Shown here: in pieces, positions 1-64,000 of the stretch
How the letters are laid out: each line of letters starts with the position of its first letter
How positions within the stretch are numbered: the first letter of the stretch is position 1
Assembly (NCBI GenBank): GCA_007859835.1
Contig: SJPJ01000001.1
Coordinates: 2,259,771-2,323,770, forward strand
Length of the DNA: 64,000 nucleotides
Direction: 5' to 3'
Source of the DNA: Novipirellula herctigrandis
GTDB taxonomy: Bacteria; Planctomycetota; Planctomycetia; Pirellulales; Pirellulaceae
Notes under the pieces: model-generated
What the model was told of the DNA's origin: nothing
Database searches by the model: none
Seen by the model: the letters and a program-made list of their open reading frames with translations, nothing else
Position numbers and translations under genes: made by a program

Positions 1-72
1 CGGAGGCCCGTTGGTGTTGTTTCACAAATGGAATGTCAACTCACGGGCCCCGGTGACGCGGGTCGTTCGTCG
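1..72 (+). repeat. Integron attC site (partial, right end)
   Basis: A stem arm near position 3 (CGGAGGCCCGT) pairs with a later arm (ACGGGCCCCGG near 44-54). The 3' end, from CCCCGGTGAC to GTTCGTCG, aligns base for base with the right end of the next attC. The left R'' end lies before the window. It would be the attC of a preceding cassette, with the crossover at the G|TT of the terminal GTTCGTC. Confidence is limited by truncation. Confidence 0.55.
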
Positions 73-92
73 AGGATAGTTTCATCAAACGT

Positions 93-914
93 TTGAACTC
101 TCGACACTATCTACTATTCATAACAGTGCTCGCCGTTTGCGGACTTGCGATCGGTTTCGCATCGCTCGTCGGTCGCTCTGCACGTGCTGCACGCGTCATG
201 TCCAGCCGCAATAACCTTCGGCAAGTGATGCTCGGCATCGACAACTACGCTGCTCAATACAATCAGTTGCCGCCACACACTCTCTTTGACTTAAACGGCA
301 AGCCAGCACACAGTTGGCGGACACTTGTTACGCCATACCTTGCTGCCGTCGATCAACTCTATCGCTGGGACGAATCGTGGGACGGCCCTTACAATATGCG
401 GCTTGCTCGCGGGCTTGACGTACACATCGATGCTCCTCCGCTCAACGAATTCGGAGAGCCACTAATCAAGACAATGGGACCGTACGACGGACCGATTGAC
501 TATGCTTGGCCATTTCGTACTGCGGAATCGGATGGCAAGTCTGATTTCCACGTCCGCTATTTCGCTATTGTTGGAAACGAGACTGCATGGCCAGACGACC
601 ACAATATTACTTACGATGACATCGGTGACGGTGTCACGAACACCATCATGCTCGCCGAGTCTCACTTACTTGATGCTTTCTGGTCACAACCGATCGACCT
701 GCGATTCGATCAGATGACGTTTACGATCAACGATCCAAAGGGCCGCGGAATCTCCAGTCCGCGCAAGCTTGGTCCGCTGGTTGCCTTCGCTGATGGGACC
801 GTGTTACACCTGAACCCTGAGGCACCTCAAGACTTGGTTCGCGCCTTGCTGACCGCAAACGGCGGTGAAACAATAGAGCGTTCACAACTGGTGCGAGATG
901 GATGGCTCCGTTAA
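93..914 (+). CDS. DUF1559-like prepilin-type protein, integron cassette gene
   Basis: The 273-residue protein starts at a TTG about 20 bases past the attC crossover, as usual for a cassette gene. A hydrophobic N-terminal segment (about residues 5-28) is followed by a pilin-like stretch with NNLRQVMLGIDNY, as in the large planctomycete DUF1559 family. Near the C-terminus, FADGTVLHLNPEAP matches the family's conserved DG-containing end. The protein is probably anchored in the membrane, facing outward. Its function is unknown. The stop codon lies just before the next attC. Lengths of about 300 residues are usual, so it looks nearly full-size. The start is uncertain because no good ribosome binding site is seen. 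Confidence 0.7.
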   Translation: MNSRHYLLFITVLAVCGLAIGFASLVGRSARAARVMSSRNNLRQVMLGIDNYAAQYNQLPPHTLFDLNGKPAHSWRTLVTPYLAAVDQLYRWDESWDGPYNMRLARGLDVHIDAPPLNEFGEPLIKTMGPYDGPIDYAWPFRTAESDGKSDFHVRYFAIVGNETAWPDDHNITYDDIGDGVTNTIMLAESHLLDAFWSQPIDLRFDQMTFTINDPKGRGISSPRKLGPLVAFADGTVLHLNPEAPQDLVRALLTANGGETIERSQLVRDGWLR

Positions 915-937
915 AGTCGTTCGCCGCTCCGAGAACC

Positions 938-1030
938 CGATGAACCATGGGTTGGACGCGGAGGACTCGAAAACGCGTTTTGGCAATGGTTGCCTTTCCG
1001 CTCGTCCCCGGTCAACCCGCCCGTTATCCG
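938..1030 (+). repeat. Integron attC site
   Basis: An imperfect inverted repeat of about 93 bp. Its left end CGATGAACCATGGGTTG pairs with the reverse complement of its right end CAACCCGCCCGTTATCCG. The terminal GTTATCCG is shared exactly with the next attC and is complementary to the CGGATAAC that opens the fourth. The site lies directly after a stop codon and before a new gene, as expected at a cassette junction. Confidence 0.72.
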
Positions 1031-1043
1031 ACTGGGTGCCCGT

Positions 1044-1370
1044 CTAGCTCGCGTTGAGCGCGATCTGGTCGAGTTCCTGTCCACCCCTAATGACCCGTGC
1101 GATGTCCACCGTTTCATTCGTGACGAAATACAGGACGACATAGTTTCCGAATCCGTTTACAAGTTTCGCGCGAAGCCCGTCAGCATCAAGACGACTTGTC
1201 GGCACTGCACCGCCCGCCTCCGGGAATTGCGAGAGCAGTTCTACAGTTGCCTCAACTGCGTCAAGGAAACGCAATGCAGCGTCAAGATTGTTTTCCGCGA
1301 TGTGATGCGAATGCCCGGCGATGTCGTCGATCGCTAGCTGTCTACGATGCGGAACCCTTCGATTTGACAT
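1044..1370 (-). CDS. parE: RelE/ParE-family toxin, type II toxin-antitoxin system
   Basis: The 108-residue protein has the compact ParE layout: an N-terminal helical hairpin (about residues 10-50), then beta strands ending in the hallmark VDIARVIRGGQE near the C-terminus. ParE toxins act on DNA gyrase, while relatives in the superfamily cleave ribosome-bound mRNA. The sequence favours ParE. Its ATG directly abuts the TAA of the antitoxin gene upstream, so the pair is translationally coupled. The pair reads against the direction of the cassette array, so it must carry its own promoter. TA cassettes are known to stabilise large integron arrays. Confidence 0.85.
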   Translation of the reverse strand: MSNRRVPHRRQLAIDDIAGHSHHIAENNLDAALRFLDAVEATVELLSQFPEAGGAVPTSRLDADGLRAKLVNGFGNYVVLYFVTNETVDIARVIRGGQELDQIALNAS

Positions 1371-1613
1371 TTAGCTTCCGTGCTTCGATCGAAGGCTTTC
1401 TCTAATTGCTTCGATTTCTGCACCATTCCATGGCTCACTCGGACCACTGTTGATCCCCTCGATTGCCAAAGCCTCTACTTGCTTCTGCCTATCGCTAATC
1501 TTGGCGATCATTTGCGATACGAACTCGCTGACATCGGAAAACCCATTTTTCTGGGCTCGCTCGGCGATCTCAGACATCACGGCGTCTGGCAAATTCACGG
1601 AAATTGTTGACAT
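1371..1613 (-). CDS. parD: ParD-like ribbon-helix-helix antitoxin
   Basis: The 80-residue protein begins ISVNLPDAVMSEIAERA, a ribbon-helix-helix DNA-binding fold, and continues with GFSDVSEFVSQMI, the ParD/CopG signature. The C-terminal half is charged and would wrap the toxin. I chose the ATG at 1613 because the fold starts there; a longer reading frame runs on upstream but has no family resemblance. The antitoxin should repress its own promoter, expected between here and the attC at 1714. It overlaps nothing and is followed at once by the toxin gene. Confidence 0.82.
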   Translation of the reverse strand: MSTISVNLPDAVMSEIAERAQKNGFSDVSEFVSQMIAKISDRQKQVEALAIEGINSGPSEPWNGAEIEAIRESLRSKHGS

Positions 1614-1713
1614 TTTTCGATCCTGCTTGTTGTTGGATTCTTCTATTGTACCGTGCTGTGCTACGAAGTCTAATGGCACCCTGGAGCGGGTTTCAACGCT
1701 GCTCCAATGCGTT

Positions 1714-1808
1714 CGGAAAACCATCGGTTGCAACGGAGCGGCGGTGGTCAGCTTTTTCGTCTGCTTGCAAGTTGTTCGCCGCCGCCCGCTGAACCGTACC
1801 GTTATCCG
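1714..1808 (+). repeat. Integron attC site
   Basis: The best-preserved attC in the window. The left arm CGGAAAACCATCGGTT pairs with the reverse complement of the right arm AACCGTACCGTTATCCG, and inner arms GGAGCGGCGG and CCGCCGCCCGC extend the stem to about 30 bp. The R' end GTTATCCG equals that of the site at 938-1030. It separates the parDE cassette from the DUF3592 cassette. Confidence 0.78.
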
Positions 1809-1821
1809 ACTGAAATTCACG

Positions 1822-2274
1822 ATGCTTGACCTTGCGACATCGTTCCGAATGGCACGTGTAATGATGCCAATACTCGTAGGGTGCATGTTGCTCGCATCTG
1901 CGATTTTTGCGATCGAGACTGGTTCGTTTGTTCGTAGCGCAACGTGTACGACAGGCACCATAACGGCATCGGCCGAAATGACTTCGGATGAAGGTGACAC
2001 GCTATACCAACCTACCTTCACGTTCATTGCTGCAGGACAGCAATACACGGTTACGCCACGTTCGTTTGTTTCGCCTTCGCCTGGGGACACTGGCGACCGT
2101 ATTGCGATTCTCTACGATGCTCGAAACCCAAACCGTGCACGCATTGACGCTTTTGCTTACACTTGGGCGATACCGGTGGTACTGCTGGCGATGTCGATCG
2201 TCTTTGGTCTACTGTACTTTGGCGTCTATTGGATTCATCGACGAATACGGTGGGTGACTCCAGACGGCGGATAA
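1822..2274 (+). CDS. DUF3592-like membrane protein, integron cassette gene
   Basis: The 150-residue protein has two transmembrane segments (about residues 10-32 and 112-136) around a small extracytoplasmic beta domain with YQPTFTFIAAGQQYTV and ILYDARNPNRARID. This is the layout of DUF3592 proteins, whose role is unknown. The ATG at 1822 lies about 20 bases past the attC crossover, which supports it as the cassette gene start; a longer upstream reading would run through the attC. The TAA stop lies inside the R'' end of the next attC, a tight fit usual for cassettes. Confidence 0.7.
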   Translation: MLDLATSFRMARVMMPILVGCMLLASAIFAIETGSFVRSATCTTGTITASAEMTSDEGDTLYQPTFTFIAAGQQYTVTPRSFVSPSPGDTGDRIAILYDARNPNRARIDAFAYTWAIPVVLLAMSIVFGLLYFGVYWIHRRIRWVTPDGG

Positions 2275-2283
2275 CCATGATCG
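2268..2283 (+). repeat. Left end of a fourth attC, interrupted by a group II intron
   Basis: CGGATAAC at 2268-2275 is the exact complement of the GTTATCCG ends of the two previous sites and overlaps the stop codon of the DUF3592 gene. A few bases later the sequence turns into the 3' end of a minus-strand group IIC intron. The rest of the site is not visible, either beyond the intron or elsewhere in the window. Confidence 0.6.
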
Positions 2284-2313
2284 AGATAGGGGCCCGGTTG
2301 CCCGGGACCCCTC

Positions 2314-2943
2314 TCACACCACCGGACATGCGGGTCCGCATCCGGCGGTTCGTTTCTTGGAAGCAAACTTGCTCCAAATCTCCTCGAGACTCGCTAGTCC
2401 TTGTTGCCTGAGATAGTCCTTCGAGATCGCCACATGCATCGCGGCACTCGAGGACATCACCCAGACTCCGCGGCCACTGCTACCGTGAGAAAAGGCTTCG
2501 TCACGACGAACGCCGAGCTTCAACAACATCCGAATTCGGGTGCGGACTCGATACCACTGTTTCCAATAGCAGGCGCGGATGCGCCGACGGATCCACTTGT
2601 CCAAACTCTGCAGTTGCTTCTTGCCCAGGCCGTAGTGAAAGTAGCCCACCCAACCTTGGAAGTACCGGCGAAGTGCGCTTAGACGTGATTGAATCGAACG
2701 CCCGCCGTTGCGACGAGTGATCTGCTTCACACGCTCTTTGAACCGCTTCAGGTTCTTCCGGCTGACACCGAATCGTCCGCCGAAACCGCGAAAGGTATAG
2801 CCGAGAAACTCGACCGCCTCCGCCGAGCAGACGCTGCTTTTGTCGTGATTGACCACGAGTTTCAGCTTTGATGTCAGGTAACGCTCGACTGACCGAAAGA
2901 CGCGAGTGGCCGACTGCTCAGTCTTGGAGAACACCAAGAGTCG
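2314..2943 (-). pseudogene. C-terminal remnant of a class C group II intron reverse transcriptase/maturase
   Basis: About 210 codons read LLVFSKTEQSATRVF, then LKLVVNHDKS, a GYTFRGFGGRFGVS block and YFQGWVGYFHYGLGKKQL. The C-terminus has WIRRRIRACYWKQW and LASLEEIWSKF, which are the thumb and maturase X domain of class C intron proteins. The fragment begins at the residues that normally follow the catalytic YADD, so fingers, palm and active site are absent (about half the usual length of roughly 420-450). The reading frame runs continuously into the 3' end of the inner intron, so the junction lies at or beside the YADD codons. Not functional as reverse transcriptase. Confidence 0.75.
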
Positions 2944-4692
2944 AGTAGCCTGGGGGAATCGCACCCCCAGGCCCTCACGGAACCGGACGTGAACCTCTCG
3001 GCTCATCCGGCTCTTATTGTCCAGCCGCGGGTCGGATGCCGATTTGCCACAGCACGAACAGGTTCGGTTCGCGGCGGGCGACGACGCCCAGCCAATGAAC
3101 CGCCCGTCGACCATGGCGAGCGAACCGTTTGAACTTGCGACGAACCCAATACACAAGACTGCGTTCGAGTTCTCGCAACACGGGTGTGAGGGCCGATTTG
3201 TAAAATCGACCATAGTAATTCACCCAACCACGTACGAAAGGATTGACGAACTTTGCGATCTCCTCCAGACGCTGATTGCTACGCGTCGAGCCCAGCCGCC
3301 ACGAACGAATCGTCGCACGGATGGACTTCGCCGCCTTTTGGCTCACACCGGGAAGAAAGCTGATGAACAGCTTGCCATGCCGGTTCTTGGCTCGACGAGG
3401 ACGGAACGTGTAGCCCAGAAAATCGAACGATGTATGTTCATGCGTGTCACGACGATCGTCGTCTTTGCAGTAAACGATCTTGGTCTTCTCAGGATGAAGT
3501 TCCAAGCCGCATTCTGCAAGCCGCCCGCGTAGTCCAGCAAGAAGCGTTTCCGCTTCTTGCTGACTGCGAGCATGCACGACCGCATCGTCGGCGTACCTGG
3601 CGAATTGGATCGACGGATAATTCCGACGAAGCCATTCGTCAAACGCATAGTGCATGAACAGATTCGACAGCAAGGGACTGATCACAGAACCCTGCGGCGA
3701 GCCTTTCGTTCGTTCTTCGAAGTGTCCGTCTTCGTGTTGAACCGGAGCTTTCAACCAGCGTTCTACGTAGAGTAGAATCCACGGGACATCGGTGTGATGC
3801 TCGAGTGCTCGCATGACCAAGTCCCAACGCAGATTATCAAAGAAGCCTTTGATATCCAAGTCGATCACCCAGTTGCGACGCCAACAACGTTGGCGAGTCA
3901 CCCCCACCGCATCCAATGCCGACTTGCCTGGCCGATAGCCATACGAGTCTTCATGGAAGTGTGGTTCGACTTGCGGCTCAAGCATCAGCTTCACGACCAT
4001 CTGCGCTATCCGGTCCGAAACGGTCGGAATGCCTAGTGGTCGAGTCTGACCCGAGGTACCTTTTGGAATCTCAACGAGACGAACCGGGGGTGGGAAGTAA
4101 CTGCCGGACGACATTCGATTCCAGAGCTTGTAGAGATTATTCTTCAAGTCTTTCTCGAAATCCGCCAGCGATTGACCATCCACTCCGGCCGCGCCGCGAT
4201 TCGCTTTCACTTTCTTGTACGCGTCCCAAACGATTTGCTTCGGAATCACATACGGCTTTGCTTCTGTCATGAACTCCTCCTTTGCAGTTGGTTCACTTCA
4301 TCTGCTGAACAATCTGGTCCCTTCGCTCCACGTCGATTACCGACGCTTCGTCGCTACTACAGACCAGTCCGCCCCTGTGCCTCGCATCGGTACTCAGGTC
4401 CTTGTGGGTCTGCCACTTGGACGGCTCCCTTGCTGTGGCGACGAGCCACAATCATCGAGGCGACAGGTTCCCAGGTTCCACACTTGAGCCTGAAACGAAC
4501 TCACGCCACCTTTACGCCGGACGCCATGCTGACAGTAAGCGGATCACCTTCAGCACTCATCCCGGGTTAACGACTACCTCCCGGTTTTGACGTCATTCCT
4601 ACGCTTTCGACGGGTCATCAGTGGTTCATTTGCATTCGTCTTTCCGTTTCGTACCTGACAAGATCAAGTCTCGCCTTTTCCGTAACGCTCAC
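2944..4692 (-). mobile_element. Complete group II intron nested in the first
   Basis: Domain V is a perfect-looking hairpin at 2980-3013 (minus strand GAGCCGGATGAGCC, then GGTTCACGTCCGGTTC) directly after the stop codon of the intron protein. Domain VI and the 3' end follow at about 2944-2975. The 5' end is placed at about 4692, where the minus strand begins GTGAGCGTTACGG. The 420 bases between 4271 and 4692 are the structured 5' ribozyme domains. The element looks intact and could be splicing-competent. It lies exactly where the outer reverse transcriptase would encode its active site. Confidence 0.7.
3014..4270 (-). CDS. ltrA: Group II intron reverse transcriptase/maturase
   Basis: The 418-residue protein carries an N-terminal RT-0/1 region (NRGAAGVDG, about 24-32), RT-2 (RPLGIPTVSDRI, 77-88), GYRPGKSALDA (111-121), DLDIKGFFDN (137-146), GSPQGSVISPLL (190-201) and the catalytic YADD at 226-229. 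The thumb and maturase domain X follow (FVNPFVRGWVNYYGRF). There is no C-terminal HNH endonuclease. It helps its own intron RNA fold and splice, and copies it into DNA during retrohoming. The ATG is preceded by GGAGGAG at a good distance. The stop is immediately followed by domain V of the same intron. Confidence 0.92.
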   Translation of the reverse strand: MTEAKPYVIPKQIVWDAYKKVKANRGAAGVDGQSLADFEKDLKNNLYKLWNRMSSGSYFPPPVRLVEIPKGTSGQTRPLGIPTVSDRIAQMVVKLMLEPQVEPHFHEDSYGYRPGKSALDAVGVTRQRCWRRNWVIDLDIKGFFDNLRWDLVMRALEHHTDVPWILLYVERWLKAPVQHEDGHFEERTKGSPQGSVISPLLSNLFMHYAFDEWLRRNYPSIQFARYADDAVVHARSQQEAETLLAGLRGRLAECGLELHPEKTKIVYCKDDDRRDTHEHTSFDFLGYTFRPRRAKNRHGKLFISFLPGVSQKAAKSIRATIRSWRLGSTRSNQRLEEIAKFVNPFVRGWVNYYGRFYKSALTPVLRELERSLVYWVRRKFKRFARHGRRAVHWLGVVARREPNLFVLWQIGIRPAAGQ

Positions 4693-4801
4693 GACCATGG
4701 CTTTTGACCACAGCCGCTTACGGTGGTTTGCAACCGGCTTCCGCAAGCTGGCTGCGAGGGACCAACAAACCCTCATCTCAAGTGCACATTGCCTGGCGCA
4801 C

Positions 4802-6179
4802 AGTCATCTGCACGCCGGGAGCTGCTGACGCGATGATCGTGGCACTGGACAAGCTGACGGGCGAGACGATTTGGAAAACCATAATGCCCGGCGAGTCCAC
4901 CGAGGCTGAGAGTGGTGCTGCGAGTCGTCAGGAAAACACGCCTCGCAGCGAACCACCGAGACGCGAAGCAAACGATAATTCCGCCCCATCAATAACCGGC
5001 ACGAAAAATCCCGAGGTGTTTGTAAGCGAACACTGGGGGATGACCGGATTTACTCACAAGGTTCCACGCGGAAAGTATCTCGTCAACCTCTACTTCGCTG
5101 AAACGTACAACGGAATCACCGATGAAGGGCAGCGAGTCTTCACCATCAACGTTGAAGGTAAAGAGTTCAAGGACTTTGACATCTGGAAAAAGGCAGGTGG
5201 TCCACGAAAGGCATACGTTGAATCCGTCCCGGTGGAGATAACCGATGGGGAGTTGAGTATTGCATTTGCTCAACAGTTACAAAGTCCAGCCATCAAGGCG
5301 ATTGAGATCATTCCCCAGGGCGATGACGCGAATGAGGCCGACACGATCCGAGTCAAGGCTGGCGAATCAAACTCGTTGAAAGATTCCTTGGGGAACGTTT
5401 GGCTGGAAGATCAAGGTTTCACTGGCGGTTCGACAAGCCCGGGATTCTTTAATTTCGGTGGCGGACGTACCGCTGGTTCAAGTGGCCGCCGTGATTTCGG
5501 CGGAGGGGGCCGTTTCGGCGGACGTCGTGGTGCTCAATCAGGAGCGGCATACGCTTCGGTGATTGCTATCGATTTTGTGGGGCACCGACAATACGTTCAA
5601 CTCACAGCGAATTCGCTTGTCGGTGTTTCGGCTAGCGATGGCAAAGTGCTTTGGCAATACAACGCACCAGCAAACGCGATGGGGATCAACTGTTCTACAC
5701 CCATTTTTCAAGACGGTTTGTTGTTCGCTGCTTCGGCCTACGGTGCCGGTGGCGGCGCCGTCAAATTGGTGAAAGGCGAAGATGGAAAGAGCACGGCTGA
5801 AGAAGCCTATTTCACACCCCGAATGCAAAACCATCACGGCGGAATGATCGTGGTTGATGGCTGTCTGTACGGAGCCAACGGAGGAAACGGTGGCGGAATG
5901 TTGACCTGCCTGGACTTTCAAACCGGCGACTTGCTTTGGCGTGATCGTGAAGGTCCCAAGGGGTCGCTGCTGTTGGCAGACGGTCGACTCTATCTGCGTG
6001 GCGAAGAGGGAGAAATTCTTCTCATTGAACCATCACAAGATGAGTTTGTTCAGCGTGGCCGTTTCGAGCAACCCGACCGTAGCAGTGCCCCTGCATGGGC
6101 ACATCCGATCATTGCCAACGGAAAACTCTACATTCGCGATCAAGGATTACTGCTCTGTTACGACGTGAGTTCCAAATAA
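4802..6179 (+). pseudogene. PQQ-like beta-propeller protein with inserted malectin domain, 5' end lost
   Basis: The reading frame opens inside a propeller blade ([20 protein letters not shown]) directly beside the proposed intron end at 4801, so signal peptide and first blades are missing. A malectin-type carbohydrate-binding domain follows ([23 protein letters not shown] to AIKAIEII). Then comes a Gly/Arg-rich linker ([18 protein letters not shown]), and the remaining blades with [14 protein letters not shown] and QTGDLLWRD. The family is extracellular and typical of planctomycetes; its substrate is unknown. A TTG at 4704 could open a chimeric reading frame through intron sequence, but no secretion signal results. 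Confidence 0.75.
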
Positions 6180-6572
6180 TCCCCAACTTTCGTGGCTAGC
6201 AACGAACTTAACTCGGCAAGACTGCCTGCTGAGCTTGGTTCGGATAGTAGGTCAAGTTTGGTCAACACCGATGCAAGTCTCGGCAATTTCAATTGCATGC
6301 ATCGGTGACCGATACCGAAGCTCTTGCTAACGGAAGCACTTGCTAACCAAAGCTCGGATCAACAATCGGGGAGCAGTCTGAACCGATTGCTTTCCGTGCG
6401 GCACACATTGCCCGTTCCTTCCCTTCTATTCGAAGACGGATACGCTATCAACGCATGGCATGTTGGGCTGGCGAACACGGACGGCGAACACGGACGGCGA
6501 TCATGGGGCCGTGCAACGCTCCGGTCAATGAACCAAATCGAGTAGACAGGGGCTTGTAGGTTAGGGGGGCTT
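6180..6572. other. Intergenic stretch with a 13-bp tandem duplication
   Basis: No gene is recognised. A 13-bp unit GCGAACACGGACG occurs twice in tandem at 6471-6496, followed by a partial third copy. Near 6310-6355 the words CTTGCTAAC recur. No promoter or RNA signal is convincing. Confidence 0.5.
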
Positions 6573-6872
6573 CTAGGTTCTGCGCTCCGTCACGCTGTCG
6601 ATTTTGTCTTGCATTGACTGCTCTCGGTCTGTCCGCGTTCCAACTTTGATAGTGGTGGAAATTCGCGGTGCCCCAATAGCGTGAACGCGTTCATGGCACC
6701 GTTTTATTGCGGCAAACACATCGTCCCACTCACCCTCGATGTTGGTACCGTAAGCGTGGAGCTGATGCTCCAATCCAGCTTCCTGCAATACCTTCTGGCA
6801 CTCAACCACGTACTGACTTACCGATACACCAACCCCCAACGGGACGACACACAAATCTACAATCACTTTCAT
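6573..6872 (-). CDS. MTH1187/YkoF-type thiamine-binding protein
   Basis: The 99-residue protein starts MKVIVDLCVVPLGVGVSVSQ and ends with APRISTTIKVGTRTDR, the full ferredoxin-like fold of the Thiamine_BP family (old name DUF77). Members bind thiamine or hydroxymethylpyrimidine and are cytoplasmic. The residues YGTNIEGEWDDVFAAIKRCH match the family core. I chose the ATG at 6872 because homology starts there; an ATG six codons upstream is possible. The gene stands alone among intergenic sequence and gene remnants. Confidence 0.85.
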   Translation of the reverse strand: MKVIVDLCVVPLGVGVSVSQYVVECQKVLQEAGLEHQLHAYGTNIEGEWDDVFAAIKRCHERVHAIGAPRISTTIKVGTRTDREQSMQDKIDSVTERRT

Positions 6873-7086
6873 CTTAGCGAAGCCTCTCATCTGCCGACCA
6901 GGAATACATTTTTAGGATCAAGTATAGACTTTCAGGCAGTGCAAGGCATCGCATTTGTTCTGAGAAATCAACGAAGGTCCATCAATCCCCAACACCGTTC
7001 GCTGTCGGTGCGGCACCCATTTTTTCGTTCCTTCGGTTCTGTACGAAAACGACCGGCAAACTCCTGCCTATTCCCTTCTTTCGCCA
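6873..7086. other. Intergenic stretch, no recognised feature
   Basis: About 210 bases between the thiamine-binding gene and the helicase remnant. I see no supported gene, RNA or clear regulatory site. The sequence holds the promoter of the thiamine-binding gene by position only. Confidence 0.4.
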
Positions 7087-7296
7087 CTAACGCTGTTTGA
7101 AACGGACGCGGTGCAGTTGGCCAGGAACTGCCGATAAATACCGCCACGCTTTTAAAACGAGATAGGTTTCATCGACCAGGATTAAGTCAAACCAAGTCAA
7201 AGGGATCGAGGCCAGACGCTCGCTTGTAGATGCTGTGGGTGCCGGCAACAAGAACCGGTGTGCTGGTATCGCGTTTTTTAAGCCAGCCGAATGCAA
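7087..7296 (-). pseudogene. Remnant of a RadD-like DEAD/DEAH helicase
   Basis: Three reading frames together spell a helicase core: KRDTSTPVLVAGTHSIYKRA and FDLV in one, FDLILVDET (motif II, DE-x-x) in the next, then GGIYRQFLANCT in the third. Intact RadD-like proteins carry these pieces in this order within about 70 residues. The first frame break is caused by a 10-bp imperfect tandem duplication at 7182-7201 (minus strand TTTGACTTGG then TTTGACTTAA). Only this internal slice is left. No activity is expected. Confidence 0.5.
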
Positions 7297-7627
7297 ACCG
7301 AAGTTGTGCGAACCGAAGTTCGTTCAAAACTCTCTCCACACAAAGTTATCCACAGCGAACTCTAGCCACCCTCGCACAAAAAAGTGGTAAACACCCACGA
7401 AAAACGCACTTCGGATCCATGCGGATGAATTCGTGCACACAGCGAAATACGACGAATTCATAACCCAGAACTGACACGTATAAATTCGTGCAGCTTTTCA
7501 GTGCAGGCAAAAAATGACTCAGCCTCGACGCCGGCGCAGCATGTTTTGCAGATTCGGTGGCAATGCGAACCACACACTTCCCCCCCACACTCTTTGAACT
7601 TCCCTCGCGTCTATCATTCCATAACCG
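7297..7627. other. Intergenic stretch, no recognised feature
   Basis: About 330 bases upstream of the SOUL-domain gene. There is no coding pattern I can support on either strand. GAATTC and similar words recur, but without repeat structure. Confidence 0.4.
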
Positions 7628-7675
7628 ATGATTCGACTTCCGATTCGTCGCCACAATTTTCCCACTGGTGAATGG

Positions 7676-8296
7676 ATGATGCGTAAAAGAATGGTGTATT
7701 TCGCGAGCGTTGCTGTCTTGATCGCGATCGGAGTGTTCATGTTCAACAAAACGACGCGAGCGGGCTATGAGTCTGCCGAATACAAGGTCGTCGAGTCGGA
7801 CGGCAAGTTTGAAGTTCGCGAATACCCCGATCTGATGTTGGTTGCGACGACCACCAAAGTCGACGCTCAAGGCCGCGACGGCAGTTTCATGAGGCTATTT
7901 CGCTATATCAGTGGCGCGAACGAGTCCGAGCAAAAGATTTCCATGACGACGCCAGTGTTCATGGAGAATGACAAAGCGGATTCGGCAGTCCAAATGGGGT
8001 TCGTAATGCCTAAAAAAGTCGCGGTCGAAGGCGTCCCTTCACCCACCGGTGAAGACGTCGCGATTTGCAAGCGAGCCGGCGGACGCTTCGCCGTTTACCG
8101 CTTCTCGGGCCGACTGAATGAGAAACTCGCCAAAGAATCCGAGGCTAAGTTGCGTGAGTGGATAAAAACAAAAGACCTCTCCGCAGCTACGGATTCCCCC
8201 GATTCCAGCAACGTCGAATCCGCTGCCTACGATCCCCCCTTCACCCCCGGCCCACTACGCCGCAATGAAATCCTGATTCGGTTGCAATCGCCATGA
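7676..8296 (+). CDS. SOUL-family heme-binding protein
   Basis: An N-terminal signal anchor (RKRMVYFASVAVLIAIGVFMF) is followed by a SOUL domain: YKVVESDGKFEVREYPDLM opens it, then FMRLFRYISGANES, ISMTTPVFME and FVMPKK. The C-terminal end reads PLRRNEILIRL. SOUL/HBP proteins bind heme or tetrapyrroles; the bacterial role is unclear. The protein is probably exported or membrane-tethered. I took the ATG at 7676 because it opens directly on the signal segment; an ATG at 7628 would add 16 polar residues. It stands alone, without an operon partner. Confidence 0.88.
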   Translation: MMRKRMVYFASVAVLIAIGVFMFNKTTRAGYESAEYKVVESDGKFEVREYPDLMLVATTTKVDAQGRDGSFMRLFRYISGANESEQKISMTTPVFMENDKADSAVQMGFVMPKKVAVEGVPSPTGEDVAICKRAGGRFAVYRFSGRLNEKLAKESEAKLREWIKTKDLSAATDSPDSSNVESAAYDPPFTPGPLRRNEILIRLQSP

Positions 8297-8618
8297 ACCA
8301 CTTCCATCGAACCGGTCGCAGCTCAAAAGAAACCAGCGAAGCGAAATGGCGACATGGGTTAATGGTTCGTGTGAGTCGCAACCATCGCCTCGATTACCCG
8401 AATCCCGTTTTTCATCTTCATTCTCTCCGACAGTAAGTTTGGATATGGTTCAAAGCTGCAATTGCCCGCGGGGGAGTCTTCGGCCAGCAACAAGGATTTT
8501 ACTCCGTGGCGCTGGCAAAATTTAAGGGGCGCCAATCTGGAAGATAAGCCAGGACCGATTGCGCCCGCGAGAACTACCCCGGAAACCGATGAGGGTGGAT
8601 CATCCACGTCGCCTTAAC
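8297..8618. other. Intergenic stretch, no recognised feature
   Basis: No gene is supported here. Open frames are short and lack family resemblance. A 10-bp unit CTTAACTTAG is tandemly repeated at about 8613-8632, at the border to the next remnant. Confidence 0.35.
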
Positions 8619-9090
8619 TTAGCTTAACTTAAGCAGTCCGGCGTTTGTCTCATCGGCTAACGCCTTCATCCCAGCATCGGTTAAATAAAAGTGATCGACT
8701 CAGCGTCCATGGAACGAGGCTTTGGCTGACTCGACATAATCGAGACCGATAGGCGTTAGACGCGGGTTGGTAGCGCAACGATTCAACTCACCATCACCAA
8801 ATCGGCGGCTAGCGTCTTGCCGATCACATTTTGTACCCCAGCAGCGTAGAATCGTCTTCGTTCTTGATGCAACGCCATGGCACGAACCGTTCTTTGTTGG
8901 CCGTCAGCAATCCAAAAAAATGGTGGCGATTAGCGAGAAGCGTAAAATGTTCTCGTGGTTAACGAGCTCGGTAGCGACGGCCCAGTGCACTTCATCGGTG
9001 TTACCCAGCGACAAAAAAGAACAAGCGTTGCGCATCTCCCGATTTACCACCTGGTTGAAGGATCTTCGGCTTTGAAATGCCAAAGGTCCG
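8619..9090 (-). pseudogene. Degenerate coding remnant of unknown family
   Basis: Across several frames the minus strand shows protein-like segments: SFLSLGNTDEVHWAVATELV and NHENILRFSLIAT, then in another frame LLTANKERFVPWRCIKNEDD, and finally LTPIGLDYVESAK, a stop, and VDHFYLTDAGMKALADE ending at a TAA at 8619. The segments read like real protein but are separated by frameshifts and a stop. They may come from one gene or two. I do not recognise the family; the last piece resembles the end of a winged-helix protein. Confidence 0.35.
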
Positions 9091-9104
9091 CGCGAATGTG
9101 GCTT

Positions 9105-9160
9105 GGGACGGAAAGAAAAAAACAAAACGCCCGCGGGGAATGGCTCCTCCGCGGGCGTTT
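9105..9160 (-). terminator. Rho-independent terminator of the slipin gene
   Basis: On the minus strand a stem AAACGCCCGCGG pairs with CCGCGGGCGTTT around a short loop and is followed by TTTTGTTTTTTTC. It lies five bases past the slipin stop codon. Confidence 0.88.
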
Positions 9161-9164
9161 CGAG

Positions 9165-10280
9165 TTACAGCAAGTTGACGACTCGGTCGGCCAATCCCTT
9201 TTCGCCGAGCACGATGCTCATGTTGCCCGCTGAGGCGATCTTTTCGAGAACTTCTAGTTCTCGTAGTCGCATTAGCGTTGGATTGTCGGCCAGTAGCTTT
9301 GCCGTGTTGGCTTGGCTGCGCATCGCCGCCGTTTCTTCACGACGTGCGATCAAGTTGGCTTCGGCCGCCTTCTTGGCCTCCGTCACCTTGTTCATCAAGT
9401 CCTTCATGTCGCCTGGTAGGATCACGTCTCGAATTCCAACCGAGACGACTTCCAAGCCGAGCGTCCCTGCGCGGTCGCGGACGTTCTGTTCGAGTTCTTC
9501 AACCAGATCGTCTTTGCCACCAAGGAACGTATCAAGTTCACGAGCACCCACCGACGAACGCAACGCGAGCTGCGTTTCACGATAGATCGATTGACGCACA
9601 TCATCCGATGCACTCACCGCTCGACGAGCGTCCTTCACAACGTAAGTCACCATCGCGTTGATACGCAGCGTTACCTTGTCGGCGGTCAACATTTCTTGAC
9701 CTGACACGTCGACTTGCGATTCACGCATGTCAATCTCAACAACGCGAGCGTCGCCGGCATCCTCCCAGAACGCGTACAAACCTGGGCCGATTTGATCAAC
9801 GTAACGCCCGTCCAAGAACAGAACGCCGACGTGATCTCGCTCAACCTTACACACGTCAAGGAATCGAGTAGCGTCAACACCGCGCACGATCGACGCAAGC
9901 TCCTTGTGCTCGAGCCGAGCGTTTTCGATCGTGACCGTTTCGATGCGAACTTCCCGAACGCCAATCCAGTAAGCATACAAGCCAGGGCCAAGCACGCGGC
10001 TGAAGCGACCGTCAATCCAAACCAAAGCTCGCTCGTGATCCTTCAAGTCAACCACTTCAGCCTTGCCGCTGAGTGCACCCGACTTCACGATCACGTCGAG
10101 TTGATCGCTCGCATCGCCACGAGCAATCCACGGATCTCGCTTGCTGACCACTTGAACCTTGGTCTGGCCGAACCGCGTGAATACGAAGTGCTTGCCGGCA
10201 CCGAGCAGCGAAACAAATTCGCCATCACGGAACTTCATGCCAACTTCGTAGCTGCGGACGTGAATCTTCTTGAACATCAT
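9165..10280 (-). CDS. Slipin / SPFH (band 7) domain protein
   Basis: The 371-residue protein has an SPFH core in its second half: VDQIGPGLYAFWEDAGDARVV, then MLTADKVTLRINAMVTYVV (about 200-218), a coiled-coil region with NKVTEAKKAAEANLIARREE, and an oligomerisation tail LRELEVLEKIA. The N-terminal half (LVWIDGRFSRVLGPGLYAYW) repeats the same beta motif, so it is longer than the common slipins of about 260 residues. Such proteins assemble on membranes and scaffold other membrane proteins. No hydrophobic anchor is evident, so attachment may be peripheral. It is a single-gene unit with its own terminator. Confidence 0.88.
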   Translation of the reverse strand: MMFKKIHVRSYEVGMKFRDGEFVSLLGAGKHFVFTRFGQTKVQVVSKRDPWIARGDASDQLDVIVKSGALSGKAEVVDLKDHERALVWIDGRFSRVLGPGLYAYWIGVREVRIETVTIENARLEHKELASIVRGVDATRFLDVCKVERDHVGVLFLDGRYVDQIGPGLYAFWEDAGDARVVEIDMRESQVDVSGQEMLTADKVTLRINAMVTYVVKDARRAVSASDDVRQSIYRETQLALRSSVGARELDTFLGGKDDLVEELEQNVRDRAGTLGLEVVSVGIRDVILPGDMKDLMNKVTEAKKAAEANLIARREETAAMRSQANTAKLLADNPTLMRLRELEVLEKIASAGNMSIVLGEKGLADRVVNLL

Positions 10281-10716
10281 AAAGTCGTACTCCTAAACAC
10301 TTGCGGCAAGTTTCATTGCCGCCTTGCCAGCGGCTTGGTTTATCGTTTGGTTTGAGAGAAGGAGGCTTTTGGGCAGACGATTGTTCGCTGAATCACACAA
10401 AATATTCGCGGAAGGTAGCTCGAAACCATCGAGCGTGACCGGTGTCCGCTGAATCGGATCGTCGTGTTGGACCAACGCGTTTTGGCCAGGGCCAAATGCT
10501 ATCCGTCCAACGGTCGAGGATCGTTTTCAGTTTCTTCCGATGCTGCTGGATGATTCGTCTGCATGCCTTGCAGGGCGAAACCATCGTGTTGCCGAGCAGA
10601 CGTTTGGCGACCGAAGTCGCCTGCGTCCGTCGGCTGATTCGACAAGGCAACCGAATGCCCGCCAGCTTCATGGTGAACACTTTCGTGCCCTGGAGCTTTG
10701 TTTTGCAACAAAGCGT
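10281..10716. other. Intergenic stretch, one weak unknown reading frame
   Basis: The minus strand can be read as a short basic protein (TMVSPCKACRRIIQQHRKKL), but it runs on into the tRNA-like sequence and matches no family I know. I do not call it a gene. The promoter of the slipin gene should lie at the left edge. Confidence 0.35.
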
Positions 10717-10788
10717 TTGCGTGACGGGAGTCGAACCCGTGACCGTCAGTTCCCTAAACTGATGCTCTGCCAACTGAGCTACTTCGAC
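10717..10788 (-). tRNA. tRNA-like sequence, anticodon AGG (Pro), without a paired acceptor stem
   Basis: D arm (TAGCTCAGTTGGCAGAGC), anticodon arm (TCAGT, loop TTAGGGA, ACTGA) and T arm (ACGGG, loop TTCGACT, CCCGT) are all intact with standard spacing. The anticodon would be AGG for proline. The seven bases before the D arm (GTCGAAG) do not pair with the seven after the T arm (CACGCAA): only two positions match. It is therefore probably a broken tRNA, perhaps one whose 3' end was exchanged, rather than a working gene. AGG is also a rare anticodon in bacteria. Confidence 0.5.
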
Positions 10789-10799
10789 CGGTGTTCGTT

Positions 10800-11320
10800 T
10801 AGAACCCGTTTGCACGGAACACGGAATCCCAACCGTTCAAATACGAGGAAAACCGCGCCGCCGGAACCCCACCGGCCGATCGCAATGATGAGGACACCTA
10901 AAACGCGATGTAGTTCGCGACAACATCGGCATTCTCAGAAGCTAAATCGAAACACCCACCGTGCATTACGCGTGCGCATTAGCTTTGTTCGAGAGACAAA
11001 GCGTCATTGAGAAACAAAGCGTCATTGAGAAACAAGGTGTCCGGGACGAATGGCACCTTATTCGTACGTGGCTCACCATTCTCTCCAAACAAGCCCTGCG
11101 GTTTACAGGTCGTTGGCTTCACTTCACCCACCCTCTGAGTCTGAGGTAGTCCAGGTTTCAGGGCACGGTCAACATACCGTAAACACTCCCGTTGGCCGCA
11201 TGCAGCGGCGAACGTTGACAAGCACGGCAAGCTTTTAGACTGAGCAACAGTCAATCGATGTAAAGAATGAGTTTGCTTCTCTTTGCCAGCAGCAGAAGCA
11301 ATTGAATAACAAACGGCTAC
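10800..11320. other. Intergenic stretch with an 18-bp tandem repeat
   Basis: An 18-bp unit (GAGAAACAAAGCGTCATT) occurs two and a half times at 10991-11035. The first copy differs by one base. No gene or RNA is convincing in the rest. Confidence 0.5.
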
Positions 11321-11602
11321 TCAGTCGTCGCCCTCTGGAAGCTGATTGTAGCAATCATATAAGTCCGCAGGCGATGCGTCTCGGCTTGCCGGTCGTGTCG
11401 CAACCAACTCATCAAACGCTGGGATTTCAGGCAGTGTGGTCTGGCCTTCGCTGTATTGCCTTGGCATAGTTCTGACTCGCCCCAGAAGTCGCCCGACGTT
11501 CTCCTTCGCCAACAATCGACGCGTGGGGAACACTTGCGTCGCAGTCCGACTGGGAGAGCGGTCGCTGCAATCATTGACGAATCGCTTGCTGGTGAAGATC
11601 AT
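11321..11602 (-). CDS. Hypothetical small protein, uncertain
   Basis: The 93-residue frame has a basic N-terminal half (RRLLAKENVGRLLGRVRTM) and an acidic, Pro-rich end (LPEIPAFDELVATRP, then PADLYDCYNQLPEGDD). The second half looks like real protein by composition. I recognise no family, see no ribosome binding site, and an overlapping frame on the same strand has similar length. It may be a remnant of a larger gene. Confidence 0.25.
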   Translation of the reverse strand: MIFTSKRFVNDCSDRSPSRTATQVFPTRRLLAKENVGRLLGRVRTMPRQYSEGQTTLPEIPAFDELVATRPASRDASPADLYDCYNQLPEGDD

Positions 11603-11703
11603 ACTGTCGTCATGCTCCCACCGCGGACACTGCGGTGAGTTGTCCCCGATTCAAAAACTCAACCAACCCGTTCGATCAAACATACACAAAAAGCATTGAA
11701 GCC

Positions 11704-12288
11704 ATGATTCAAATCGGCAGGACCTATAATTTAGAAGTGGTCAAACACACTGATTTCGGGTTGTATTTGGATGCCGGAAATCTCGGCGAGATTTTGCTTC
11801 CTTCAAAGCATGCTCCGGACAACTTGAGTATCGATGATACGGTTGAAGTCTTTCTTTACCTGGACTCAGAAGATCGCCCTATCGCGACCACTCAAACTCC
11901 CGAAGCGGAGGTCGGCGAATTCGCGTATTTGGAAGTAAAAGACATGACTCCGATCGGCGCGTTCTTAGATTGGGGATTGGACAAAGACGAAGTGGATCAA
12001 CGGCTCAGTTTTGGGCAGAGCATCCAAGGCTACATCAAGCATATTCGCGAAGACGGCAAAATTGATTTGAGTCTAAAAAGTGGTTGGCAAATCCGCGACC
12101 ATTACAGTCAAATGATTCAAGACTACTTACGCGATCATGACGGGTTTGCGCCCGTTCATGACAAGTCTCCTCCGGCTCCGATTTTTGACCTGCTTGGGAT
12201 GAGCAAAGGACAGTTCAAAAAAGCGATCGGTGGCCTGTATAAACAGAGAGTCATTACGATTGAAAAGGATGGGATACGATTGGTTTGA
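11704..12288 (+). CDS. CvfB-like S1 RNA-binding protein with an internal deletion
   Basis: The 194-residue protein opens like CvfB/YitL proteins (MIQIGRTYNLEVVKHTDFGL, then GEILLPSKHAP), with a second S1 repeat beginning EVGEFAYLEVKDM and GAFLDWGLDKDE. It ends with the family's winged-helix tail (KGQFKKAIGGLYKQR and ITIEKDGIRLV). Intact relatives are about 280 residues. Here GLDKDE jumps directly to FGQSIQGYIKHIREDGK, so roughly 75 residues, the rest of the second and most of the third S1 repeat, are missing without loss of frame. CvfB proteins bind RNA and influence gene expression. Whether this short form works is unclear. Convergent with the nitroreductase, 3 bp apart. Confidence 0.8.
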   Translation: MIQIGRTYNLEVVKHTDFGLYLDAGNLGEILLPSKHAPDNLSIDDTVEVFLYLDSEDRPIATTQTPEAEVGEFAYLEVKDMTPIGAFLDWGLDKDEVDQRLSFGQSIQGYIKHIREDGKIDLSLKSGWQIRDHYSQMIQDYLRDHDGFAPVHDKSPPAPIFDLLGMSKGQFKKAIGGLYKQRVITIEKDGIRLV

Positions 12289-12291
12289 TCA

Positions 12292-12798
12292 CTACCATTT
12301 GTTTTGGTGCAGCCGTTCTTCGTCGTAGCGGTACTCCGGCGCCAGCACTTCGTTCGGCACGCCCATGGCCAGCAGGGCGAACGGAGTGATCGATTGGGGA
12401 ATGCCGAGAATCTTGCGGCCAGTTTCAACTCGATCCTGCAACGGATAGATCGCAATCCAGACGCAGCCAATCCCAATATCGTGGGCAGCCAGCTGCATGT
12501 TCTGCGCGGCGCAGGAACAATCCTGCGGCCAGAAACCGGGATAGATTTCTTTCGACTCGTCGCCGCAGACCAACACCATGAAGGTGGATTCCTTCAGCAT
12601 TTCGGTTCCGCCCATTTGGGTGAACTGCTTAATCACCTCGGGGTTATCGATGGTGACAAAATGCCATGGACGGGCATCAGCCGCTGACGGGGCGTTCATG
12701 GCCGCCTCCATGATGGTCTTGCGTTCCTGCTCCGTGATTGGCTCGGTGGTCCAGCTGCGAATACTGCGTCGTGTCATGAGGGCTTTGATCGCTTCCAT
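12292..12798 (-). CDS. Nitroreductase-family flavoprotein
   Basis: The 168-residue protein has the full nitroreductase fold: RRSIRSWTTEPITEQE at the N-terminus (FMN phosphate binding), NAPSAADARPWHFVTID, then CSCAAQNMQLAAHDIGIGCVW and the closing region PFALLAMGVPNE. It should bind FMN and reduce nitro groups, quinones or related substrates with NAD(P)H in the cytoplasm. The real substrate cannot be read from the sequence. A palindrome lies 35 bases upstream of its ATG. Nearest neighbours are not functionally linked. Confidence 0.9.
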   Translation of the reverse strand: MEAIKALMTRRSIRSWTTEPITEQERKTIMEAAMNAPSAADARPWHFVTIDNPEVIKQFTQMGGTEMLKESTFMVLVCGDESKEIYPGFWPQDCSCAAQNMQLAAHDIGIGCVWIAIYPLQDRVETGRKILGIPQSITPFALLAMGVPNEVLAPEYRYDEERLHQNKW

Positions 12799-12832
12799 GT
12801 CAAATTCCTTTGCTTTCGTAAACTGACTGATA

Positions 12833-12842
12833 ACTGATCAGT
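12833..12842. promoter_or_regulatory. Palindromic candidate operator upstream of the nitroreductase gene
   Basis: ACTGATCAGT is a perfect 10-bp palindrome in a stretch where ACTGA recurs (12822-12842). It lies in the expected promoter region of the minus-strand nitroreductase gene. The binding factor is unknown. Confidence 0.35.
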
Positions 12843-13131
12843 AATTTGAATACCCGGTAGTGAGCTAACGATACCGAAAACTATCTATCGCTTCCAGTTG
12901 GCTGGCAACATGGGGTGGGTTTTCCAGTTCGATTGACGGTCAGTCGACGGCATCCGACGGACCATGCTTTCGATTTCGTGACTTTAACTTCAAGCAACGC
13001 GTGAACCAAACTCTCCGCTCACTGGAAGAGTGCTTTTCGCCTTAAAATAGCGGCGACCGCGAGCGTACAGAAACGGCGGAGTTGCTGAGCTCGCTACCAG
13101 ATATTCAAATCGCTATCAGTCGGGGGACAGC
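12843..13131. other. Intergenic stretch, no recognised feature
   Basis: About 290 bases between the nitroreductase promoter and the end of the GH20-like gene. I see no gene. CGGTAGTGAGCTAACGATACC at 12854-12874 faintly recalls half of the palindromic repeat at 46957 and 51754. Confidence 0.35.
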
Positions 13132-14151
13132 TTATCCGTTTTTTTCAAAAGCCTTACGAGCGGCTCCGATCTGTTCAATCGCCGCCATGTGATGATCGCG
13201 GAACTGTTCTTTGGTTTTTCGCCAGGGTGTCTGCAAAAAACCCAGCAGCCGTTCGGGAGCAATGTTTTTCAGGGCGTATTCGGTTGTGAGTCCAAAGTTA
13301 ACCGGGTTTGAATGATTGCTGCCGGTTGGAATCTGATCGTATCCCCGCTTTTCAAAGACATTGTAGGCATCCACCCGGATCCTGGTTTTCTCTGATTCCT
13401 GATCAAACTTGGTCCCGTAGTACCAGTTACTCTGGAGGACATCTTTCGGCATTTTTTCCAGAAACAACTCCGGATGATGCCAGTAGTAATCCGACCATAC
13501 CCACGGGCGTGAGCCCCCTTTTCTAACGGCATCAAACAGCATGTAAATGTCATGCCACCAAAGGTCGAATTGGCGGACGGTTGACACTAAATAATCTCGC
13601 TGGTGCAGATTGGTCTCTTCATCCATGCCCAGATGAAAGAACCGCGGCTTGTCGAATATTTGGCAGACCTCGGCAATCAGATCTTTACAGACGCCGTAAT
13701 AGATCTCGGTGGAGACCATGCGTGAATACTTCCCCATCCAGGCATCGTGTCCGGTGGAAAAATTAAGTTTAGGAATACACTCAATCCCAAGTTGTTTCAT
13801 TCGCTTGATTTCATTGCCCAAGCGTTGCGTACTCCATGCGTTTTCCACAGCAATCTCTGGATGACTCTCATAAAGTACGCCATCGCCGACATCCAGGACA
13901 ATCATGTTGACTCCGGACGATGCGCACTTAGCAAGCATGTCGTCCCATAGCTTCTCATCAAACTGAAGCTCCGGATGGAAGTAGCGAGTTTCGTGTCCCG
14001 GTGCCGACCAGTCCTCCCACATGTTATAGCTCAGATGAAGGAGGTTGCCCCACATCAGTTGCTCTGGTTTTTTGTCCGCTGCATGAGATGGCAGTGTCGC
14101 GCCGATTGAGGCGACTGCCGTGGCGGTTATAAATTCACGTCGCTTCATCAT
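13132..14151 (-). CDS. Tat-exported glycoside hydrolase, GH20-like TIM barrel
   Basis: The 339-residue protein begins MMKRREFITATAVASIGATL, a twin-arginine signal. The mature part is a TIM barrel with ECIPKLNFSTGHDAWMGKY and FHLGMDEET (about residues 193-201), which matches the H-x-G-x-DE catalytic strand of family 20 hexosaminidases; the Asp-Glu pair would be the catalytic residues. A C-terminal FGLTTEYALKNIAPERLLGF completes the barrel. It should act outside the cytoplasm on a sugar polymer, substrate unknown. Other planctomycete family-20-like proteins of this size exist without assigned activity. It is a single-gene unit. Confidence 0.72.
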   Translation of the reverse strand: MMKRREFITATAVASIGATLPSHAADKKPEQLMWGNLLHLSYNMWEDWSAPGHETRYFHPELQFDEKLWDDMLAKCASSGVNMIVLDVGDGVLYESHPEIAVENAWSTQRLGNEIKRMKQLGIECIPKLNFSTGHDAWMGKYSRMVSTEIYYGVCKDLIAEVCQIFDKPRFFHLGMDEETNLHQRDYLVSTVRQFDLWWHDIYMLFDAVRKGGSRPWVWSDYYWHHPELFLEKMPKDVLQSNWYYGTKFDQESEKTRIRVDAYNVFEKRGYDQIPTGSNHSNPVNFGLTTEYALKNIAPERLLGFLQTPWRKTKEQFRDHHMAAIEQIGAARKAFEKNG

Positions 14152-14462
14152 CGCTATTCCTCATTTTTGGATACATGAATTACCATGTAGTTAACATGCT
14201 AAGAATACCATTATTGACAACTGCGTTAGTAAATATACTAGATCTGTTTTGCGTAAAACAATGAGTGAATCCTCATTCTACGCGAGATCGTGCGATGTGC
14301 GTCCGGTCACAAAACTCAGCCGAGTATCCGACATTGCAAAAACCGGTTTTTGAAGCAATCGACATCGGCAATGTCCTTATGCGTTCGCCGCAGGTGGCTC
14401 ATGCCACAGGCGATCTTCATCTCAATTGATCGAGAGAGGCGATATCTGACGCCGATCCGGGC
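14152..14462. other. Intergenic stretch, no recognised feature
   Basis: About 310 bases upstream of the Tat-exported gene, AT-rich from 14160 to 14270 (TTAGTAAATATACTAG at 14226), which fits a promoter region. No gene is supported. Confidence 0.4.
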
Positions 14463-14506
14463 CGGAAAAACAAACGCCCGCAAAGACATCCTCTCGCGCG
14501 CAGGCG
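14463..14506 (-). terminator. Rho-independent terminator
   Basis: On the minus strand, ACGCCTGCGCGC pairs with GCGGGCGT across a loop and is followed by TTGTTTTTCC. It lies about 225 bases past the 3' end of tRNA-Cys on the same strand and may end that transcript. Confidence 0.6.
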
Positions 14507-14730
14507 TCTCGATTTTGCTCGCCACTGTGTTGTTCACACGGGTCTCTGGTCAACACTTCGCCAAGTGTGTTTTAGTGGTGGGATAAGCTTCCAGCTTGTC
14601 GAATGCTAAATGACAGACAGGATGCCTATCCCACGGGTAATGATGCAAAAACGCGATCGGCCAACGAAGGTTTTGAATCAGACGGTTCTTTTACAAAGAT
14701 GTAACCCGAGTCTGCAGTCGATCCATTGAG

Positions 14731-14801
14731 AAACGCCGGTGGGAGTCGAACCCACTTCGTCCGAGTTGCAGTCGGATGCCTTGCCGTCTGGCTCCAGCGT
14801 T
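14731..14801 (-). tRNA. tRNA-Cys (GCA)
   Basis: The minus strand folds into a full cloverleaf. Acceptor AACGCTG pairs with CGGCGTT, the D stem is GCC/GGC, the anticodon stem TCCGA/TCGGA holds loop CTGCAAC, and the T stem is GTGGG/CCCAC with loop TTCGACT. The anticodon is GCA. CCA is not encoded. It is 71 bases long, standard for cysteine. Confidence 0.93.
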
Positions 14802-14824
14802 TAGAGAGAGGTAAGTCTTGAGTT

Positions 14825-15115
14825 GTGAATCCTGAGACGGAAAGGGAGAAACATTCGAGATCACCCCAAACTCGTCGTGCTTCCGTCTCAGTTGCGTCGA
14901 AGATCGTCGAAGGTTGTGCCCGAAATTCGCAGGCGGACTTCGTTCGATTTCTCGATAGGGTGTTCGGCTCAATCCGAAAAGCTGAATATCCATTGACGAT
15001 CGCTCGAAGGCTCGGATACACCGATGAACCGGTCAGCGAACAGCTATCCAGTCAGGCCGATGAAACCGCTCGTATTCTCAACGGCCTCATCCGATCACTC
15101 CGCTCATCGGACTGA
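14825..15115 (+). pseudogene. Four-helix-bundle protein (S23-like), 5' end lost
   Basis: From about residue 15 the frame reads TRRASVSVASKIVEGCARNS, FVRFLDRVFGSIRKAEYPL and IARRLGYTD, which are helices 2-4 of the TIGR02436 four-helix-bundle family. The first helix and its LxxWQKA-like motif are missing and replaced by unrelated residues. Members are often found as inserts in rRNA genes or beside mobile DNA; function unknown. The truncation lies right beside the tRNA-Cys gene. A start at 14825 is formally possible, giving 96 residues. Confidence 0.6.
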
Positions 15116-15193
15116 TTTCCTCGCAACTCAAGACTCATCCCTCAGGAATCCTTCAGTCGTCGTCCCTAAAAGTAGTCGTCGCGATTGGAGCCA

Positions 15194-15361
15194 TCAAAAG
15201 CGGCCCGAACGCATACAGCACTTTTTGAATCGCAATCGACTGCCGCAGGGGCAGGGATCATTGCGTCCGAGTTTCTCCTCGAGTTGCTTGTCGCCGTGGA
15301 CGATTCGCACTCCTCGTTTGACTTGCGTTTCGGATGGAAAGCCACGTCGTCGTTTACTCAT
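15194..15361 (-). CDS. Small SEC-C motif protein (55 residues)
   Basis: A short gene with a clear motif: residues 30-48 read [19 protein letters not shown] and end CC, the zinc-binding SEC-C signature (C-x-C-x8-C-C). The N-terminus is basic (MSKRRRGFP). SEC-C motifs bind zinc and often help proteins contact other proteins, as at the end of SecA. A stand-alone role is unknown. Its ATG overlaps the stop of a 16-codon leader peptide gene, so translation is probably coupled. It has no good ribosome binding site of its own. Confidence 0.75.
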
Positions 15362-15404
15362 CGGCTCGAAAAAACGATTCGCTGTTTAAGTCGTGCGTAT
15401 TCAT
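15354..15404 (-). CDS. 16-residue leader peptide upstream of the SEC-C gene
   Basis: [16 protein letters not shown] is preceded by AAGGAGATCAATC, the best Shine-Dalgarno sequence in this neighbourhood. Its GAGTAA end overlaps the ATGAGTAA start of the SEC-C gene. The arrangement suggests that ribosomes reach the SEC-C gene through this peptide. Confidence 0.5.
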
Positions 15405-15761
15405 GATTGATCTCCTTGATCTTGTTACCGATTCGGACATCCCATCGATTTTGTCTAAGTAGGACTCTGACAAACGAGACAGGTTCGCGATGAAATCCGC
15501 CAATCCGTCGTGACTCTTCAATTCACGGGCTCACGGACTTGATCGAATAACGAAATCAATGGTTCAAAAAGCTTCCTCGGCGTGAAGCCATCCATGATTA
15601 GAAACGTAAGGAACAAACCCTTGGGCGAATCAGGTCAAGCGAGTAGAATCGCCATTCAGACGCTCGAAAGGATGCCGCGCGCAGGTCGACTGGAAAACGT
15701 CGACTCTTACATTCCGATTCGTCAGTGACCCACCCATTCTCTATCTACCACGAGCAATTCG
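15405..15761. other. Intergenic stretch, no recognised feature
   Basis: About 360 bases between the divergent SEC-C and esterase genes. It must hold both promoters, but I see no clear motif or RNA. CAGGTCGACTGGAAAACGTCGACTC at 15684-15708 repeats GTCGACT. Confidence 0.4.
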
Positions 15762-16871
15762 ATGTCATTAAGGATTTCCCGTTGGGCGACTCAGTGTCCC
15801 ATCATGAGCGTCATTCTGCTGATTAGCCTGCTGCTTTGCGATCTGTCGCGGGCGGATGAGCCGGATCGAGCTTTGAGAACTCCCATCGCGGAAGAACACG
15901 CTGCGGAAGAACACGCTGCGGAAGACACGCCCAAGCCAAAGCAGACCACTTTGAATTGGGATCGAGCGAACGTCGGTCTCGCCCCCGTTTACAACGATGC
16001 AACTTACAAGGTAACCGTAACACTTGGCGTGCCCTATGGGCAAGGGATGACATACCATCCGTCCGATAATACGCGATGCTTTCCACGCAATCTGACCCTT
16101 GATGTCTACCAACCTGACGACAACCATCAACAGAATCGCCCCGTGGTTGTGCTGATTCACGGAGGCGGTTGTTGGACGGGCGATTCGCTCATGCATTCCA
16201 TGGTCAATGGTGCACAGTACTTTGCCCAACGAGGCTGGGTGTGCTACTCGATCAACTATCGCTTGCATGGAGATCGTGGGATTGCACCCAAAGGCTGGCC
16301 CGACAACAGACCAACTTACTCCGCAACACGCGATGCGAAGGCTGCGATCCGTTGGATTCGAGCGAACGCCCAAAAGTACCGAATCGATCCTGATTATATC
16401 GTCGCGTATGGCGGGTCTGCGGGCGCGTACATTTCTGTTGCACTTGGGGCATCGGACGAGGAAGACTTCCGAGACGAACTACTGGACAATCCGAATGAAA
16501 AAAAGCTCCTCGAAAACACCCATCGAGACCACTCCTCCAGCGTTCAGGCTGTCGTCAGCCATTGGGGCTCAGGATTGCTGCTCGACCTACTCAGACGGTT
16601 TGATGGTCGTAACCGATTCGACGCCAACGATGCACCGCTAATGATAATCCATGGAACAGATGACGAGAGGGTGCCCTTCAGCGAAGCGATCGAACTTCAA
16701 CAAAAATACAGAGCCGAGCTCGAAGTTTGTACTCTGGATGGCTGGGGGCACTCTGCTTGGGGCGCGAAGCACGAAGGCACACCGATCATCGATAAGGTTC
16801 ACGCCTTCTTGACACGCACGCTGGAGATGAAACCCTCAGATGGCACTGGTATCCAGAGTAGCTCCCACTAG
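15762..16871 (+). CDS. Secreted alpha/beta hydrolase (BD-FAE/carboxylesterase type)
   Basis: The 369-residue protein has an N-terminal signal peptide, then a low-complexity EEHAAEEHAAED stretch created by a 15-bp in-frame tandem duplication (15888-15917). The hydrolase domain carries HGGG at 133-136 (oxyanion hole), nucleophile S219 in GGSAG, D300/D301 in GTDDERVP and H330 in GWGHS. This is the hormone-sensitive-lipase/BD-FAE layout, so an acyl or aryl ester of a polysaccharide is a plausible substrate. It is predicted to be exported. It is a single gene with an intergenic gap on either side. Confidence 0.88.
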   Translation: MSLRISRWATQCPIMSVILLISLLLCDLSRADEPDRALRTPIAEEHAAEEHAAEDTPKPKQTTLNWDRANVGLAPVYNDATYKVTVTLGVPYGQGMTYHPSDNTRCFPRNLTLDVYQPDDNHQQNRPVVVLIHGGGCWTGDSLMHSMVNGAQYFAQRGWVCYSINYRLHGDRGIAPKGWPDNRPTYSATRDAKAAIRWIRANAQKYRIDPDYIVAYGGSAGAYISVALGASDEEDFRDELLDNPNEKKLLENTHRDHSSSVQAVVSHWGSGLLLDLLRRFDGRNRFDANDAPLMIIHGTDDERVPFSEAIELQQKYRAELEVCTLDGWGHSAWGAKHEGTPIIDKVHAFLTRTLEMKPSDGTGIQSSSH

Positions 16872-17325
16872 ATCAACTTCCGTGTGACCGTTTAGGACAC
16901 CGCGTCAGACAATCATGGGGTACTTTGAATTGTCAAGTTTGAAGGAATAGACGGAAGCTCGAGAAACGGGTTACTGGGTCTGATTGCTCGCGGCAACCGC
17001 ATTGCTTCCAGCAGCACGTCTCGAACCTTTGAAATCGTGCCGAACGAACTCATTGCGATACTGACGACGATCGAACGAAGCCGAACCGTCGACTGATCGT
17101 TCGGTCTTGCCGCCGTAGAATCATAATCAGGAATCACCAAGTCCTCCGAATCGAGCTGGAAATGGAGCCACCAATACCGGCGGTCTCCCGTTCTTAGCTA
17201 TGCGATTCATCTCGACCGCGACTCATCACCTGAAAACGGAAGGTTCCCAAACCGTTTCGCTTCGGTTTCTAAATTTCGGGAATTCTTGTCCCCTGACAGC
17301 GAGCAGTCTCGCGAGGACGAGAAAC
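16872..17325. other. Intergenic stretch, no convincing gene
   Basis: A 75-codon minus-strand frame at 16913-17140 (LRSIVVSIAMSSFGTISKVR) has no family resemblance and no ribosome binding site. Otherwise nothing is recognised before the tandem repeat at 17326. Confidence 0.35.
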
Positions 17326-17384
17326 AAACCAAACACCCGCGAAACCAAACACCCGCGAAACCAAATAGCCGCGAAACCAAAACC
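17326..17384. repeat. 16-bp tandem repeat, 3.7 copies, against a start codon
   Basis: Unit AAACCAAACACCCGCG at 17326-17341 and 17342-17357, a variant copy at 17358-17373, and a partial copy ending one base before the ATG at 17385. It fills the place where the ribosome binding site should be, so copy number could alter expression of the next gene. Confidence 0.85.
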
Positions 17385-18353
17385 ATGAAGCCAACGATGC
17401 TATTCGCCCTGATCCTGACGTCTGTGGTTTCACTTCCGGCAACGCGAGTCTCGGCCCAGGTCCCATTTCCGGGCCCCAGATACACGCGGGAACAAATCCA
17501 AGCGCAACAGAAACGCCACGAGGAACAGCGAAAACTCGCTGAAGCCAAATACCAGGAGCAGTTGCAACAAGCGGAGCTACTGGGAAAGGACATCAAGCTC
17601 ACGATCCTGATGGATTCCGCATCGGTGCGTGTGCCTGCAGACATTAGCAAACAAATCGAAGCCTTTGAGGCTGGCCAGCGAGAGCTCGACGGCTGGAAAC
17701 GGCAATGGAGTCAACTCGAACGGCGAGAACGAGAGGCCAGAAAAAAGGCACTGGAAGAAAGGGAAGAAGCGGAGGGGAAAGTCGAAAACACGGTGACGCG
17801 AGGCGGATGGGGGTCTGCCCTCCATTCGGTGAACGGACTTCTCCCAGGACACATTATCTCTGAGCAAAAAGCGATCAAAGAAATTGGACCTCGCCCTATC
17901 GTTCCTTCCGCCCCTCAACGACCAACCCAGCCCCGCATGACACTCCTATTCGAAAACACCTCGGATCAAATGCGACGTCTTTATCCGTCGACCTCAAACG
18001 GACGACCACACCACTCCACAAAATGGAAGTACTCAGCTGACGGAACACACGGTATCCACAGCGGGACGAGCGGCATATTCCACGACAGCGAATTTTCTGT
18101 TGATCTTGCTCCAGGGGAAACGTATCGCATTCCCTTGAACCGACCAGCATCGAAGTTCCCACTCTACTTTGTAAAGCCCGGCACACATCGATTCGCGGTC
18201 ACCTATACAACAGGCATCACGAGCAGCCAATTTTCCGTGTTCCATGTCCCTGAACTCGAGGAAGACGCAATGGTCATTGAATCGCTGCCGGTGGAGTTTA
18301 CGGTCGAATTCGAAGAGGCGTCGAACGAAAAACAGTCGAAACACACCTCCTAG
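17385..18353 (+). CDS. Secreted protein with coiled-coil region, unknown function
   Basis: The 322-residue protein starts with a signal peptide (MKPTMLFALILTSVV to SAQVPFPGP). A strongly charged helical region follows, rich in Glu, Gln and Arg (about residues 25-140, with RREREARKKALEEREEAEG), then a beta-rich C-terminal domain (about 190-310) with LYFVKPGTHRFAVTY. I do not recognise the family. The ATG at 17385 opens on the signal peptide; longer readings run through the tandem repeat. It is followed after 30 bases by a lipoprotein gene and probably shares its transcript. Confidence 0.6.
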   Translation: MKPTMLFALILTSVVSLPATRVSAQVPFPGPRYTREQIQAQQKRHEEQRKLAEAKYQEQLQQAELLGKDIKLTILMDSASVRVPADISKQIEAFEAGQRELDGWKRQWSQLERREREARKKALEEREEAEGKVENTVTRGGWGSALHSVNGLLPGHIISEQKAIKEIGPRPIVPSAPQRPTQPRMTLLFENTSDQMRRLYPSTSNGRPHHSTKWKYSADGTHGIHSGTSGIFHDSEFSVDLAPGETYRIPLNRPASKFPLYFVKPGTHRFAVTYTTGITSSQFSVFHVPELEEDAMVIESLPVEFTVEFEEASNEKQSKHTS

Positions 18354-18383
18354 GATCGATGACAGTTACACAGGAATGCACAG

Positions 18384-18839
18384 ATGAAGCAGTATGCCTT
18401 ATGCCTTTTGGTCGCGGTTTGTGCCAGCTTCACCAATGGATGTTCTCAACGGAAGTCGGTCGATTTACCTAACGCCAAAGCAGAGAGGCTCGAAGTCCTA
18501 CGGACGATCAACGTAAGCCGTGTCGAGACAAAAGGCGTCTACCTTGTTCGTTCCGACGAGGACTTGCAGCAGCTCACAGGCGATACCGTACCGGAAGATG
18601 TCGATTTTTCGACCGAGTTGGTCGTCATCGTCGCTTGTGGAGAATGCAACACGACGGGGCATTCTGTTGAAATTCAAGGCATGGCGTTACAAGGCGATGC
18701 GTTGCAGGTCTTTCCATCCTTAAGCTGGCCTAAGGGAGATCGTCCTGTCGGTATGGCTATCACGTTTCCCACTCATGCGGTCGTCATTCAAAAACTTGCC
18801 AAGAGCGTCAACGTAGAAGCTGTTTGGTTGAACGACTAA
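18384..18839 (+). CDS. Lipoprotein with PrcB-like C-terminal domain
   Basis: The 151-residue protein has a signal peptide ending in a lipobox (SFTNGC, Cys at 20). The mature part reads VDFSTELVVIVACGECNTTG and then GHSVEIQG, the pattern of the small PrcB C-terminal beta domain found in secreted proteins that bind proteases. The match is by eye and moderate. It should be lipid-anchored at the cell surface or periplasm. It follows the coiled-coil secreted protein, with 30 bases between them. Confidence 0.6.
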   Translation: MKQYALCLLVAVCASFTNGCSQRKSVDLPNAKAERLEVLRTINVSRVETKGVYLVRSDEDLQQLTGDTVPEDVDFSTELVVIVACGECNTTGHSVEIQGMALQGDALQVFPSLSWPKGDRPVGMAITFPTHAVVIQKLAKSVNVEAVWLND

Positions 18840-18913
18840 CGTCATCCAAAATTTGGTTCATCGTCAGACCAAGTGAAGCGTCGAGATTCAGGTTTTGTGG
18901 TCAACGCATTTTG

Positions 18914-19927
18914 TCAGTGGGTAGTTTCGTCCGTCGATACGGGCGGCATGAATTCTTCGACCAGAACGACCACCTTCCCCTTCACGCGGCCGGTTTCCAA
19001 GTATCGGATGGCGTCGGGCGTTTCAGCAAGCGAAAACGATCGGTCGACGACGGGGGTGAGGCAACCGTCTTTGATGAGCGTCGCCAGCAGTTCGAGGTCT
19101 TTTCGGTTGGGAACCGATAGGTAGCGGCGAAGGTTCTGCCGCGTGAAAGGTGAAATCAGCAGCGGCTTGATGAGTCGCCAAAGCAACGCGATGCCGCTCG
19201 CGCCGGTACCGCTGTTGAGGATCAACGTGCCAGATGGACCTAGCACCCGCCGGCACTCTTGCAGTGACCGATTCTCGACATTGTCAAAGATAACATCGTA
19301 GCGCCCGTCGCCCGTTGTAAAATCCTCGCGGTCGTACGCGATCACGTGGTCGGCACCGATCGAGCGGACCATGTCTACGTTGCGGTCGCTGCAAACGCCC
19401 GTCACTTCAGCGCCCCATGCCTTGGCGATCTGAATGGCGAAGGTGCCGACACCACCGGATGCACCGTTGATCAACACTCGTTGCCCAGACGCGACCCTCG
19501 CGACGTCTCGAAGTGCATGAAGTGCCGCCAATCCCGACGTTGGGACGACCGCCGCTTGGGCAAACGTCAGGCAGCTTGGTTTGCGAGCCAGCCTATCCTC
19601 GCTGGCAGTCACGTACTGGGCGCATGAGCCTCTGCATTCACCAAGCACCGCATCCCCTGGTTTCCACTGCGTCACTTCCTTGCCGACGGTCTCCACTGTC
19701 CCCGCTACATCGAAACCCGGAATGCCACGCTTCGGGCGGGTCCAGCCGGTCTCCATTCGCATCAAGAACGGACTGCCTCTGACCGCAAACGCATCGCCAA
19801 CGTGAAGGCCTGCCGCGTGAACACGAATCACAACTTCGTTAACCTTTGGACTCGGTTTCTCCACGTCCACTAATGCCAGTGTGTCCGGAGAACCGTAGTT
19901 CCGCCGATAGATTGCCTGCATAATCAT
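18914..19927 (-). CDS. Medium-chain reductase/dehydrogenase (quinone-reductase-like)
   Basis: The 337-residue protein has the GroES-like domain (VIRVHAAGLHVGDAFAVRG, PGFDVAGTVETVG) and a Rossmann domain with INGASGGVGTFAIQIAKAWG (about 158-177), the AxxGGVG dinucleotide signature of zinc-free quinone reductases. C-terminal LETGRVKGKVVVLV closes the fold. It should reduce a quinone or an activated double bond with NADPH in the cytosol. Catalytic zinc ligands of the alcohol dehydrogenases are not seen. It points away from the DUF1772 gene upstream and may share its transcript (28 bp apart). Confidence 0.9.
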   Translation of the reverse strand: MIMQAIYRRNYGSPDTLALVDVEKPSPKVNEVVIRVHAAGLHVGDAFAVRGSPFLMRMETGWTRPKRGIPGFDVAGTVETVGKEVTQWKPGDAVLGECRGSCAQYVTASEDRLARKPSCLTFAQAAVVPTSGLAALHALRDVARVASGQRVLINGASGGVGTFAIQIAKAWGAEVTGVCSDRNVDMVRSIGADHVIAYDREDFTTGDGRYDVIFDNVENRSLQECRRVLGPSGTLILNSGTGASGIALLWRLIKPLLISPFTRQNLRRYLSVPNRKDLELLATLIKDGCLTPVVDRSFSLAETPDAIRYLETGRVKGKVVVLVEEFMPPVSTDETTH

Positions 19928-19955
19928 CCGGGTTCATTCGAGAAACGGGTGCGAC

Positions 19956-20507
19956 CTATTGTGCGTGGAAGACCACTAATACAATCAGCAACAACACCGA
20001 CACGATACAGGCAAACACGGTTCGAGTCACGTTCCAGCGATTCCAACGAGCCTCGAAGTGGTATCGTTCGTCAGCCAGAGTTGCTTCATCGAGTCTATCG
20101 AGCTCGAGCGTTTGAACTCGGTTGTTCAAGGGAATATTGATGGTAAATGTTGGCAACTGAACTCCGATCAAGTAGGTGCCGAAAGCGACGACGACAATGA
20201 CTCGGATCGCTCCGTCAAGTTGCCAAACACTCAGTGCTGTTGCGATAACCAACGAGACGATCGAACCGGCCCAGGTAAGCAGGAACAGCGGCTGATTGCC
20301 TTGGATCACTTTGTCGATGGCCTGGAATGATCGCAGAAAATCGCGATCGGGCAAAGTTCCGATTCCCGGCATCACGACGACGGCAAACAGTAAAACAAAG
20401 CCTGCGACGAGTGTGCAAAGAAACGCTGCCGCTAATAACGCGATCGGTAGGATGGCACTGGCAATCATCATGTTCTTTACGAAAAGTAGCATGACCGCAG
20501 CGCACAA
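19956..20507 (-). CDS. DUF1772-like four-helix membrane protein
   Basis: The 183-residue protein has four hydrophobic segments (about 12-45, 70-92, 98-115 and 160-182). MPGIGTLPDRDFLRSFQAI and FTINIPLNNRVQTL match the DUF1772 family, related to fungal anthrone oxygenase but of unknown role in bacteria. An internal ATG (MMIAS) could be the true start, since the first residues are not needed. It lies just upstream of the quinone-reductase-like gene on the same strand, which fits a small redox unit. Confidence 0.7.
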   Translation of the reverse strand: MCAAVMLLFVKNMMIASAILPIALLAAAFLCTLVAGFVLLFAVVVMPGIGTLPDRDFLRSFQAIDKVIQGNQPLFLLTWAGSIVSLVIATALSVWQLDGAIRVIVVVAFGTYLIGVQLPTFTINIPLNNRVQTLELDRLDEATLADERYHFEARWNRWNVTRTVFACIVSVLLLIVLVVFHAQ

Positions 20508-20535
20508 AGTACGCTGCAGCCTAACGTCGTAAAGT

Positions 20536-20733
20536 CTACTTCATCGTGACCGTGTGGTGGATGGGGCCAACATGTTCAGCCAGAAATCGGCGAAGGTGAC
20601 CCGCGATCACTTCACCGTCTTCTTCAAGAGCAAAGTGGCCAGTGTTGAGCAAATGAAGCTCAGCGTTTTTCAAGTCACGTTGGTAGGGATAGGCTCCGGC
20701 AGCAGGAAAGATCTTGTCGTTCTTGCTAGGCAA
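20536..20733 (-). pseudogene. C-terminal fragment of an alpha/beta hydrolase
   Basis: About 60 codons read [19 protein letters not shown]-like residues followed by [17 protein letters not shown]. This is the last strand and the catalytic histidine region (TGHFALE) of haloalkane-dehalogenase-like hydrolases. The nucleophile and oxyanion hole are absent. The remaining gene overlaps the end of the AhpD-like remnant by 8 bp, so the 5' two thirds were lost at that junction. Confidence 0.65.
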
Positions 20734-21192
20734 CGCTGCATTTGTCGTCGTGACATCCGCAGGAATCGCTCTTTTCGCCAGCCGATAATTGCTCGGCCAA
20801 CGGAAAGTCGATCTCTGTTTGCGCGACGTGGTTGACGTAGTTAGTGAACAAGTTCAGAGACGCGTTGGCGACGATCTCCGCGATCTCACCATCGCTGACG
20901 CCAACACTGCGAAGTGCGGCCAAGTCGTCGTCGGAAACGTGGCCGCGTTTTTCAATCAAATGCGATGTGAACTCCAAGATCGCATTGACCTTGGTGTCCT
21001 CAGCGCCGCCGAGGCGAGCGCGGCGAACTTGATCCGCGGTCAAGCCCACCATCTTTCCGATCGCCGAGTGAGCACGGAGGCAGTATTCGCACGAGTTGGC
21101 TTGGCCGACGGTGAGTGCAATTTGCTCGCGAGCCTGGGCAGGCAACTCGCCTTCGCCCAACGCACCGCTGAACTTCAGGTAGGCAACCCTTG
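20726..21192 (-). pseudogene. AhpD-like carboxymuconolactone decarboxylase-family protein, 5' end lost
   Basis: The frame reads AYLKFSGALGEGELPAQARE, then QIALTVGQANSCEYCLRAHS with the redox C-x-x-C typical of AhpD-like alkylhydroperoxidases, and ends [13 protein letters not shown]. Relatives carry about 55 further residues before AYL. Here the frame runs upstream only to a stop near 21229 with unrelated codons and no ATG. An ATG at 21160 would give 144 residues starting just before the active site. The C-terminal tail ([16 protein letters not shown]) is unusually Cys-rich. Function is doubtful. Confidence 0.6.
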
Positions 21193-21194
21193 AT

Positions 21195-22354
21195 CCATCA
21201 CGGAAACGTGCTCGGAGTGCTTGCTGCTTTTAGTCGTACCACGATTGGTGACTCGTGCCTCGATTGGCTTCGCATGATTGCCGAATCTTGTCGCGTCCGC
21301 GATTGCCGGCGCCGAGGCTTGGGATGAAATTGAGTCACTCCGCGATCGCCTTGCACTTGAGAACGACTACTTGCAAGAACAACTACGTGGCGAATCGTTC
21401 GGTGAGATGATCGGGCAGAGTGCGGCGTTACAGACAGTCGCTCAACAGATCTCACTGGTCGCTCCAACCGATTCAAACGTGTTGGTTACTGGCGAGACTG
21501 GGACCGGAAAAGAATTGGTGGCACGTGAGATCCATGAACGTTCTGCACGAGGCCAGCGTCCATTGATCAAAGTCAATTGTGCGGCGATTCCTCGCGAGCT
21601 CTATGAGAGTGAGTTTTTTGGCCACACCAAAGGCAGCTTCACCGGCGCGGTGCGGGATCGCATCGGTCGCTTTGAGTTGGCCGACGGTGGAACGCTATTC
21701 CTGGACGAGATCGGCGAGACCCCACTCGACCTGCAAAGCAAGTTGCTACGAGTGTTGCAAGAAGGTGAACTGGAACGTGTCGGAGAGGAACGCACTCGCA
21801 AGGTTGATGTCCGCATCATCGCCGCGACTAATCGCAACTTGAAAGCGGAAGCCGAATCAGGTGCATTTCGGCTCGACCTTTACTATCGGCTCAGCGTGTT
21901 TCCGATCGAGTTACCGCCGCTTCGTAAACGCAAAGAAGACATCGGCTTACTCGCCGAGCACGTGTTGTCCAACCTCGGACGCCGTTTTGGCAAAAAGGTG
22001 CCAAGACTTAGCCAGGCAAACGTTGCTCAGCTAGAACAGTACGATTAGCCGGGCAACATCCGCGAGTTACAGCACGTGCTGGAACGTGCATTGATCACAT
22101 CCCCCAAGGGCCGATTGCGGATCGAACCCAGCGGAACAATCTCGGCATCTCCCAAAGCAGTCACGGCGTTGCGCGAGTCCGAAGATGAGATCATGACAAC
22201 AGCCCAACTGAGAACGCTCGAAGCCGAGAACATCCGCCGAGCCTTGGAGGCAACCGGTGGCAAAGTCTACGGCAATTCAGGAGCCGCAGCGTTACTAGGA
22301 ATGAAACCCACCACGCTATCTTCACGCATCAAAAGTCTCGGCATCACAACGTAA
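21195..22354 (+). pseudogene. NorR-like sigma-54-dependent regulator, truncated, frameshifted and with a nonsense codon
   Basis: The fragment starts within a GAF domain (LGVLAAFSRTTIGDSCLDWL), shifts frame near 21274 (LRMIA to NLVASAIAGAEAW), then runs through a AAA+ domain with GETGTGKELVAREIH (Walker A), the sigma-54 contact motif [15 protein letters not shown] and [11 protein letters not shown] (Walker B). At 22046 a TAG replaces the Trp codon of the WPGNIREL motif. The Fis-type HTH (IRRALEATGGKVYGNSGAAA) follows intact to 22354. Intact relatives sense nitric oxide and activate detoxification genes. The 5' end is lost at the junction with the AhpD-like remnant. Confidence 0.82.
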
Positions 22355-22369
22355 TTCCACTCAAGAACA

Positions 22370-22552
22370 ATGATGAACATCGAACGATTTCTCGCCGCCC
22401 AAACCTACGCCGTCGCTGGTGCATCGAATCGCCAACACAAAGCGGATACCAACGGCGATGGTGTCCTTTCCTCCGCTGAAGCGGCGGCGTCCGATTTTTT
22501 TCTCCGCAAAGCATTGACTAGCCGACCATTAGCTGTACTATACAGGCATTGA
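22370..22552 (+). pseudogene. Chimeric fragment: CoA-binding protein start joined to an EF-hand piece
   Basis: The first 22 residues (MNIERFLAAQTYAVAGASN) match the start of YccU-like CoA-binding proteins. The sequence then changes to DTNGDGVLSSAEAAAS, an EF-hand loop typical of planctomycete secreted proteins, and ends after 60 residues. The two halves do not belong together. Most likely it is a deletion scar. Confidence 0.45.
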
Positions 22553-22633
22553 GCGTGATACTGAATCGCCGGGCTTTCGTCTCGTGAGCCCGATAAACAA
22601 ACGTGCAACCTCAACTCGCATGAACCAAGTGAT

Positions 22634-23095
22634 ATGTCTTCATTGGAAAAACGCAGCGTTCGACTTCCACGTCTCGCGCTCATCGTGCGGATACTCTTCA
22701 CGTTGTTCCTTGTCGGCACCGGGATCATGACGATGGGTTTTGGCGTAAATGGGTATCCGGTTGGCGATCCGCCTGGTGAACTCGATCAATTCATGCTCGC
22801 GTTAGAGAAAACAGGCTATCTTATTTTTTGGGTTGGATTTCTCAAGACAATCGCTGGCGGCTTGATGTTCTTCCCGCGGACATCGCCACTCGCGATCCTG
22901 ATATCGCTGCCCTATGCGTTCAACATCTTGCTGTACGTGATCTTCTTTGCTCATCAATACCTCGTCATCGGCATATTCGATTTTGGGGCGTGTGCTTTGC
23001 TCATTTACTGCCACTTTGATTGGTACCGTCCGATTTTTGCTGGACCTACGACCGTTTCGATCCAGGATTCGCACGGAGACGAAAATGCAATTTGA
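22634..23095 (+). CDS. DoxX-like membrane protein
   Basis: The 153-residue protein has four hydrophobic segments with LALIVRILFTLFLVGTGIM, then GYLIFWVGFLKTIAGGLMFF, the DoxX-family layout. The role is unknown; DoxX proteins have been tied to redox and stress functions. It opens an operon: its last four codons overlap the MarR-type regulator gene, and a metallo-hydrolase and a VOC protein follow on the same strand. Confidence 0.75.
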   Translation: MSSLEKRSVRLPRLALIVRILFTLFLVGTGIMTMGFGVNGYPVGDPPGELDQFMLALEKTGYLIFWVGFLKTIAGGLMFFPRTSPLAILISLPYAFNILLYVIFFAHQYLVIGIFDFGACALLIYCHFDWYRPIFAGPTTVSIQDSHGDENAI

Positions 23096-23531
23096 CTCTG
23101 AGTCCTCGCCTGGATTCGCGATCGGGCGTGTTGCTTATTTGATCCGTTCTGGAATGGTCGCTGAGCTAAAGAGCGCCGGTTGGCCGTTTTCGCCGGAAGA
23201 AACCCAAACGCTGATAACTCTGGCAGACGCCGATGAACCGCTAAGCATGAACGACTTGGCATCGCGGATGATCCGTGATCCGACAACGGTGAAGCGCCAA
23301 TTAGATCGACTCGTCCAGCAAAAGCATGTCGAGCGGACTGTATCGAGTGAAGACGCTCGCATCGTGATGGTCGGACTGACTCGTCGTGGCGAACAAAAAC
23401 TCGCGACAGTTCTCCCGTTATTGGACGACTTACGAAAAACCGCGTTGAAGGGCATCTCAAAGTCGGAGCTCAGCGCGACGCAAAACGTTCTGCGGCAGAT
23501 ACAGAAGAACTTAACCAAACACCTTTCATAG
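23085..23531 (+). CDS. MarR-family transcriptional regulator
   Basis: The 148-residue protein has a winged-helix domain: LSMNDLASRMIRDPTTVKRQ (recognition helix, about 60-79) and the wing VERTVSSEDARIVMVGLTRRG. It should bind DNA as a dimer and be released by a small ligand, usually an aromatic or oxidant. The ATG at 23085 is preceded by GGAGACG, and it overlaps the DoxX gene end. As the second gene in an operon it probably controls that operon itself. Confidence 0.88.
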   Translation: MQFDSESSPGFAIGRVAYLIRSGMVAELKSAGWPFSPEETQTLITLADADEPLSMNDLASRMIRDPTTVKRQLDRLVQQKHVERTVSSEDARIVMVGLTRRGEQKLATVLPLLDDLRKTALKGISKSELSATQNVLRQIQKNLTKHLS

Positions 23532-23541
23532 GAATAAACTC

Positions 23542-24900
23542 ATGCGAACAATCGCCTTTTCACTCGCTCTTTTGCTAATCGGTGCAGGTTCAAACTTTGC
23601 TCAGGACGCGACGAGCGCTGCTCAGCGGCTGAGAAACCAGAGCGCTCAATTTGCCGAGCAGATCATCAAGGTCGCCGACAATGTTTACGTCGCTATTGGG
23701 TTCAGCGTGTCGAACGTCTCGATGATCGTTGGCGAGGACGGCGTCGTGATTATCGACACCGGGATGATGCTCAATGACGCCGAGCGAATTGCAACCGAGT
23801 TTCGTAAAGTCACGGTCAAGCCAGTCAAGGCGATCATCTTCACGCACGCGCATGGCGATCACACGGGCGGTGCGGCGGCATTTTTCGGTGACGAACGACC
23901 GCAGATTTGGGGACACGAGAATTTTGGTAGCGAAGCTCGCTCATGGACGTCTGGCAACCTGACCGCTCAGAACTTGCGTGGCGCAAGGCAGGCCGGATTC
24001 AAATTGCCCCCCGAGCAACGGATCAATAACGGTATCGCGCCGGTTCGATACCCCAAACGCGGTGGAGCAGTTTTCGCAGCAGCACACGACACCAATCCAA
24101 CACACTTCCTCAAAGGCGAACGTCAAACGATCAAGGTCGCTGGCATCGAGTTGGAACTTGTCGCATCGCCTGGCGAAACCAACGATCAACTCTTTGCTTG
24201 GTACCCATCCGGCAAGGTTCTCTTTGCCGGTGACAATTTCTACCGATCATTTCCTAACCTGTACGCGATTCGCGGCACTCCCAATCGCAACGTTCGCTTG
24301 TGGGCCGAGAGTCTCGGAAAGCTTGCTGACTACGATGCTGAGGCACTCGTAGGCGGTCATACGAATCCAATTGTGGGCGCTGGTGAGGTCAAGCAAGTTC
24401 TGACCGATTACCACACCGCGGTGCGGTTCATCCACGACAAAACGGTTGAAGGAATCAACAAAGGAATGACGCCGGACGAATTGGTTGAGTACGTGCAGCT
24501 TCCTGAACCGCTCGCGGGCAAAGAATACTTGCAACCGTTCTACGGACATCCGGACTGGGGCGTCCGCACGACCTTCAACTTCTACCTCGGCTGGTTCGAC
24601 GGCAATCCAACGAACCTGTTTCCGCTGCCGCCCAAGGCAGAAGCCGAGCGGGTCGCAAAACTGGCCGGCGGAATGGACAAGCTATTGAAATCCGCCCGCG
24701 AAGCGCTGGCCGCGGACGACAGCCAATGGGCCGCACAACTCGCCGATCACCTGCTTGCAATCAACGCCGAAGACACAGACGCAAAGCACATCAAAGCCGA
24801 CGCATTAACCAATCTCGCTAACGAAATGGTCAATGCAACCGCTCGCAACTATTACCTGACTGTGGCTCGCGAACTTCGTGAAACGACGATACCGGAATGA
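23542..24900 (+). CDS. Secreted metallo-beta-lactamase-fold alkyl-sulfatase-like hydrolase
   Basis: The 452-residue protein has a signal peptide (MRTIAFSLALLLIGAG), then the metal motif HAHGDHTGG at 102-110 (H102, H104, D106, H107), further ligands in FAGDNFYRSFP and VGGHTNPIVG, and an alkyl-sulfatase dimerisation domain (about 290-450) with YGHPDWGVRTTFNFYLGWFDG. SdsA1-like enzymes cleave primary alkyl sulfates; they usually end in an SCP2-like domain that is missing here. It should act in the periplasm. It lies 10 bp after the MarR gene. Confidence 0.88.
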   Translation: MRTIAFSLALLLIGAGSNFAQDATSAAQRLRNQSAQFAEQIIKVADNVYVAIGFSVSNVSMIVGEDGVVIIDTGMMLNDAERIATEFRKVTVKPVKAIIFTHAHGDHTGGAAAFFGDERPQIWGHENFGSEARSWTSGNLTAQNLRGARQAGFKLPPEQRINNGIAPVRYPKRGGAVFAAAHDTNPTHFLKGERQTIKVAGIELELVASPGETNDQLFAWYPSGKVLFAGDNFYRSFPNLYAIRGTPNRNVRLWAESLGKLADYDAEALVGGHTNPIVGAGEVKQVLTDYHTAVRFIHDKTVEGINKGMTPDELVEYVQLPEPLAGKEYLQPFYGHPDWGVRTTFNFYLGWFDGNPTNLFPLPPKAEAERVAKLAGGMDKLLKSAREALAADDSQWAAQLADHLLAINAEDTDAKHIKADALTNLANEMVNATARNYYLTVARELRETTIPE

Positions 24901-24966
24901 CAATTACCTCAACCGAGAATAAACATGTCGCATTCACAAACGCAACACTCGACGGAAGAGCCTCAT

Positions 24967-25488
24967 ATGACGTATCCACGAACCTTTTCCCACATCGGCA
25001 TTTCCGTCACTGACCTGGATCAGGCCGTCGACTTCTATACGAAAACGTTGGGATGGTACGTCATCATGCCGCCCACCGAAATCGTATCGGATGACTCGGC
25101 GATTGGAGTAATGTGCGATGATGTCTTCGGACAAGGTTGGGAGCGATTCCGTATTGCTCACCTAGCAACCGGCGACCGAGTCGGCGTCGAGTTGTTCGAG
25201 TTTAAAAATGCCGAAAAGCCAGAAAACAACTTTGAATACTGGAAGACTGGCGTATTTCACTTCTGCGTACAGGATCCAGACGTAGAGGGCCTCGCAAAAA
25301 GAATCGTCGCGAACGGGGGCAAGCAACGGATGCCAGTTCGTGAGTACTATCCCGGCGAAAAACCTTACCGAATGGTTTACTGTGAGGACCCTTTTGGAAA
25401 TCTTATCGAGATCTATTCACACAGCTATGAACTGACGTATTCAGCCGGTGCCTACCAATCCGATTCCGATTGTGGGGGATGCGGTTAG
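24967..25488 (+). CDS. VOC-family (glyoxalase/dioxygenase-fold) protein
   Basis: The 173-residue protein has paired beta-alpha-beta modules: TFSHIGISVTDLDQAVDFYT at the N-terminus and GVFHFCVQDPDVEGLAKRIV, with RMVYCEDPFGNLIEIYSH near the end. His in HIGI and Glu in LIEIYS are the usual metal ligands. It ends in a Cys/Gly-rich tail (DCGGCG). The enzyme type (lyase, isomerase, dioxygenase) cannot be told. I chose the ATG at 24967, after GGAAGAG; an ATG at 24925 would add 14 polar residues. Last gene of the DoxX-MarR-hydrolase operon. Its stop overlaps the stop of a convergent remnant. Confidence 0.85.
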   Translation: MTYPRTFSHIGISVTDLDQAVDFYTKTLGWYVIMPPTEIVSDDSAIGVMCDDVFGQGWERFRIAHLATGDRVGVELFEFKNAEKPENNFEYWKTGVFHFCVQDPDVEGLAKRIVANGGKQRMPVREYYPGEKPYRMVYCEDPFGNLIEIYSHSYELTYSAGAYQSDSDCGGCG

Positions 25489-25640
25489 GTGAACTTGCGA
25501 ATGACTTTCGCCGGATTCCCCGCGAGGACGACTTCGGCTGGCACTTCCTTGGTCACCACGCTACGGTCACCACGCTACGGTCACCACGCTACGGTCACCA
25601 CGCTGCGACCGCCGGTCGTTACGCCGGGGCAAATGATCGA
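25484..25640 (-). pseudogene. C-terminal remnant of a hexapeptide-repeat acyltransferase, broken by a 14-bp repeat
   Basis: The end reads SVVTKEVPAEVVLAGNPAKV and IRKFT, the classic end of left-handed beta-helix O-acetyltransferases. Upstream the frame CPGVTTGGRSVVT continues only if one copy of a 14-bp unit is present. Four copies stand at 25551-25606. The three extra copies (42 bp) keep the frame but add TGA and TAG codons. The rest of the gene is not recognisable. Confidence 0.65.
25551..25606. repeat. 14-bp tandem repeat, four copies
   Basis: Unit GGTCACCACGCTAC at 25551, 25565 and 25579, and a copy with one change (GGTCACCACGCTGC) at 25593. It lies inside the remnant of an acyltransferase gene and introduces its stop codons. 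Confidence 0.92.
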
Positions 25641-25877
25641 TTTGCCCGTGCACTCAAATAACTCAGCCGAGCATCCGACTCAACAAAAGGTAGGGTTTCA
25701 GACTTTTGTCGCTCATGCATCTCCGCCTCACTGAAATGCATGTCGACATCGGCAATGGTTCCGCAACCCTTCTCACCGACGCGAATGCAACTCCGAACCC
25801 ACACAAGCTCACCGGCGCCGCTTTCGACTCCAGTCACCAGCCATGATAGTCTCCGATTTGGCCATTCCGAGACGGCA

Positions 25878-26285
25878 ATGAAATCCATTCTGCAACCGAG
25901 GCAGTTGATGCGGATCATTCGTGCCAGTGGGGTCAATCGACAGCAACAAGAAATCATTAAGTAGCTTTGCACCGAGAATGCCGTTCAAAAAGAGAAGTGC
26001 GGCAAGAAGCGAATCTTGCTAACGGATGAGCAGCGTCGTCGCTTGCCCGATCGTCGCTTGCCCGGTCGTCGCTCGCCCATCAATGGCATGCTCCTCGGCC
26101 GCAAACAACTTGCACAAGTTGGCACTCTGTTTATGCCGGACACAAGCTTGCGTTGGCACCGGCAACTTGTTGCCAACAATTGGGACGACTTCGCCGGAAA
26201 AGCGAAGAAACCTGGTCGGCCAAGGCCCCACCAAGTGCTCGTTGATTTGACAGTGAAGTTCGCGAAAGAGAAGCCCGACCTGGGG
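25878..26285 (+). pseudogene. N-terminal remnant of an integrase-type IS transposase
   Basis: The frame reads RIIRASGVNRQQQEIIK, a TAG, then ENAVQKEKCGKKRILLTDEQ, RRRL, and after a repeat-expanded stretch FMPDTSLRWHRQLVA and KKPGRPRPHQVLVDL to KFAKEKPDLGG. This is the N-terminal helix-turn-helix half of a well-known transposase type with an integrase core. The catalytic DDE domain is gone. A 15-bp unit (CGTCGCTTGCCCGAT) is repeated 2.9 times at 26037-26080. No inverted repeats are seen. Confidence 0.7.
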
Positions 26286-26329
26286 GGTACTAGCAGACGG
26301 CGGTTTCGGTTTCCACGCCTTTTTCTTCT

Positions 26330-27502
26330 TCAGAGGGTAGACCAGTCTATTTTGGCCGTCCTGTTTTCCAGGTCCACAAACACCGTGGCGTGTTCGAATT
26401 CACGCTGGAATGTCCAGCCTCTCTGAACAGCATCGCCCTTCGGCGGTCCCAGCGGCTTGTCAAATTCCGGATACCAGTCGAGCGAACCCTCTTCAGGATT
26501 CCATCCCCAGGTATAGCAGAAATAGCAGTTTGGTTCGGCTCCCACCAGGAAGCAGGCCAGCGGAAAAGTGATGTCCTTTTGCGCCATACGGAGGACTTCG
26601 TCATGCGGAGTCTGCTTCATCTTCCCGTCCCTCCACGCGCTCAGAAAACGCGGCCAGCCTTTGAAGACGATGATCTTTTCGTCTTTTGCGGCTTCTTGCA
26701 TCGTCTTCATCGTGTTGGCCATGTATTCCTTGCTTTGCACGCGGAGCCGGTCAAAATCATCTACCATGGCACCATCGGTCACCGGCAAATATTCCTTGCC
26801 CAACTGCGTGCGACTTCCTTCATAACCATGCAGCGGATTGAAGATAATGAGCTTGCCAGGGCCCATTTTCTTTCTTGCATTGTTCAGCATGGCAAACATG
26901 GCCTTGTCCATCGTGGCAGCCTTCTCATTGCCTAGGTCACGACTCCACGGGCCTCCGGGAGTGCCTGCGGTAGCCCCATCAACAAAGATACCGTCGCAGG
27001 AATATTTATGTACGGCATTGGCGGCTGCATCAGACCACCAATCCTGAACCTCCTTGCGAGTCACGTCGAAATGCTTCGTGACTTGTTTCTTTCCACCCTT
27101 TCTGTTTCGAGTGTGGATGATGTATTCACCCGGATAGGCTGCATTGGATATCTTCGATTGAGCCTTCGGCTTATCGCTGGCCCAGTAGAACAGCACTTTC
27201 GCTTTCGGGTTGCGATTCTTGATGGCCCGGGCGGCTTCCGCAGTGTATGTCTCAGCGCTGCCTGTACTGTCTCTGGGGAGCTGGCCCGCAGTGAGCGTAA
27301 TGAAATTGAAGTGCTTGGCCACGAAATCATATTGTTCCGGTTCGAGCCCGTCGCCGATACCAAAGTGCACAGACACCGGCACCCGGTCCCAACTGAACTC
27401 CGGAAACACGTTACTCGCGGGTTCCTGCCGTTGCTGACCAATGGCATGACTGGCGAAAATCGCTGTGAACAGAATCAAACCCAACCGTTGTCTGACTTTC
27501 AT
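26330..27502 (-). CDS. Secreted putative glycoside hydrolase (TIM barrel)
   Basis: The 390-residue protein has a signal peptide (MKVRQRLGLILFTAIFASHA) and a barrel with VSVHFGIGDGLEPEQYDFV, NPKAKVLFYWASDK, CDGIFVDGATAGTPGG (about 165-180) and DGAMVDDFDRL (about 240). The strand ends with Asp in FVDG and VDDF are where hypothetical glycosidases of the GHL type carry catalytic acids. Substrate unknown. It resembles in style the SHD1-barrel protein at 45685-46914, though not closely. It stands alone between a transposase remnant and a gene remnant, but just outside the polysaccharide block. Confidence 0.65.
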   Translation of the reverse strand: MKVRQRLGLILFTAIFASHAIGQQRQEPASNVFPEFSWDRVPVSVHFGIGDGLEPEQYDFVAKHFNFITLTAGQLPRDSTGSAETYTAEAARAIKNRNPKAKVLFYWASDKPKAQSKISNAAYPGEYIIHTRNRKGGKKQVTKHFDVTRKEVQDWWSDAAANAVHKYSCDGIFVDGATAGTPGGPWSRDLGNEKAATMDKAMFAMLNNARKKMGPGKLIIFNPLHGYEGSRTQLGKEYLPVTDGAMVDDFDRLRVQSKEYMANTMKTMQEAAKDEKIIVFKGWPRFLSAWRDGKMKQTPHDEVLRMAQKDITFPLACFLVGAEPNCYFCYTWGWNPEEGSLDWYPEFDKPLGPPKGDAVQRGWTFQREFEHATVFVDLENRTAKIDWSTL

Positions 27503-27797
27503 GACATATTCCCTTTATCTTCCCTTTAGCGATCACCATTTGCTGTAGTGCTGCCCAGCTTACTTGTTCTTGGACTGATCATCCTATTACCAGTAGACTG
27601 CAGACCGATCAAGACACACGTCTTGGTTGTGGATTTGGTCGAGGTATTTTGCGTAAACTCAGGCGACGTTAGCTTCGTACCAGTTTAGTCCCCATGGACG
27701 CGGGATGATGTGAAATTGGCCTTGGTCGAAATGGAAGCGTGCGGATAGATTGGCCGACCCAACAGGCTGTCGACGCGATTGATCAACGAAGCAAGCT
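27503..27797. other. Intergenic stretch, no recognised feature
   Basis: About 295 bases upstream of the glycosidase gene. Promoter by position. No gene is recognised. Confidence 0.35.
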
Positions 27798-28080
27798 TCA
27801 AAGCTTCGCCGCTGCCTTCACAATCCGCTTGACGATTTTCGCATCAAGATCATCAAAGCTCTCGCACGTCCGTTGCCGACGGAACTTGCCGCCGCCGTTT
27901 GAGTAACCCATCGGGGTCGTCGAGAAAAGCACCTTGGGCGAACGAAAAATCCACGTGTACCTTGTACGGATACACACCGCATAACTGGCCTTATAACTGG
28001 CCTTCCTTCTCATCTGGCTTCAGCGTGTAGAGCGTCCCGCCGCACCTCGTGACCTTGGCCGATTTCGGTATGGGCAACGA
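27798..28080 (-). pseudogene. DUF1801-type protein remnant, broken by a 12-bp duplication
   Basis: The minus strand reads KSAKVTRCGGTLYTLKPDEK, EGQL, a TAA, GQLCGVYPYKVHVDFSFAQG and AFLDDPDGLLKRRRQVPS; a frameshift then leads to SFDDLDAKIVKRIVKAAAKL. This matches the second half of small DUF1801 proteins. The TAA was created by a 12-bp tandem duplication at 27981-28004 (unit ATAACTGGCCTT). A run of the 6-bp unit CACGAG lies at the 5' border (28087-28110). Confidence 0.6.
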
Positions 28081-28233
28081 TCCAAACACGAGCACGAGCA
28101 CGAGCACGACGGAAAATGAATTTTTGCATGGAAATCCCATTCCAGGTCATAGAACGCATAACGCGTCCACTGTGCAGGTGCGTTATGTAGGAGAGAACTG
28201 GGAAGGGTTAACCAGATTCTTGGTTGGCGAGCC

Positions 28234-28761
28234 TTACCGCCGGTGGGAAACCCGAGCCGCTGAGATGGCTTCGAACAGCTCGGATCGGTGCTCTTCTGAG
28301 CGGACTACGATTGTCAATGAAATCTCATCGAACTTAGGTTCATTGGCAAGCGGCGCCACTGCGGTTCCAAAATCAGCGATTGACATTGGGCCGTATCCGG
28401 TGGCCAACGTCGGCGTAGAGATTGTTTTCGCTCCAGCATTAATGGCAAGGTCTAAACCGGCAACGATGGTCTCGCGGACAAGTTCAACGGACGAATCGTA
28501 GAACGGGTCGATCGCTACCGCATGCAGAATGCATTCGAACGGCAGGTTTCCGGCTTCGCTTTGGACGACGGTTCCAACCGGCACGGCAGAGATGCCTTGG
28601 CAATGAAGGTATGTGTGCAGTTCCTCTTGAATCGTCGGCCCAACCGCCGAGAGGATCGCTCCATTGACGCCACCGGAAAGATTCAGCCAAGGGTTCGCGG
28701 TAGAGATCAACACGTTAGCGGCAACTTCTAGTACGTCGCCAACTTGAATGTTGATCAGCAT
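28234..28761 (-). CDS. Macro-domain protein (ADP-ribose binding)
   Basis: The 175-residue protein is a single macro domain: INIQVGDVLEVAANVLISTA, NPWLNLSGGVNGAI (ligand loop, about 23-36), then AVPVGTVVQSEAGNLP, ILHAVAIDP and ISTPTLATGYGPMS. Macro domains bind ADP-ribose, and some remove it from proteins or cleave O-acetyl-ADP-ribose. The catalytic type cannot be fixed. Cytoplasmic. A second, broken macro-like sequence stands directly upstream. Confidence 0.85.
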   Translation of the reverse strand: MLINIQVGDVLEVAANVLISTANPWLNLSGGVNGAILSAVGPTIQEELHTYLHCQGISAVPVGTVVQSEAGNLPFECILHAVAIDPFYDSSVELVRETIVAGLDLAINAGAKTISTPTLATGYGPMSIADFGTAVAPLANEPKFDEISLTIVVRSEEHRSELFEAISAARVSHRR

Positions 28762-28834
28762 TTGAATGAATCCTGTTAATTCAGTGTTTCCTCAATTGAA
28801 CGATGACGATTCGCCCTCCAAAGCTAACGTTCGC

Positions 28835-28930
28835 TAGCTCGCCTTGATCATATCAAAAACGGCGCCGGTCGACCCGCCGCCGGTGCCGGCACCAATCAAT
28901 GGCAACGCGATCGTATTGTAAGCACCAAGC
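28835..28930 (-). pseudogene. C-terminal fragment of a second macro-like domain
   Basis: About 30 codons read YNTIALPLIGAGTGGGSTGA followed by VFDMIKAS and a TAG. This is the end of a macro domain (GAGTGG loop). Nothing before it is recognisable. It differs from the intact gene downstream, so it is not a simple duplicate. Confidence 0.5.
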
Positions 28931-29006
28931 CTCTGCAGCCAACGAGCGACCGGACTGACTGAAAATCGTTCGGTAGGGTTAGGTTTGCTGTCGCAGCGAT
29001 TGCAAA

Positions 29007-29504
29007 TCAAACAATCGTCGGCATGCCCGCGAATACATCGTCGTCGATTCGAGTGTCTGCCTGTGCGATGGCCAAGCTGGCGACTTGCGATTCAATCCAA
29101 TCCTGCAAGTCATCGTGGACAATCATCTTTACGTCACTCACCTCGCGCAACGTGTACTGCAATGTCTTTCCTATCAGGTACCATCGCTTCGGCTCGATGT
29201 GGCTGTCGCCGTAGGGGATCAGTATCGGTGGGTGAAAGAGAGAAAAGGGAGGCATCAACTTTAGCAAAATACCCTCTCTCGTCACGCCGACCGTCACGAT
29301 TCCCTTGTAAGAGTTCCACCCGACATCGCCAGCAACCAAAATCACCGTCTGCATGGTCCGCTTGGCAACGCAATCGGTTCCCTCAACAACGCGATACGCT
29401 CGGGCCAGGCGGGTCCACCGCCGGGCGTTGAGTTTCCACATCACGCACATCAAACCGACAGGCAGACTGTAGCTCACCAAATAAATGAGAAAGGTGCCGA
29501 TCAT
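29007..29504 (-). CDS. Membrane-anchored protein of unknown function
   Basis: The 165-residue protein has one N-terminal transmembrane segment (MIGTFLIYLVSYSLPVGLMC) and a soluble beta-rich part with VTVGVTREGILLKLMPPFSL and HPPILIPYGDSHIE, ending in an acidic tail. Short proteins of this make-up, with a pleckstrin-like look, are common in planctomycetes. I do not know its role. There is no operon partner. Confidence 0.55.
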   Translation of the reverse strand: MIGTFLIYLVSYSLPVGLMCVMWKLNARRWTRLARAYRVVEGTDCVAKRTMQTVILVAGDVGWNSYKGIVTVGVTREGILLKLMPPFSLFHPPILIPYGDSHIEPKRWYLIGKTLQYTLREVSDVKMIVHDDLQDWIESQVASLAIAQADTRIDDDVFAGMPTIV

Positions 29505-29939
29505 ATTTTTTCCTCCGGCGTATTGCCCTGTTCATACCGCCCGAATTTGTCGGCTACGGGGTGTATGTTCCGCTCGACAGATTAATTTGATTGATTTGGG
29601 AAAACGCGCAGGTCCTCGTTAGCGACACCCATCCTGGCCAGCGAGAATCGACACTGGACAGCTTCGCTGGCGCTATTCATGCTTGCTAGCCCGACCAGAA
29701 CGCCGGTGATGACAAGTGCATACTTCATCCGCAAATTCGTTACAACGAGAAGGTTCTGCGCAATTCAACCGTTCACGGGCAACCGATCACGGGCAACCGA
29801 TCACGGGCAACCGATCAAATCGCGATCATCCAACGCTCGGAACCATTCACGAGCCGATGCCGCTTAGAAATCTAGCTTGCCGTTAGCCGACATGACCGAG
29901 TTTTCCGCCTCTCGATTTCCACGACACCGGTGCTGTTGA
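29505..29939. other. Intergenic stretch with a 14-bp tandem repeat
   Basis: No gene is recognised. A 14-bp unit CACGGGCAACCGAT occurs three times in tandem at 29774-29815. Confidence 0.6.
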
Positions 29940-30584
29940 ATGCAATGTGCCCTCGCCGACCCTCTCCCGCGTGAGACGACAACCAATGGAGGTCTAGTGA
30001 ATCCAGGAAATTGGTTTTCTACAGAAGCTCTCCGCGAGGGACGACGCCAGGAAGGTTGCCCACTTTCTTCCGATAGCACTTCGGGACTTCCTAACCTGGA
30101 GGAACTCTTCGAGCAACTGCTCGCATGGACATCCAAACGTTGCGAAGAAGTCAGCAGCGAAGCATGGTTGTTTCATGGACGAATTGTAGAGATGGTTGAC
30201 GGTCACGATGTCAGGTACAGAGGAGAACCAAGATTCATACCCACAGTTGAAGAGCCAGAAGAAGGGATCCACTGCCACCTGATTGGAATTAACTTGATGC
30301 GGTGCGAGATCCTTGTATCTGCGTTGAGGTTTAGCCTCAGTCCCTCGCGTCCGAGCTTCACTGGTGCAATGCAGGCGATGAAAGAGTTTGCATCATCGTT
30401 GCGACTCGGTTCCGTCCGAGGCAACGAGCAGTGGGGCAACCTGCTCGAAGTGATTTCCGAACGAGGTGTTGGCAACCGCCCAGACAGACAAGAAAAAAGG
30501 GAGCTGAAACGCAGGCAGAAGAGCTACAGGCTCATGACGTGTCCCCGCAAACTAAACCGAAACCGTTATACTACAGCAGCTTAG
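29940..30584 (+). pseudogene. Internally deleted IS4-type transposase
   Basis: The frame keeps pieces of an IS4-family transposase in order: an N-terminal helical part (LEELFEQLLAWTSKRCEEV), WLFHGRIVEMVDGHDV (first catalytic Asp region), then directly the C-terminal end NEQWGNLLEVISERGVGNRP and KRELKRRQKSYRLMT. Intact proteins have about 440 residues; here 214 remain and the central DDE core is missing. The frame is still open, so deletions kept the phase or frameshifts cancel out. No inverted repeats were found by eye. Confidence 0.65.
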
Positions 30585-30736
30585 GACGATGCCTGTGCCA
30601 TTCAGAGCAGACACCTGTTCTTGCTGATCGCATCCACGGCATTTCGGATCATCACCGGAATACTCATCCAGTTGACAGCGTCTTTGCGGTAGAACCGACG
30701 CTCTGAAACACCAATTGCCCACATCCAAGTCTCGGT

Positions 30737-32836
30737 TTACCGCTCCTTCCCCACAAATTCTCCACGCGAGACTTTGCCGTCGCCGTTGGTGTCAAAACGA
30801 TTGAAGCGTTCCTCCAAGTCAGGTTTCCCAGCCAGTCCGCTCTGATACTCTTCCAGCGACAGGTGCTCGTCCTTATTCGTGTCCCAGCGATCAAAAGGAA
30901 TATTGCGATCACCCTTTCCTTTTGATCTGGTCCTCGTGGCCTTGATCGGCGCGGCAGCCGATTCTTGCTGAGTACTCAAAGCAGTGCCGGCGAACGATTT
31001 GCCGTTTCCCGCAACTTCCGGGTAACTCCGTAGAAACTGATTCTCGTCGATCAGGTTCAGGTAATAGTGGGTTGTCCCGGCGGGTAATTCAGCAGTGACG
31101 GTGTTGTTATCCGCTAGAGTCGCTGGCGTGCGAAACCATTCTTCGTACTGCTCGCCACCGTTGAGTGTGTAAATCAAATCCGCGCTGGTGACCCGGGCAC
31201 CCTTTTCTTTGTAGGTAGCGCTAACTTTTTGCCCTTTCCTTTGATGCGACTCAACCGTGCAAACCTTGTCCTGGTTGGGCAAGGGTATCGCACAAGCTGG
31301 GTTGTAATACGGATAGCTTGCGTGCATCTCGGTCAGCGCGGCCGTCAGTTTGGTGTTCATGCTTTGGGCCAACTCCGGCATCGACTCGGACAGATTCCTC
31401 GCTTCCTCGATATCAACACGTCGTGCGTTGTTGTTGGATGAATCATAAAGCTGAAACAGCTCCAAAGGTACTGTTTCGTCGTTGCCGACGTGGTCGAAAT
31501 TGCGGACCAACTTGTAATCGCCGACGCGAATCGTACTTTCCATCGCCGATCCGTGCGGGAAGTGCCAAACCATCGTGTCGCGAGTCGTCCCGTCAGCGTG
31601 CTTGACCAGCCCGGCATCCGTGGGGTTGTTGTGCAGGAGCGGCAGCAGGTCACACCCATCGAGATTCTTGTTTGATGGCTTGGGTGTTCCCGTCATCGCC
31701 AGGATCGTGGGATAGAAATCAAGCCCATTGGCCATCACGTCGGTCTGCACACCCGCGGCAATCCCGGGGCCTGCGATCAGCAACGGAACACGGGTCCCGC
31801 CTTCCATCGCCGAGATTTTCCCGCGAGCCAACGGTTCGTTATCGGTGTAGCGCTCCTTCGGGCTGCCTTCCATGCCGCCGTTGTCGGAGGTGAAGATCAC
31901 ATAAGTGTTTTCGCTCAGGCTGTGTCCGGGCCAGCGTGGATCTTCGGTCTCGTCGAGATAATCGAAAATGATCCCAACGTAGTAATCCAGTTCCTGGACC
32001 ATCGCACAATAAAACGGATTCAACTGGCCCGGCGTGTCCTTCGTCGGGGTGTTGGCCGGATCCGTCCCCAAACGCTTGACGTATTTGTCTAAGTGGGCCT
32101 CTGACCGCGTGTGAATCGGAGCGTGAACGAGCCAGGTCGCATAGTACAGAAAGAACGGTTTGTCTTTGTTCTCCTTCAAAAACGTCAGGGCATCTTCGTT
32201 CGTTTGGTGATACGGGTAGCCGTTTTCATCGAGCCTGTATGGATCATCCGCGGCCGTGGTGGCAAAACCGGTGAGTCGATTGTCCATCCCACTTCGCGAT
32301 CCACGACTGGACCGAGTGAAATCAAAACCCAAATCCTGCGGCTGCGGGAAGGCATTGTGGCTGATCGCAATGTGCCATTTTCCCGAATGTCCTGTCGTGT
32401 ATCCGTTTTGGCGAAGAGCTTTTGCCAAGGTCATTTCATCGGCAGGCATACGACCGCTATACCATGGATTCATCACCCGAGAATGCTTGCTGTTCGGCTT
32501 CGGTGGTGCACCGCCAACGACGTGTGTTTTCTGTGCCCGCGCTGGATGGTTGCCGCTCAGGATGGCACAGCGTGAAGGAGCACAGGTTGGGGCCGGTGAG
32601 TAACCTTGCCAAAACATCACACCCTGCTTGGCAAAGGCGTCGATGTTGGGCGTTTCCATCGGCGAAGGATCGTCAATGTCATAGCACTTGACGTCTTGCC
32701 AACCGAGGTCGTCGGTCAGCAACAACAAAACGTTCGGTTTCTCAGGGCGACCGTCGTCGTCGGCATACAACGTAGCGTCGTTGACCGAAAACAATGCTGC
32801 GGGCAGAAACAAAAATTGCAGTAGTCGAATTTTCAA
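30737..32836 (-). CDS. Secreted S1 sulfatase with C-terminal EF-hands
   Basis: The 699-residue protein has a signal peptide, the N-terminal metal site LLLTDDLGWQD (about 38-48), and the formylglycine motif CAPSR at 85-89 in TCAPSRCAILSG. FTSDNGGMEGSP supplies further metal ligands. A beta domain follows (about 540-640), then two EF-hand loops near the end (DTNKDEHLSLEE, about 651-662, and DTNGDGKVSRGE, about 682-693). It should remove sulfate esters from a polysaccharide outside the cytoplasm, with calcium as cofactor. It is the last gene of the 14-gene block and a paralogue of the gene at 53437-55317, which lacks the EF-hands. Confidence 0.93.
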   Translation of the reverse strand: MKIRLLQFLFLPAALFSVNDATLYADDDGRPEKPNVLLLLTDDLGWQDVKCYDIDDPSPMETPNIDAFAKQGVMFWQGYSPAPTCAPSRCAILSGNHPARAQKTHVVGGAPPKPNSKHSRVMNPWYSGRMPADEMTLAKALRQNGYTTGHSGKWHIAISHNAFPQPQDLGFDFTRSSRGSRSGMDNRLTGFATTAADDPYRLDENGYPYHQTNEDALTFLKENKDKPFFLYYATWLVHAPIHTRSEAHLDKYVKRLGTDPANTPTKDTPGQLNPFYCAMVQELDYYVGIIFDYLDETEDPRWPGHSLSENTYVIFTSDNGGMEGSPKERYTDNEPLARGKISAMEGGTRVPLLIAGPGIAAGVQTDVMANGLDFYPTILAMTGTPKPSNKNLDGCDLLPLLHNNPTDAGLVKHADGTTRDTMVWHFPHGSAMESTIRVGDYKLVRNFDHVGNDETVPLELFQLYDSSNNNARRVDIEEARNLSESMPELAQSMNTKLTAALTEMHASYPYYNPACAIPLPNQDKVCTVESHQRKGQKVSATYKEKGARVTSADLIYTLNGGEQYEEWFRTPATLADNNTVTAELPAGTTHYYLNLIDENQFLRSYPEVAGNGKSFAGTALSTQQESAAAPIKATRTRSKGKGDRNIPFDRWDTNKDEHLSLEEYQSGLAGKPDLEERFNRFDTNGDGKVSRGEFVGKER

Positions 32837-33061
32837 GGGAATGTATCCTGAGGTTGGGATTGGATGGCTTTTTTCGGTGAATTGATTTAACAGGAGGCAA
32901 CGGAGAGAACGGAGAAGGCTTTTCAGTATCAGTCATTTTGCATGCAAGGCACTGTGATGCACGGTCCCAATACCCATACCGAATAATTTCTCAAATTCGT
33001 CCATTTCCTCTGTTCTCTTCTGCTCATTTCCTGTGGGTCCATTGCCAAATTTTGCACTTCG

Positions 33062-34135
33062 TTATCGCATCTCATCAACGGTACATACGCCGTCGCCATT
33101 TTTATCATAGTGCTGATCGAACTGATCCTCAAAAACAGAAGCATATTCTTCCGGTGTCAGCTGGTTATCCTGATTCTTGTCCGCGACTTCAAACGAGGAA
33201 TGGGCATGCTCGTTAAGTGAGAGAACCCCGTCTTTGTTGTGGTCTTTCCGTCCGAAGCCGGCGGCGCGAGGGGCAACGTATTCCGCTTTGGTCACCTGCC
33301 CGTCGCCATTGGTATCCATCGACGCATGTTTTAATGCGGCGGAAGGCTTACCATTTTCAAGCGGATAATCGTTGAACATCATTGGCTTGAACTCGCCGTT
33401 GGCTTGCTCTCGGGCCATCCAGATTCCCGTATTTGAAATACTGGGAAATCCGTCTAGCGGATCTTTCGTCAGCATTCGGAGAACGGCTTTACCGCTGCTT
33501 CCATGCCCTGACAGCAGAATGGTTGTATCGGTCCCGCCAAAACGATCCTGAATCATGTCGAGCACTCGTTGAATCACGACACGGGCCGCGGCGTTCACCA
33601 GTTCATCATCTGCTGGCGTGTTCCCGTAGCGAGGCAGTTTGATATTATTCATGCCGTCCGACCGCAGGGAAAAATAGGGTGCCTCATTGGCGGGTAATTC
33701 CACAGCATCTCCCTCTCCGAAAATCGTGTCGGTGGGTGCTGGTTGTTCCGTGGATAGAATCAAGTCGCTGGCACGTTGCTCGAGAAGCTCCGGCCAGATC
33801 TCCCCTTTAACGTCCATCTCTTTCATGTAGGGCAAAATTGTATTCCGGCATCGCCACAACGGACTTACCGCAATAAAATCAAAGTCGTATTTCTTGAGCT
33901 TCCCCGACACGGCGGCCTGCTGAGCCAGTCCTTTCGGAGTAAACATATCGGGGTTCCCAACGTAAGCGGGCCATTGATCTTTGGGAACCTTCCGATGCTC
34001 CCAGTCCGCTTTGACGTTGTGCCCACCTTCTGCATGGCGGATGTAATAGATCTTCAACTCCGCGAAGGCAACGCTCGGTCCCAGCAAAACACTGGCTGCC
34101 AGAATAAGTAGCGATACGATTAATGGTTTTTTCAT
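33062..34135 (-). CDS. Secreted histidine phosphatase-like protein with EF-hands
   Basis: The 357-residue protein has a signal peptide (KKPLIVSLLILAASVLL) and a histidine phosphatase domain: YYIRHAEGG (R-H with A-E in place of the usual R-H-G), VSPLWRCRNT and LSGHGSSGKAVLR with the second catalytic His. Four EF-hand-like loops follow, such as DTNGDGQVTKAE, DHNKDGVLSLNE and DKNGDGVCTVDE. Phosphate or sulfate esters are possible substrates. I chose the ATG at 34135, preceded by AGAGG. It is the only non-carbohydrate enzyme in the sulfatase/glycosidase block, and its presence there is unexplained. Confidence 0.82.
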   Translation of the reverse strand: MKKPLIVSLLILAASVLLGPSVAFAELKIYYIRHAEGGHNVKADWEHRKVPKDQWPAYVGNPDMFTPKGLAQQAAVSGKLKKYDFDFIAVSPLWRCRNTILPYMKEMDVKGEIWPELLEQRASDLILSTEQPAPTDTIFGEGDAVELPANEAPYFSLRSDGMNNIKLPRYGNTPADDELVNAAARVVIQRVLDMIQDRFGGTDTTILLSGHGSSGKAVLRMLTKDPLDGFPSISNTGIWMAREQANGEFKPMMFNDYPLENGKPSAALKHASMDTNGDGQVTKAEYVAPRAAGFGRKDHNKDGVLSLNEHAHSSFEVADKNQDNQLTPEEYASVFEDQFDQHYDKNGDGVCTVDEMR

Positions 34136-34169
34136 AATGGCCTCTGTTGCGATCAAATCTGTGGTCGAA

Positions 34170-34240
34170 GCTTGTTGCTTATAGTTGTCCCCACGGGAAA
34201 TTCAGCAGTGACGGTGTTGTTTACCGCTAGATTGATCACC
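34170..34240 (-). pseudogene. Relic of a sulfatase C-terminal domain
   Basis: The minus strand reads LAVNNTVTAEFPVGTTISNK. This aligns with LADNNTVTAELPAGTTHYYL in the sulfatase gene at 30737-32836, and about 35 bases are nearly identical (34196-34232 with 31080-31115). A further copy of this gene type seems to have stood here and been lost. Confidence 0.6.
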
Positions 34241-34256
34241 CTTGGATCGAAACAAT

Positions 34257-36965
34257 TCATAAACCTGGCTCAGCAACAGAAATCGAGTCGATTCGCGCCT
34301 TGCCTGCAATTTGCTCCATTCGAATATCCGTTCCTGCAGAAACCTGTTTTTCGAGAACCAGAACATCCGCATCGGTAACCGTTCGCACGGTTCCCATTCC
34401 TCCGTTACTTCCGTCAAGAATTGTAAGTCTCATGGTTTCGCCGCGCCCAAGCCCAGCGAAATCAATCTCATCAAGCATGACGTCGGTGTCGAAATCAAAC
34501 ACCCAAGCTTCATTGGGATCGAAATTCTGATATTCGGAGCCACTCACGGAGCCGGTGTTGATACTCAGAGAGTCCACGCCTTTATAGATGGTGGTCGTAT
34601 TGCCCTCGTGAGTCCGATCACTGCCGATGATCGCACGAGTGGTGAGAGTGATGCCGCTGACGGTCATTCTCGCCCCAACGACGCCCGCTTTTGCATCCAG
34701 TGCGGAACCATCGGTAAATTCAAAGACGACCTTTTTACCTCGAGCATTCAAGGGGTTTGCTAAAGACGATCCGACCTCGCGCAGATCGATCGGTTTGATG
34801 CCGAGCTTCTCGGCGGGCGAACCCTTCTTGAATCGATAGAGTCCTTCCTTCATCGCTTCTTCATCAAACATGGGATCTGCGTAGAGTAGCTTCACCGGAT
34901 CTTTACCGGGCGTCACCGGTTGCCCAGCGAACAAGTCACTCCCGAGTTCTGCTTTGGGCACGTACGGATCACTCTTATTCTGCGTAAAATAGATCGAGTT
35001 CTCCATTTTAGGGAGATTCTCATAGAACGGCCGGTTCGTCGCACGCTCGTCTGTCAGGTAAAGACCGTTACCGGACTTAGAAGACGCCGGCGGCATAAAG
35101 ATGTTTCTCTGCGGTAGCGCTTTCTTGGTGCCACCCAACCATCCAGGCAGGGTTCGCCCGCGCAGGAAAGTTTCAGTGAAAATGAAGTTGTTGATCACAT
35201 CGGCAGGTCCCTTGAGCCCCAGGCCTCGCTCTGATTCAGTGATCACATTTTCCCGGATGATGGTGAAACTCGGATTGTCATCCAGACGAATGGCCCCTGC
35301 TGTATCATAATTTTCGTGAAGATAGTTGCGCTCCACCAAGTTGTCCTCGCCCATGGCTGAGAAATAGATCGCGTTCCCGTCATGCAGCTTGAGAAGCGTG
35401 CGCGAGATATCATTCATGATGATCTTGTTTTCACGGGCATGTAGAAGCGGCAGGAAGTGCTCAAGACGGTTCTGCCACTCGGCGGCGAGTCCCTTTCTGA
35501 TAGCGGACTCACACTCCTTAAATCGAATCGAGGATACCCATGCGCGCCTGAATGGGATTCGGTTCACGAGGTAAAACTCATGCGGACGGCAACCGCTCAC
35601 CACAATGCCGTTGTAAGGAACTTCTTGAATCGTGTTGTGGGTGATTTCGTTGTGCCCGCTTTGTGTGATGAAAATGGCGGCGGAATGCAACAAGAGTTCA
35701 CCGATGTGGTGAATGTAGTTGTCGTGCACCACGTTGTTCTTGTTCACGTCCTTGGTGCCCGGACCATAGCCGCTGAGCACAATGCCTCCTCCGCCGAGAT
35801 GGTGCAGGTGATTGCTGGCAATTTTGATTCGCTGACAGTGCAGATCGAGGCGGATGCCCGTGCCGCTGCTTGACTTGATGACACACGATGAAACCGCGCA
35901 GTCTTCGGCAAAGCGGAAGCGGACCACGGCATTGCCCTTGTCATACATTTCCCAGTCGTGTTGCAGGCCCTTATCCTGTGCAAGCAGGTTGTCACGCACA
36001 CCATGGGTGAAGGTGAGACCTTCGAAACGGAGATGCGACGCAAAAGGTCCATCCTCCGCGCCTTCAACTCGGATGAATTCCTGTAGAAACGGCGCGATCA
36101 CATTCATGTCGGCCACATCCTTTTCAGGCCACATGTAAATACGCCCTTCCTGAGTATTTACCACCCATTCTCCCGGCTCATCCAGATATTCGATCGCATT
36201 CTCAACCCAGTAGCGGTTGTTCGGGTTGATCGGCTGATACGTCGGATCCACCGCCAAGTGGGCAATCTTGTTTTCGGAATCAATGCGCTCAAGCGGGATG
36301 ATGTTGGCCAACCACGGACGATCCTTCAGCAGGAGTTCGATATCGGAAGGGTTTTGCCAATCCTTGATGTCATTGTCCCTGTAGAAAACAGTGCGGTCGA
36401 ACGGTGCAACGGGCTTACCTTCATACTCCAACACACTCGTTAACTTTTTACCCTGCTGGTTAAAGTCATTTTCCTTTTTGACGTCTGCATATTTGAAGCT
36501 ACCTGACCTGGAGCGTTTAAGAATCGTCTTCCCATCGTAGAGGGATCGGATCACCCATTGCTCGCCTGCTCCCTTTGGAATCTCAGCCACCCAAAGCTTG
36601 CCGCGCGCCTGCTCGGATACGCCCTTGGGATCCGATGACGTTTTTTTCCATCCCGTTATCGAAACACCTCCTGTAAACACAGGTTCCTCACCGGGGAACG
36701 CTTTGTAAACGACAGCAGCTCCTTCAACGCCCGAATCCTCCACACCAAACACAACGGTTTGCCTTAAAGGGTAGACACCGCCTTTTATCAGGACCTCAAT
36801 CGGTTGACTGGGCTGCCTTTTCTTAAGTTCTCGAACTTGCAATCGAGCATCTTCCAGCGTCGCGATGGGACCATCGGGACTCATAACAAGGGTCGCCTGA
36901 TCAGCCCAGAGCGAACTGAAGGTGAGGCACCAGAACAGAATGACGTATTTGTGTATTTTGGACAT
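34257..36965 (-). CDS. Secreted right-handed beta-helix glycoside hydrolase, GH141-like
   Basis: The 902-residue protein has a signal peptide (MSKIHKYVILFWCLTFSSLW) and the GH141-type start: SPDGPIATLEDARLQVRELK, IKGGVYPLRQTVVFGVEDSG and PVFTGGVSITGWK. A beta-helix of parallel repeats follows (about 310-640; SSGTGIRLDLHCQRIKIASN, GHNEITHNTIQEVPYNG). From about 755 there is a separate C-terminal beta domain. GH141 includes alpha-L-fucosidase and xylanase activities; with GH29, GH95 and sulfatases beside it, fucosidase is the likelier. Family assignment is by eye. Confidence 0.75.
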   Translation of the reverse strand: MSKIHKYVILFWCLTFSSLWADQATLVMSPDGPIATLEDARLQVRELKKRQPSQPIEVLIKGGVYPLRQTVVFGVEDSGVEGAAVVYKAFPGEEPVFTGGVSITGWKKTSSDPKGVSEQARGKLWVAEIPKGAGEQWVIRSLYDGKTILKRSRSGSFKYADVKKENDFNQQGKKLTSVLEYEGKPVAPFDRTVFYRDNDIKDWQNPSDIELLLKDRPWLANIIPLERIDSENKIAHLAVDPTYQPINPNNRYWVENAIEYLDEPGEWVVNTQEGRIYMWPEKDVADMNVIAPFLQEFIRVEGAEDGPFASHLRFEGLTFTHGVRDNLLAQDKGLQHDWEMYDKGNAVVRFRFAEDCAVSSCVIKSSSGTGIRLDLHCQRIKIASNHLHHLGGGGIVLSGYGPGTKDVNKNNVVHDNYIHHIGELLLHSAAIFITQSGHNEITHNTIQEVPYNGIVVSGCRPHEFYLVNRIPFRRAWVSSIRFKECESAIRKGLAAEWQNRLEHFLPLLHARENKIIMNDISRTLLKLHDGNAIYFSAMGEDNLVERNYLHENYDTAGAIRLDDNPSFTIIRENVITESERGLGLKGPADVINNFIFTETFLRGRTLPGWLGGTKKALPQRNIFMPPASSKSGNGLYLTDERATNRPFYENLPKMENSIYFTQNKSDPYVPKAELGSDLFAGQPVTPGKDPVKLLYADPMFDEEAMKEGLYRFKKGSPAEKLGIKPIDLREVGSSLANPLNARGKKVVFEFTDGSALDAKAGVVGARMTVSGITLTTRAIIGSDRTHEGNTTTIYKGVDSLSINTGSVSGSEYQNFDPNEAWVFDFDTDVMLDEIDFAGLGRGETMRLTILDGSNGGMGTVRTVTDADVLVLEKQVSAGTDIRMEQIAGKARIDSISVAEPGL

Positions 36966-37148
36966 ATCGAGATGTTTCTATCTTTGTGCTGTCAGCAATT
37001 TGTTTTACGAGTGAAAGCGTTTCCCGTCTGTGAGTTGTTCCGTAACTCGAGCCGCAGGCATCCGACTGCAATAAGTGTTTTTAAAAGCCGCCCGTCCACA
37101 TTTGCAATCCAAAGACAAAGTCAATCGCTGGCCTTCAGATTCCGCCTT

Positions 37149-38219
37149 TTATTTGGTTCGTTCCTTCATCTTGAAGACGTGCGAACAGCTACCGTGCCCA
37201 GGCGTCGTATTGACTCCGGTGGCCAAATACAGATACGCGGGATTCCCGTCGATCGCAAGCACCTGCGCGCGTTCAAGGTGGCCATCGATTTTGCCTCGAT
37301 ACGCTTTACCTTCACTCAACGCTTCCTTCCCGACGTAATGTGCCAGATCTTCATAGGCACGCGTCGTGTTCTCGGCATCAAAAAAGAATCCTTCCTTGGA
37401 TTTCCAAAGCAGTCCTCCACCGTTTGACCCTTTGGACCCCACAAAATCACGGCTTAGCATATAGACATGCTGATTCATGGTGAACGCATACGCGTCTTCC
37501 AGCTGCATGGAGTCCGGGGTGACACGTTTCGGATGATGCTTGTAGGGGCCTTCCAGCTTGTCCGACACGGCAACGCCATAGTTGTACCTGCCGCGTTTGG
37601 CTTTGGGGTAAGGCTTGACGACAGACTTGTCGTACAACAGATATTTTCCATTGTGTTTCACCAGCGAAGGATTGGAAACACCCAACTGGGCAGCCACATT
37701 CCAATCCCCAGGTTCCGTGGACTTTCGCAGGATCGTGCCGTCGGCCTCGGCTCCGGCGGCCGGTTTCCAGTCGTCGTTCAAATCGTCAGCGACGTACATG
37801 ACGATCCGCTGTGTTTTTAGCAAACTGTTTTCGTTGACGATGAAGCAAAGCACATATTTCCCATCGATCTTCTTGATCGTTGGGTTGTGTGGCGAGTTGA
37901 AGGTTCCGTCGGAATCGGGCACCGCCACACGGACAAATTCAAAAGGGCCCTCCGGCTTGTCGCCCACGTAGTGTGCAATTTCGCACTCCTTGTACCAACC
38001 GCTGAAGTTCTTCTGCGTCATCATGGACCAACGTGCGACATACAGATGCACTTTTCCGTCAGGGCCGATCACGGGCGACGAACCCCAAACATGCATGCCT
38101 TCGGTTTGCACCGCCTTGCCAACATATTCAAACTCAAGATCGCATGGTTGCGCCATGCAAAGCGTCGGTACAGCCAATAGACAAAGTACAAAGAGTCTCA
38201 TTTGCATCATCTTTTCCAT
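37149..38219 (-). CDS. Secreted five-bladed beta-propeller glycosidase (GH43/GH117-like)
   Basis: The 356-residue protein has a signal peptide (MRLFVLCLLAVPTLCMA) and propeller repeats: HVWGSSPVIGPDGKVHLYVA, FNSPHNPTIKKIDGKYVLCF, LGVSNPSLVKHNGKYLLYDK and QLEDAYAFTMNQHVYMLSRD. Strand-end acids and histidines (SPHNP, LEDAY) are where GH43 and GH117 enzymes place catalysis. It is a clear paralogue of the gene at 41784-42878. These families cleave arabinose, galactose or anhydrogalactose linkages; the substrate here is unproven. The start could also be the Met four or seven codons in. Confidence 0.78.
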   Translation of the reverse strand: MEKMMQMRLFVLCLLAVPTLCMAQPCDLEFEYVGKAVQTEGMHVWGSSPVIGPDGKVHLYVARWSMMTQKNFSGWYKECEIAHYVGDKPEGPFEFVRVAVPDSDGTFNSPHNPTIKKIDGKYVLCFIVNENSLLKTQRIVMYVADDLNDDWKPAAGAEADGTILRKSTEPGDWNVAAQLGVSNPSLVKHNGKYLLYDKSVVKPYPKAKRGRYNYGVAVSDKLEGPYKHHPKRVTPDSMQLEDAYAFTMNQHVYMLSRDFVGSKGSNGGGLLWKSKEGFFFDAENTTRAYEDLAHYVGKEALSEGKAYRGKIDGHLERAQVLAIDGNPAYLYLATGVNTTPGHGSCSHVFKMKERTK

Positions 38220-38354
38220 TCGATGGAGGAAGTTTGTTGTTCCAGTTGTGTCATTTGCAAGTCATTTCGGCTCGAAGAGCATGCAGTGCCCGCCGCCGGG
38301 GCCCATCTGGGCGGAAAGGGTCTTTTCGCTCGCCGTGATTTCCACAACGACATC

Positions 38355-40214
38355 TTAATCATTACCATACTTTGCGGGCGACAACACGACTTCGCGGAGC
38401 ATCATCAGGCCTTGATCGTATTCGATCGCCAACGGGGCGATTTTCAATGCTTTGACCGAGAGTTGATAGCGACCGGGCTGATCAAAGTTCACTTGGCCTA
38501 GCTCAACCAACTGGAAAGCGGCTTTGAACGGAGACAAGCGTCCCCTGCCGAGAGGCCCGGCTTTCACGGTGTGTCGGAACTCCTGGCCAGCAACTTCGAG
38601 GACGAACTTGCCGCTATTCATCCAACTGGATTGGTTGACTTTCACGACGTAAGAACCAGGCTCTTCAACGACAAGTTCCCACTCCGCCCAATCCGACGGA
38701 TTGGTCCAACCTTTTAAGTTTTCACGTTGTCCACCGGCTCCGGCACCAAGCGAAAAGTGCAAGTCTTCACCGTGAACCTTCGCAAAGGCGGATGACAAAA
38801 AGTAATCACCAACATCAACTTCTGCGTTCCCCTGCTGAGGGCGTAACGGCCGAGTCAATGGACGACTCGCATTGTCAACAACAGGGGCGCCGTTTAGCTC
38901 AACCTTGATCACACTCAACAGTGGGTCGACCGATTTTGCTGGCACATCAACGACCACATTACCAGCAGACTGGACGAATGAAAGTGGCTTAATGTCGCCG
39001 AGAAATTGAATCTGCTGGATAACTGCGTCCGGCTGCCCCACGTTAAGACCTGGGATGACGAGCTTGCCATCATTAGGCCAATCTCTGACGAAGTAGTAGA
39101 GTGTATTGCCGCGCCGGCTGCACGCGCCCCAATCCAGCAGGTAGTGCGGGCCACGCTCCGTCGCATAGATTGACTCACCATATTTGCGCAACCAATTGCC
39201 GAGCGGTTGCAACTTTCGCACACTCACAGGAGGAAGGAGCCCCTCCGGCGTTGGCCCCATATTCATCAGCAGGTTGCCACCACGCGAAACGGTATCAACC
39301 AGGTTGTCGATTGCCCACTTGAGTGATTGCGAAGTGTCCTTGCCTTTCCAGAACCAGCCTCCGTCAAATCTCTGACAGCTCTCCCACAGGCGACCGTTGA
39401 TATTGTCCCCGACGTACGGTACGAAGTTCTCTGAAGATCCATAGTCTCCATCCCCCAGGCGACGCTGCCCGATACGATCCACGAGCAAGATATCCGGTTG
39501 CCACTTTCTGACATGATCGCGGTAATCCGATGCCCGCTCATAGCTCCATGTGTTGACCCACTCGCCGTCCATCCAGAGCGTCACGATGTCACCATACTTG
39601 GTGAGCAACTCCTCGGTTTGATCGAGCATGTATTGATGATACCGAGCGTAATTCGGGCTGCCGAGTTTTGCCGTGTAATCGGCGTGAGCGATGTCCCAAA
39701 CCGAGTAATAAAAGCCGAGCAACATATCATGCTTTGCACAAGCATCGGCCAGTTCCTTCATCGGGTCGCGGCCAAACGGCGTTGCATCCATGATGTCATG
39801 GTTGGTGTAGGCCGAATCAAACATACAGAAGCCCGAGTGATGCTTCGTCGTGATCACGATGTATCGGAAGCCGATCTTTTTGGCTGTCAGCACCCATTGT
39901 TCAGCGTCAAACTTCGTCGGATTGAATCGGCGTAAGACGTTATCACTAATCTTGACTTCACCGCCTGCTTTCTGCGGTCCCCAGTGGAGGAAGAGACCAA
40001 ATTTGGCATCTTTCCATTTCGCGACACGCTTTATGCGATCTTGTTCCGACTCACCGGGGAAGGCAGCCACCACGGGATCACCGGACATGAATTGAGCAAA
40101 CCAGGGACGGTCTGCTTTCGCGCGTGCCTGAGCTTCCATGGGGTCTGGCTGGGCTGCGTTCAATGAGTTCAGTCCAAGTGTTACCAGGCAGATCGCATTC
40201 AATAGAGTTTTCAT
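38355..40214 (-). CDS. Secreted GH29 alpha-L-fucosidase
   Basis: The 619-residue protein has a signal peptide (MKTLLNAICLVTLGLNSLNA). The TIM barrel carries WKDAKFGLFLHWGP (67-80), ITTKHHSGFCMFDS (121-134), nucleophile D216 in TLWMDGEW, and GGNLLMNMGPTPEG. A C-terminal beta-sandwich (about 470-610) completes it. GH29 enzymes release alpha-L-fucose with retention. The start ATG overlaps the TGA of the sulfatase upstream in an ATGA, so the two are translationally coupled. A longer start six codons upstream lacks the clean signal peptide. Coupling argues that both enzymes act on the same polymer. Confidence 0.94.
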   Translation of the reverse strand: MKTLLNAICLVTLGLNSLNAAQPDPMEAQARAKADRPWFAQFMSGDPVVAAFPGESEQDRIKRVAKWKDAKFGLFLHWGPQKAGGEVKISDNVLRRFNPTKFDAEQWVLTAKKIGFRYIVITTKHHSGFCMFDSAYTNHDIMDATPFGRDPMKELADACAKHDMLLGFYYSVWDIAHADYTAKLGSPNYARYHQYMLDQTEELLTKYGDIVTLWMDGEWVNTWSYERASDYRDHVRKWQPDILLVDRIGQRRLGDGDYGSSENFVPYVGDNINGRLWESCQRFDGGWFWKGKDTSQSLKWAIDNLVDTVSRGGNLLMNMGPTPEGLLPPVSVRKLQPLGNWLRKYGESIYATERGPHYLLDWGACSRRGNTLYYFVRDWPNDGKLVIPGLNVGQPDAVIQQIQFLGDIKPLSFVQSAGNVVVDVPAKSVDPLLSVIKVELNGAPVVDNASRPLTRPLRPQQGNAEVDVGDYFLSSAFAKVHGEDLHFSLGAGAGGQRENLKGWTNPSDWAEWELVVEEPGSYVVKVNQSSWMNSGKFVLEVAGQEFRHTVKAGPLGRGRLSPFKAAFQLVELGQVNFDQPGRYQLSVKALKIAPLAIEYDQGLMMLREVVLSPAKYGND

Positions 40215-41722
40215 CGAATACTGGGGTTCCATGTTGGTAGGGTTTTACTTTCTATTGCTTGCTTGTATCGCTCCACAAGCGGAAGCTTCTTACGGACACG
40301 CTCCGTGGTGAGCCCTTCATTGACCATCAGTGGCACAGTTTTGTCCCACCACGCATCGTATTTTTTTCGCAGTCGGGCAACGACTTCGGGATTCGCATCT
40401 GACACATCAGTCGTTTCGCCAGGATCAGCATTGATGTCGTAGAGTTCTGAGTTGTTGACGAAACGCCATCGCTCGGTCCGGACGGCACAGTTGACAAACT
40501 TAGCACTCGCCACGTTTTTTGCTTGAGGATGCTTTTCTTCCCAGCGACCAACATGGACAAAAAGTTCACGATCGGGCCACTCGGAATCCGGGTGCTGTAA
40601 CAGCGGCAGCAATGAGCGTCCGTCGAGCTCTTGCATCTGTGTAGGCAGTTTGGCAGACACTAGATCAGCGAACGTTTTAAAGATGTCGATGTGCGACGTA
40701 AGCCCATTCACATCGACGCCTTCTTTTAAGACACCTGGCCAATACCAGAACGAAGGCACTCGCGTTCCGCCTTCATAGGGGGTGCCCTTATGGCCTCTTA
40801 AACCCGCAGTAAAGAAAGGGGCGTTTTTTCCGTTCTTCTTGCCGCTCACATAGTTCATTCCATTGTCGGTCATGAAAATAATGAGCGTATTGTCGAGGGC
40901 ATTCCAATCCATCAAATTCTGCATCATTCGACCAAAATTATCGTCGATATTCTCGATCATGCCAAAACGTCCTGCCGGCGCATGGTTTTTGGAAGTCGCC
41001 CAGCCCATCTCTTTAAATCGTTGCGTGTACTTCTTGGGAGCGATGTTAGGTGTGTGAGGCGCGTTAGTTGCTATGTAGGCGAAGAACGGTTTGTTTGCTT
41101 CATGCTGTCCCTTGATCCAGTTCATCCCCGCATCAAAAAACAAGTCGGTGCAATAGCCTTTGGTTTGTACAATCTGGTTGTTATGCAGCAGTACACTGTC
41201 GTAGTAAGTCCTTTTGCCGTTGGGTGGGAAGTCTCCCCACACCGTTTGGCCAATACCGCCTGCACCATGAATTAGCGATTCATCAAATCCACGATTGTGT
41301 GGCAAGTAGGGTTCGTCGTCTCCAAGATGCCATTTGCCAAAGATACCTGTCGCGTAACCGCTCGCTTGAAGCATCTGTGGCAGCGTGAGAACGTCCAGTG
41401 CCATGCGCTCGCGCATCAAAATGGTATGCGTGACGCCAACGCGAAATTCATGGCGACCACTCATGATTGCTGCACGCGTTGGTGCGCAGGAAGGGCTGAC
41501 ATGAAAATCAGCCAAGCGTGTCGATTGCTTGTAGAAGTGGTCGATATTTGGCGTATTCAGAATCGGATTGCCAAGGCAGGACAAGTCGCCCATTCCCTGG
41601 TCGTCCGTAAGCACAAGGATGATGTTGGGACGCTTGCCCGCAAGCTGGCCTGCGTGACAGTCGGAAAATACAAGTGCGATGAATACCAGGTTCAGTAACC
41701 CAGCGGTTATAAGATGGTGCAT
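40211..41722 (-). CDS. Secreted S1 sulfatase
   Basis: The 503-residue protein has a signal peptide, metal ligands in LVLTDDQGMGD (about 37-47), the formylglycine motif CAPTR at 79-83 and FMTDNGMNYVSG in the middle. IFGKWHLGDDEPYLPHNRGF is the standard substrate-site strand. The C-terminal subdomain (LYDINADPGETTDV) is complete. It should act on sulfate esters outside the cytoplasm. Its TGA overlaps the ATG of the GH29 fucosidase gene, the closest coupling in the block. Confidence 0.94.
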   Translation of the reverse strand: MHHLITAGLLNLVFIALVFSDCHAGQLAGKRPNIILVLTDDQGMGDLSCLGNPILNTPNIDHFYKQSTRLADFHVSPSCAPTRAAIMSGRHEFRVGVTHTILMRERMALDVLTLPQMLQASGYATGIFGKWHLGDDEPYLPHNRGFDESLIHGAGGIGQTVWGDFPPNGKRTYYDSVLLHNNQIVQTKGYCTDLFFDAGMNWIKGQHEANKPFFAYIATNAPHTPNIAPKKYTQRFKEMGWATSKNHAPAGRFGMIENIDDNFGRMMQNLMDWNALDNTLIIFMTDNGMNYVSGKKNGKNAPFFTAGLRGHKGTPYEGGTRVPSFWYWPGVLKEGVDVNGLTSHIDIFKTFADLVSAKLPTQMQELDGRSLLPLLQHPDSEWPDRELFVHVGRWEEKHPQAKNVASAKFVNCAVRTERWRFVNNSELYDINADPGETTDVSDANPEVVARLRKKYDAWWDKTVPLMVNEGLTTERVRKKLPLVERYKQAIESKTLPTWNPSIR

Positions 41723-41783
41723 ATTCTTAATTCAGGGCAAATGAACTCAAAACGATGAAAGGCACAACACGTTGCGTCGCTTC

Positions 41784-42878
41784 CTATCTGCTGCCTGCCT
41801 CTGAACCGGAGTGAGACGGATTCGGTCTTTTGATTCGGAATAGGCAAGAATGACTGCCATTTCCACCAGTTAGATTGGCTCCGGATGCGACGTAGAGGTG
41901 AGTGGGGTGCCCGTCCTGGACAAGCACCTGCGGACGCTCAAACTTCTTGCCACGCGGTACCTTGGCGTTGGCAAGAAGTTCTTTATCCAGATAGCGATGC
42001 ATTTTATCGTAACCCAAAATTGGATCCGTGAAATGAATCCCGTTATCCGACTCCCAAAGGTAGCCCGTTCCTTTGTTGTTGTGCGTGGTTAACAGGTAAA
42101 CCTTTCCGTTTTCCACAAACGCGTAGCCATCTTCGATCGTCGTCGAGTTGCTCGTCAATGGATCAGCAATAAATGCATAAGGCCCCTCGACCTGATCCGC
42201 AATCGCAACCCCCATGCGACGAACATCCCCCTTCTTCATCGCCTTGTAGTACAGAAAAAATCGGCCGTCCGGATGCTCCAAGAGTGCGGGATTGTTGACT
42301 CCAACCGTCGATTGATGGCTCCAGATGGAAGGGTCTGTCGGAGGGGCCAGGATCAGGCCATCGTCCCCGACCTTTTTCCAGGGGCCTTCGGGGCGATCGG
42401 CAATCATCATTCCGATCCGCTGCGAAGCAACTTGTTCACTTTTCACTCCGCCACCATTGGCGATGTAGGTGAGCACGTACCGGTCCCCTACCTTCTGTAT
42501 GTTGGGATTGTGTGGCGACTGAAAATCCCATGCCCCTTCTTTCCCGCTCCCCCGCACCACCACTTCTTGGAACACAAAAGGGCCTTCTGGACTGTCACTC
42601 ACATAACGGGCAATTTCAGAATGGGTTAACCAAGCCTTAAATTCTTGCTTCAACGGCCAACGCGCAAGGAAAAGGTGCGTTTTTCCAGACGGTCCCACCA
42701 CCGGACTGGACCCCCACACATGATAGCCGGGATCTTCCACCGCAACGCCCACATATTCCAAGCGATCCGCCCATGAGCGATCCTCATGATCTTGCCCGGA
42801 AACCATAGCGGACTCGATGGCGACCAGCAGCCCCGCGATGAGAATCAGATTCATCCGAACAGTAATTTGTTGTTTCAT
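41784..42878 (-). CDS. Secreted five-bladed beta-propeller glycosidase, paralogue of the one at 37149
   Basis: The 364-residue protein has a signal peptide (MNLILIAGLLVAIESAM) and the same repeats as its paralogue: YHVWGSSPVVGPSGKTHLFL, FQSPHNPNIQKVGDRYVLTY, VGVNNPALLEHPDGRFFLYY and TIEDGYAFVENGKVYLLTTH. Conserved acids and histidines fall in the same places. The final region ends KRPNPSHSGSEAGS. Both copies lie on either side of the GH29-sulfatase pair, so they may cut two different linkages of one polymer. Family (GH43/GH117-like) is by eye. Confidence 0.78.
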   Translation of the reverse strand: MKQQITVRMNLILIAGLLVAIESAMVSGQDHEDRSWADRLEYVGVAVEDPGYHVWGSSPVVGPSGKTHLFLARWPLKQEFKAWLTHSEIARYVSDSPEGPFVFQEVVVRGSGKEGAWDFQSPHNPNIQKVGDRYVLTYIANGGGVKSEQVASQRIGMMIADRPEGPWKKVGDDGLILAPPTDPSIWSHQSTVGVNNPALLEHPDGRFFLYYKAMKKGDVRRMGVAIADQVEGPYAFIADPLTSNSTTIEDGYAFVENGKVYLLTTHNNKGTGYLWESDNGIHFTDPILGYDKMHRYLDKELLANAKVPRGKKFERPQVLVQDGHPTHLYVASGANLTGGNGSHSCLFRIKRPNPSHSGSEAGSR

Positions 42879-42960
42879 TGCAATACTTAGTTGTTTAAAG
42901 GTTGCTTCTTATTGGCTTTCAGTTCAGCAATTTCTGGTTCAGGGAAATCGGCGATTTTGA

Positions 42961-45426
42961 TCAACGTCGGTTCTTGGCGGTGTAGTGCTGATGGCCCGGC
43001 AAGCGTTCTGTTTTTTTGTTGAAACCAAACGCGTTGCGGTTCTGTTCCGTAACGGGGATCGCTTGGATCGTCAAATCCATTTGCTCAAGAGCGCGGCGAC
43101 TGAAGGTGACCGTTTCGCCTTTTTTCAATGACACCTCATAGAATCCGTCATCGCGTTTCTTGACCATCAGCGGATTGGCGGCACCACCGTTAATACTAAT
43201 CGCTGGCTCCGCGATGTCGGTGCGAACGACGCATGGCGATCCGATCAGACTTTCGATCGACACGAATTCCGTCTTGCCGTCTTTTCGTTTCGCGCTCACC
43301 AAAAACGCTCCTTGCGTTCGAAATTGATGAAAGGCGACGTCGGCCCACTTTTCGGGTGTTGCGGGGAAGACGCGAAGCTTGCCATCCCAACTTTGCAACA
43401 GCATGTCGTGGATGCAGGTCGCAAACGACAGCGGGCTTTCGATGACGGGATTGCCTTCGGCGTACATCGTTGTTGGCGACACGCGATCGTGCTGAATAAA
43501 GAAATCAAGATAATGATAAGCCTTCCCGGCATCACCCAACATCGCGTACATTGACGCTGCGCCAGTAGCGGTGTAGCCAGTGACCGGCATGGCTTTGACC
43601 TTGATGTCACTGTTGAAGGTCACGCTGAGCCAGTGATCCAGCGAGGTCCGCATGAGCTTCTTGCCCCTCGCAGTGTCAGGAGTCAGGACCGCCAGTGGAT
43701 AAAACGGCAACAGGTGCGAGTAGTGTCGGTGGGGTTTATCGAACGGGATATCTTTGCCGACGCGCAGGCCGTTTTCATCAATCTGAAAATCAACAAGATG
43801 AGTGACGACATTTTCCCATTCCTTCACACGCGGATCGTTTAGGCCGTGTTCCTGATTGAGTTCAATCAGAGTTTGAAAGCACCATTTCATCAGCCCGATG
43901 GTGAAGTTAATATCCTGCCCGCGACCTCCTGGATACTCCGGCGACCAACTGTTCTTGATGTGGATGGTTCCGTCGCCCGAAGCCACCGGATTGTCGTTGA
44001 GATAATTCAAGTAGCTGTTTCCAACGCCGCGCAACTTGGGAAAGAGCCCGTCTTTCATTCGCTGGCGGTCACCGGCGAACTCACAGTGCAGCCAGTAGTC
44101 GTGAAGGATCCAACACAGCATGTCTGGCACACTCGCCCTCTGGCTTGCCACCAAGTCCTGTGGAAACAGCGTGGCCAAGCCAGCGCTGTCTTTCCAGTGT
44201 GCCGGAACGTTCTTGAAAAGCTGTGCCTCGTGTTTGTCAAACCAATTGCAGAGTGACGAGCCCACATCCAGCCGGTTGGCCGTCAGGTGCGTCCAGTACT
44301 GCAGTTCCACATTCAGATCGCCCCAAACCATCGGCCAGAACGTGTTGTGATACCAAGGCCCCATCAAATCCATGACAGGACCATTACCGCGCGTCGCCGA
44401 CGCGAACTTATACATTTGAATCCAGTAGAACGCTTCCTTCTCGGGATCATTGATCGTCAGAAAGCTGAGCGGATAGTAATCGTGCCACCACTGCCTGTGC
44501 GAATCGAAGAAACAGTTCTCGGCAAGTCGCTCTTGAGCCTTGCTGAGATTTTGCTTCACGGTTTCCTTGCTGTTCCGCTCGGGGAAACTGTGGTGAATAC
44601 TCGCCATTAAGACTTGCTTGCCATCGGAATCGCCGCTCACTTCCCAGCCCGTTGTGGTTTCGCCACGATGGTCATAGAGCGGTTGGAAGCAGAACTTTAT
44701 TCCGTCGTCTTCGCTCAAGCTCGCGGCCGGTGGCATCGGCAGCGGTGCGACCCGCATTTTGTCCCAGATTCCACCTTTGGGGCCACCGCCTGAATCGAGT
44801 GTCGCACGCACAGGCGGCATCGGTTCATCGGGATGCCATGTGATCTGAATGGATTCACCGTCGGATGCATCGGTCTCAAAGTAAATCACATCATCCAAAC
44901 TGTGCGACAGACCGCGAACGGTGAACGAACCCTTGTCCGTATGAACCGTCCCGGTGACTTCGGCGTCCCACAAGCTCAGTCGCAGGTCTGCAGATTCGAT
45001 GTTGCCTTTCGACTCGAGCTGGAAACGCCCCAGCGGCAGACGGCCGCGATAGATCCAAAGGTGCTCGTTTCCTTCGTGCGGCAACCGGTGGTCGTAGTAG
45101 TCATGTCGACCGACATGAATGGAGATGACATTCTTGGCGTCCCGAACGGATTGATAAAGCAGGAAGCCGACATTGCCGTTGCCCGTGTAAGGAGCGACTT
45201 CCCAGCGATGGGGAACGCGATCCCAAGTCATGTCGATTTTCGAAAGAAATGACTCGTAGTCGACTTCGCATCGAACCTGGGGACTCGGAAGCGGAAGCGT
45301 CGATTCTGCTGAATGACTCGACCGTCGCGCTTCTTGCGAGGGTGTTTGGGCGTTTGCGATGCCGACCGTCACAAAGGCTGCAATAGCGATGCGAAGTAGC
45401 ATTTGGCACAAGAGGTTCTTTTTCAT
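42961..45426 (-). CDS. Secreted GH95-type alpha-L-fucosidase (alpha/alpha barrel)
   Basis: The 821-residue protein has a signal peptide and an N-terminal beta domain with VAPYTGNGNVGFLLYQSVRD and ISIHVGRHDYYDHRLPHEGN. An (alpha/alpha)6 barrel follows with VMDLMGPWYHNTFWPMVWGD, NSWSPEYPGGRGQDINFTIG and PHRHYSHLLPFYPLAVL. These are the strongest family marks of GH95; the acid near YPGG-QD and the HxHxS strand match its catalytic region. GH95 enzymes cleave alpha-1,2-fucosides or galactosides with inversion. C-terminal beta domain ends near GHQHYTAKNRR. The gene is the longest in the block after the GH141-like one. Confidence 0.82.
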   Translation of the reverse strand: MKKNLLCQMLLRIAIAAFVTVGIANAQTPSQEARRSSHSAESTLPLPSPQVRCEVDYESFLSKIDMTWDRVPHRWEVAPYTGNGNVGFLLYQSVRDAKNVISIHVGRHDYYDHRLPHEGNEHLWIYRGRLPLGRFQLESKGNIESADLRLSLWDAEVTGTVHTDKGSFTVRGLSHSLDDVIYFETDASDGESIQITWHPDEPMPPVRATLDSGGGPKGGIWDKMRVAPLPMPPAASLSEDDGIKFCFQPLYDHRGETTTGWEVSGDSDGKQVLMASIHHSFPERNSKETVKQNLSKAQERLAENCFFDSHRQWWHDYYPLSFLTINDPEKEAFYWIQMYKFASATRGNGPVMDLMGPWYHNTFWPMVWGDLNVELQYWTHLTANRLDVGSSLCNWFDKHEAQLFKNVPAHWKDSAGLATLFPQDLVASQRASVPDMLCWILHDYWLHCEFAGDRQRMKDGLFPKLRGVGNSYLNYLNDNPVASGDGTIHIKNSWSPEYPGGRGQDINFTIGLMKWCFQTLIELNQEHGLNDPRVKEWENVVTHLVDFQIDENGLRVGKDIPFDKPHRHYSHLLPFYPLAVLTPDTARGKKLMRTSLDHWLSVTFNSDIKVKAMPVTGYTATGAASMYAMLGDAGKAYHYLDFFIQHDRVSPTTMYAEGNPVIESPLSFATCIHDMLLQSWDGKLRVFPATPEKWADVAFHQFRTQGAFLVSAKRKDGKTEFVSIESLIGSPCVVRTDIAEPAISINGGAANPLMVKKRDDGFYEVSLKKGETVTFSRRALEQMDLTIQAIPVTEQNRNAFGFNKKTERLPGHQHYTAKNRR

Positions 45427-45684
45427 GATGAGGTCGAGTTAGCGACGAGAGACGTATGGTTGTCGTGAAGGGTTCTGTCGATTTAACGTGGTAGCGAAAA
45501 ACAATATTCAGGCGCAGTGCGTTAGCGGGCTGTTAATCCAGTGCTTCGTATACTGTATTTCGTTTAACCGGCAGCCGTAGGCGCACGCGACGGGCGGTAA
45601 GTACGCCTTCGGCTAACTGTTAAACGCTGTTAAACGAATAAATCAATAAGCCGCCAACACCCGATTCTTTCTTGGAGCCGTACG
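45427..45684. other. Intergenic stretch with an inverted repeat
   Basis: An inverted repeat with arms at 45561-45583 and 45604-45626 (CGTTTAAC plus AGCCGTAGGCG against CGCCTTCGGCT plus GTTAAACG) with a 20-base loop could form a strong hairpin. It may serve as a terminator-like or mRNA-stabilising element between the SHD1 gene and the GH95 gene. TAAACGCTGT repeats follow. Confidence 0.7.
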
Positions 45685-46914
45685 CTAGGGCGTGGCGGCT
45701 GATCTGCTTCGCTTGACGGCCTCATTGATTGCTTTCAGTTGTTGAAATTGAAAGGTGGCCAATGGAGCCTGCTTGTTTTTGAAATCCTCAAGAGCGACGG
45801 CCCAGGTGATGGATCCATTTGCTTGAACAATACGCATCGTCCAGTCCACGGCCTGCTGCGTCTCGAATGCTGGTTTTCCGGAGTTCCACGTTTTCTGCAT
45901 GGGCGGAAAGAAATGTCCCAAAGAACCATTGATGTAGTTATTCTTCTCAATGAGTGTAATTGCCACCTCATTCCCTTCCCATGATGGACTGTGCTTTTTC
46001 ATCGGTGTGGGATGGCCTGCAGTAAAGTCGGATTCTGGACAGGTCAGGAGCTTGGAGGATCCCCCCATGTTGAACGCCAGAACCGCCTCAGGATTTCCTG
46101 CACGAGCCGCCTTTTCCAACAGCTTGATTTCACCGTATTTCGCATGGTCAAACCACCACCCTGCTATCTTCGTGCCATAACGCAACGAATATTCTTTGAC
46201 AATGATCTCAGCGACAGCTTGGTTCGGTGTCAGCTGGCAAGATTTGGCATATGACTTCCAATTGTCGATGACACCCGGCATGGCCTGGTCTGGATGTTTG
46301 CCCATCGTAGGGCCTTCCGTCGCAAAATAGACAATCACCTTGAAGCCTTGTTCGTTGAGTGCGCGGAGCGTTTCTCCAAACAGGTCACGCTGAGGGACGA
46401 TGTTGGGCGAAACATGCTTTGCCAGTTCAGCGTGAGGCGAGGTGTAAAAAGAACCGTTCGCTCCTTGCGTGAGATTGATTTGGACCCATGCAGCCGTATC
46501 GAGAACCTTGATCTGATCCATCATCTTTTGCACATCAAACTCAACAAGCGATTTAGGCTGTCTCATGCCTGGCATGTTAAAGCGGAATCCCCATTGGCCT
46601 TCCATCCATGCGGCACGACGGTGCGTAAGTTCGTTTGTGCTCGTTACTTGTTGTGCGTGATTCCGTATATATTTTTGGTCACGACGGCCTAGCTTCTCGA
46701 TCGGAACAGACACCGTTTTGCTGTTGTCTGTTCTGAGCAATTGGACGTTGTCGTTCTCGATACCCACGAGTTCTGCCTCGACAGAAAACTTTCCGTCTGC
46801 CGAATTCCAGACGCGAGGCTCGTCAGCGAATGCACTATCGGTCATGGCGCAAAACAGCGTCAAGTACGCGAACGGCGTTCGGTAGTACGGTGAGACAGTA
46901 GGTTTTCGCCACAT
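45685..46914 (-). CDS. Secreted protein: SHD1 domain plus GH29-like TIM barrel
   Basis: The 409-residue protein begins with a signal-like segment, then an SHD1 domain (about 34-90: RVWNSADGKFSVEAELVGIE, NDNVQLLRTDNSKTVSVPIE and GRRDQKYI). The barrel follows with FRFNMPGMRQPKSLVEFD, QGFKVIVYFATEGPTMGKHP, GWWFDHAKYGEIKL (Asp in the position of a GH29 nucleophile) and FNMGGSSKLLTCPESDFTAG. The last strand resembles GH29-type enzymes but many fucosidase marks are missing. SHD1 (SLA1 homology domain) is common in planctomycete secreted proteins; role unknown. Activity is uncertain. Confidence 0.65.
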   Translation of the reverse strand: MWRKPTVSPYYRTPFAYLTLFCAMTDSAFADEPRVWNSADGKFSVEAELVGIENDNVQLLRTDNSKTVSVPIEKLGRRDQKYIRNHAQQVTSTNELTHRRAAWMEGQWGFRFNMPGMRQPKSLVEFDVQKMMDQIKVLDTAAWVQINLTQGANGSFYTSPHAELAKHVSPNIVPQRDLFGETLRALNEQGFKVIVYFATEGPTMGKHPDQAMPGVIDNWKSYAKSCQLTPNQAVAEIIVKEYSLRYGTKIAGWWFDHAKYGEIKLLEKAARAGNPEAVLAFNMGGSSKLLTCPESDFTAGHPTPMKKHSPSWEGNEVAITLIEKNNYINGSLGHFFPPMQKTWNSGKPAFETQQAVDWTMRIVQANGSITWAVALEDFKNKQAPLATFQFQQLKAINEAVKRSRSAATP

Positions 46915-46956
46915 CGCTATGTCCTATTCAACAGCAGAATTGGTAGTGATTGGTTT

Positions 46957-47018
46957 CCGGTAGTGAACGAAGTAACGAGTCTTGCGCCAAAAGGATTCGT
47001 AATCTCATCCACTACGAC
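46957..47018. repeat. 62-bp palindromic interspersed repeat, copy 1
   Basis: The element matches, in reverse complement, the repeat at 51754-51816 at roughly four of five positions, and its own ends are complementary (GGTAGTG with CCACTAC). It lies between two genes of the sulfatase block. It resembles REP-like intergenic repeats rather than an IS. Confidence 0.72.
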
Positions 47019-47043
47019 GACTGTTCGGGCGCCGTCCATTTAT

Positions 47044-48591
47044 TCACTTTGCCAATTCCGTCACCAGCACCTGGCATCGTGCTCTGTGTTCTTTCAACAC
47101 GGATTCGTATTCCGGGACGGTGGCCAGATTGTTCTGTTCTTTGGGATCTTTCTTGAGATCAAACAGCTCCTCGTAAATCGGCTGCTCGCCGCCCGTGGAT
47201 GCCTTGGGCAAATACTTTTTGCGATCGTGTTCTCGCGAAAAGTAACGAATGTACTTCCAATTCTTCCCGCGGACCGCTTCCATCCGCGGATAGCCCTGAT
47301 CGGTAAACAGGTTTTCGCAGAACACATCCTCGCGCCACGAAACCTCGCGGCCCTGAATCAGCGGCAGCAGGCTTTCGCCTTGATAGGTCGCTGGGACCGG
47401 CAATCCACACAACTCTAGAATCGTCGCTGGCACATCCTGCCCAACGACCAATTTGTCGATCGTTTTCCCTCGCTCATTCTTTTCAAAGTAAGGCGAGTAA
47501 AAGATCAGTGGAACGCGAATCGACTCTTCGTACAAGAACGTCTTGCCGCCCAGTCCATGTTCTCCCAGCAACAGCCCATGGTCCGAAATGAAAACCAGAA
47601 TCGTGTTGCTGGCCAAATCCATTTCTGCGAGCGTTTGCCGCAAGTTGCCGACGAACCGATCAATCCCGGCGACCGCGCGGGCCATTTTGGTTTTCTTGTC
47701 GAGCAACCTCGGCGGATTCGTTGTCCGATAGTAGCCCATCAATTCGTCTTGCCGAAAAACATCGTCGGGCAACGGCACTTCGATATTCGGATACCCTTTG
47801 GGGAACACGAAGTCGTCTGCTTTGTCGCTGTAGAGCGACCGATACATCTCCGGGTCGGTCGACTTGGATCCCATCCCACCGATGCTGGCGGCGTGGGGTA
47901 AATTGAAATTGATGGACAGACAAAACGGCTTGTCCGAATGGCGTTGCCGCAAAAAGTCTTTCACCGATGAATCGGCGTTCTCAAAGAAATAGTCTTTGTC
48001 TTTGCCAGGGCGAATAAACGCGTCGGTCGCCTCAAACAGACCTTCAATTTGTGAACTGTGCTTCAAGTTTTGAAACTGTTTCCACTTCATCAGATCAAAA
48101 CCCAGGTGCCCCGGTTTCATGTAGCAGAAATCCACGTTCTCTTTCATGTAACGATTTTGCTGCTTGATCTCACCAATATTGGTGTGGTGCTTGCCGATGT
48201 ACCCGGTAAAGTAGCCCGCTCGTTTCAACTGCATCAGCCAGCTGTTGTCAAACAGTTCGGTGGGGATGAAATTCTTCGAGACATACGTGAAGCCAACCCG
48301 ATTCTTTCGTTCCCACTGTCCGGTGAAGAAGTTAGCACGACTGGGACCGCAAATGGGGCTGGTGATCAACGCTTGATTGAAGAACACACCTTCGGCGGCC
48401 AACTGGTCAATGTTGGGCGTCTTGGTCACCGGATGCCCGGTCATGCTGAGCGAATCGAATCGCTGGTCATCCGTTTTGATGAAGATGACATTCGGTTTGG
48501 CAGAGGCATTGGGCTGATCCACTGGTTCTGCCTGGGCGATAGAGACAACGGGCAGCAGGCTGGCCAGCACCAAAACGATTTGAATTTTCAT
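47044..48591 (-). CDS. Secreted S1 sulfatase
   Basis: The 515-residue protein has a signal peptide (MKIQIVLVLASLLPVVSIAQ), metal ligands in FIKTDDQRFDS (about 37-47), formylglycine motif CGPSR at 81-85 and VFISDHGLLLGEHGLGGKTF. The latter, with DHG in place of DNG, belongs to the iduronate-2-sulfatase-like type. C-terminal LFDLKKDPKEQNNLA is complete. Extracytoplasmic, presumably acting on a sulfated polymer. The gap to the next gene downstream in the block is 129 bp and holds the palindromic repeat. Confidence 0.94.
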   Translation of the reverse strand: MKIQIVLVLASLLPVVSIAQAEPVDQPNASAKPNVIFIKTDDQRFDSLSMTGHPVTKTPNIDQLAAEGVFFNQALITSPICGPSRANFFTGQWERKNRVGFTYVSKNFIPTELFDNSWLMQLKRAGYFTGYIGKHHTNIGEIKQQNRYMKENVDFCYMKPGHLGFDLMKWKQFQNLKHSSQIEGLFEATDAFIRPGKDKDYFFENADSSVKDFLRQRHSDKPFCLSINFNLPHAASIGGMGSKSTDPEMYRSLYSDKADDFVFPKGYPNIEVPLPDDVFRQDELMGYYRTTNPPRLLDKKTKMARAVAGIDRFVGNLRQTLAEMDLASNTILVFISDHGLLLGEHGLGGKTFLYEESIRVPLIFYSPYFEKNERGKTIDKLVVGQDVPATILELCGLPVPATYQGESLLPLIQGREVSWREDVFCENLFTDQGYPRMEAVRGKNWKYIRYFSREHDRKKYLPKASTGGEQPIYEELFDLKKDPKEQNNLATVPEYESVLKEHRARCQVLVTELAK

Positions 48592-48631
48592 ACTACATCT
48601 CTCATGAGTATCCTAGGCTTCGGGGAGCATC

Positions 48632-48661
48632 CTACCTGGACTTCTTCTACCTGGACTTCAT
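48632..48661. repeat. 15-bp tandem duplication at the end of a sulfatase gene
   Basis: CTACCTGGACTTCTT at 48632-48646 and CTACCTGGACTTCAT at 48647-48661. The second copy contains the stop codon and last codons of the sulfatase; the first lies just past the stop. Confidence 0.88.
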
Positions 48662-50224
48662 CTTCCCTTTACCCTGCTTCGTTTCAATCACAGCCGGCAA
48701 GCCGTCATCTGGCTGATTGGAAAAGCGGAACGGATCATAGTGATCTCGCATCTCCTCCAGCAAAACCTGCTCCATTTCCTTGAGCCTCTGTGCATAGGCC
48801 GGATCGTCAGCCAGATCGGTTTGCTTCGGATTGGGCGTATACCCGGTGAATGCAATCACGTTCGGATCGTGGTGTTCAGGCAGCAATTCGTTGGGGTTCT
48901 CGGCCAGGTTGAAAAGCTGGGTTTCGCTCACGCCATCCTGGGTCGATTCATAGCGGATCAGTTTCCAGTCGCCTTTCTTGACACACCGCATTCCGGGCTT
49001 CGCGCCGCCGCAATAGGCACCGTAGAGCACATCGCGCACCGTATCCTTTTCCCCTTCGAGAATTGGCTTAAAGCTAATCCCTTCGCTGGTCTTCGGCGTT
49101 TCAATCCCGGCGAGATCACAAAGCGTTGCCAGCGCGTCGAGATGATAAATGTTCCCCAACGCCCGCGAGCCCGGTTTGATGCCTGGGCCTTTCACGATGT
49201 AGGGGACGCGGAAGGTGTGCTCGTAAAGATTTTGTTTGCCCTGCAGCCCGTGCCGTCCGATCGCCATCCCGTGGTCGGACGTGTAGAAGATATAGGTATT
49301 TTCCAGTTCGCCCAACTGCTTCAGCTTTTCCAAAACAGCACCGATTTGGATGTCGATATTTTCGCTGCAGGCATACTCTCGGCCGATCTCATTGCGAATA
49401 GTGCGTTCATCACGGTTGCTCCAAACCCCGCTGACGTTTACCTCGTCGCGAACCTTCATGTCCGTATTGTTGAACGGATGTCCGGGGAGATAGTTATGCG
49501 GAAGCTTTGGCTGATTTGGATTGGCCGGAGGGAGGCTGTTCTTGTTCCGATGATTCACCGCACCATATTTGGCCAGCAACTCGGGCTTCCCGTCCCGAAC
49601 ATCATGGGGGTGCGAAAACCCGTAATAGATTAGAAATGGATCCTGATCGTTGGACGTCTCACGCCCGTCGAGATAGTCAAGCACCTGCTTCGCGTGCCAA
49701 CCGCTGCCGGTTTCATCGGTGCCGCCTCGTTTGGTCGAATCGTGTACGACGTTGAATTGCTTGTTCGCGTCAGCATAGCTGTTCCCCTGCTTGCAAGTCC
49801 GCATCGTGTCATAGCCTGCGGAATTAAATACCGCCGCCATGGTATGACTCGCTAGATTGGGTGGCACATGACCTGGATCTTTCTCAAGCGGATTGCGGCC
49901 GAATGTTGGTTTATCCGGAACATGCCATAGCGTGCGGCCGGACATGATCATATGGCGTGACGGAGTACATACGCCACCGCACCAGGCTCCCATTTGATGG
50001 GCTCCATCGATCACCATGCCCTCGGCCGCCAGACGGTCAATCACCGGAGTGTCCAACGACGAGTCCGGATCGTAGGTTTTCAGATCAAAAGGTGCTTGGT
50101 CATCGGCGACGATATACAGAATGTTGGGCCGCTTCGCAGCGACCTCTGCTCCAAAGAAACCGGTAGCCAACAAAGAAGCGAACCCCACCACTAACCAGGT
50201 TCGATATCGATTTGTTTTCATCAC
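48647..50224 (-). CDS. Secreted S1 sulfatase
   Basis: The 525-residue protein has a signal peptide, IVADDQAPFDL (about 38-48), the formylglycine motif CTPSR at 86-90 (WCGGVCTPSRHMIMSG) and FYTSDHGMAIGRHG-type metal ligands. The layout is that of choline-sulfatase-like enzymes; the substrate is not clear. The final residues (GKGKMKSR) are extended by a basic tail that coincides with a tandem duplication. It lies two bases past the next sulfatase stop, so it is co-transcribed and probably coupled with it. Confidence 0.94.
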   Translation of the reverse strand: MMKTNRYRTWLVVGFASLLATGFFGAEVAAKRPNILYIVADDQAPFDLKTYDPDSSLDTPVIDRLAAEGMVIDGAHQMGAWCGGVCTPSRHMIMSGRTLWHVPDKPTFGRNPLEKDPGHVPPNLASHTMAAVFNSAGYDTMRTCKQGNSYADANKQFNVVHDSTKRGGTDETGSGWHAKQVLDYLDGRETSNDQDPFLIYYGFSHPHDVRDGKPELLAKYGAVNHRNKNSLPPANPNQPKLPHNYLPGHPFNNTDMKVRDEVNVSGVWSNRDERTIRNEIGREYACSENIDIQIGAVLEKLKQLGELENTYIFYTSDHGMAIGRHGLQGKQNLYEHTFRVPYIVKGPGIKPGSRALGNIYHLDALATLCDLAGIETPKTSEGISFKPILEGEKDTVRDVLYGAYCGGAKPGMRCVKKGDWKLIRYESTQDGVSETQLFNLAENPNELLPEHHDPNVIAFTGYTPNPKQTDLADDPAYAQRLKEMEQVLLEEMRDHYDPFRFSNQPDDGLPAVIETKQGKGKMKSR

Positions 50225-50226
50225 CC

Positions 50227-51708
50227 TTACCTCTCACTTTTCCACAGTTTAATTTCATCCATATCGTTCTTTGCCGCCGCACCGTCCGTGCTGCGACCAC
50301 CCACCACATCCGCTTCCAACAGTTTCAGCAGACGTTTTGCCACTTCCGGGTGGCTTTCATAAAGGTTCGTTGTTTCGCTGGGGTCGTTTTCCAGATCGTA
50401 CAGCTGAGCCTTGGGCGCATCTGCCGGGGCACTCTTTTCGTTTGGAGCTGACCATCCACCGGAAGCTTTGGCCAGGCACAGCTTCCACTTGCCCTGGCGA
50501 TAGGCAAAGTGGCCACTAATCGAATGATGAATCACTCCGGAGCGGGTAGACACAATCGGTTTCCCCGACAACGCGGGCAGAAAGCTGACACTGTCTTCCG
50601 CACTTCCGGCCGGTAGCGGCGTCCCCGTCAGTTCGGCAAGTGTCGCTATCAAGTCGATGAGACAAATCAACTGGTCACTGTCGGTGCCCGCCGCAACGTT
50701 TCCCGGCCAGCGGACGATAAATGGAACGCGGTGCCCGCCGTCCCAGATATCGGCTTTGGAGCCGCGCATGTGGGCGCTGGCATAATGTCCGGCGGCCTCA
50801 AGTTCTTTCAATTTCGCCGCTTTGGAACAACCATTGTCGCTGCTGAAAATCACCAGGGTATTGTCGGTCAACCCGTTGTCTTCCAATGCCTGGACCATCG
50901 CTCCAAAAGCATCATCGGTCTGCATGACAAAATCCGCATACGGATTGATCCCGCTTTTCCCCTGCCACTCCTTCGTTGGCAAAATCGGGGTATGCGGCGA
51001 ACCGAGTGGCACATAGAGAAAGAAGGGCTGGTCCGGAGTTTTCGCCCGCTCTTCGATATACTGCACAGCCTTTCGCTTCAGACGCGGCAACATGTTGATC
51101 TCGTCTTCATGAAGGATGACGGTATCGTTTTCGATGACCCCCTTCATGTCGCCCGCGTGGTGAAAGCCGTGGTAGTAATCAAAACCACGGCTGACCGGTC
51201 CGTCGGGGATGGTGCTGCCGACCGGAGCCAGCGTTTTCTTTCCTTTCCGCTTCACGGTTTTCCCGGTCGCCGGATCCTGATAGAGGAAATCCAAATGCCA
51301 CTTTCCAATGATCGCGGTGTGATAGCCCTGGTCCTTCAGAAAGCTGGCCACGGTCGGACGATCGGCAGCAATCAGATTGGGAGCAAAACCCTGAACCACG
51401 CCACGCTGCAAACGGGTGCGCCAGCTGTAACGCCCAGTCATAAGACCGTAGCGAGTCGGCGTGCAGACCGATGACCCGGAGTGTGCATCGGTGAAGATCA
51501 TCCCATCGGCGGCGAGCTTATCGATATTCGGCGTCGAGATTTTACCCCGCTCCGGGTTCAGGCACTGCACGTCGCCGTAGCCCAGATCATCACAAAGTAC
51601 AAAAACAACATTCGGACGTTCCGCGTTAGCTGAGGCAGCCAGCGACAATACAGCCCAGGCCCCAACGACCAGCTGTCGAATCATGGATGCTTGGTTCATC
51701 AGTTCCAT
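50227..51708 (-). CDS. Secreted S1 sulfatase
   Basis: The 493-residue protein has a signal peptide (MIRQLVVGAWAVLSLAAS), FVLCDDLGYGDVQCL (about 36-50), the formylglycine motif CTPTR at 82-86 (SVCTPTRYGLMTG), and IFSSDNGCSKAAK. RGFDYYHGFHHAGD and HDSISGH-like strands give the substrate pocket. This is the arylsulfatase-A-like type. The Met at residue 9 is an alternative start that opens directly on the signal peptide. Two bases separate its stop from the start of the next gene in the block. Confidence 0.93.
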   Translation of the reverse strand: MELMNQASMIRQLVVGAWAVLSLAASANAERPNVVFVLCDDLGYGDVQCLNPERGKISTPNIDKLAADGMIFTDAHSGSSVCTPTRYGLMTGRYSWRTRLQRGVVQGFAPNLIAADRPTVASFLKDQGYHTAIIGKWHLDFLYQDPATGKTVKRKGKKTLAPVGSTIPDGPVSRGFDYYHGFHHAGDMKGVIENDTVILHEDEINMLPRLKRKAVQYIEERAKTPDQPFFLYVPLGSPHTPILPTKEWQGKSGINPYADFVMQTDDAFGAMVQALEDNGLTDNTLVIFSSDNGCSKAAKLKELEAAGHYASAHMRGSKADIWDGGHRVPFIVRWPGNVAAGTDSDQLICLIDLIATLAELTGTPLPAGSAEDSVSFLPALSGKPIVSTRSGVIHHSISGHFAYRQGKWKLCLAKASGGWSAPNEKSAPADAPKAQLYDLENDPSETTNLYESHPEVAKRLLKLLEADVVGGRSTDGAAAKNDMDEIKLWKSER

Positions 51709-51753
51709 CGTTCAGTCTCTATTTTTTTGTTAGGTGTTGCTCGAGCCATAGGT

Positions 51754-51816
51754 GTCGTAGTGGATGAGGCAACGAATCCTTTCGCCGCAGGACTCGTAGC
51801 CCCGTCCACTACCGGG
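51754..51816. repeat. 62-bp palindromic interspersed repeat, copy 2
   Basis: Reads GTCGTAGTGGATGAGGCAAC at the left and CCCGTCCACTACCGG at the right, so the ends are complementary (GTAGTGGA with TCCACTAC). Copy 1 at 46957-47018 is in the opposite orientation. It lies between two sulfatase genes. Confidence 0.75.
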
Positions 51817-51882
51817 AAATCCAAATTCAGTCAGTTATACCGTCAATGAATTCGCTCGTCGCACGGTCATACGCCATGGCCG

Positions 51883-53421
51883 TTAATCAGTTGCGCGGGC
51901 GTGGAAGTCCCGTGTCTTTTCTCTCAGTTTCTCAAGTACCGCTGCGTATTCGGGATTGGAGATGAGGTTGTCCTGCTCATGCGGGTCTTCTTTCAGATCA
52001 TAGAGTTCTTCAATCACCGGATCATGTTCAAAGTAGGCGAAGTACTTGTAGCGTTCCGTGCGCACGCCGCGGCTGCGATACGATCGCTTATTCGCAATGA
52101 GCTCTATGTTTTGAGCATCAGGGGTGACTCCCTTTTTTCGCCCTTTACCAAGAAGTTCCTGAATAAAGAAGTTTTCCATCAGCACGGTGTCACGCCATTT
52201 GGACAAGTCTTGCGTGCCTGCAAGCAATTGACCCAAGTCGCGTCCCTTCATACTTGGCGGAACTTCCAATCCGGCCAGAGAAAGAATTGTCGGAGCGATG
52301 TCGACCGAGGACACCATCGCGTCTACTCGGCTGCCGCGCCGCGACTTCGGGGCGCGGGGATCGAAAACAATCAGCGGCTGCTTCATCGCTTCATCGTAAA
52401 GAATCGCCTTGTCAAACAGCCCCTGCGAACCGTGGAAGCGACCATTGTCGCTGGTGTAAATCACGACGGTGTTTTCCAGCACGCCCATTTCCTTCAGCTT
52501 GTCCATCAATCGTTTGACTTGCTGGTCGACCGTGTACCCCTGCACGGCAAAACGACGAGTCCTTCGTTGATACTCTTGCGGTGTCGATGTTCGATCCCGA
52601 TGCAGATAGACACCACGGGCATGATCTTTCAGCACCTGCGGCAGCTTTTCGTTTTCCCCTTCCACATAGTTTTTAGGAACCCACATCGGCTTGTCTTTAA
52701 AAAGTGCCACATGCGGACCATACATATCGCTGTCGCGATCGTTCTTGACGGCATCAAAACTGATCGAAAGACAGAAGGGCTGCCCCTCAGGTTGCGTCTC
52801 CAGAAAGTGAATCATCGAATCTCCCTTGATCAAAGTTCGCTCTTTAGGATCGCGGTCTTTTCGATAGATGTGCTGCAATTTTTTATCGTCCGCAGGAAAA
52901 TGAGGCCCCTTCTTGCTGGTCGTGGAAATCCCCGTGTAAAAATCGAAGTGCTCAGCGACGGTCTGTGGCAGGTCTTCCAGCCGAACGCCAAACTTGCCCA
53001 CGAAACCCGTACGATAACCCGCCGCTCGCAGTTGGGCCGGATAGCTGTCGGCAAACTCCTTTGCGGGCAGCGTGCGGTTATAGGGATAGGTAAATCCGCA
53101 TTGATGATCCGAAAAGTAGCGTCCCGTAAACGTTGTGGTACGACTCGGCATGCAAATCGCCACCGCGTAGTAGGCATTGTCGAAAGCCACGCCACTGGCT
53201 GCGAGCTTGTCGATGTTGGGAGTGAGTACATCGGTCCGGCCATAACAACCAAACGTATCCCAACGCTGGTCGTCACTCATTACAAAGACGATATTGGGGC
53301 GATTGGCTTCACGCTTGGCAAGCTTGTCGTCTGCATTGGCCTGGCCCATCGCAAATGCGGTGTTGGCTGCGACCAACAACCCAAAAGCCAGCCCAGTTTT
53401 CCTCATGCTATTGTTCTTCAT
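51883..53421 (-). CDS. Secreted S1 sulfatase
   Basis: The 512-residue protein has a signal peptide (MRKTGLAFGLLVAANTAFA), FVMSDDQRWDTFGCYG (about 46-61), the formylglycine motif CMPSR at 90-94 (AICMPSRTTTFTG), and VIYTSDNGRFHGSQG. FCLSISFDAVKNDRD is the usual strand after the metal site. C-terminal LYDLKEDPHEQDNL is complete. It lies 15 bp after the first gene of the block and 174 bp before the next, so the three form the start of the transcript. Confidence 0.94.
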   Translation of the reverse strand: MKNNSMRKTGLAFGLLVAANTAFAMGQANADDKLAKREANRPNIVFVMSDDQRWDTFGCYGRTDVLTPNIDKLAASGVAFDNAYYAVAICMPSRTTTFTGRYFSDHQCGFTYPYNRTLPAKEFADSYPAQLRAAGYRTGFVGKFGVRLEDLPQTVAEHFDFYTGISTTSKKGPHFPADDKKLQHIYRKDRDPKERTLIKGDSMIHFLETQPEGQPFCLSISFDAVKNDRDSDMYGPHVALFKDKPMWVPKNYVEGENEKLPQVLKDHARGVYLHRDRTSTPQEYQRRTRRFAVQGYTVDQQVKRLMDKLKEMGVLENTVVIYTSDNGRFHGSQGLFDKAILYDEAMKQPLIVFDPRAPKSRRGSRVDAMVSSVDIAPTILSLAGLEVPPSMKGRDLGQLLAGTQDLSKWRDTVLMENFFIQELLGKGRKKGVTPDAQNIELIANKRSYRSRGVRTERYKYFAYFEHDPVIEELYDLKEDPHEQDNLISNPEYAAVLEKLREKTRDFHARATD

Positions 53422-53436
53422 GTTTTCACATTCTAC

Positions 53437-55317
53437 CTATTTGGATTCCGCAACCGCCTGCGCCGTCTCTGACGGATGGTTGGTGCGAGTCGATTTTTCC
53501 ACATCAGGATAGCTGACCAGGAAATTATTCTCGTCGATCAGGTTAATCACATAGTGGGTTGTTCCAGCGGCCAACGTGGCTGAGCCCTTGTTTTCGGGCA
53601 ACAATTTTGCTGGCGTACGAAACCACTCCTCCTGAAATTCTCCACCGTTGGATGTGTAGATCAACTGAGCCCGAATAACCTTCGCGCCATGTTCCTGATA
53701 GGTAAACTCAACAACATCGCCATCTTGTTTCAAAGAAAGGACTGTTGGAACCTTTTCCTTATTCGCTAGCGAATGTTTGCAGTGCGGGTTGAAATAGGGA
53801 TAGCTGGCTCTCATCTCCGTCAACCTCTCGGTAAGCTCCGCGTTCATGGCCCGCGTTTTTTCCGGCATCGAAGCGGCGAGGTTTTTAGACTCTTCAATGT
53901 CTCCCCGAATCTGTTTGCCGTCCTTCGTTTCGTACAACCGGTAAAGCTCCAGCTCTGGAGCATCGTCTTTGTGGTCGTAGTTCCGAATGAGCTTGTAATC
54001 CCTGATGCGAATCGTGCTCTCCAACGCGATGCTGTTTGGGAAATGCCACAACATGGTATCACGGACTGAACCGTCGTCTTCTTTCACCAACTCCGGATCG
54101 GTGGGGTCGTTCTTCAGCAGCTCGGAAATGTCACAGCCGTCGAACTGTTTCCCTTCGGGTTTCTGCGTGCGAGTCCACGAAAGAATGGTGGGATAGAAAT
54201 CGAGTCCGTTGATCATCACATCCGACTGCACACCGGCATCAATACCGGGGCCAACAATGATCAGCGGCACACGCGTGCCACCCTCCATGGCAGAAATCTT
54301 GCCACGATCAAGCGGGTAATTATCCGTGATATTGTCGCCGGGCATCCTTTCCATGCCGCCATTGTCGGAGGTAAAAATGATGTACGTGTTTTCGCTTAGC
54401 GTATGCCCCGGCCAACGCGGGTCTTGGGTGGTTTCCAGGGCCTGGAACAGTTTTCCAACGTAGTAGTCGAGTTCTTCCACCATCGCACAGTAAAAGGGAT
54501 TGGTCTGGCCCTCGCCTTTCCACTGCTGCGGATTTTCCGGCAGTTCCACTCCGAGCTTGTCGCAGTATTTTTTCAGCAGCCGCTCGCTGCGCGTATGAAT
54601 CGGTGCGTGGACAAGCTTGGTGGCATAGTACAGAAAAAACGGTTTGTCTTTGTGTTCATCCAAAAACGCGAGTGCGTCGATGCTGTTCTGGTGGGTTGCA
54701 AATCCATTGTCATCCAGGCGATATGGATCGTTAGGCTTGTCAGTTGCGAACCCGGTCAAGCGATGCGGCCGCATACGGGTGGTTGTTCCCGCGTTGCGTT
54801 GCGACCAATCGAAGCCTTGATCTTCCGGTTGCGGAAAAGCATTGTGCTTGATTGACATGTGCCACTTGCCACAGTGGCCGGTCGTGTAACCGTTGGTTTT
54901 CAGCGCCTCCGCGATTGTTACCGTTTCCGCTGACATGTGCCCGCGGTACCACGGCGGCATCATGCGGTGCTGTGTTTTATGATAGGGCGCGGGCGGCTTG
55001 CCGCCGACAACATGAGTAAGCTGAGCACGAGCCGGATGATCACCGCTCATGATCGCACTGCGGGTCGGGGCGCAGGTCGGGGCCGGCGAATAGGCCTGCC
55101 AGAACATGACGCCCTTTTCGGCCAACGCATCAATATTCGGCGTTTCCATCGGCGATGGTTCGTCAATGTCGTAACACTTCACATCCTGCCAACCCAGGTC
55201 ATCGGTCAATAGCAACACCACGTTAGGTTGCGGACGCGTCTCCTCAGCAAAGAGGCACACCGATCCCAATATCACAAGAATGGAAACAGCGAATGGTCGT
55301 TTTCTGAATCGGCGCAT
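53437..55317 (-). CDS. Secreted S1 sulfatase, first gene of the block
   Basis: The 626-residue protein has a signal peptide (FAVSILVILGSVCLFA), LLLTDDLGWQDVKCYD (about 35-50), the formylglycine motif CAPTR at 82-86 (TCAPTRSAIMSG) and FTSDNGGMERMPG. A C-terminal beta domain (about 500-600, KLLPENKGSATLAAGTTHYV) follows. It is the closest relative in the window of the sulfatase at 30737-32836, which has the same plan plus EF-hands. The two stand at opposite ends of the block. Its promoter should lie at 55318-55600. Confidence 0.94.
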   Translation of the reverse strand: MRRFRKRPFAVSILVILGSVCLFAEETRPQPNVVLLLTDDLGWQDVKCYDIDEPSPMETPNIDALAEKGVMFWQAYSPAPTCAPTRSAIMSGDHPARAQLTHVVGGKPPAPYHKTQHRMMPPWYRGHMSAETVTIAEALKTNGYTTGHCGKWHMSIKHNAFPQPEDQGFDWSQRNAGTTTRMRPHRLTGFATDKPNDPYRLDDNGFATHQNSIDALAFLDEHKDKPFFLYYATKLVHAPIHTRSERLLKKYCDKLGVELPENPQQWKGEGQTNPFYCAMVEELDYYVGKLFQALETTQDPRWPGHTLSENTYIIFTSDNGGMERMPGDNITDNYPLDRGKISAMEGGTRVPLIIVGPGIDAGVQSDVMINGLDFYPTILSWTRTQKPEGKQFDGCDISELLKNDPTDPELVKEDDGSVRDTMLWHFPNSIALESTIRIRDYKLIRNYDHKDDAPELELYRLYETKDGKQIRGDIEESKNLAASMPEKTRAMNAELTERLTEMRASYPYFNPHCKHSLANKEKVPTVLSLKQDGDVVEFTYQEHGAKVIRAQLIYTSNGGEFQEEWFRTPAKLLPENKGSATLAAGTTHYVINLIDENNFLVSYPDVEKSTRTNHPSETAQAVAESK

Positions 55318-56104
55318 TTGATTTCGCTCAGCAATTGTTTTCGCTACTCAAGCGGGTCTGGATTTGCGACTTAAGTGTAATCGACATCAGTCGCAAATGC
55401 AGTTCAGAATGCGACAGCGCACTAACGTTTTGCGACATCCATTTCATGCCGTTGCCATGTGGTGGGAGTTTCATTTGGCAAGAAAATCTGGGCAGAAAAA
55501 TGCTCCGCCGCTTCCACCATTGACTTCCTCCTGCCTGTCTTTCCTCCGTTGCTTCCTTCACTTTGTTAATTCCGGAACCATCAGGAAACACGCATTCGCC
55601 TCCCTTGTCGCTTTAGAGCGACTGAAACATCTCTGTGTCGGTCGGCTACAAACGGGACGCGTTTTTGGTGATTCGCTAACTCGCGTGGTCGTGAACACCT
55701 CACGCAAAAGAAGCGGACGTAACTGGTCTGTGCTAGAAGACGCCAAGGTCTCGGAGTTCGCTCTTGTGTCCGTCGGTGATTCGCCTCCTGATTGCGAGCG
55801 GTTGCATCGACCGAAGCAGATTACGCTGTAGGCTAGCTCGCATCGGTGTATCGGACCGAATAGACAGCGAAAGGCCACTGATTTGTCACCACCACCCCTC
55901 TCTTTCACTGGGGATTTGTTCGCAGATTCGTCCCGAACACGACGTTTGGCGATCTTACCAACTCCGTCTCGACGAGAGGGCAAATACGAGGTTCCCCTAA
56001 AAAGCTCTTGGCAACATAATCCATACATCCCGAATGCGTTCGCTACATAGCCGGGATCATCGGACCGTGAAGCATGGCCTGATCGCTTCAATCGCTATGA
56101 CCAT
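55318..56104. other. Intergenic stretch upstream of the sulfatase block
   Basis: About 790 bases with no recognised gene. It should contain the promoter of the 14-gene block on the minus strand. AACTGCATTTGCGACTGATGTC near 55385-55406 and TTTGCGAC words recur. Several short open frames lack family resemblance. Confidence 0.4.
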
Positions 56105-56491
56105 TCACCATTCACCATTCACACTAGGCCGCCGGATCGCTTCGACGATCAGTGTCGCGATCTTTTTTCGTTGCTCTTCGCATAACGCCTGTGTCTCCCG
56201 TGTCGTGTCGAGAGTCGGTCTCGCCCGGTTGTTTTGCCCGGTTGTTTTGCCCGGTTGTTTTGCCCGGTTGTTTTGCCCGGTTGTTTTGCCCGGTTGTTTT
56301 GCCCGGTTGTTTTGACCAGTCACAGAGAGCAACGAATCCGGCGACGTCTGAAGCCGCTCGGGTAGAGAGTCGGAGACAAGTTCCGAACTTCTCGGGTTGG
56401 CGACCCGATCTCGCTGCCACCGCAGCACCGCACGCCCCAACAAACACGCCACCCGTGTCACCTGATCCGCCGGCAATACCGAATCCTGCAT
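56105..56491 (-). CDS. Hypothetical small protein with expanded 13-residue repeats, start inside direct repeat A
   Basis: The 128-residue frame starts MQDSVLPADQVTRVACLLGR at an ATG preceded by GGAGGGGAG, a strong ribosome binding site. A second frame at 63319 starts with nearly the same 47 residues. After DSLPERL the sequences part. Here seven copies of a 13-bp unit give a GQNNRAKQPGKTT-type 13-residue repeat (low complexity), then a short end. The function is unknown. The conserved start suggests a real gene family, while the later part looks degenerate. Confidence 0.45.
   Translation of the reverse strand: MQDSVLPADQVTRVACLLGRAVLRWQRDRVANPRSSELVSDSLPERLQTSPDSLLSVTGQNNRAKQPGKTTGQNNRAKQPGKTTGQNNRARPTLDTTRETQALCEEQRKKIATLIVEAIRRPSVNGEW
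56224..56314. repeat. 13-bp tandem repeat, seven exact copies
   Basis: Unit CCCGGTTGTTTTG at 56224, 56237, 56250, 56263, 56276, 56289 and 56302. There are no spacers, so this is not a CRISPR. Perfect identity of the copies points to recent expansion. Confidence 0.95.
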
Positions 56492-56590
56492 CGCGTCTCC
56501 CCTCCAAAACAAACCAAACTTAAAAAGCAAACTCAACGACGCCTGTCAGGGTTACTAATGCAAACGGCGCGAGCAGATTTCCGGAAAATG
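56351..56590. repeat. Direct repeat A, about 240 bp, left flank of the TetR-DUF1254 module
   Basis: From AAGCCGCTCGGGTAGAGAG to TTTCCGGAAAATG the sequence matches 63179-63420 in the same orientation with only scattered changes (roughly nine of ten positions). It covers the ribosome binding site and first 47 codons of a small minus-strand gene and the region upstream of it. Confidence 0.93.
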
Positions 56591-56904
56591 AGCAGACAGC
56601 CATGGTTTTGGGATTAGGCCAGAGGTCGAGACAATCGATCGGCGCTGAGATCTCCGCAGAGTTCCTCAGTAAGCGAGAAATCCAAGCATGCGAATCGCGC
56701 GTCGGTGTCCAAGACGGACGGCAGTTTGGGCATCTCGAAAAATGCCGAGGATGGTCCAACCTCCGCAAGTTGCGGTCGGCCAAACTTAGTTTCCTGAAGG
56801 GGACGTTCTCGCCTATGGGCTCGTTAATCTATCGGCTTGATGAGTTGCTACAGAGGGCCTCCAAGCCATTGGTATCTACACAAGTACCAAACTGGCTTAA
56901 GTCG
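56591..56904. other. Intergenic stretch, no recognised feature
   Basis: About 310 bases between direct repeat A and a four-helix-bundle remnant. Open frames on both strands show no family. Nothing is called. Confidence 0.35.
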
Positions 56905-57200
56905 TTACCAACTGAAAAAGTTAAATTGAAAGTTGTAAATTGTAAAATCGCCTCCGTCAGCCAGCTTATTCATTTTTTGAAGGTTAGCCTTGGCTGTCAC
57001 GACTGACTTTCCAATGATGTTGCACAATTGGACGCATTCATCGAGAAGCGGCGTGATCCGATCATCAGATAGCCACTTCGCACCAATTGTCCCGCGATAT
57101 GCCAGCCTTGCCGAGTGTCCCGCAACGCATCTACCAATTTCCCAATGGGTGCTGCAAAATCCAACAATCGGTCTTCCAGATCTTCACCGCGCTGATCCAT
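56905..57200 (-). pseudogene. Four-helix-bundle protein remnant with internal deletion
   Basis: It begins at an intact ATG (MDQRGEDLEDRLLDFAAPIG, AGQLVRSG). The middle of the protein is then missing and the frame changes. The second frame gives LSDDRITPLLDECVQLCNII and GKSVVTAKANLQKMN, the last helix. Intact relatives of about 120 residues have another 45 or so between. It belongs to the same broad family as the remnant at 14825 but is a different branch. Confidence 0.65.
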
Positions 57201-57514
57201 CGATCTTCTCCACTGAAACGTTTCTAGATTTTCAAATTTACAATTGTCAATTTAGATTTTTCAATGACCTCGATTGCCCACGTAATCCTTTCCTGACTTG
57301 TGTAGATACCAATGCTCCAAGCAGACCCAACGCCAGCTGCAAAGTACCTGCGAACGCTGCCTCCGCAGGTTACGGACCACAGCGATTGAGCTCAAAAACG
57401 ATCGACTGAAGCGTTGTGAGGCGAAGCCGAGAACCTTTTCGGAATTTGATTTCGCTGGGCCAAGGCGGGACACTTCAAATCGCTTTCAAATTCGATTCGA
57501 CCGGCCCGTTGAAC
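57201..57514. other. Intergenic stretch upstream of the TetR gene
   Basis: About 310 bases. A frame from 57416 runs into the TetR gene but lacks family resemblance. The left part is AT-rich (57225-57265). Promoters of the remnant and the TetR gene are expected here. Confidence 0.4.
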
Positions 57515-57531
57515 ACTGACACACCGTCAGT
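57515..57531. promoter_or_regulatory. Candidate TetR operator
   Basis: ACTGAC-ACACC-GTCAGT is an inverted repeat with perfect 6-bp arms, 14 bases before the ATG of the TetR-type gene. Position and symmetry fit autoregulation. Confidence 0.45.
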
Positions 57532-57544
57532 TATTCTCAACGTC

Positions 57545-58198
57545 ATGTCGCATTGCAAGCTGAACTCGTCGATCCTGGAAAGTGTCCCCAGCCCAGCCGT
57601 CAAACCGCGAAAGTCGGAGCAGACTCGCACCGAGATTTTAGAGGCGGCGCTGGATTTCCTCTGGACGCAGCCGTTTCGCGATTTAACCGTGAACGAATTG
57701 ATGTCCAAAACCAGTGCCGGTCGGTCAGCGTTCTATCAGTACTTCGGCGATCTCTATGAGCTGATTGAAGCGCTCCTTTGCGGGCTGGAGGCGTCCATTT
57801 TGGATGTCGCAACTCCCTGGCTGCAGGGCGAGGGTGACGCTCTCGCACTTTTGAAAAAGTCACTGACCGGACTTGTGCAAGTCTGTTACGACGGCGGTCC
57901 GATTCTAAGGGCCGTTTCGGACGCAGCCGTCAGTGATGAACGCCTTGAGAAAGAATGGAATCGGTTCCTCGGCCAGTTCGACGATGCTGTGGCAGCACGA
58001 ATCGAGCAGCATCAAGGCCAAGGTTTGATCGCGTCGTTTGAGGCAAGACCTGTTGCGATGGCGCTAAACCGGATGGACGCCAGCCTGCTGATCCAAGCCT
58101 TTGGAAGTCGACCGCGTAGCCAACCAGAACCGATCCGTGAGGCGATCATTCGTGTCTGGACATCGACCCTTTACCCACAGATCGTTTGCAGTCCGTGA
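57545..58198 (+). CDS. TetR-family transcriptional regulator
   Basis: The 217-residue protein has the N-terminal HTH: SEQTRTEILEAALDFLWTQP and FRDLTVNELMSKTSAGRSAF followed by YQYFGDLYELIEALL, the complete TetR DNA-binding domain (about 24-80). The remaining helices would hold ligand. I chose the ATG at 57545 because the fold lies just after it and because a candidate operator lies directly before it. It stands 71 bp upstream of three DUF1254 genes on the same strand and probably controls them. Confidence 0.88.
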   Translation: MSHCKLNSSILESVPSPAVKPRKSEQTRTEILEAALDFLWTQPFRDLTVNELMSKTSAGRSAFYQYFGDLYELIEALLCGLEASILDVATPWLQGEGDALALLKKSLTGLVQVCYDGGPILRAVSDAAVSDERLEKEWNRFLGQFDDAVAARIEQHQGQGLIASFEARPVAMALNRMDASLLIQAFGSRPRSQPEPIREAIIRVWTSTLYPQIVCSP

Positions 58199-58269
58199 GG
58201 TGCAAGCGTGCAACCAAACCACCTTTCTCGTTTTTCCGACACCACTATCACTAACCAGAGCTTTACACC

Positions 58270-59766
58270 ATGAAGAAAATGATCTCGCTGAGTTTCTTCC
58301 TGACGGCTTTGACCGTTGCTCCCGCGTCGGCTCAGGTGAGCCAGGAGGTTCTTGATTCGATTTCCACTCCGAACGAAGTCGAAACATCGATCGGTACGCT
58401 CAAGTTTCTCGACGGAGCACCGCTGCCGGCGACTGCCGAGAAGGTCTACGACTACCTTGACACGACCCGGGCCATGGACACGTTTCTCAAGGGGATGCCT
58501 GGCGCTTCTCTCAAGGCGTTGATCGATGGCGCGCACTCCCTTGGCGCTGTCGAGGCCAATGAGGTGATGATTTTCGACAAGCTCATGGGGCCGGAGTCCC
58601 TCTTCTTGACCGGTAACAGTTCGACGGTCTACTGCATTCCTGATCTCGACCTGAAACGCGACGGGCCAACCGTGGTCGAAGTCCCCGACGGGCTGCTCGG
58701 AGCCGCCAACGACGCCTGGTTCCGTTACATCAACAACCTTCCGACCGCAGGAAAGTATCTCTACCTCCCGCCCGGCTATGACGGAGCGATCCCGGATGGC
58801 TTTGCCGTTTACCGTCCCAGGACGTACCGAATCTGGGTCTTTTTGCGATCGTCGGTGAAAGATGGTGACGTCCAGGCGGCTGCTTCCCTCTGCACGGAAA
58901 ACGTAAAGGTCTATCCGCTCTCGAAGTTCAAGGATCAGCCCGAGATGAAATTCGTCAGCGCCACCGGAAAGGCGTTCAATACCATCCACCCGAACAACAG
59001 CAAGTTCTATCACCACTTGGACGAAATCATCCAGTACGAGCCGCTGGGGATCATCGATGCCGAGACCCGTGGACTGTTTGCTTCGGTCGGTATCGAAAAG
59101 GGCAAAGAATTCGCGCCGGATGCGCGGATGCAAAAAATCCTGGCCGAGGGGGTCGCGCTGGGTAATGCCGCCTCGCGGTCGGTCGTCTGGTATCCCCGCT
59201 CTGGCAAGAACATGAAAGGCGTGCGCGTCTATCCCGACACCGACAGTGCCTGGATCATGGCCTACACGGCTCGCAATGTCTTCTTCAACGGCGAAGATGG
59301 CCGGACCATGAACACCGATGCCCGCGTCATGTTTCACTATCCCTACACCGCAGTGACCCCGGCGATGGCAGCCCCACGGGAAGGCACTGGATCCGACTAC
59401 GCCATCGCTTACGTTGATTCTGAGAAGCAGCCCTTCGACGGCTCCAAGACTTACCAGCTAACCATTCCGGCCGACCCGCCGGTGGGTAATTTCTGGGCAG
59501 TCACGGTTTACGATCCCCAAACTCGCTCCATGCTTCAAACCGAACAGGCTTCTCCGACCGTCGGTGGTAACACCGAGGGTCTTCGGAAAAACGATGATGG
59601 ATCCTATACGGTGTACTTTTCACCCGAGGCGCCGCAAGGAAACGAGAACAATTGGGTCCAGACGGTTCCCGGCAAGAGCTGGTTTGTGATCCTGCGGATG
59701 TATTCCCCGCTCAAGCCATGGATCGACCAGAGCTGGCGTCCCGGCGAGGTTGAACTGGTCAAGTAA
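58270..59766 (+). CDS. Secreted DUF1254/DUF1214 protein, copy 1
   Basis: The 498-residue protein has a signal peptide (MKKMISLSFFLTALTVAPAS). The DUF1254 part follows (about 50-190: YDYLDTTRAMDTFLKGMPGA, GPTVVEVPDGLLGAANDAWF and GKYLYLPPGYDGAIPDGFAV). The DUF1214 part comes at the end (about 375-490: KTYQLTIPADPPVGNFWAVT, YDPQTRSMLQ and LRKNDDGSYTVYF). Such proteins are exported, and their role is unknown. It is closest to copy 2. It is preceded by the TetR gene and followed after 115 bp by copy 2. Confidence 0.9.
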   Translation: MKKMISLSFFLTALTVAPASAQVSQEVLDSISTPNEVETSIGTLKFLDGAPLPATAEKVYDYLDTTRAMDTFLKGMPGASLKALIDGAHSLGAVEANEVMIFDKLMGPESLFLTGNSSTVYCIPDLDLKRDGPTVVEVPDGLLGAANDAWFRYINNLPTAGKYLYLPPGYDGAIPDGFAVYRPRTYRIWVFLRSSVKDGDVQAAASLCTENVKVYPLSKFKDQPEMKFVSATGKAFNTIHPNNSKFYHHLDEIIQYEPLGIIDAETRGLFASVGIEKGKEFAPDARMQKILAEGVALGNAASRSVVWYPRSGKNMKGVRVYPDTDSAWIMAYTARNVFFNGEDGRTMNTDARVMFHYPYTAVTPAMAAPREGTGSDYAIAYVDSEKQPFDGSKTYQLTIPADPPVGNFWAVTVYDPQTRSMLQTEQASPTVGGNTEGLRKNDDGSYTVYFSPEAPQGNENNWVQTVPGKSWFVILRMYSPLKPWIDQSWRPGEVELVK

Positions 59767-59881
59767 AACGCTGCGATTGATTCTGATTCCAACCCTGATT
59801 CGGATGAGGCGTTCAAAGCTGACCGCCGCATCCGGATAACTCTCTGTTAAAACACCATCGCCAATTTTTGGAAGAATTCAG

Positions 59882-61399
59882 ATGCACCAACTAAGACTGC
59901 TCACCTCGGTTGCGGTTCTCGCCGGATCGTTGACCGTTTCAACGCTCCCAGCTCAAGACGAACCGACCTACAAGGCCGACGTTCCCGACAGCATTAGCAC
60001 CCCCGACAGGGTCTCCACGAAGTACGTTGGCGAACTCGAGTTCAGGGATGGGTTTCCGTCCGACCAGACAGTCACCAACGTTTATGACTATCTGGATACA
60101 TCCCGGGCCGTCCAGGTCTTCCTTAGCTCCATGCCGGCGGCCTCGATTTACGGCTTGTTGGAGGGACACAAAAAAATTGGTTGCGAGGCGAATCACTCGG
60201 TCGGAATCACCGAGACGCTAATGAATGCCAGATCACTGTGGCTGACACCGCAGACGACGACCCCTTATGTGCATGGTGAAATCGATGTGAAGAACGGCCC
60301 GGTGGTGGTCGAACTGGGCTCGCCGGTGATCGGGCTAATCGACGATGCCTACTTTCGGTATGTGGGGGACCTCGGAGTGGTTGGTCCCGACCAGGGCAAG
60401 GGCGGCAAGTACTTGGTGGTGGGCCCCGACTTCAAAGGAGAAATCCCCGATGATTACTTCGTGCTAAAAACCAAAACATACCGCCAATGGCTGCTGATAC
60501 GCATCGTGGTTACCGGCGGTCAGACTCAGCAAGCCGTTGAGGCATTCAAGAAGACCTTCAAGATTTACCCGCTTGCCGACGCTGCGAATCCAAAGCCGAC
60601 GGAGTTCGTGAATCTCTCCGACAAGCAATACAACACCATTCACGCGAATGATGCTGGGTTCTTCGACGAGATAAACGCTGTCATCCAGTACGAGCCTGAA
60701 GATTCGTATGACCCGGAAATCGTTGGTTTGGCAGCTTCGATCGGTATCAAGAAGGGACAGCCTTTTGAACCTGATGACAGGATGAAGAAGATCCTCAAGG
60801 AGGCAGCAGCCATCGGGAATGCGGCGTCCCGGGCGATCCTGTTCCGACCGAGAGATGAGAAGGTGTTCTTCTATCCTGGAAAGCGCCAGTGGTATTCACC
60901 GCTTGCGGGTGGGAGCCATGAGTTCCTCGACCATGGGGCACGAGTGCTGGATGATCGGGTTGCATTTCACTACTACGCCACCGGGATCACGCCGAAGATG
61001 ACTCAACCGAAAGTCGGAACGGGTTCGGTGTATGAAATCGGATCGACCGACAGCAACGGGAAGGCGCTCGACGGCGGCAGGACGTATTCCGTCACCTTGC
61101 CGGCACCCATTCCGGCCAAGAATTTCTGGTCCTTCATGGTCTACGACAACCAGACCCGCTCGATCCTTGAAACGGATCAGAAGACCGGAGGCCTGGACAG
61201 CAACTCAGCAGCATTGAAGCTGAATGACGATGGCTCCGCGACGGTCTACTTCGGCCCTCAGAAACCAGAAGGACAGGAAGGAAACTGGGTGCAGACGATG
61301 CCAGGTAAGGGCTACAACGTGCTGCTGAGACTCTACGGACCGCTCCAACCATGGTTCGATAAGACCTGGATGCCGGGTGACTTCGAGCCTGTTAAGTGA
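59882..61399 (+). CDS. Secreted DUF1254/DUF1214 protein, copy 2
   Basis: The 505-residue protein has a signal peptide (MHQLRLLTSVAVLAGSLTVS), the DUF1254 region (YDYLDTSRAVQVFLSSMPAA, GPVVVELGSPVIGLIDDAYF, GGKYLVVGPDFKGEIPDDYF), a middle part with YNTIHANDAGFFDEINAVIQ and the DUF1214 region (GRTYSVTLPAPIPAKNFWSF, YDNQTRSILE). It aligns with copy 1 over its whole length at perhaps two of five residues, so the duplication is old. It is the middle gene of the set of three. Confidence 0.9.
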   Translation: MHQLRLLTSVAVLAGSLTVSTLPAQDEPTYKADVPDSISTPDRVSTKYVGELEFRDGFPSDQTVTNVYDYLDTSRAVQVFLSSMPAASIYGLLEGHKKIGCEANHSVGITETLMNARSLWLTPQTTTPYVHGEIDVKNGPVVVELGSPVIGLIDDAYFRYVGDLGVVGPDQGKGGKYLVVGPDFKGEIPDDYFVLKTKTYRQWLLIRIVVTGGQTQQAVEAFKKTFKIYPLADAANPKPTEFVNLSDKQYNTIHANDAGFFDEINAVIQYEPEDSYDPEIVGLAASIGIKKGQPFEPDDRMKKILKEAAAIGNAASRAILFRPRDEKVFFYPGKRQWYSPLAGGSHEFLDHGARVLDDRVAFHYYATGITPKMTQPKVGTGSVYEIGSTDSNGKALDGGRTYSVTLPAPIPAKNFWSFMVYDNQTRSILETDQKTGGLDSNSAALKLNDDGSATVYFGPQKPEGQEGNWVQTMPGKGYNVLLRLYGPLQPWFDKTWMPGDFEPVK

Positions 61400-61464
61400 C
61401 TGCGCCCAGACGCTGACGCTTACATTCAAACCAATTCAAACCAATTCAACCGCGTGAGACCAAA

Positions 61465-62877
61465 ATGAAAATACCTTTCAGAGAACTGACCACTTGGACC
61501 GCTGCCGCGGCGGTCGCTTTATGTTCCTACGCGAAGGCCGCTGAGGGTCTCGAGCACCAGATGATGGTGCAACGGGCTTGCGAAGCCGCCATCTGGGCCA
61601 TGCCCGCGGCTGCCATGATCGACTTCGAGAAGGCGACCAAGCGTGATCTCGGCGGCGACGTTAATGACGTTGTCTATGTCTCGAAACCATTCGCCTCCCG
61701 CCATGGCTTTCTCACTGCCAACGATGTCACGCCCTACGCCTGGTCGTCGATGAGCACCGAGGACGGTCCGTTGGTGGTCGAAGTCCCGCCGGCCAACGAC
61801 AAGGTCGGCTACTTCGGTACCATCGTCGATGCCTGGGACGTACCACTGATCGACGTCGGAACGACCGGTCACGACAAGGGCAAGGGCGCAAAATACCTTC
61901 TGCTGCCGCCCGGCCACGAAGGTGACATTCCGGAGGGCTACGTGGCGGTGCCGGCCACCACCTACAACTCGGGTTTTTCCTTTCGCCCGGTGATGAAAGC
62001 GGACGCTACTTTCGAGGACACGACCGCCTATGCGAAGGAGTTGAAAATCTATCACCTGTCCGAGGCTGACAACCCGCCTGCGACGAAGCACATCGACGCC
62101 TTCCCGAAAAAATACGGCAGCCTGCCGACCTACGACATGACCTATTTCCAGGACATCTACGATGTCATCAACCGAGAACCGGTCCGCGAACAGGACAAGG
62201 CGATGATGGCGCTGCTGGCTGGTATCGGCATCGAGAAGGGCAAACCGTTCGAGCCCACCGCCGATCAGGAAAAAGCGATGCTCGAGGGCCTGTCGCGCGC
62301 CTATGACTGGATGCAGGCCTACTTCACCACCGATGGCAAAGCGGTGCTTCCCTGGTGGGAGGACCGGAAATGGTACATGTGGAATTTCGCCGAGGGCCAG
62401 GCCGAAGCGGGATTCCCGTATGTGACCGAGGACCGCATTCTGATCGACGAGCGTTCCGGAGGCAGTTTCTTCTGGATTACTTATTTGCCGAAAAACCTCG
62501 GCGGCGGCACCTTCTACCTGACCGGGCTTCGCACCGCCGACGGCGAGATGTTCAACGGCAAGGACACCTACAAGCTGACGGTTCCGCCGGACACTCCCGC
62601 CAACGACTTCTGGTCCGTGATCGTCTACAGCATGAAATCGAAAGGCTTCGTCGAAGACGTCGATCGGGTTGGCCTGTCCTCCAGACAACTCGATCAGATG
62701 AAGAAGAACGCCGACGGTTCGGTCGATATCTACTTCGCGCCAAAGCCGGTTGAAAATTTCGAATCGAACACCATTCCCACTGGCGAGGACTTCTTCCTGC
62801 TCTTCCGCCTCTACGGTCCGGACAAATCATTCTTCACCAAAAAGTGGAAGCTCGACGACGTCCAGAAGATTCGGTAA
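61465..62877 (+). CDS. Secreted DUF1254/DUF1214 protein, copy 3 (divergent)
   Basis: The 470-residue protein has a signal peptide (TTWTAAAAVALCSYAKA). Its DUF1254 part reads RACEAAIWAMPAAAMIDFEK, GFLTANDVTPYAWSSM and GPLVVEVPPANDKVGYFGTI, and its DUF1214 part reads KDTYKLTVPPDTPANDFWSV and YSMKSKGFV. It is less like copies 1 and 2 than they are like each other, and its sequence looks richer in G+C, so it may have joined the operon later. The 10-bp unit CAAACCAATT is duplicated at 61427-61446, just upstream of its start. Last gene of the module. Confidence 0.9.
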   Translation: MKIPFRELTTWTAAAAVALCSYAKAAEGLEHQMMVQRACEAAIWAMPAAAMIDFEKATKRDLGGDVNDVVYVSKPFASRHGFLTANDVTPYAWSSMSTEDGPLVVEVPPANDKVGYFGTIVDAWDVPLIDVGTTGHDKGKGAKYLLLPPGHEGDIPEGYVAVPATTYNSGFSFRPVMKADATFEDTTAYAKELKIYHLSEADNPPATKHIDAFPKKYGSLPTYDMTYFQDIYDVINREPVREQDKAMMALLAGIGIEKGKPFEPTADQEKAMLEGLSRAYDWMQAYFTTDGKAVLPWWEDRKWYMWNFAEGQAEAGFPYVTEDRILIDERSGGSFFWITYLPKNLGGGTFYLTGLRTADGEMFNGKDTYKLTVPPDTPANDFWSVIVYSMKSKGFVEDVDRVGLSSRQLDQMKKNADGSVDIYFAPKPVENFESNTIPTGEDFFLLFRLYGPDKSFFTKKWKLDDVQKIR

Positions 62878-63058
62878 ATCGTTCCAATGCTTAGGCGGCG
62901 GCAGCATCGCCCGGCGTTTCTCCGCAGCCTCTTTCATCAACGGCAAGCCAAGGCAGGAACGAGGCAGCCAGGGATCAAAGCAACTCGTGTTTTTATCTTG
63001 CCCCTGACAGTCGCAACCGTCATCGAAAAAATCACGGAGCAGATCATCGCAACAAACG

Positions 63059-63319
63059 TCATTGCAAATCTGCTCCGACTCTTGAAACAGACCAAATTCG
63101 TCGACCGCCAAATACCGATTGCATGCAATGGTCAGTAGCAGAGCTATGATAATGCGGTGGACGACGGGGCAGTATCTCAAGCCGCTCGGGTAGAGAGTCG
63201 GAGACAATTTCCGAACTTCTCGGGTTGGCGACCCGATCTCGCTGCCACCACAGCACCGCACGCCCCAACAAACACGCCACCCCTTTCACCTGATCCGCCG
63301 GCAATACCGAATCCTGCAT
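63059..63319 (-). CDS. Hypothetical small protein, start inside direct repeat B
   Basis: The 86-residue frame starts MQDSVLPADQVKGVACLLGR at an ATG after GGAGGGGAG, and for about 47 residues equals the protein starting at 56491 apart from a few changes. After DSLPERLE it continues with unrelated residues (PRRPPHYHSSATDHCMQSVF). Thus only the gene start is conserved between the two loci. Function unknown; one or both may be broken. Confidence 0.45.
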   Translation of the reverse strand: MQDSVLPADQVKGVACLLGRAVLWWQRDRVANPRSSEIVSDSLPERLEILPRRPPHYHSSATDHCMQSVFGGRRIWSVSRVGADLQ

Positions 63320-63420
63320 CGCGTCTCCCCTCCAAAACAAACCAAACTCAACAAGCCAAACTCAACGACGCCTCTCTGGGTTACTAATGCAAACGGCGCG
63401 AGCGGATTTTCTGGAAAATG
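63179..63420. repeat. Direct repeat B, about 240 bp, right flank of the TetR-DUF1254 module
   Basis: Same sequence and orientation as 56351-56590, from AAGCCGCTCGGGTAGAGAG to TTTTCTGGAAAATG, with scattered single changes and a two-base length difference. The sequences differ completely outside these limits. Confidence 0.93.
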
Positions 63421-63825
63421 GGATCGGAAGCCCGTTGTCCAAAAAATCTCTGCGTCGGTGGGATTCAAATAAGGGCAAGGTCGGCGAGACAAGAGAGTGC
63501 CGAGAGTTCCGGCCCCGAGGGCTTGCAAGGTCGCCCCACCTCCCGCGATGGAGACGCTCCAAACCGAGAGCCAGAGAACCCGGCCAGAAATCGCCGACCA
63601 ATTCGTTTACCCGACCGTCAACCGAAGTTCGTCGAGAAATCGAGAGTTGAGCAAACCACACCTCGCTCAAACCAGCTCTTAACCACTGATGTGAGGGGAT
63701 CGCATCCGTGCCAGGTAAACACGGGCGCAGTATCGGCTCGTTTTTCTTCCCGCTCACGTAATATCGCGTGTTTGTCGTCTTTTGCACGACGTAACGTTGC
63801 TGCCAAACAAATGACAAGTTGACTT
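63421..63825. other. Intergenic stretch, no recognised feature
   Basis: About 400 bases with no gene I can support. It ends in the promoter region of the HTH gene, with TTGACT at 63819-63824 as a possible -35 box. Confidence 0.4.
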
Positions 63826-63845
63826 TTGTTGCACGTGTGCAACAA
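63826..63845. promoter_or_regulatory. Perfect 20-bp palindrome, candidate operator
   Basis: TTGTTGCACGTGTGCAACAA is a perfect palindrome directly after a TTGACT box and about 78 bases before the ATG of the HTH gene. It would overlap the spacer of that promoter, where a repressor would block RNA polymerase. Confidence 0.65.
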
Positions 63846-63922
63846 TTAAATCGTGGCCGATGAGCTGCGGTTTTCTGTCCGATTTGCGAATCAGCCCCTC
63901 CATATAAACCGGACGTGTCGTC

Positions 63923-64000
63923 ATGGTCCTTCACGAAATCGTTGCCCGCATCCAAGTACGAAAACGAGAGCTCGATATCTCAGTTTCGGATCTCGCGCGC
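63923..64000 (+). CDS. HTH (XRE-type) regulator, partial at the window edge
   Basis: The 26 visible codons read MVLHEIVARIQVRKRELDIS and VSDLAR, the first two helices of an XRE/Cro-type HTH (as in HigA- or HipB-like antitoxins). The rest lies outside the window. With the perfect palindrome upstream it looks autoregulated. It may be the antitoxin or regulator of a system that continues to the right. Confidence 0.55.
   Translation, partial: MVLHEIVARIQVRKRELDISVSDLAR

Follow-up and report, generated by a model that had tools for sequence, protein, structure and literature searches.

The window, a 64,000-nucleotide stretch of a 9.5-Mb Pirellulaceae genome, carries a block of 14 ORFs, all on the minus strand, at 30737-55317 (ORF calling and Pfam), in agreement with the fourteen-gene, one-strand block of 24.6 kb described by a sequence-only reading of this DNA. 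Neighbouring ORFs are spaced by -22 to 258 bases, and the block's 24,581 bases hold 23,184 of summed ORF length. The 13 genes named in that reading were found; the fourteenth (33062-34156), left undescribed there, encodes a histidine phosphatase domain with EF hands. The features of the block are as follows.

30737..32836, minus: S1 sulfatase with a C-terminal EF hand (PF00884 3.9e-43, EF-hand 4e-9, CAPSR; 62% identical to its paralogue 53437-55317)
33062..34156, minus: histidine phosphatase domain and EF hands (PF00300 1.7e-9, EF-hand 4.1e-13)
34257..36965, minus: GH141, parallel beta-helix; fucosidase or endo-fucanase (PF21231 9.1e-9; 9rx2 7.2e-123; BT1002 (5mqp) 4.2e-19)
37149..38219, minus: GH117-fold propeller, paralogue of 41784-42878 (PF04616 6e-6, below cut-off; fold taken from the paralogue)
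38355..40232, minus: GH29 alpha-L-fucosidase, overlapping the 3' end of the upstream sulfatase gene (PF01120 6.2e-71; 9rzy 1.8e-64, 9eu1 3.9e-63)
40211..41722, minus: S1 sulfatase (PF00884 2e-50, CAPTR; best solved structure 6bia 2.8e-55, S1_16 enzyme 9fo1 fourth at 8.4e-49)
41784..42878, minus: GH117-fold five-bladed propeller (PF04616; phmmer 3p2n 3.8e-9; Foldseek ranks 1-18)
42961..45426, minus: divergent GH95, judged by sequence (PF22124 2.9e-20, PF21307 2.1e-8; 8zbv 3.4e-13)
45685..46914, minus: predicted GH107 endo-fucanase, N-terminal SHD1 at residues 31-88 (8bpd 2.5e-15; Foldseek ranks 1-5 GH107; SHD1 2e-11)
47044..48591, minus: S1 sulfatase (PF00884 8.2e-39, CGPSR; 87% homologue near the GH95 homologue in genome G241)
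48647..50224, minus: S1 sulfatase (PF00884 1.2e-35, CTPSR; 77% homologue in G001)
50227..51708, minus: S1 sulfatase (PF00884 1.2e-53, CTPTR; 7oze, unlabelled, 4e-72; S1_15A 9bas fifth at 3.5e-64)
51883..53421, minus: S1 sulfatase (PF00884 4.4e-43, CMPSR)
53437..55317, minus: S1 sulfatase whose closest solved structure belongs to S1_16 (PF00884 1.5e-44, CAPTR; 9fo1 (S1_16) 1.2e-60)

The count of seven S1 sulfatases held, as PF00884 was matched by seven of the 14 ORFs (E 1.2e-35 to 1.2e-53) and the C-x-P-S/T-R motif is present in all seven. The S1 subfamilies linked to fucoidan are S1_15, 16, 17, 22 and 25. When three of the seven were compared with solved structures, the first subfamily-labelled matches of 50227-51708 were S1_15A and S1_15B, at ranks five and six, and several of the nearest solved sulfatases were carrageenan enzymes. 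Every match in an NCBIfam search for sulfatase names fell below cut-off. The sulfatase at 40211-41722 and the GH29 gene share 22 bases, or 4 if GH29 starts at its second Met, which bears out the proposed coupled pair. No SusC/D, transporter or regulator family was found among the 14 proteins (Pfam, E 0.01), as had been noted; the missing SusC/D says little, because a different uptake route has been proposed for planctomycetes in the accessible part of PMC12078418. Scans for promoters and terminators to delimit an operon gave no signal (6 promoter-like hits versus 11.7 in shuffles; 21 terminator-like hits versus 21.1). A tRNA-Ala call within a sulfatase gene and a 523-aa antisense ORF at 51901-53472 were rejected as features.

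Fucosidase-family enzymes and GH117-fold propellers

Profile and solved-structure searches confirmed the presence of GH29, GH95 and GH141, and a check on whether the profiles place these glycosidases outside fucosidase families left all three assignments in place. Solved alpha-L-fucosidases line up with the GH29 protein at its WMDGEW Asp and LWESC Glu, which we take to be the catalytic positions; some of its solved-structure matches bear the name exo-alpha-L-galactosidase. The GH141 protein matches the insertion domain PF21231 above cut-off and shows similarity to BT1002. A literature search on the structures 9rx2, 9rzy, 9rzx and 9s0x found no paper.

The GH95 profiles scored 73 bits against a cut-off of 27 (PF22124) and 35 against 27.6 (PF21307). 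The catalytic residues of the GH95 enzyme AfcA are a Glu, an Asn pair and an Asp. The window protein keeps the Glu of SPE and one Asn, and the other Asn is replaced by Asp. In place of the Asp in GDxxTGW, presumably the counterpart of the catalytic D766 of AfcA, the window protein has Met; this Asp is absent in seven homologues of 64-75% identity and present in that of locus L182.

The two propellers are 39% identical to each other and both match PF04616, 37149-38219 below cut-off. With the model of 41784-42878, which is of medium confidence (pLDDT 67.2), Foldseek returned GH117/neoagarobiose hydrolase structures at ranks 1-18. In alignment with solved GH117 enzymes, HDP is replaced by Asn-Asn-Pro and His-Glu by Glu-Asp in this protein; the corresponding residues of 37149-38219 are Ser-Asn-Pro and Glu-Asp. 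The GH117 His-Glu pair is H302/E303 according to the entry titles for 4ak6 and 4ak7. The propeller Glu lies opposite the GH117 His and the propeller Asp opposite the GH117 Glu, and on this alignment we rejected a retained catalytic Glu in the propellers. GH117 and GH43 propellers have an Asp in blade I, a place that we set by eye, without alignment to a known enzyme, and that reads Ser-Ser-Pro in both proteins. Two GH43/117-like propellers had been proposed; the fold stands, by phmmer and Foldseek of 41784-42878, whereas the GH117 active site is replaced in both, and we therefore name them GH117-fold rather than GH117.

The likeness of one propeller to GH117 anhydro-galactosidases, the exo-alpha-L-galactosidase names and the carrageenan enzymes among the nearest sulfatases would fit a sulfated galactan (agar, porphyran or carrageenan) as the target, with the fucosidase-family enzymes acting on L-galactose. 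However, the aligned GH117 active-site residues are replaced in the propellers, agarase, porphyranase and carrageenase domains are absent from the block (Pfam), and the block encodes a GH107 protein with intact catalytic residues; a galactan target is highly improbable.

A predicted GH107 endo-fucanase

The SHD1-barrel enzyme of the sequence-only reading does carry SHD1 (2e-11), and is now placed as a GH107 endo-fucanase by sequence, fold, and catalytic and subsite residues, its activity being predicted. The nearest solved structures were 8bpd (2.5e-15), 6m8n (3.7e-10) and 6dns (2.5e-9), followed by alpha-L-fucosidases at about 0.08. A structural model (pLDDT 87.2, pTM 0.81) has a (beta/alpha)8 catalytic domain, and Foldseek placed GH107 enzymes at all of ranks 1-5 (E 5.3e-20 to 8.9e-18). 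In Pfam the catalytic domain goes unmatched, which leaves SHD1 as the protein's only label; planctomycetal endo-fucanases can thus escape Pfam-based annotation. We rejected its assignment as a GH29 variant, since it has no GH29 Pfam match, alpha-L-fucosidases score about 0.08 against 2.5e-15 for GH107, and the fold ranks GH107 first. PF01120 was matched by eight of nine other relatives scanned; the remaining one, in L040, has GH107-like motifs.

The predicted catalytic pair is Asp256 and His301, which line up with the nucleophile (Asp) and acid/base (His) that the tables of PMC10619423 give for GH107. The alignment comprised the window protein and relatives from 31 of 79 loci, with L085 (a duplicate of L084) and others omitted for brevity. 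The Asp256 position is Asp in 32 of 32 rows; the His301 position is His in 17 of the 32 (16 of the 31 relatives) and Glu in the other 15, and in the tree the His301 group, window protein included, forms one side of a branch with 100/100 support. The -1-subsite Tyr, Asn and Trp and the nearby Pro listed in the same tables are present as Y196, N282, W343 and P338. Among the enzymes in these tables, Fda1/Fda2 have the motifs most like LRYGTKIAGWWFDHA and DFTAGHPTP of the window protein. Fda1/Fda2 are listed as alpha-1,3-specific; on that ground alpha-1,3 specificity is our guess, and a somewhat favoured one. This gene, whose product may prove to be an alpha-1,3 fucanase that is simple to assay, is the sole GH107 match found in the genome, and GH107 is more specific to sulfated fucan than any family previously listed for the block.

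Genomic setting and related loci

The genome contains at least 150 sulfatases, 46 places above cut-off for GH29 and 12 matches to the FGE family. Seven sulfatases fell within 24.6 kb in 1 of 1000 random placements (147 counted on the main contig), a rough count that favours the window, as 150 of 325 candidates were scored and the window's five unscored ones, and no others, were added. The density of the block is not unique, a second run of seven lying at 7.900 Mb on the main contig. About 0.8 Mb from the block lies a microcompartment locus (L200) with genes for shell proteins, class II aldolase, aldehyde dehydrogenase, PTAC and acetate kinase, which we take to be the published planctomycetal fucose/rhamnose set. 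The planctomycetal fucose/rhamnose microcompartment is a subject of the accessible parts of PMC8857213 and PMC12078418.

None of the relatives examined shows all 14 genes in this order, and homologues at 55% identity or more are spread over several of their loci. Clustered subsets do recur. On contig G391:C10, about 11 kb represents six of the 14 genes, one as a fragment and one as a broken remnant: propellers (44% and 77%), a 37% fragment like 30737, sulfatases like 47044, 50227 and 40211 (62-71%) and a GH107 remnant. Homologues of GH95 and of sulfatases 40211 and 30737 adjoin in G002 (60-75%), and about 13 kb of G241 holds GH95, two copies like 50227 and one like 47044 (59-87%). In G406, a 79% GH107 homologue stands in a run rich in sulfatases that includes homologues of 53437 at 74% and 58%. 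On G001:C2, G391:C5, G364:C5 and G362:C472, GH29 homologues occur no more than about 20 kb from a GH107 gene, and on the first two so do GH141 homologues (25-40% identity). Two of the three closest GH107 relatives lie on short contigs, L075 and L077. The neighbours scanned there (in L075 one of one other ORF of at least 200 aa; in L077 five of 13 other ORFs of at least 240 aa) include a GH116 but no further recognised glycosidase, and neither a sulfatase nor a fucosidase; tblastn of the block proteins gave no other match on these contigs.

A patchwork of separately acquired sulfatase and glycoside hydrolase genes without a common substrate would be expected with so many sulfatase and GH29 genes, and would fit the dispersal of the closer homologues and the equally dense sulfatase run elsewhere. 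The small gaps and coupled ORF overlap, the clustered subsets in other genera and the position of the genome's only GH107 match inside the block make it improbable.

Substrate, proposed mechanism and known systems

The earlier proposal of a sulfated fucose-containing polysaccharide as substrate gained support, with GH29, GH95 and GH141 kept and GH107 added. The block probably encodes a periplasmic or secreted enzyme set that dismantles a sulfated alpha-L-fucan, most likely fucoidan; the polymer could be a sulfated fucan other than fucoidan. Counting against this reading are the missing GH95 Asp, the replaced GH117 residues, the carrageenan enzymes among the nearest solved sulfatases, the GH116 setting of the scanned parts of L075 and L077, and the lack of the full gene order in the relatives examined. 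Another sulfated fucose polymer (diatom FCSP, echinoderm sulfated fucan or fucosylated glycosaminoglycan), attacked by the same chemistry, is possible though rather unlikely. The same enzyme families would serve, and Verrucomicrobiota GH29/sulfatase loci and microcompartments are tied to fucose-containing sulfated polysaccharides in diatom blooms in the accessible text of PMC8857213. In the available part of PMC10619423, however, brown-algal fucoidans are the assay substrates for the GH107 enzyme Mef1. The block lacks chondroitinase and hexosaminidase domains (Pfam).

For a sulfated fucan, genes outside the block would provide the route by which the polymer is caught and carried into the periplasm. 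Internal cuts in the backbone would come from GH107, possibly with GH141; GH107 would act through a retaining mechanism in which Asp256 is the nucleophile and His301 the acid/base. The seven sulfatases would remove sulfate esters and would depend for their formylglycine on an FGE encoded outside the block; GH29 and the divergent GH95 would take fucose off chain ends, and the propellers may remove or bind a side group. The released L-fucose would be broken down via the fucose/rhamnose-type microcompartment.

Fucoidan is a seaweed polymer that is slow to degrade and stores carbon, and its breakdown by planctomycetes is, to our knowledge, little worked out. The block offers a compact, testable set of endo- and exo-acting enzymes and sulfatases. 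According to the accessible part of PMC12786026, Wenyingzhuangia fucanilytica, which has a fucoidan-degrading cluster, is a source of fucoidan-active GH29, GH95, GH141 and GH107 enzymes as well as S1 sulfatases; these families are common to the block, and the likeness is one of enzyme families, W. fucanilytica being a member of the Bacteroidota, unlike the planctomycetal host. The fucoidan system of Lentimonas sp. CC4, of the Verrucomicrobiota, resembles this genome in gene content, with many glycoside hydrolases and sulfatases and with microcompartments for fucose polymers (PMC11131199 and PMC8857213, in the parts available). Fucoidan gene clusters of marine Planctomycetota (Perez-Cruz 2024, as cited in the accessible part of PMC12078418) share phylum and substrate class with the block, a likeness drawn from the citation, and that work may already describe this cluster type or even a close relative.

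Compared with Fda1/Fda2, Mef1 (8bpd), MfFcnA (6dlh) and P5AFcnA (6m8n), the GH107 protein is alike in catalytic domain, fold, Asp/His pair and -1-subsite residues, but its sequence and model have an N-terminal SHD1 and no C-terminal extension. Both fucoidan clusters and GH107 have been published for planctomycetes before; what is unusual here is the SHD1-GH107 fusion. It is conceivable, though unlikely, that planctomycetes have a distinct branch of SHD1-fused GH107, with SHD1 tethering the enzyme to a polysaccharide-uptake surface of the cell, and that the two altered propellers represent a new fucan-acting or fucan-binding family. If so, SHD1-GH107/propeller loci would be the planctomycetal counterpart of the SusC/D-based PUL.

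Organization of the block and its flanks

The genome holding the window comprises 9.5 Mb. ORF calling placed 14 minus-strand ORFs at 30737-55317, with intergenic gaps of -22 to 258 bases. Pfam searches matched, on one strand, the seven sulfatases and the GH29, GH95 and GH141 enzymes proposed by the sequence-only reading, and assigned to the remaining genes two GH43-like matches, an SHD1 domain and, at 33062-34156, a histidine phosphatase domain accompanied by EF hands. A hydrophobic leader, as judged by eye, was present at the N-terminus of all 14 proteins. The proposed coupling of a sulfatase with GH29 was borne out by a 22-base overlap of the GH29 ORF with the upstream sulfatase, which becomes 4 bases if GH29 starts at its second Met.

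Block genes named in the text
30737-32836 (-), sulfatase
33062-34156 (-), histidine phosphatase with EF hands
34257-36965 (-), GH141
37149-38219 (-), propeller
38355-40232 (-), GH29
40211-41722 (-), sulfatase
41784-42878 (-), propeller
42961-45426 (-), GH95
45685-46914 (-), GH107 with SHD1
47044-48591 (-), sulfatase
48647-50224 (-), sulfatase
50227-51708 (-), sulfatase
53437-55317 (-), sulfatase

At 26330-27502 (-), about 3 kb downstream on the same strand, a PF14885 match (1.4e-33) marks a hypothetical glycosyl hydrolase of the GHL15 type that could be an outlying block member. Three successive DUF1254/DUF1214 proteins (58270-62877, +) lie immediately upstream of the block, and a TetR-type regulator is found at 57416-58198. 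The window also encodes an alkyl-sulfatase-type metallo-beta-lactamase protein (23542-24900, +) and a pair of overlapping ORFs (2314-4270, -) that carry the reverse transcriptase/maturase domains of group II introns. Sulfatase-like stretches and a GH29 lie to the left of the window (L032:20-2362 and G000:C1:2237334-2238422 of the same genome) and make up a further sulfatase/fucosidase group close by. A tRNA-Ala called by ARAGORN at 48788-48881 (+) lies inside a sulfatase gene of the opposite strand and is most likely false.

The SHD1 protein as a GH107 enzyme

The protein at 45685-46914, initially described as an SHD1-barrel enzyme, was refined to GH107 by comparison with all solved structures: its best matches were the GH107 fucanases 8bpd (2.5e-15), 6m8n (3.7e-10) and 6dns (2.5e-9), and alpha-L-fucosidases came next at about 0.08. 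With a structure model built from 32 sequences (pLDDT 87.2, pTM 0.81), Foldseek returned five GH107 entries at ranks 1-5, then the GH29-like FucWf4 and then GH29 fucosidases. Asp256 and His301 align with Asp226 and His294 of the GH107 fucanase MfFcnA, for which an H294Q mutant has been deposited. Against the GH107 motif tables of PMC10619423, the window protein reads LRYGTKIAGWWFDHA versus LRYGTLIDGWWFDHS in Fda2, and DFTAGHPTP versus DFTGGHPTP at a second motif; Tyr196, Asn282, Pro338 and Trp343 agree with the -1-subsite set tabulated there. The same tables list Fda1 and Fda2 as alpha-(1,3), but that paper cautions against predicting linkage from phylogeny. Fucoidan of Fucus evanescens alternates 1,3 and 1,4 links, whereas that of Saccharina latissima is mostly 1,3-linked.

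A tree of these 32 sequences was split by a 100/100 branch into 17 with His301 and 15 with Glu, the program flagging one long branch, L119, within the Glu group. Loci L090-L103 and L119, from several phyla, encode a family sister to the GH107 proteins, in which Glu replaces the catalytic His and the following loop is shorter; the GH29 profile was matched above cut-off by eight of nine other relatives scanned.

The GH107 query found a match with an E-value of at most 1e-10 in 41 of 396 genomes of the order. Eight matches reached 1e-80 or lower and fell in seven genomes, including our own, and the remainder scored 3.1e-26 or weaker, a class drawn by score alone. A further GH107-type gene is present in G002 (L002). 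The own genome yielded one GH107 match among the 5 of 14 candidates scored, and six other matches to 45685-46914 span the SHD1 part only. Named relatives of the GH107 type belong to Planctomycetota, Verrucomicrobiota, Lentisphaerota and a Pseudocolwellia, and Aporhodopirellula aestuarii ICT_H3.1 has a GH107 whose catalytic domain is 84% identical. The genome of the window shares its family with G340, G362 and G406. The SHD1-GH107 fusion was seen in the window and at L075, L076 and L077, at the last also by Pfam, and the N-terminal stretch of L081 may be similar to SHD1. Separately, L084 and L085 carry the same GH107/sulfatase/GH29 run in MAGs labelled Opitutia and Gammaproteobacteria, which suggests cross-binning. 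In an Akkermansiaceae MAG, a sulfatase 78% identical to 30737-32836 (L087:2467-3426) lies beside a GH107, which suggests transfer between phyla.

Companion glycosidases and sulfatases

The GH95 protein scored above both Pfam cut-offs, with its nearest solved enzyme at 3.4e-13. The Glu of its SPE motif and one Asn are retained, the other Asn is Asp, and it lacks the Asp at what we take to be D766 of AfcA. This Asp is also absent from seven homologues (64-75% identity) and present in L182 (24%). The propeller at 41784-42878 was nearest to GH117 by sequence and, in Foldseek, by fold, the fold match coming from a model with a pLDDT of only 67.2 (we take 3p2n and 3r4y to be GH117). In the alignment with GH117, His-Asp-Pro is replaced by Asn-Asn-Pro and the His-Glu pair by Glu-Asp; the paralogous propeller 37149-38219 has Ser-Asn-Pro and Glu-Asp at those places. 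Blade I of both carries Ser-Ser-Pro, placed by eye without an aligned known enzyme, where we assume an Asp is to be expected. The GH141 enzyme could be endo-acting: PMC12786026 reports endo-1,4-fucanases from this family, to which the fucosidase BT1002 also belongs.

All seven sulfatases contain the C-x-P-S/T-R motif. Seven within 24.6 kb was reached in 1 of 1000 random placements on the main contig, using 142 scored sulfatases plus five unscored ones from the window; the test is rough and biased towards the window, since 150 of 325 genome candidates were scored and only the window's own were added. A second run of seven lies at 7.900 Mb on the same contig. Three of the seven were compared with solved structures, a comparison that does not in itself assign a subfamily: 50227 was nearest to 7oze (S1_15A/B ranking fifth and sixth), 53437 to the S1_16 enzyme 9fo1, and 40211 to 6bia (9fo1 ranking fourth). 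Fucoidan-linked subfamilies listed in PMC12786026 include S1_15, S1_16, S1_17, S1_22 and S1_25. Genome-wide, we found 12 FGE-family matches, GH29 profile matches at 47 places (46 above cut-off) and seven stretches matching the GH141 query, its own included.

BMC shell genes occur at two places in the genome. At 3.144-3.158 Mb, eight of ten ORFs scanned gave family matches (lactate/malate dehydrogenase, class II aldolase, aldehyde dehydrogenase, EutN, acetate kinase, PTAC, DeoR and BMC), presumably the composition of the planctomycetal fucose/rhamnose microcompartment. Compartments of this type are described as processing fucose or rhamnose in PMC8857213 and PMC12078418.

Related clusters and comparison with known systems

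The complete 14-gene block was found in no relative examined. Clustered subsets of homologues at 55% identity or more were found in relatives' genomes: GH95, 40211 and 30737 in G002; GH95, 47044 and two 50227-like genes in about 13 kb of G241; GH95 and 30737 in G340; 48647 and 50227 in G001:C12; and GH107 with two genes like 53437 in G406, which also has a gene matching 33062-34156 in the EF-hand part only. At 25-40% identity, GH29 homologues lie within about 20 kb of GH107 in G001:C2, G391:C5, G364:C5 and G362:C472, and GH141 homologues also in the first two. About 11 kb of G391:C10 hold two propellers (44% and 77%), a 30737-like fragment (37%), homologues of 47044 (70%), 50227 (71%) and 40211 (62%), and the remains of a GH107, split into two pieces of 50 and 60% that cover only residues 229-404. 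Amid these genes lies a BD-FAE-type esterase with weak EF-hand matches (L227:14647-15795), a possible fucoidan deacetylase; a similar BD-FAE-type esterase is encoded in the window at 15762-16871 (+), about 14 kb from the block. Counting against the fucan reading, a GH116 is the sole glycosidase recognized near GH107 at L075 and L077, two short contigs that yielded no further homologue of the block.

Among the papers searched, SHD1 and fucoidan occurred together in none, and SHD1 and planctomycetes in one, with a single mention of each. GH107 and the other fucosidase families across Planctomycetota have already been reported (PMC11131199), and PMC12078418 cites R. baltica as a degrader of fucoidan, signs in Stieleria that breakdown is periplasmic, and the gene clusters of Perez-Cruz 2024. 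The system is therefore of an already-known type, and what most deserves further attention is its fusion of SHD1 to GH107, which Pfam does not see.
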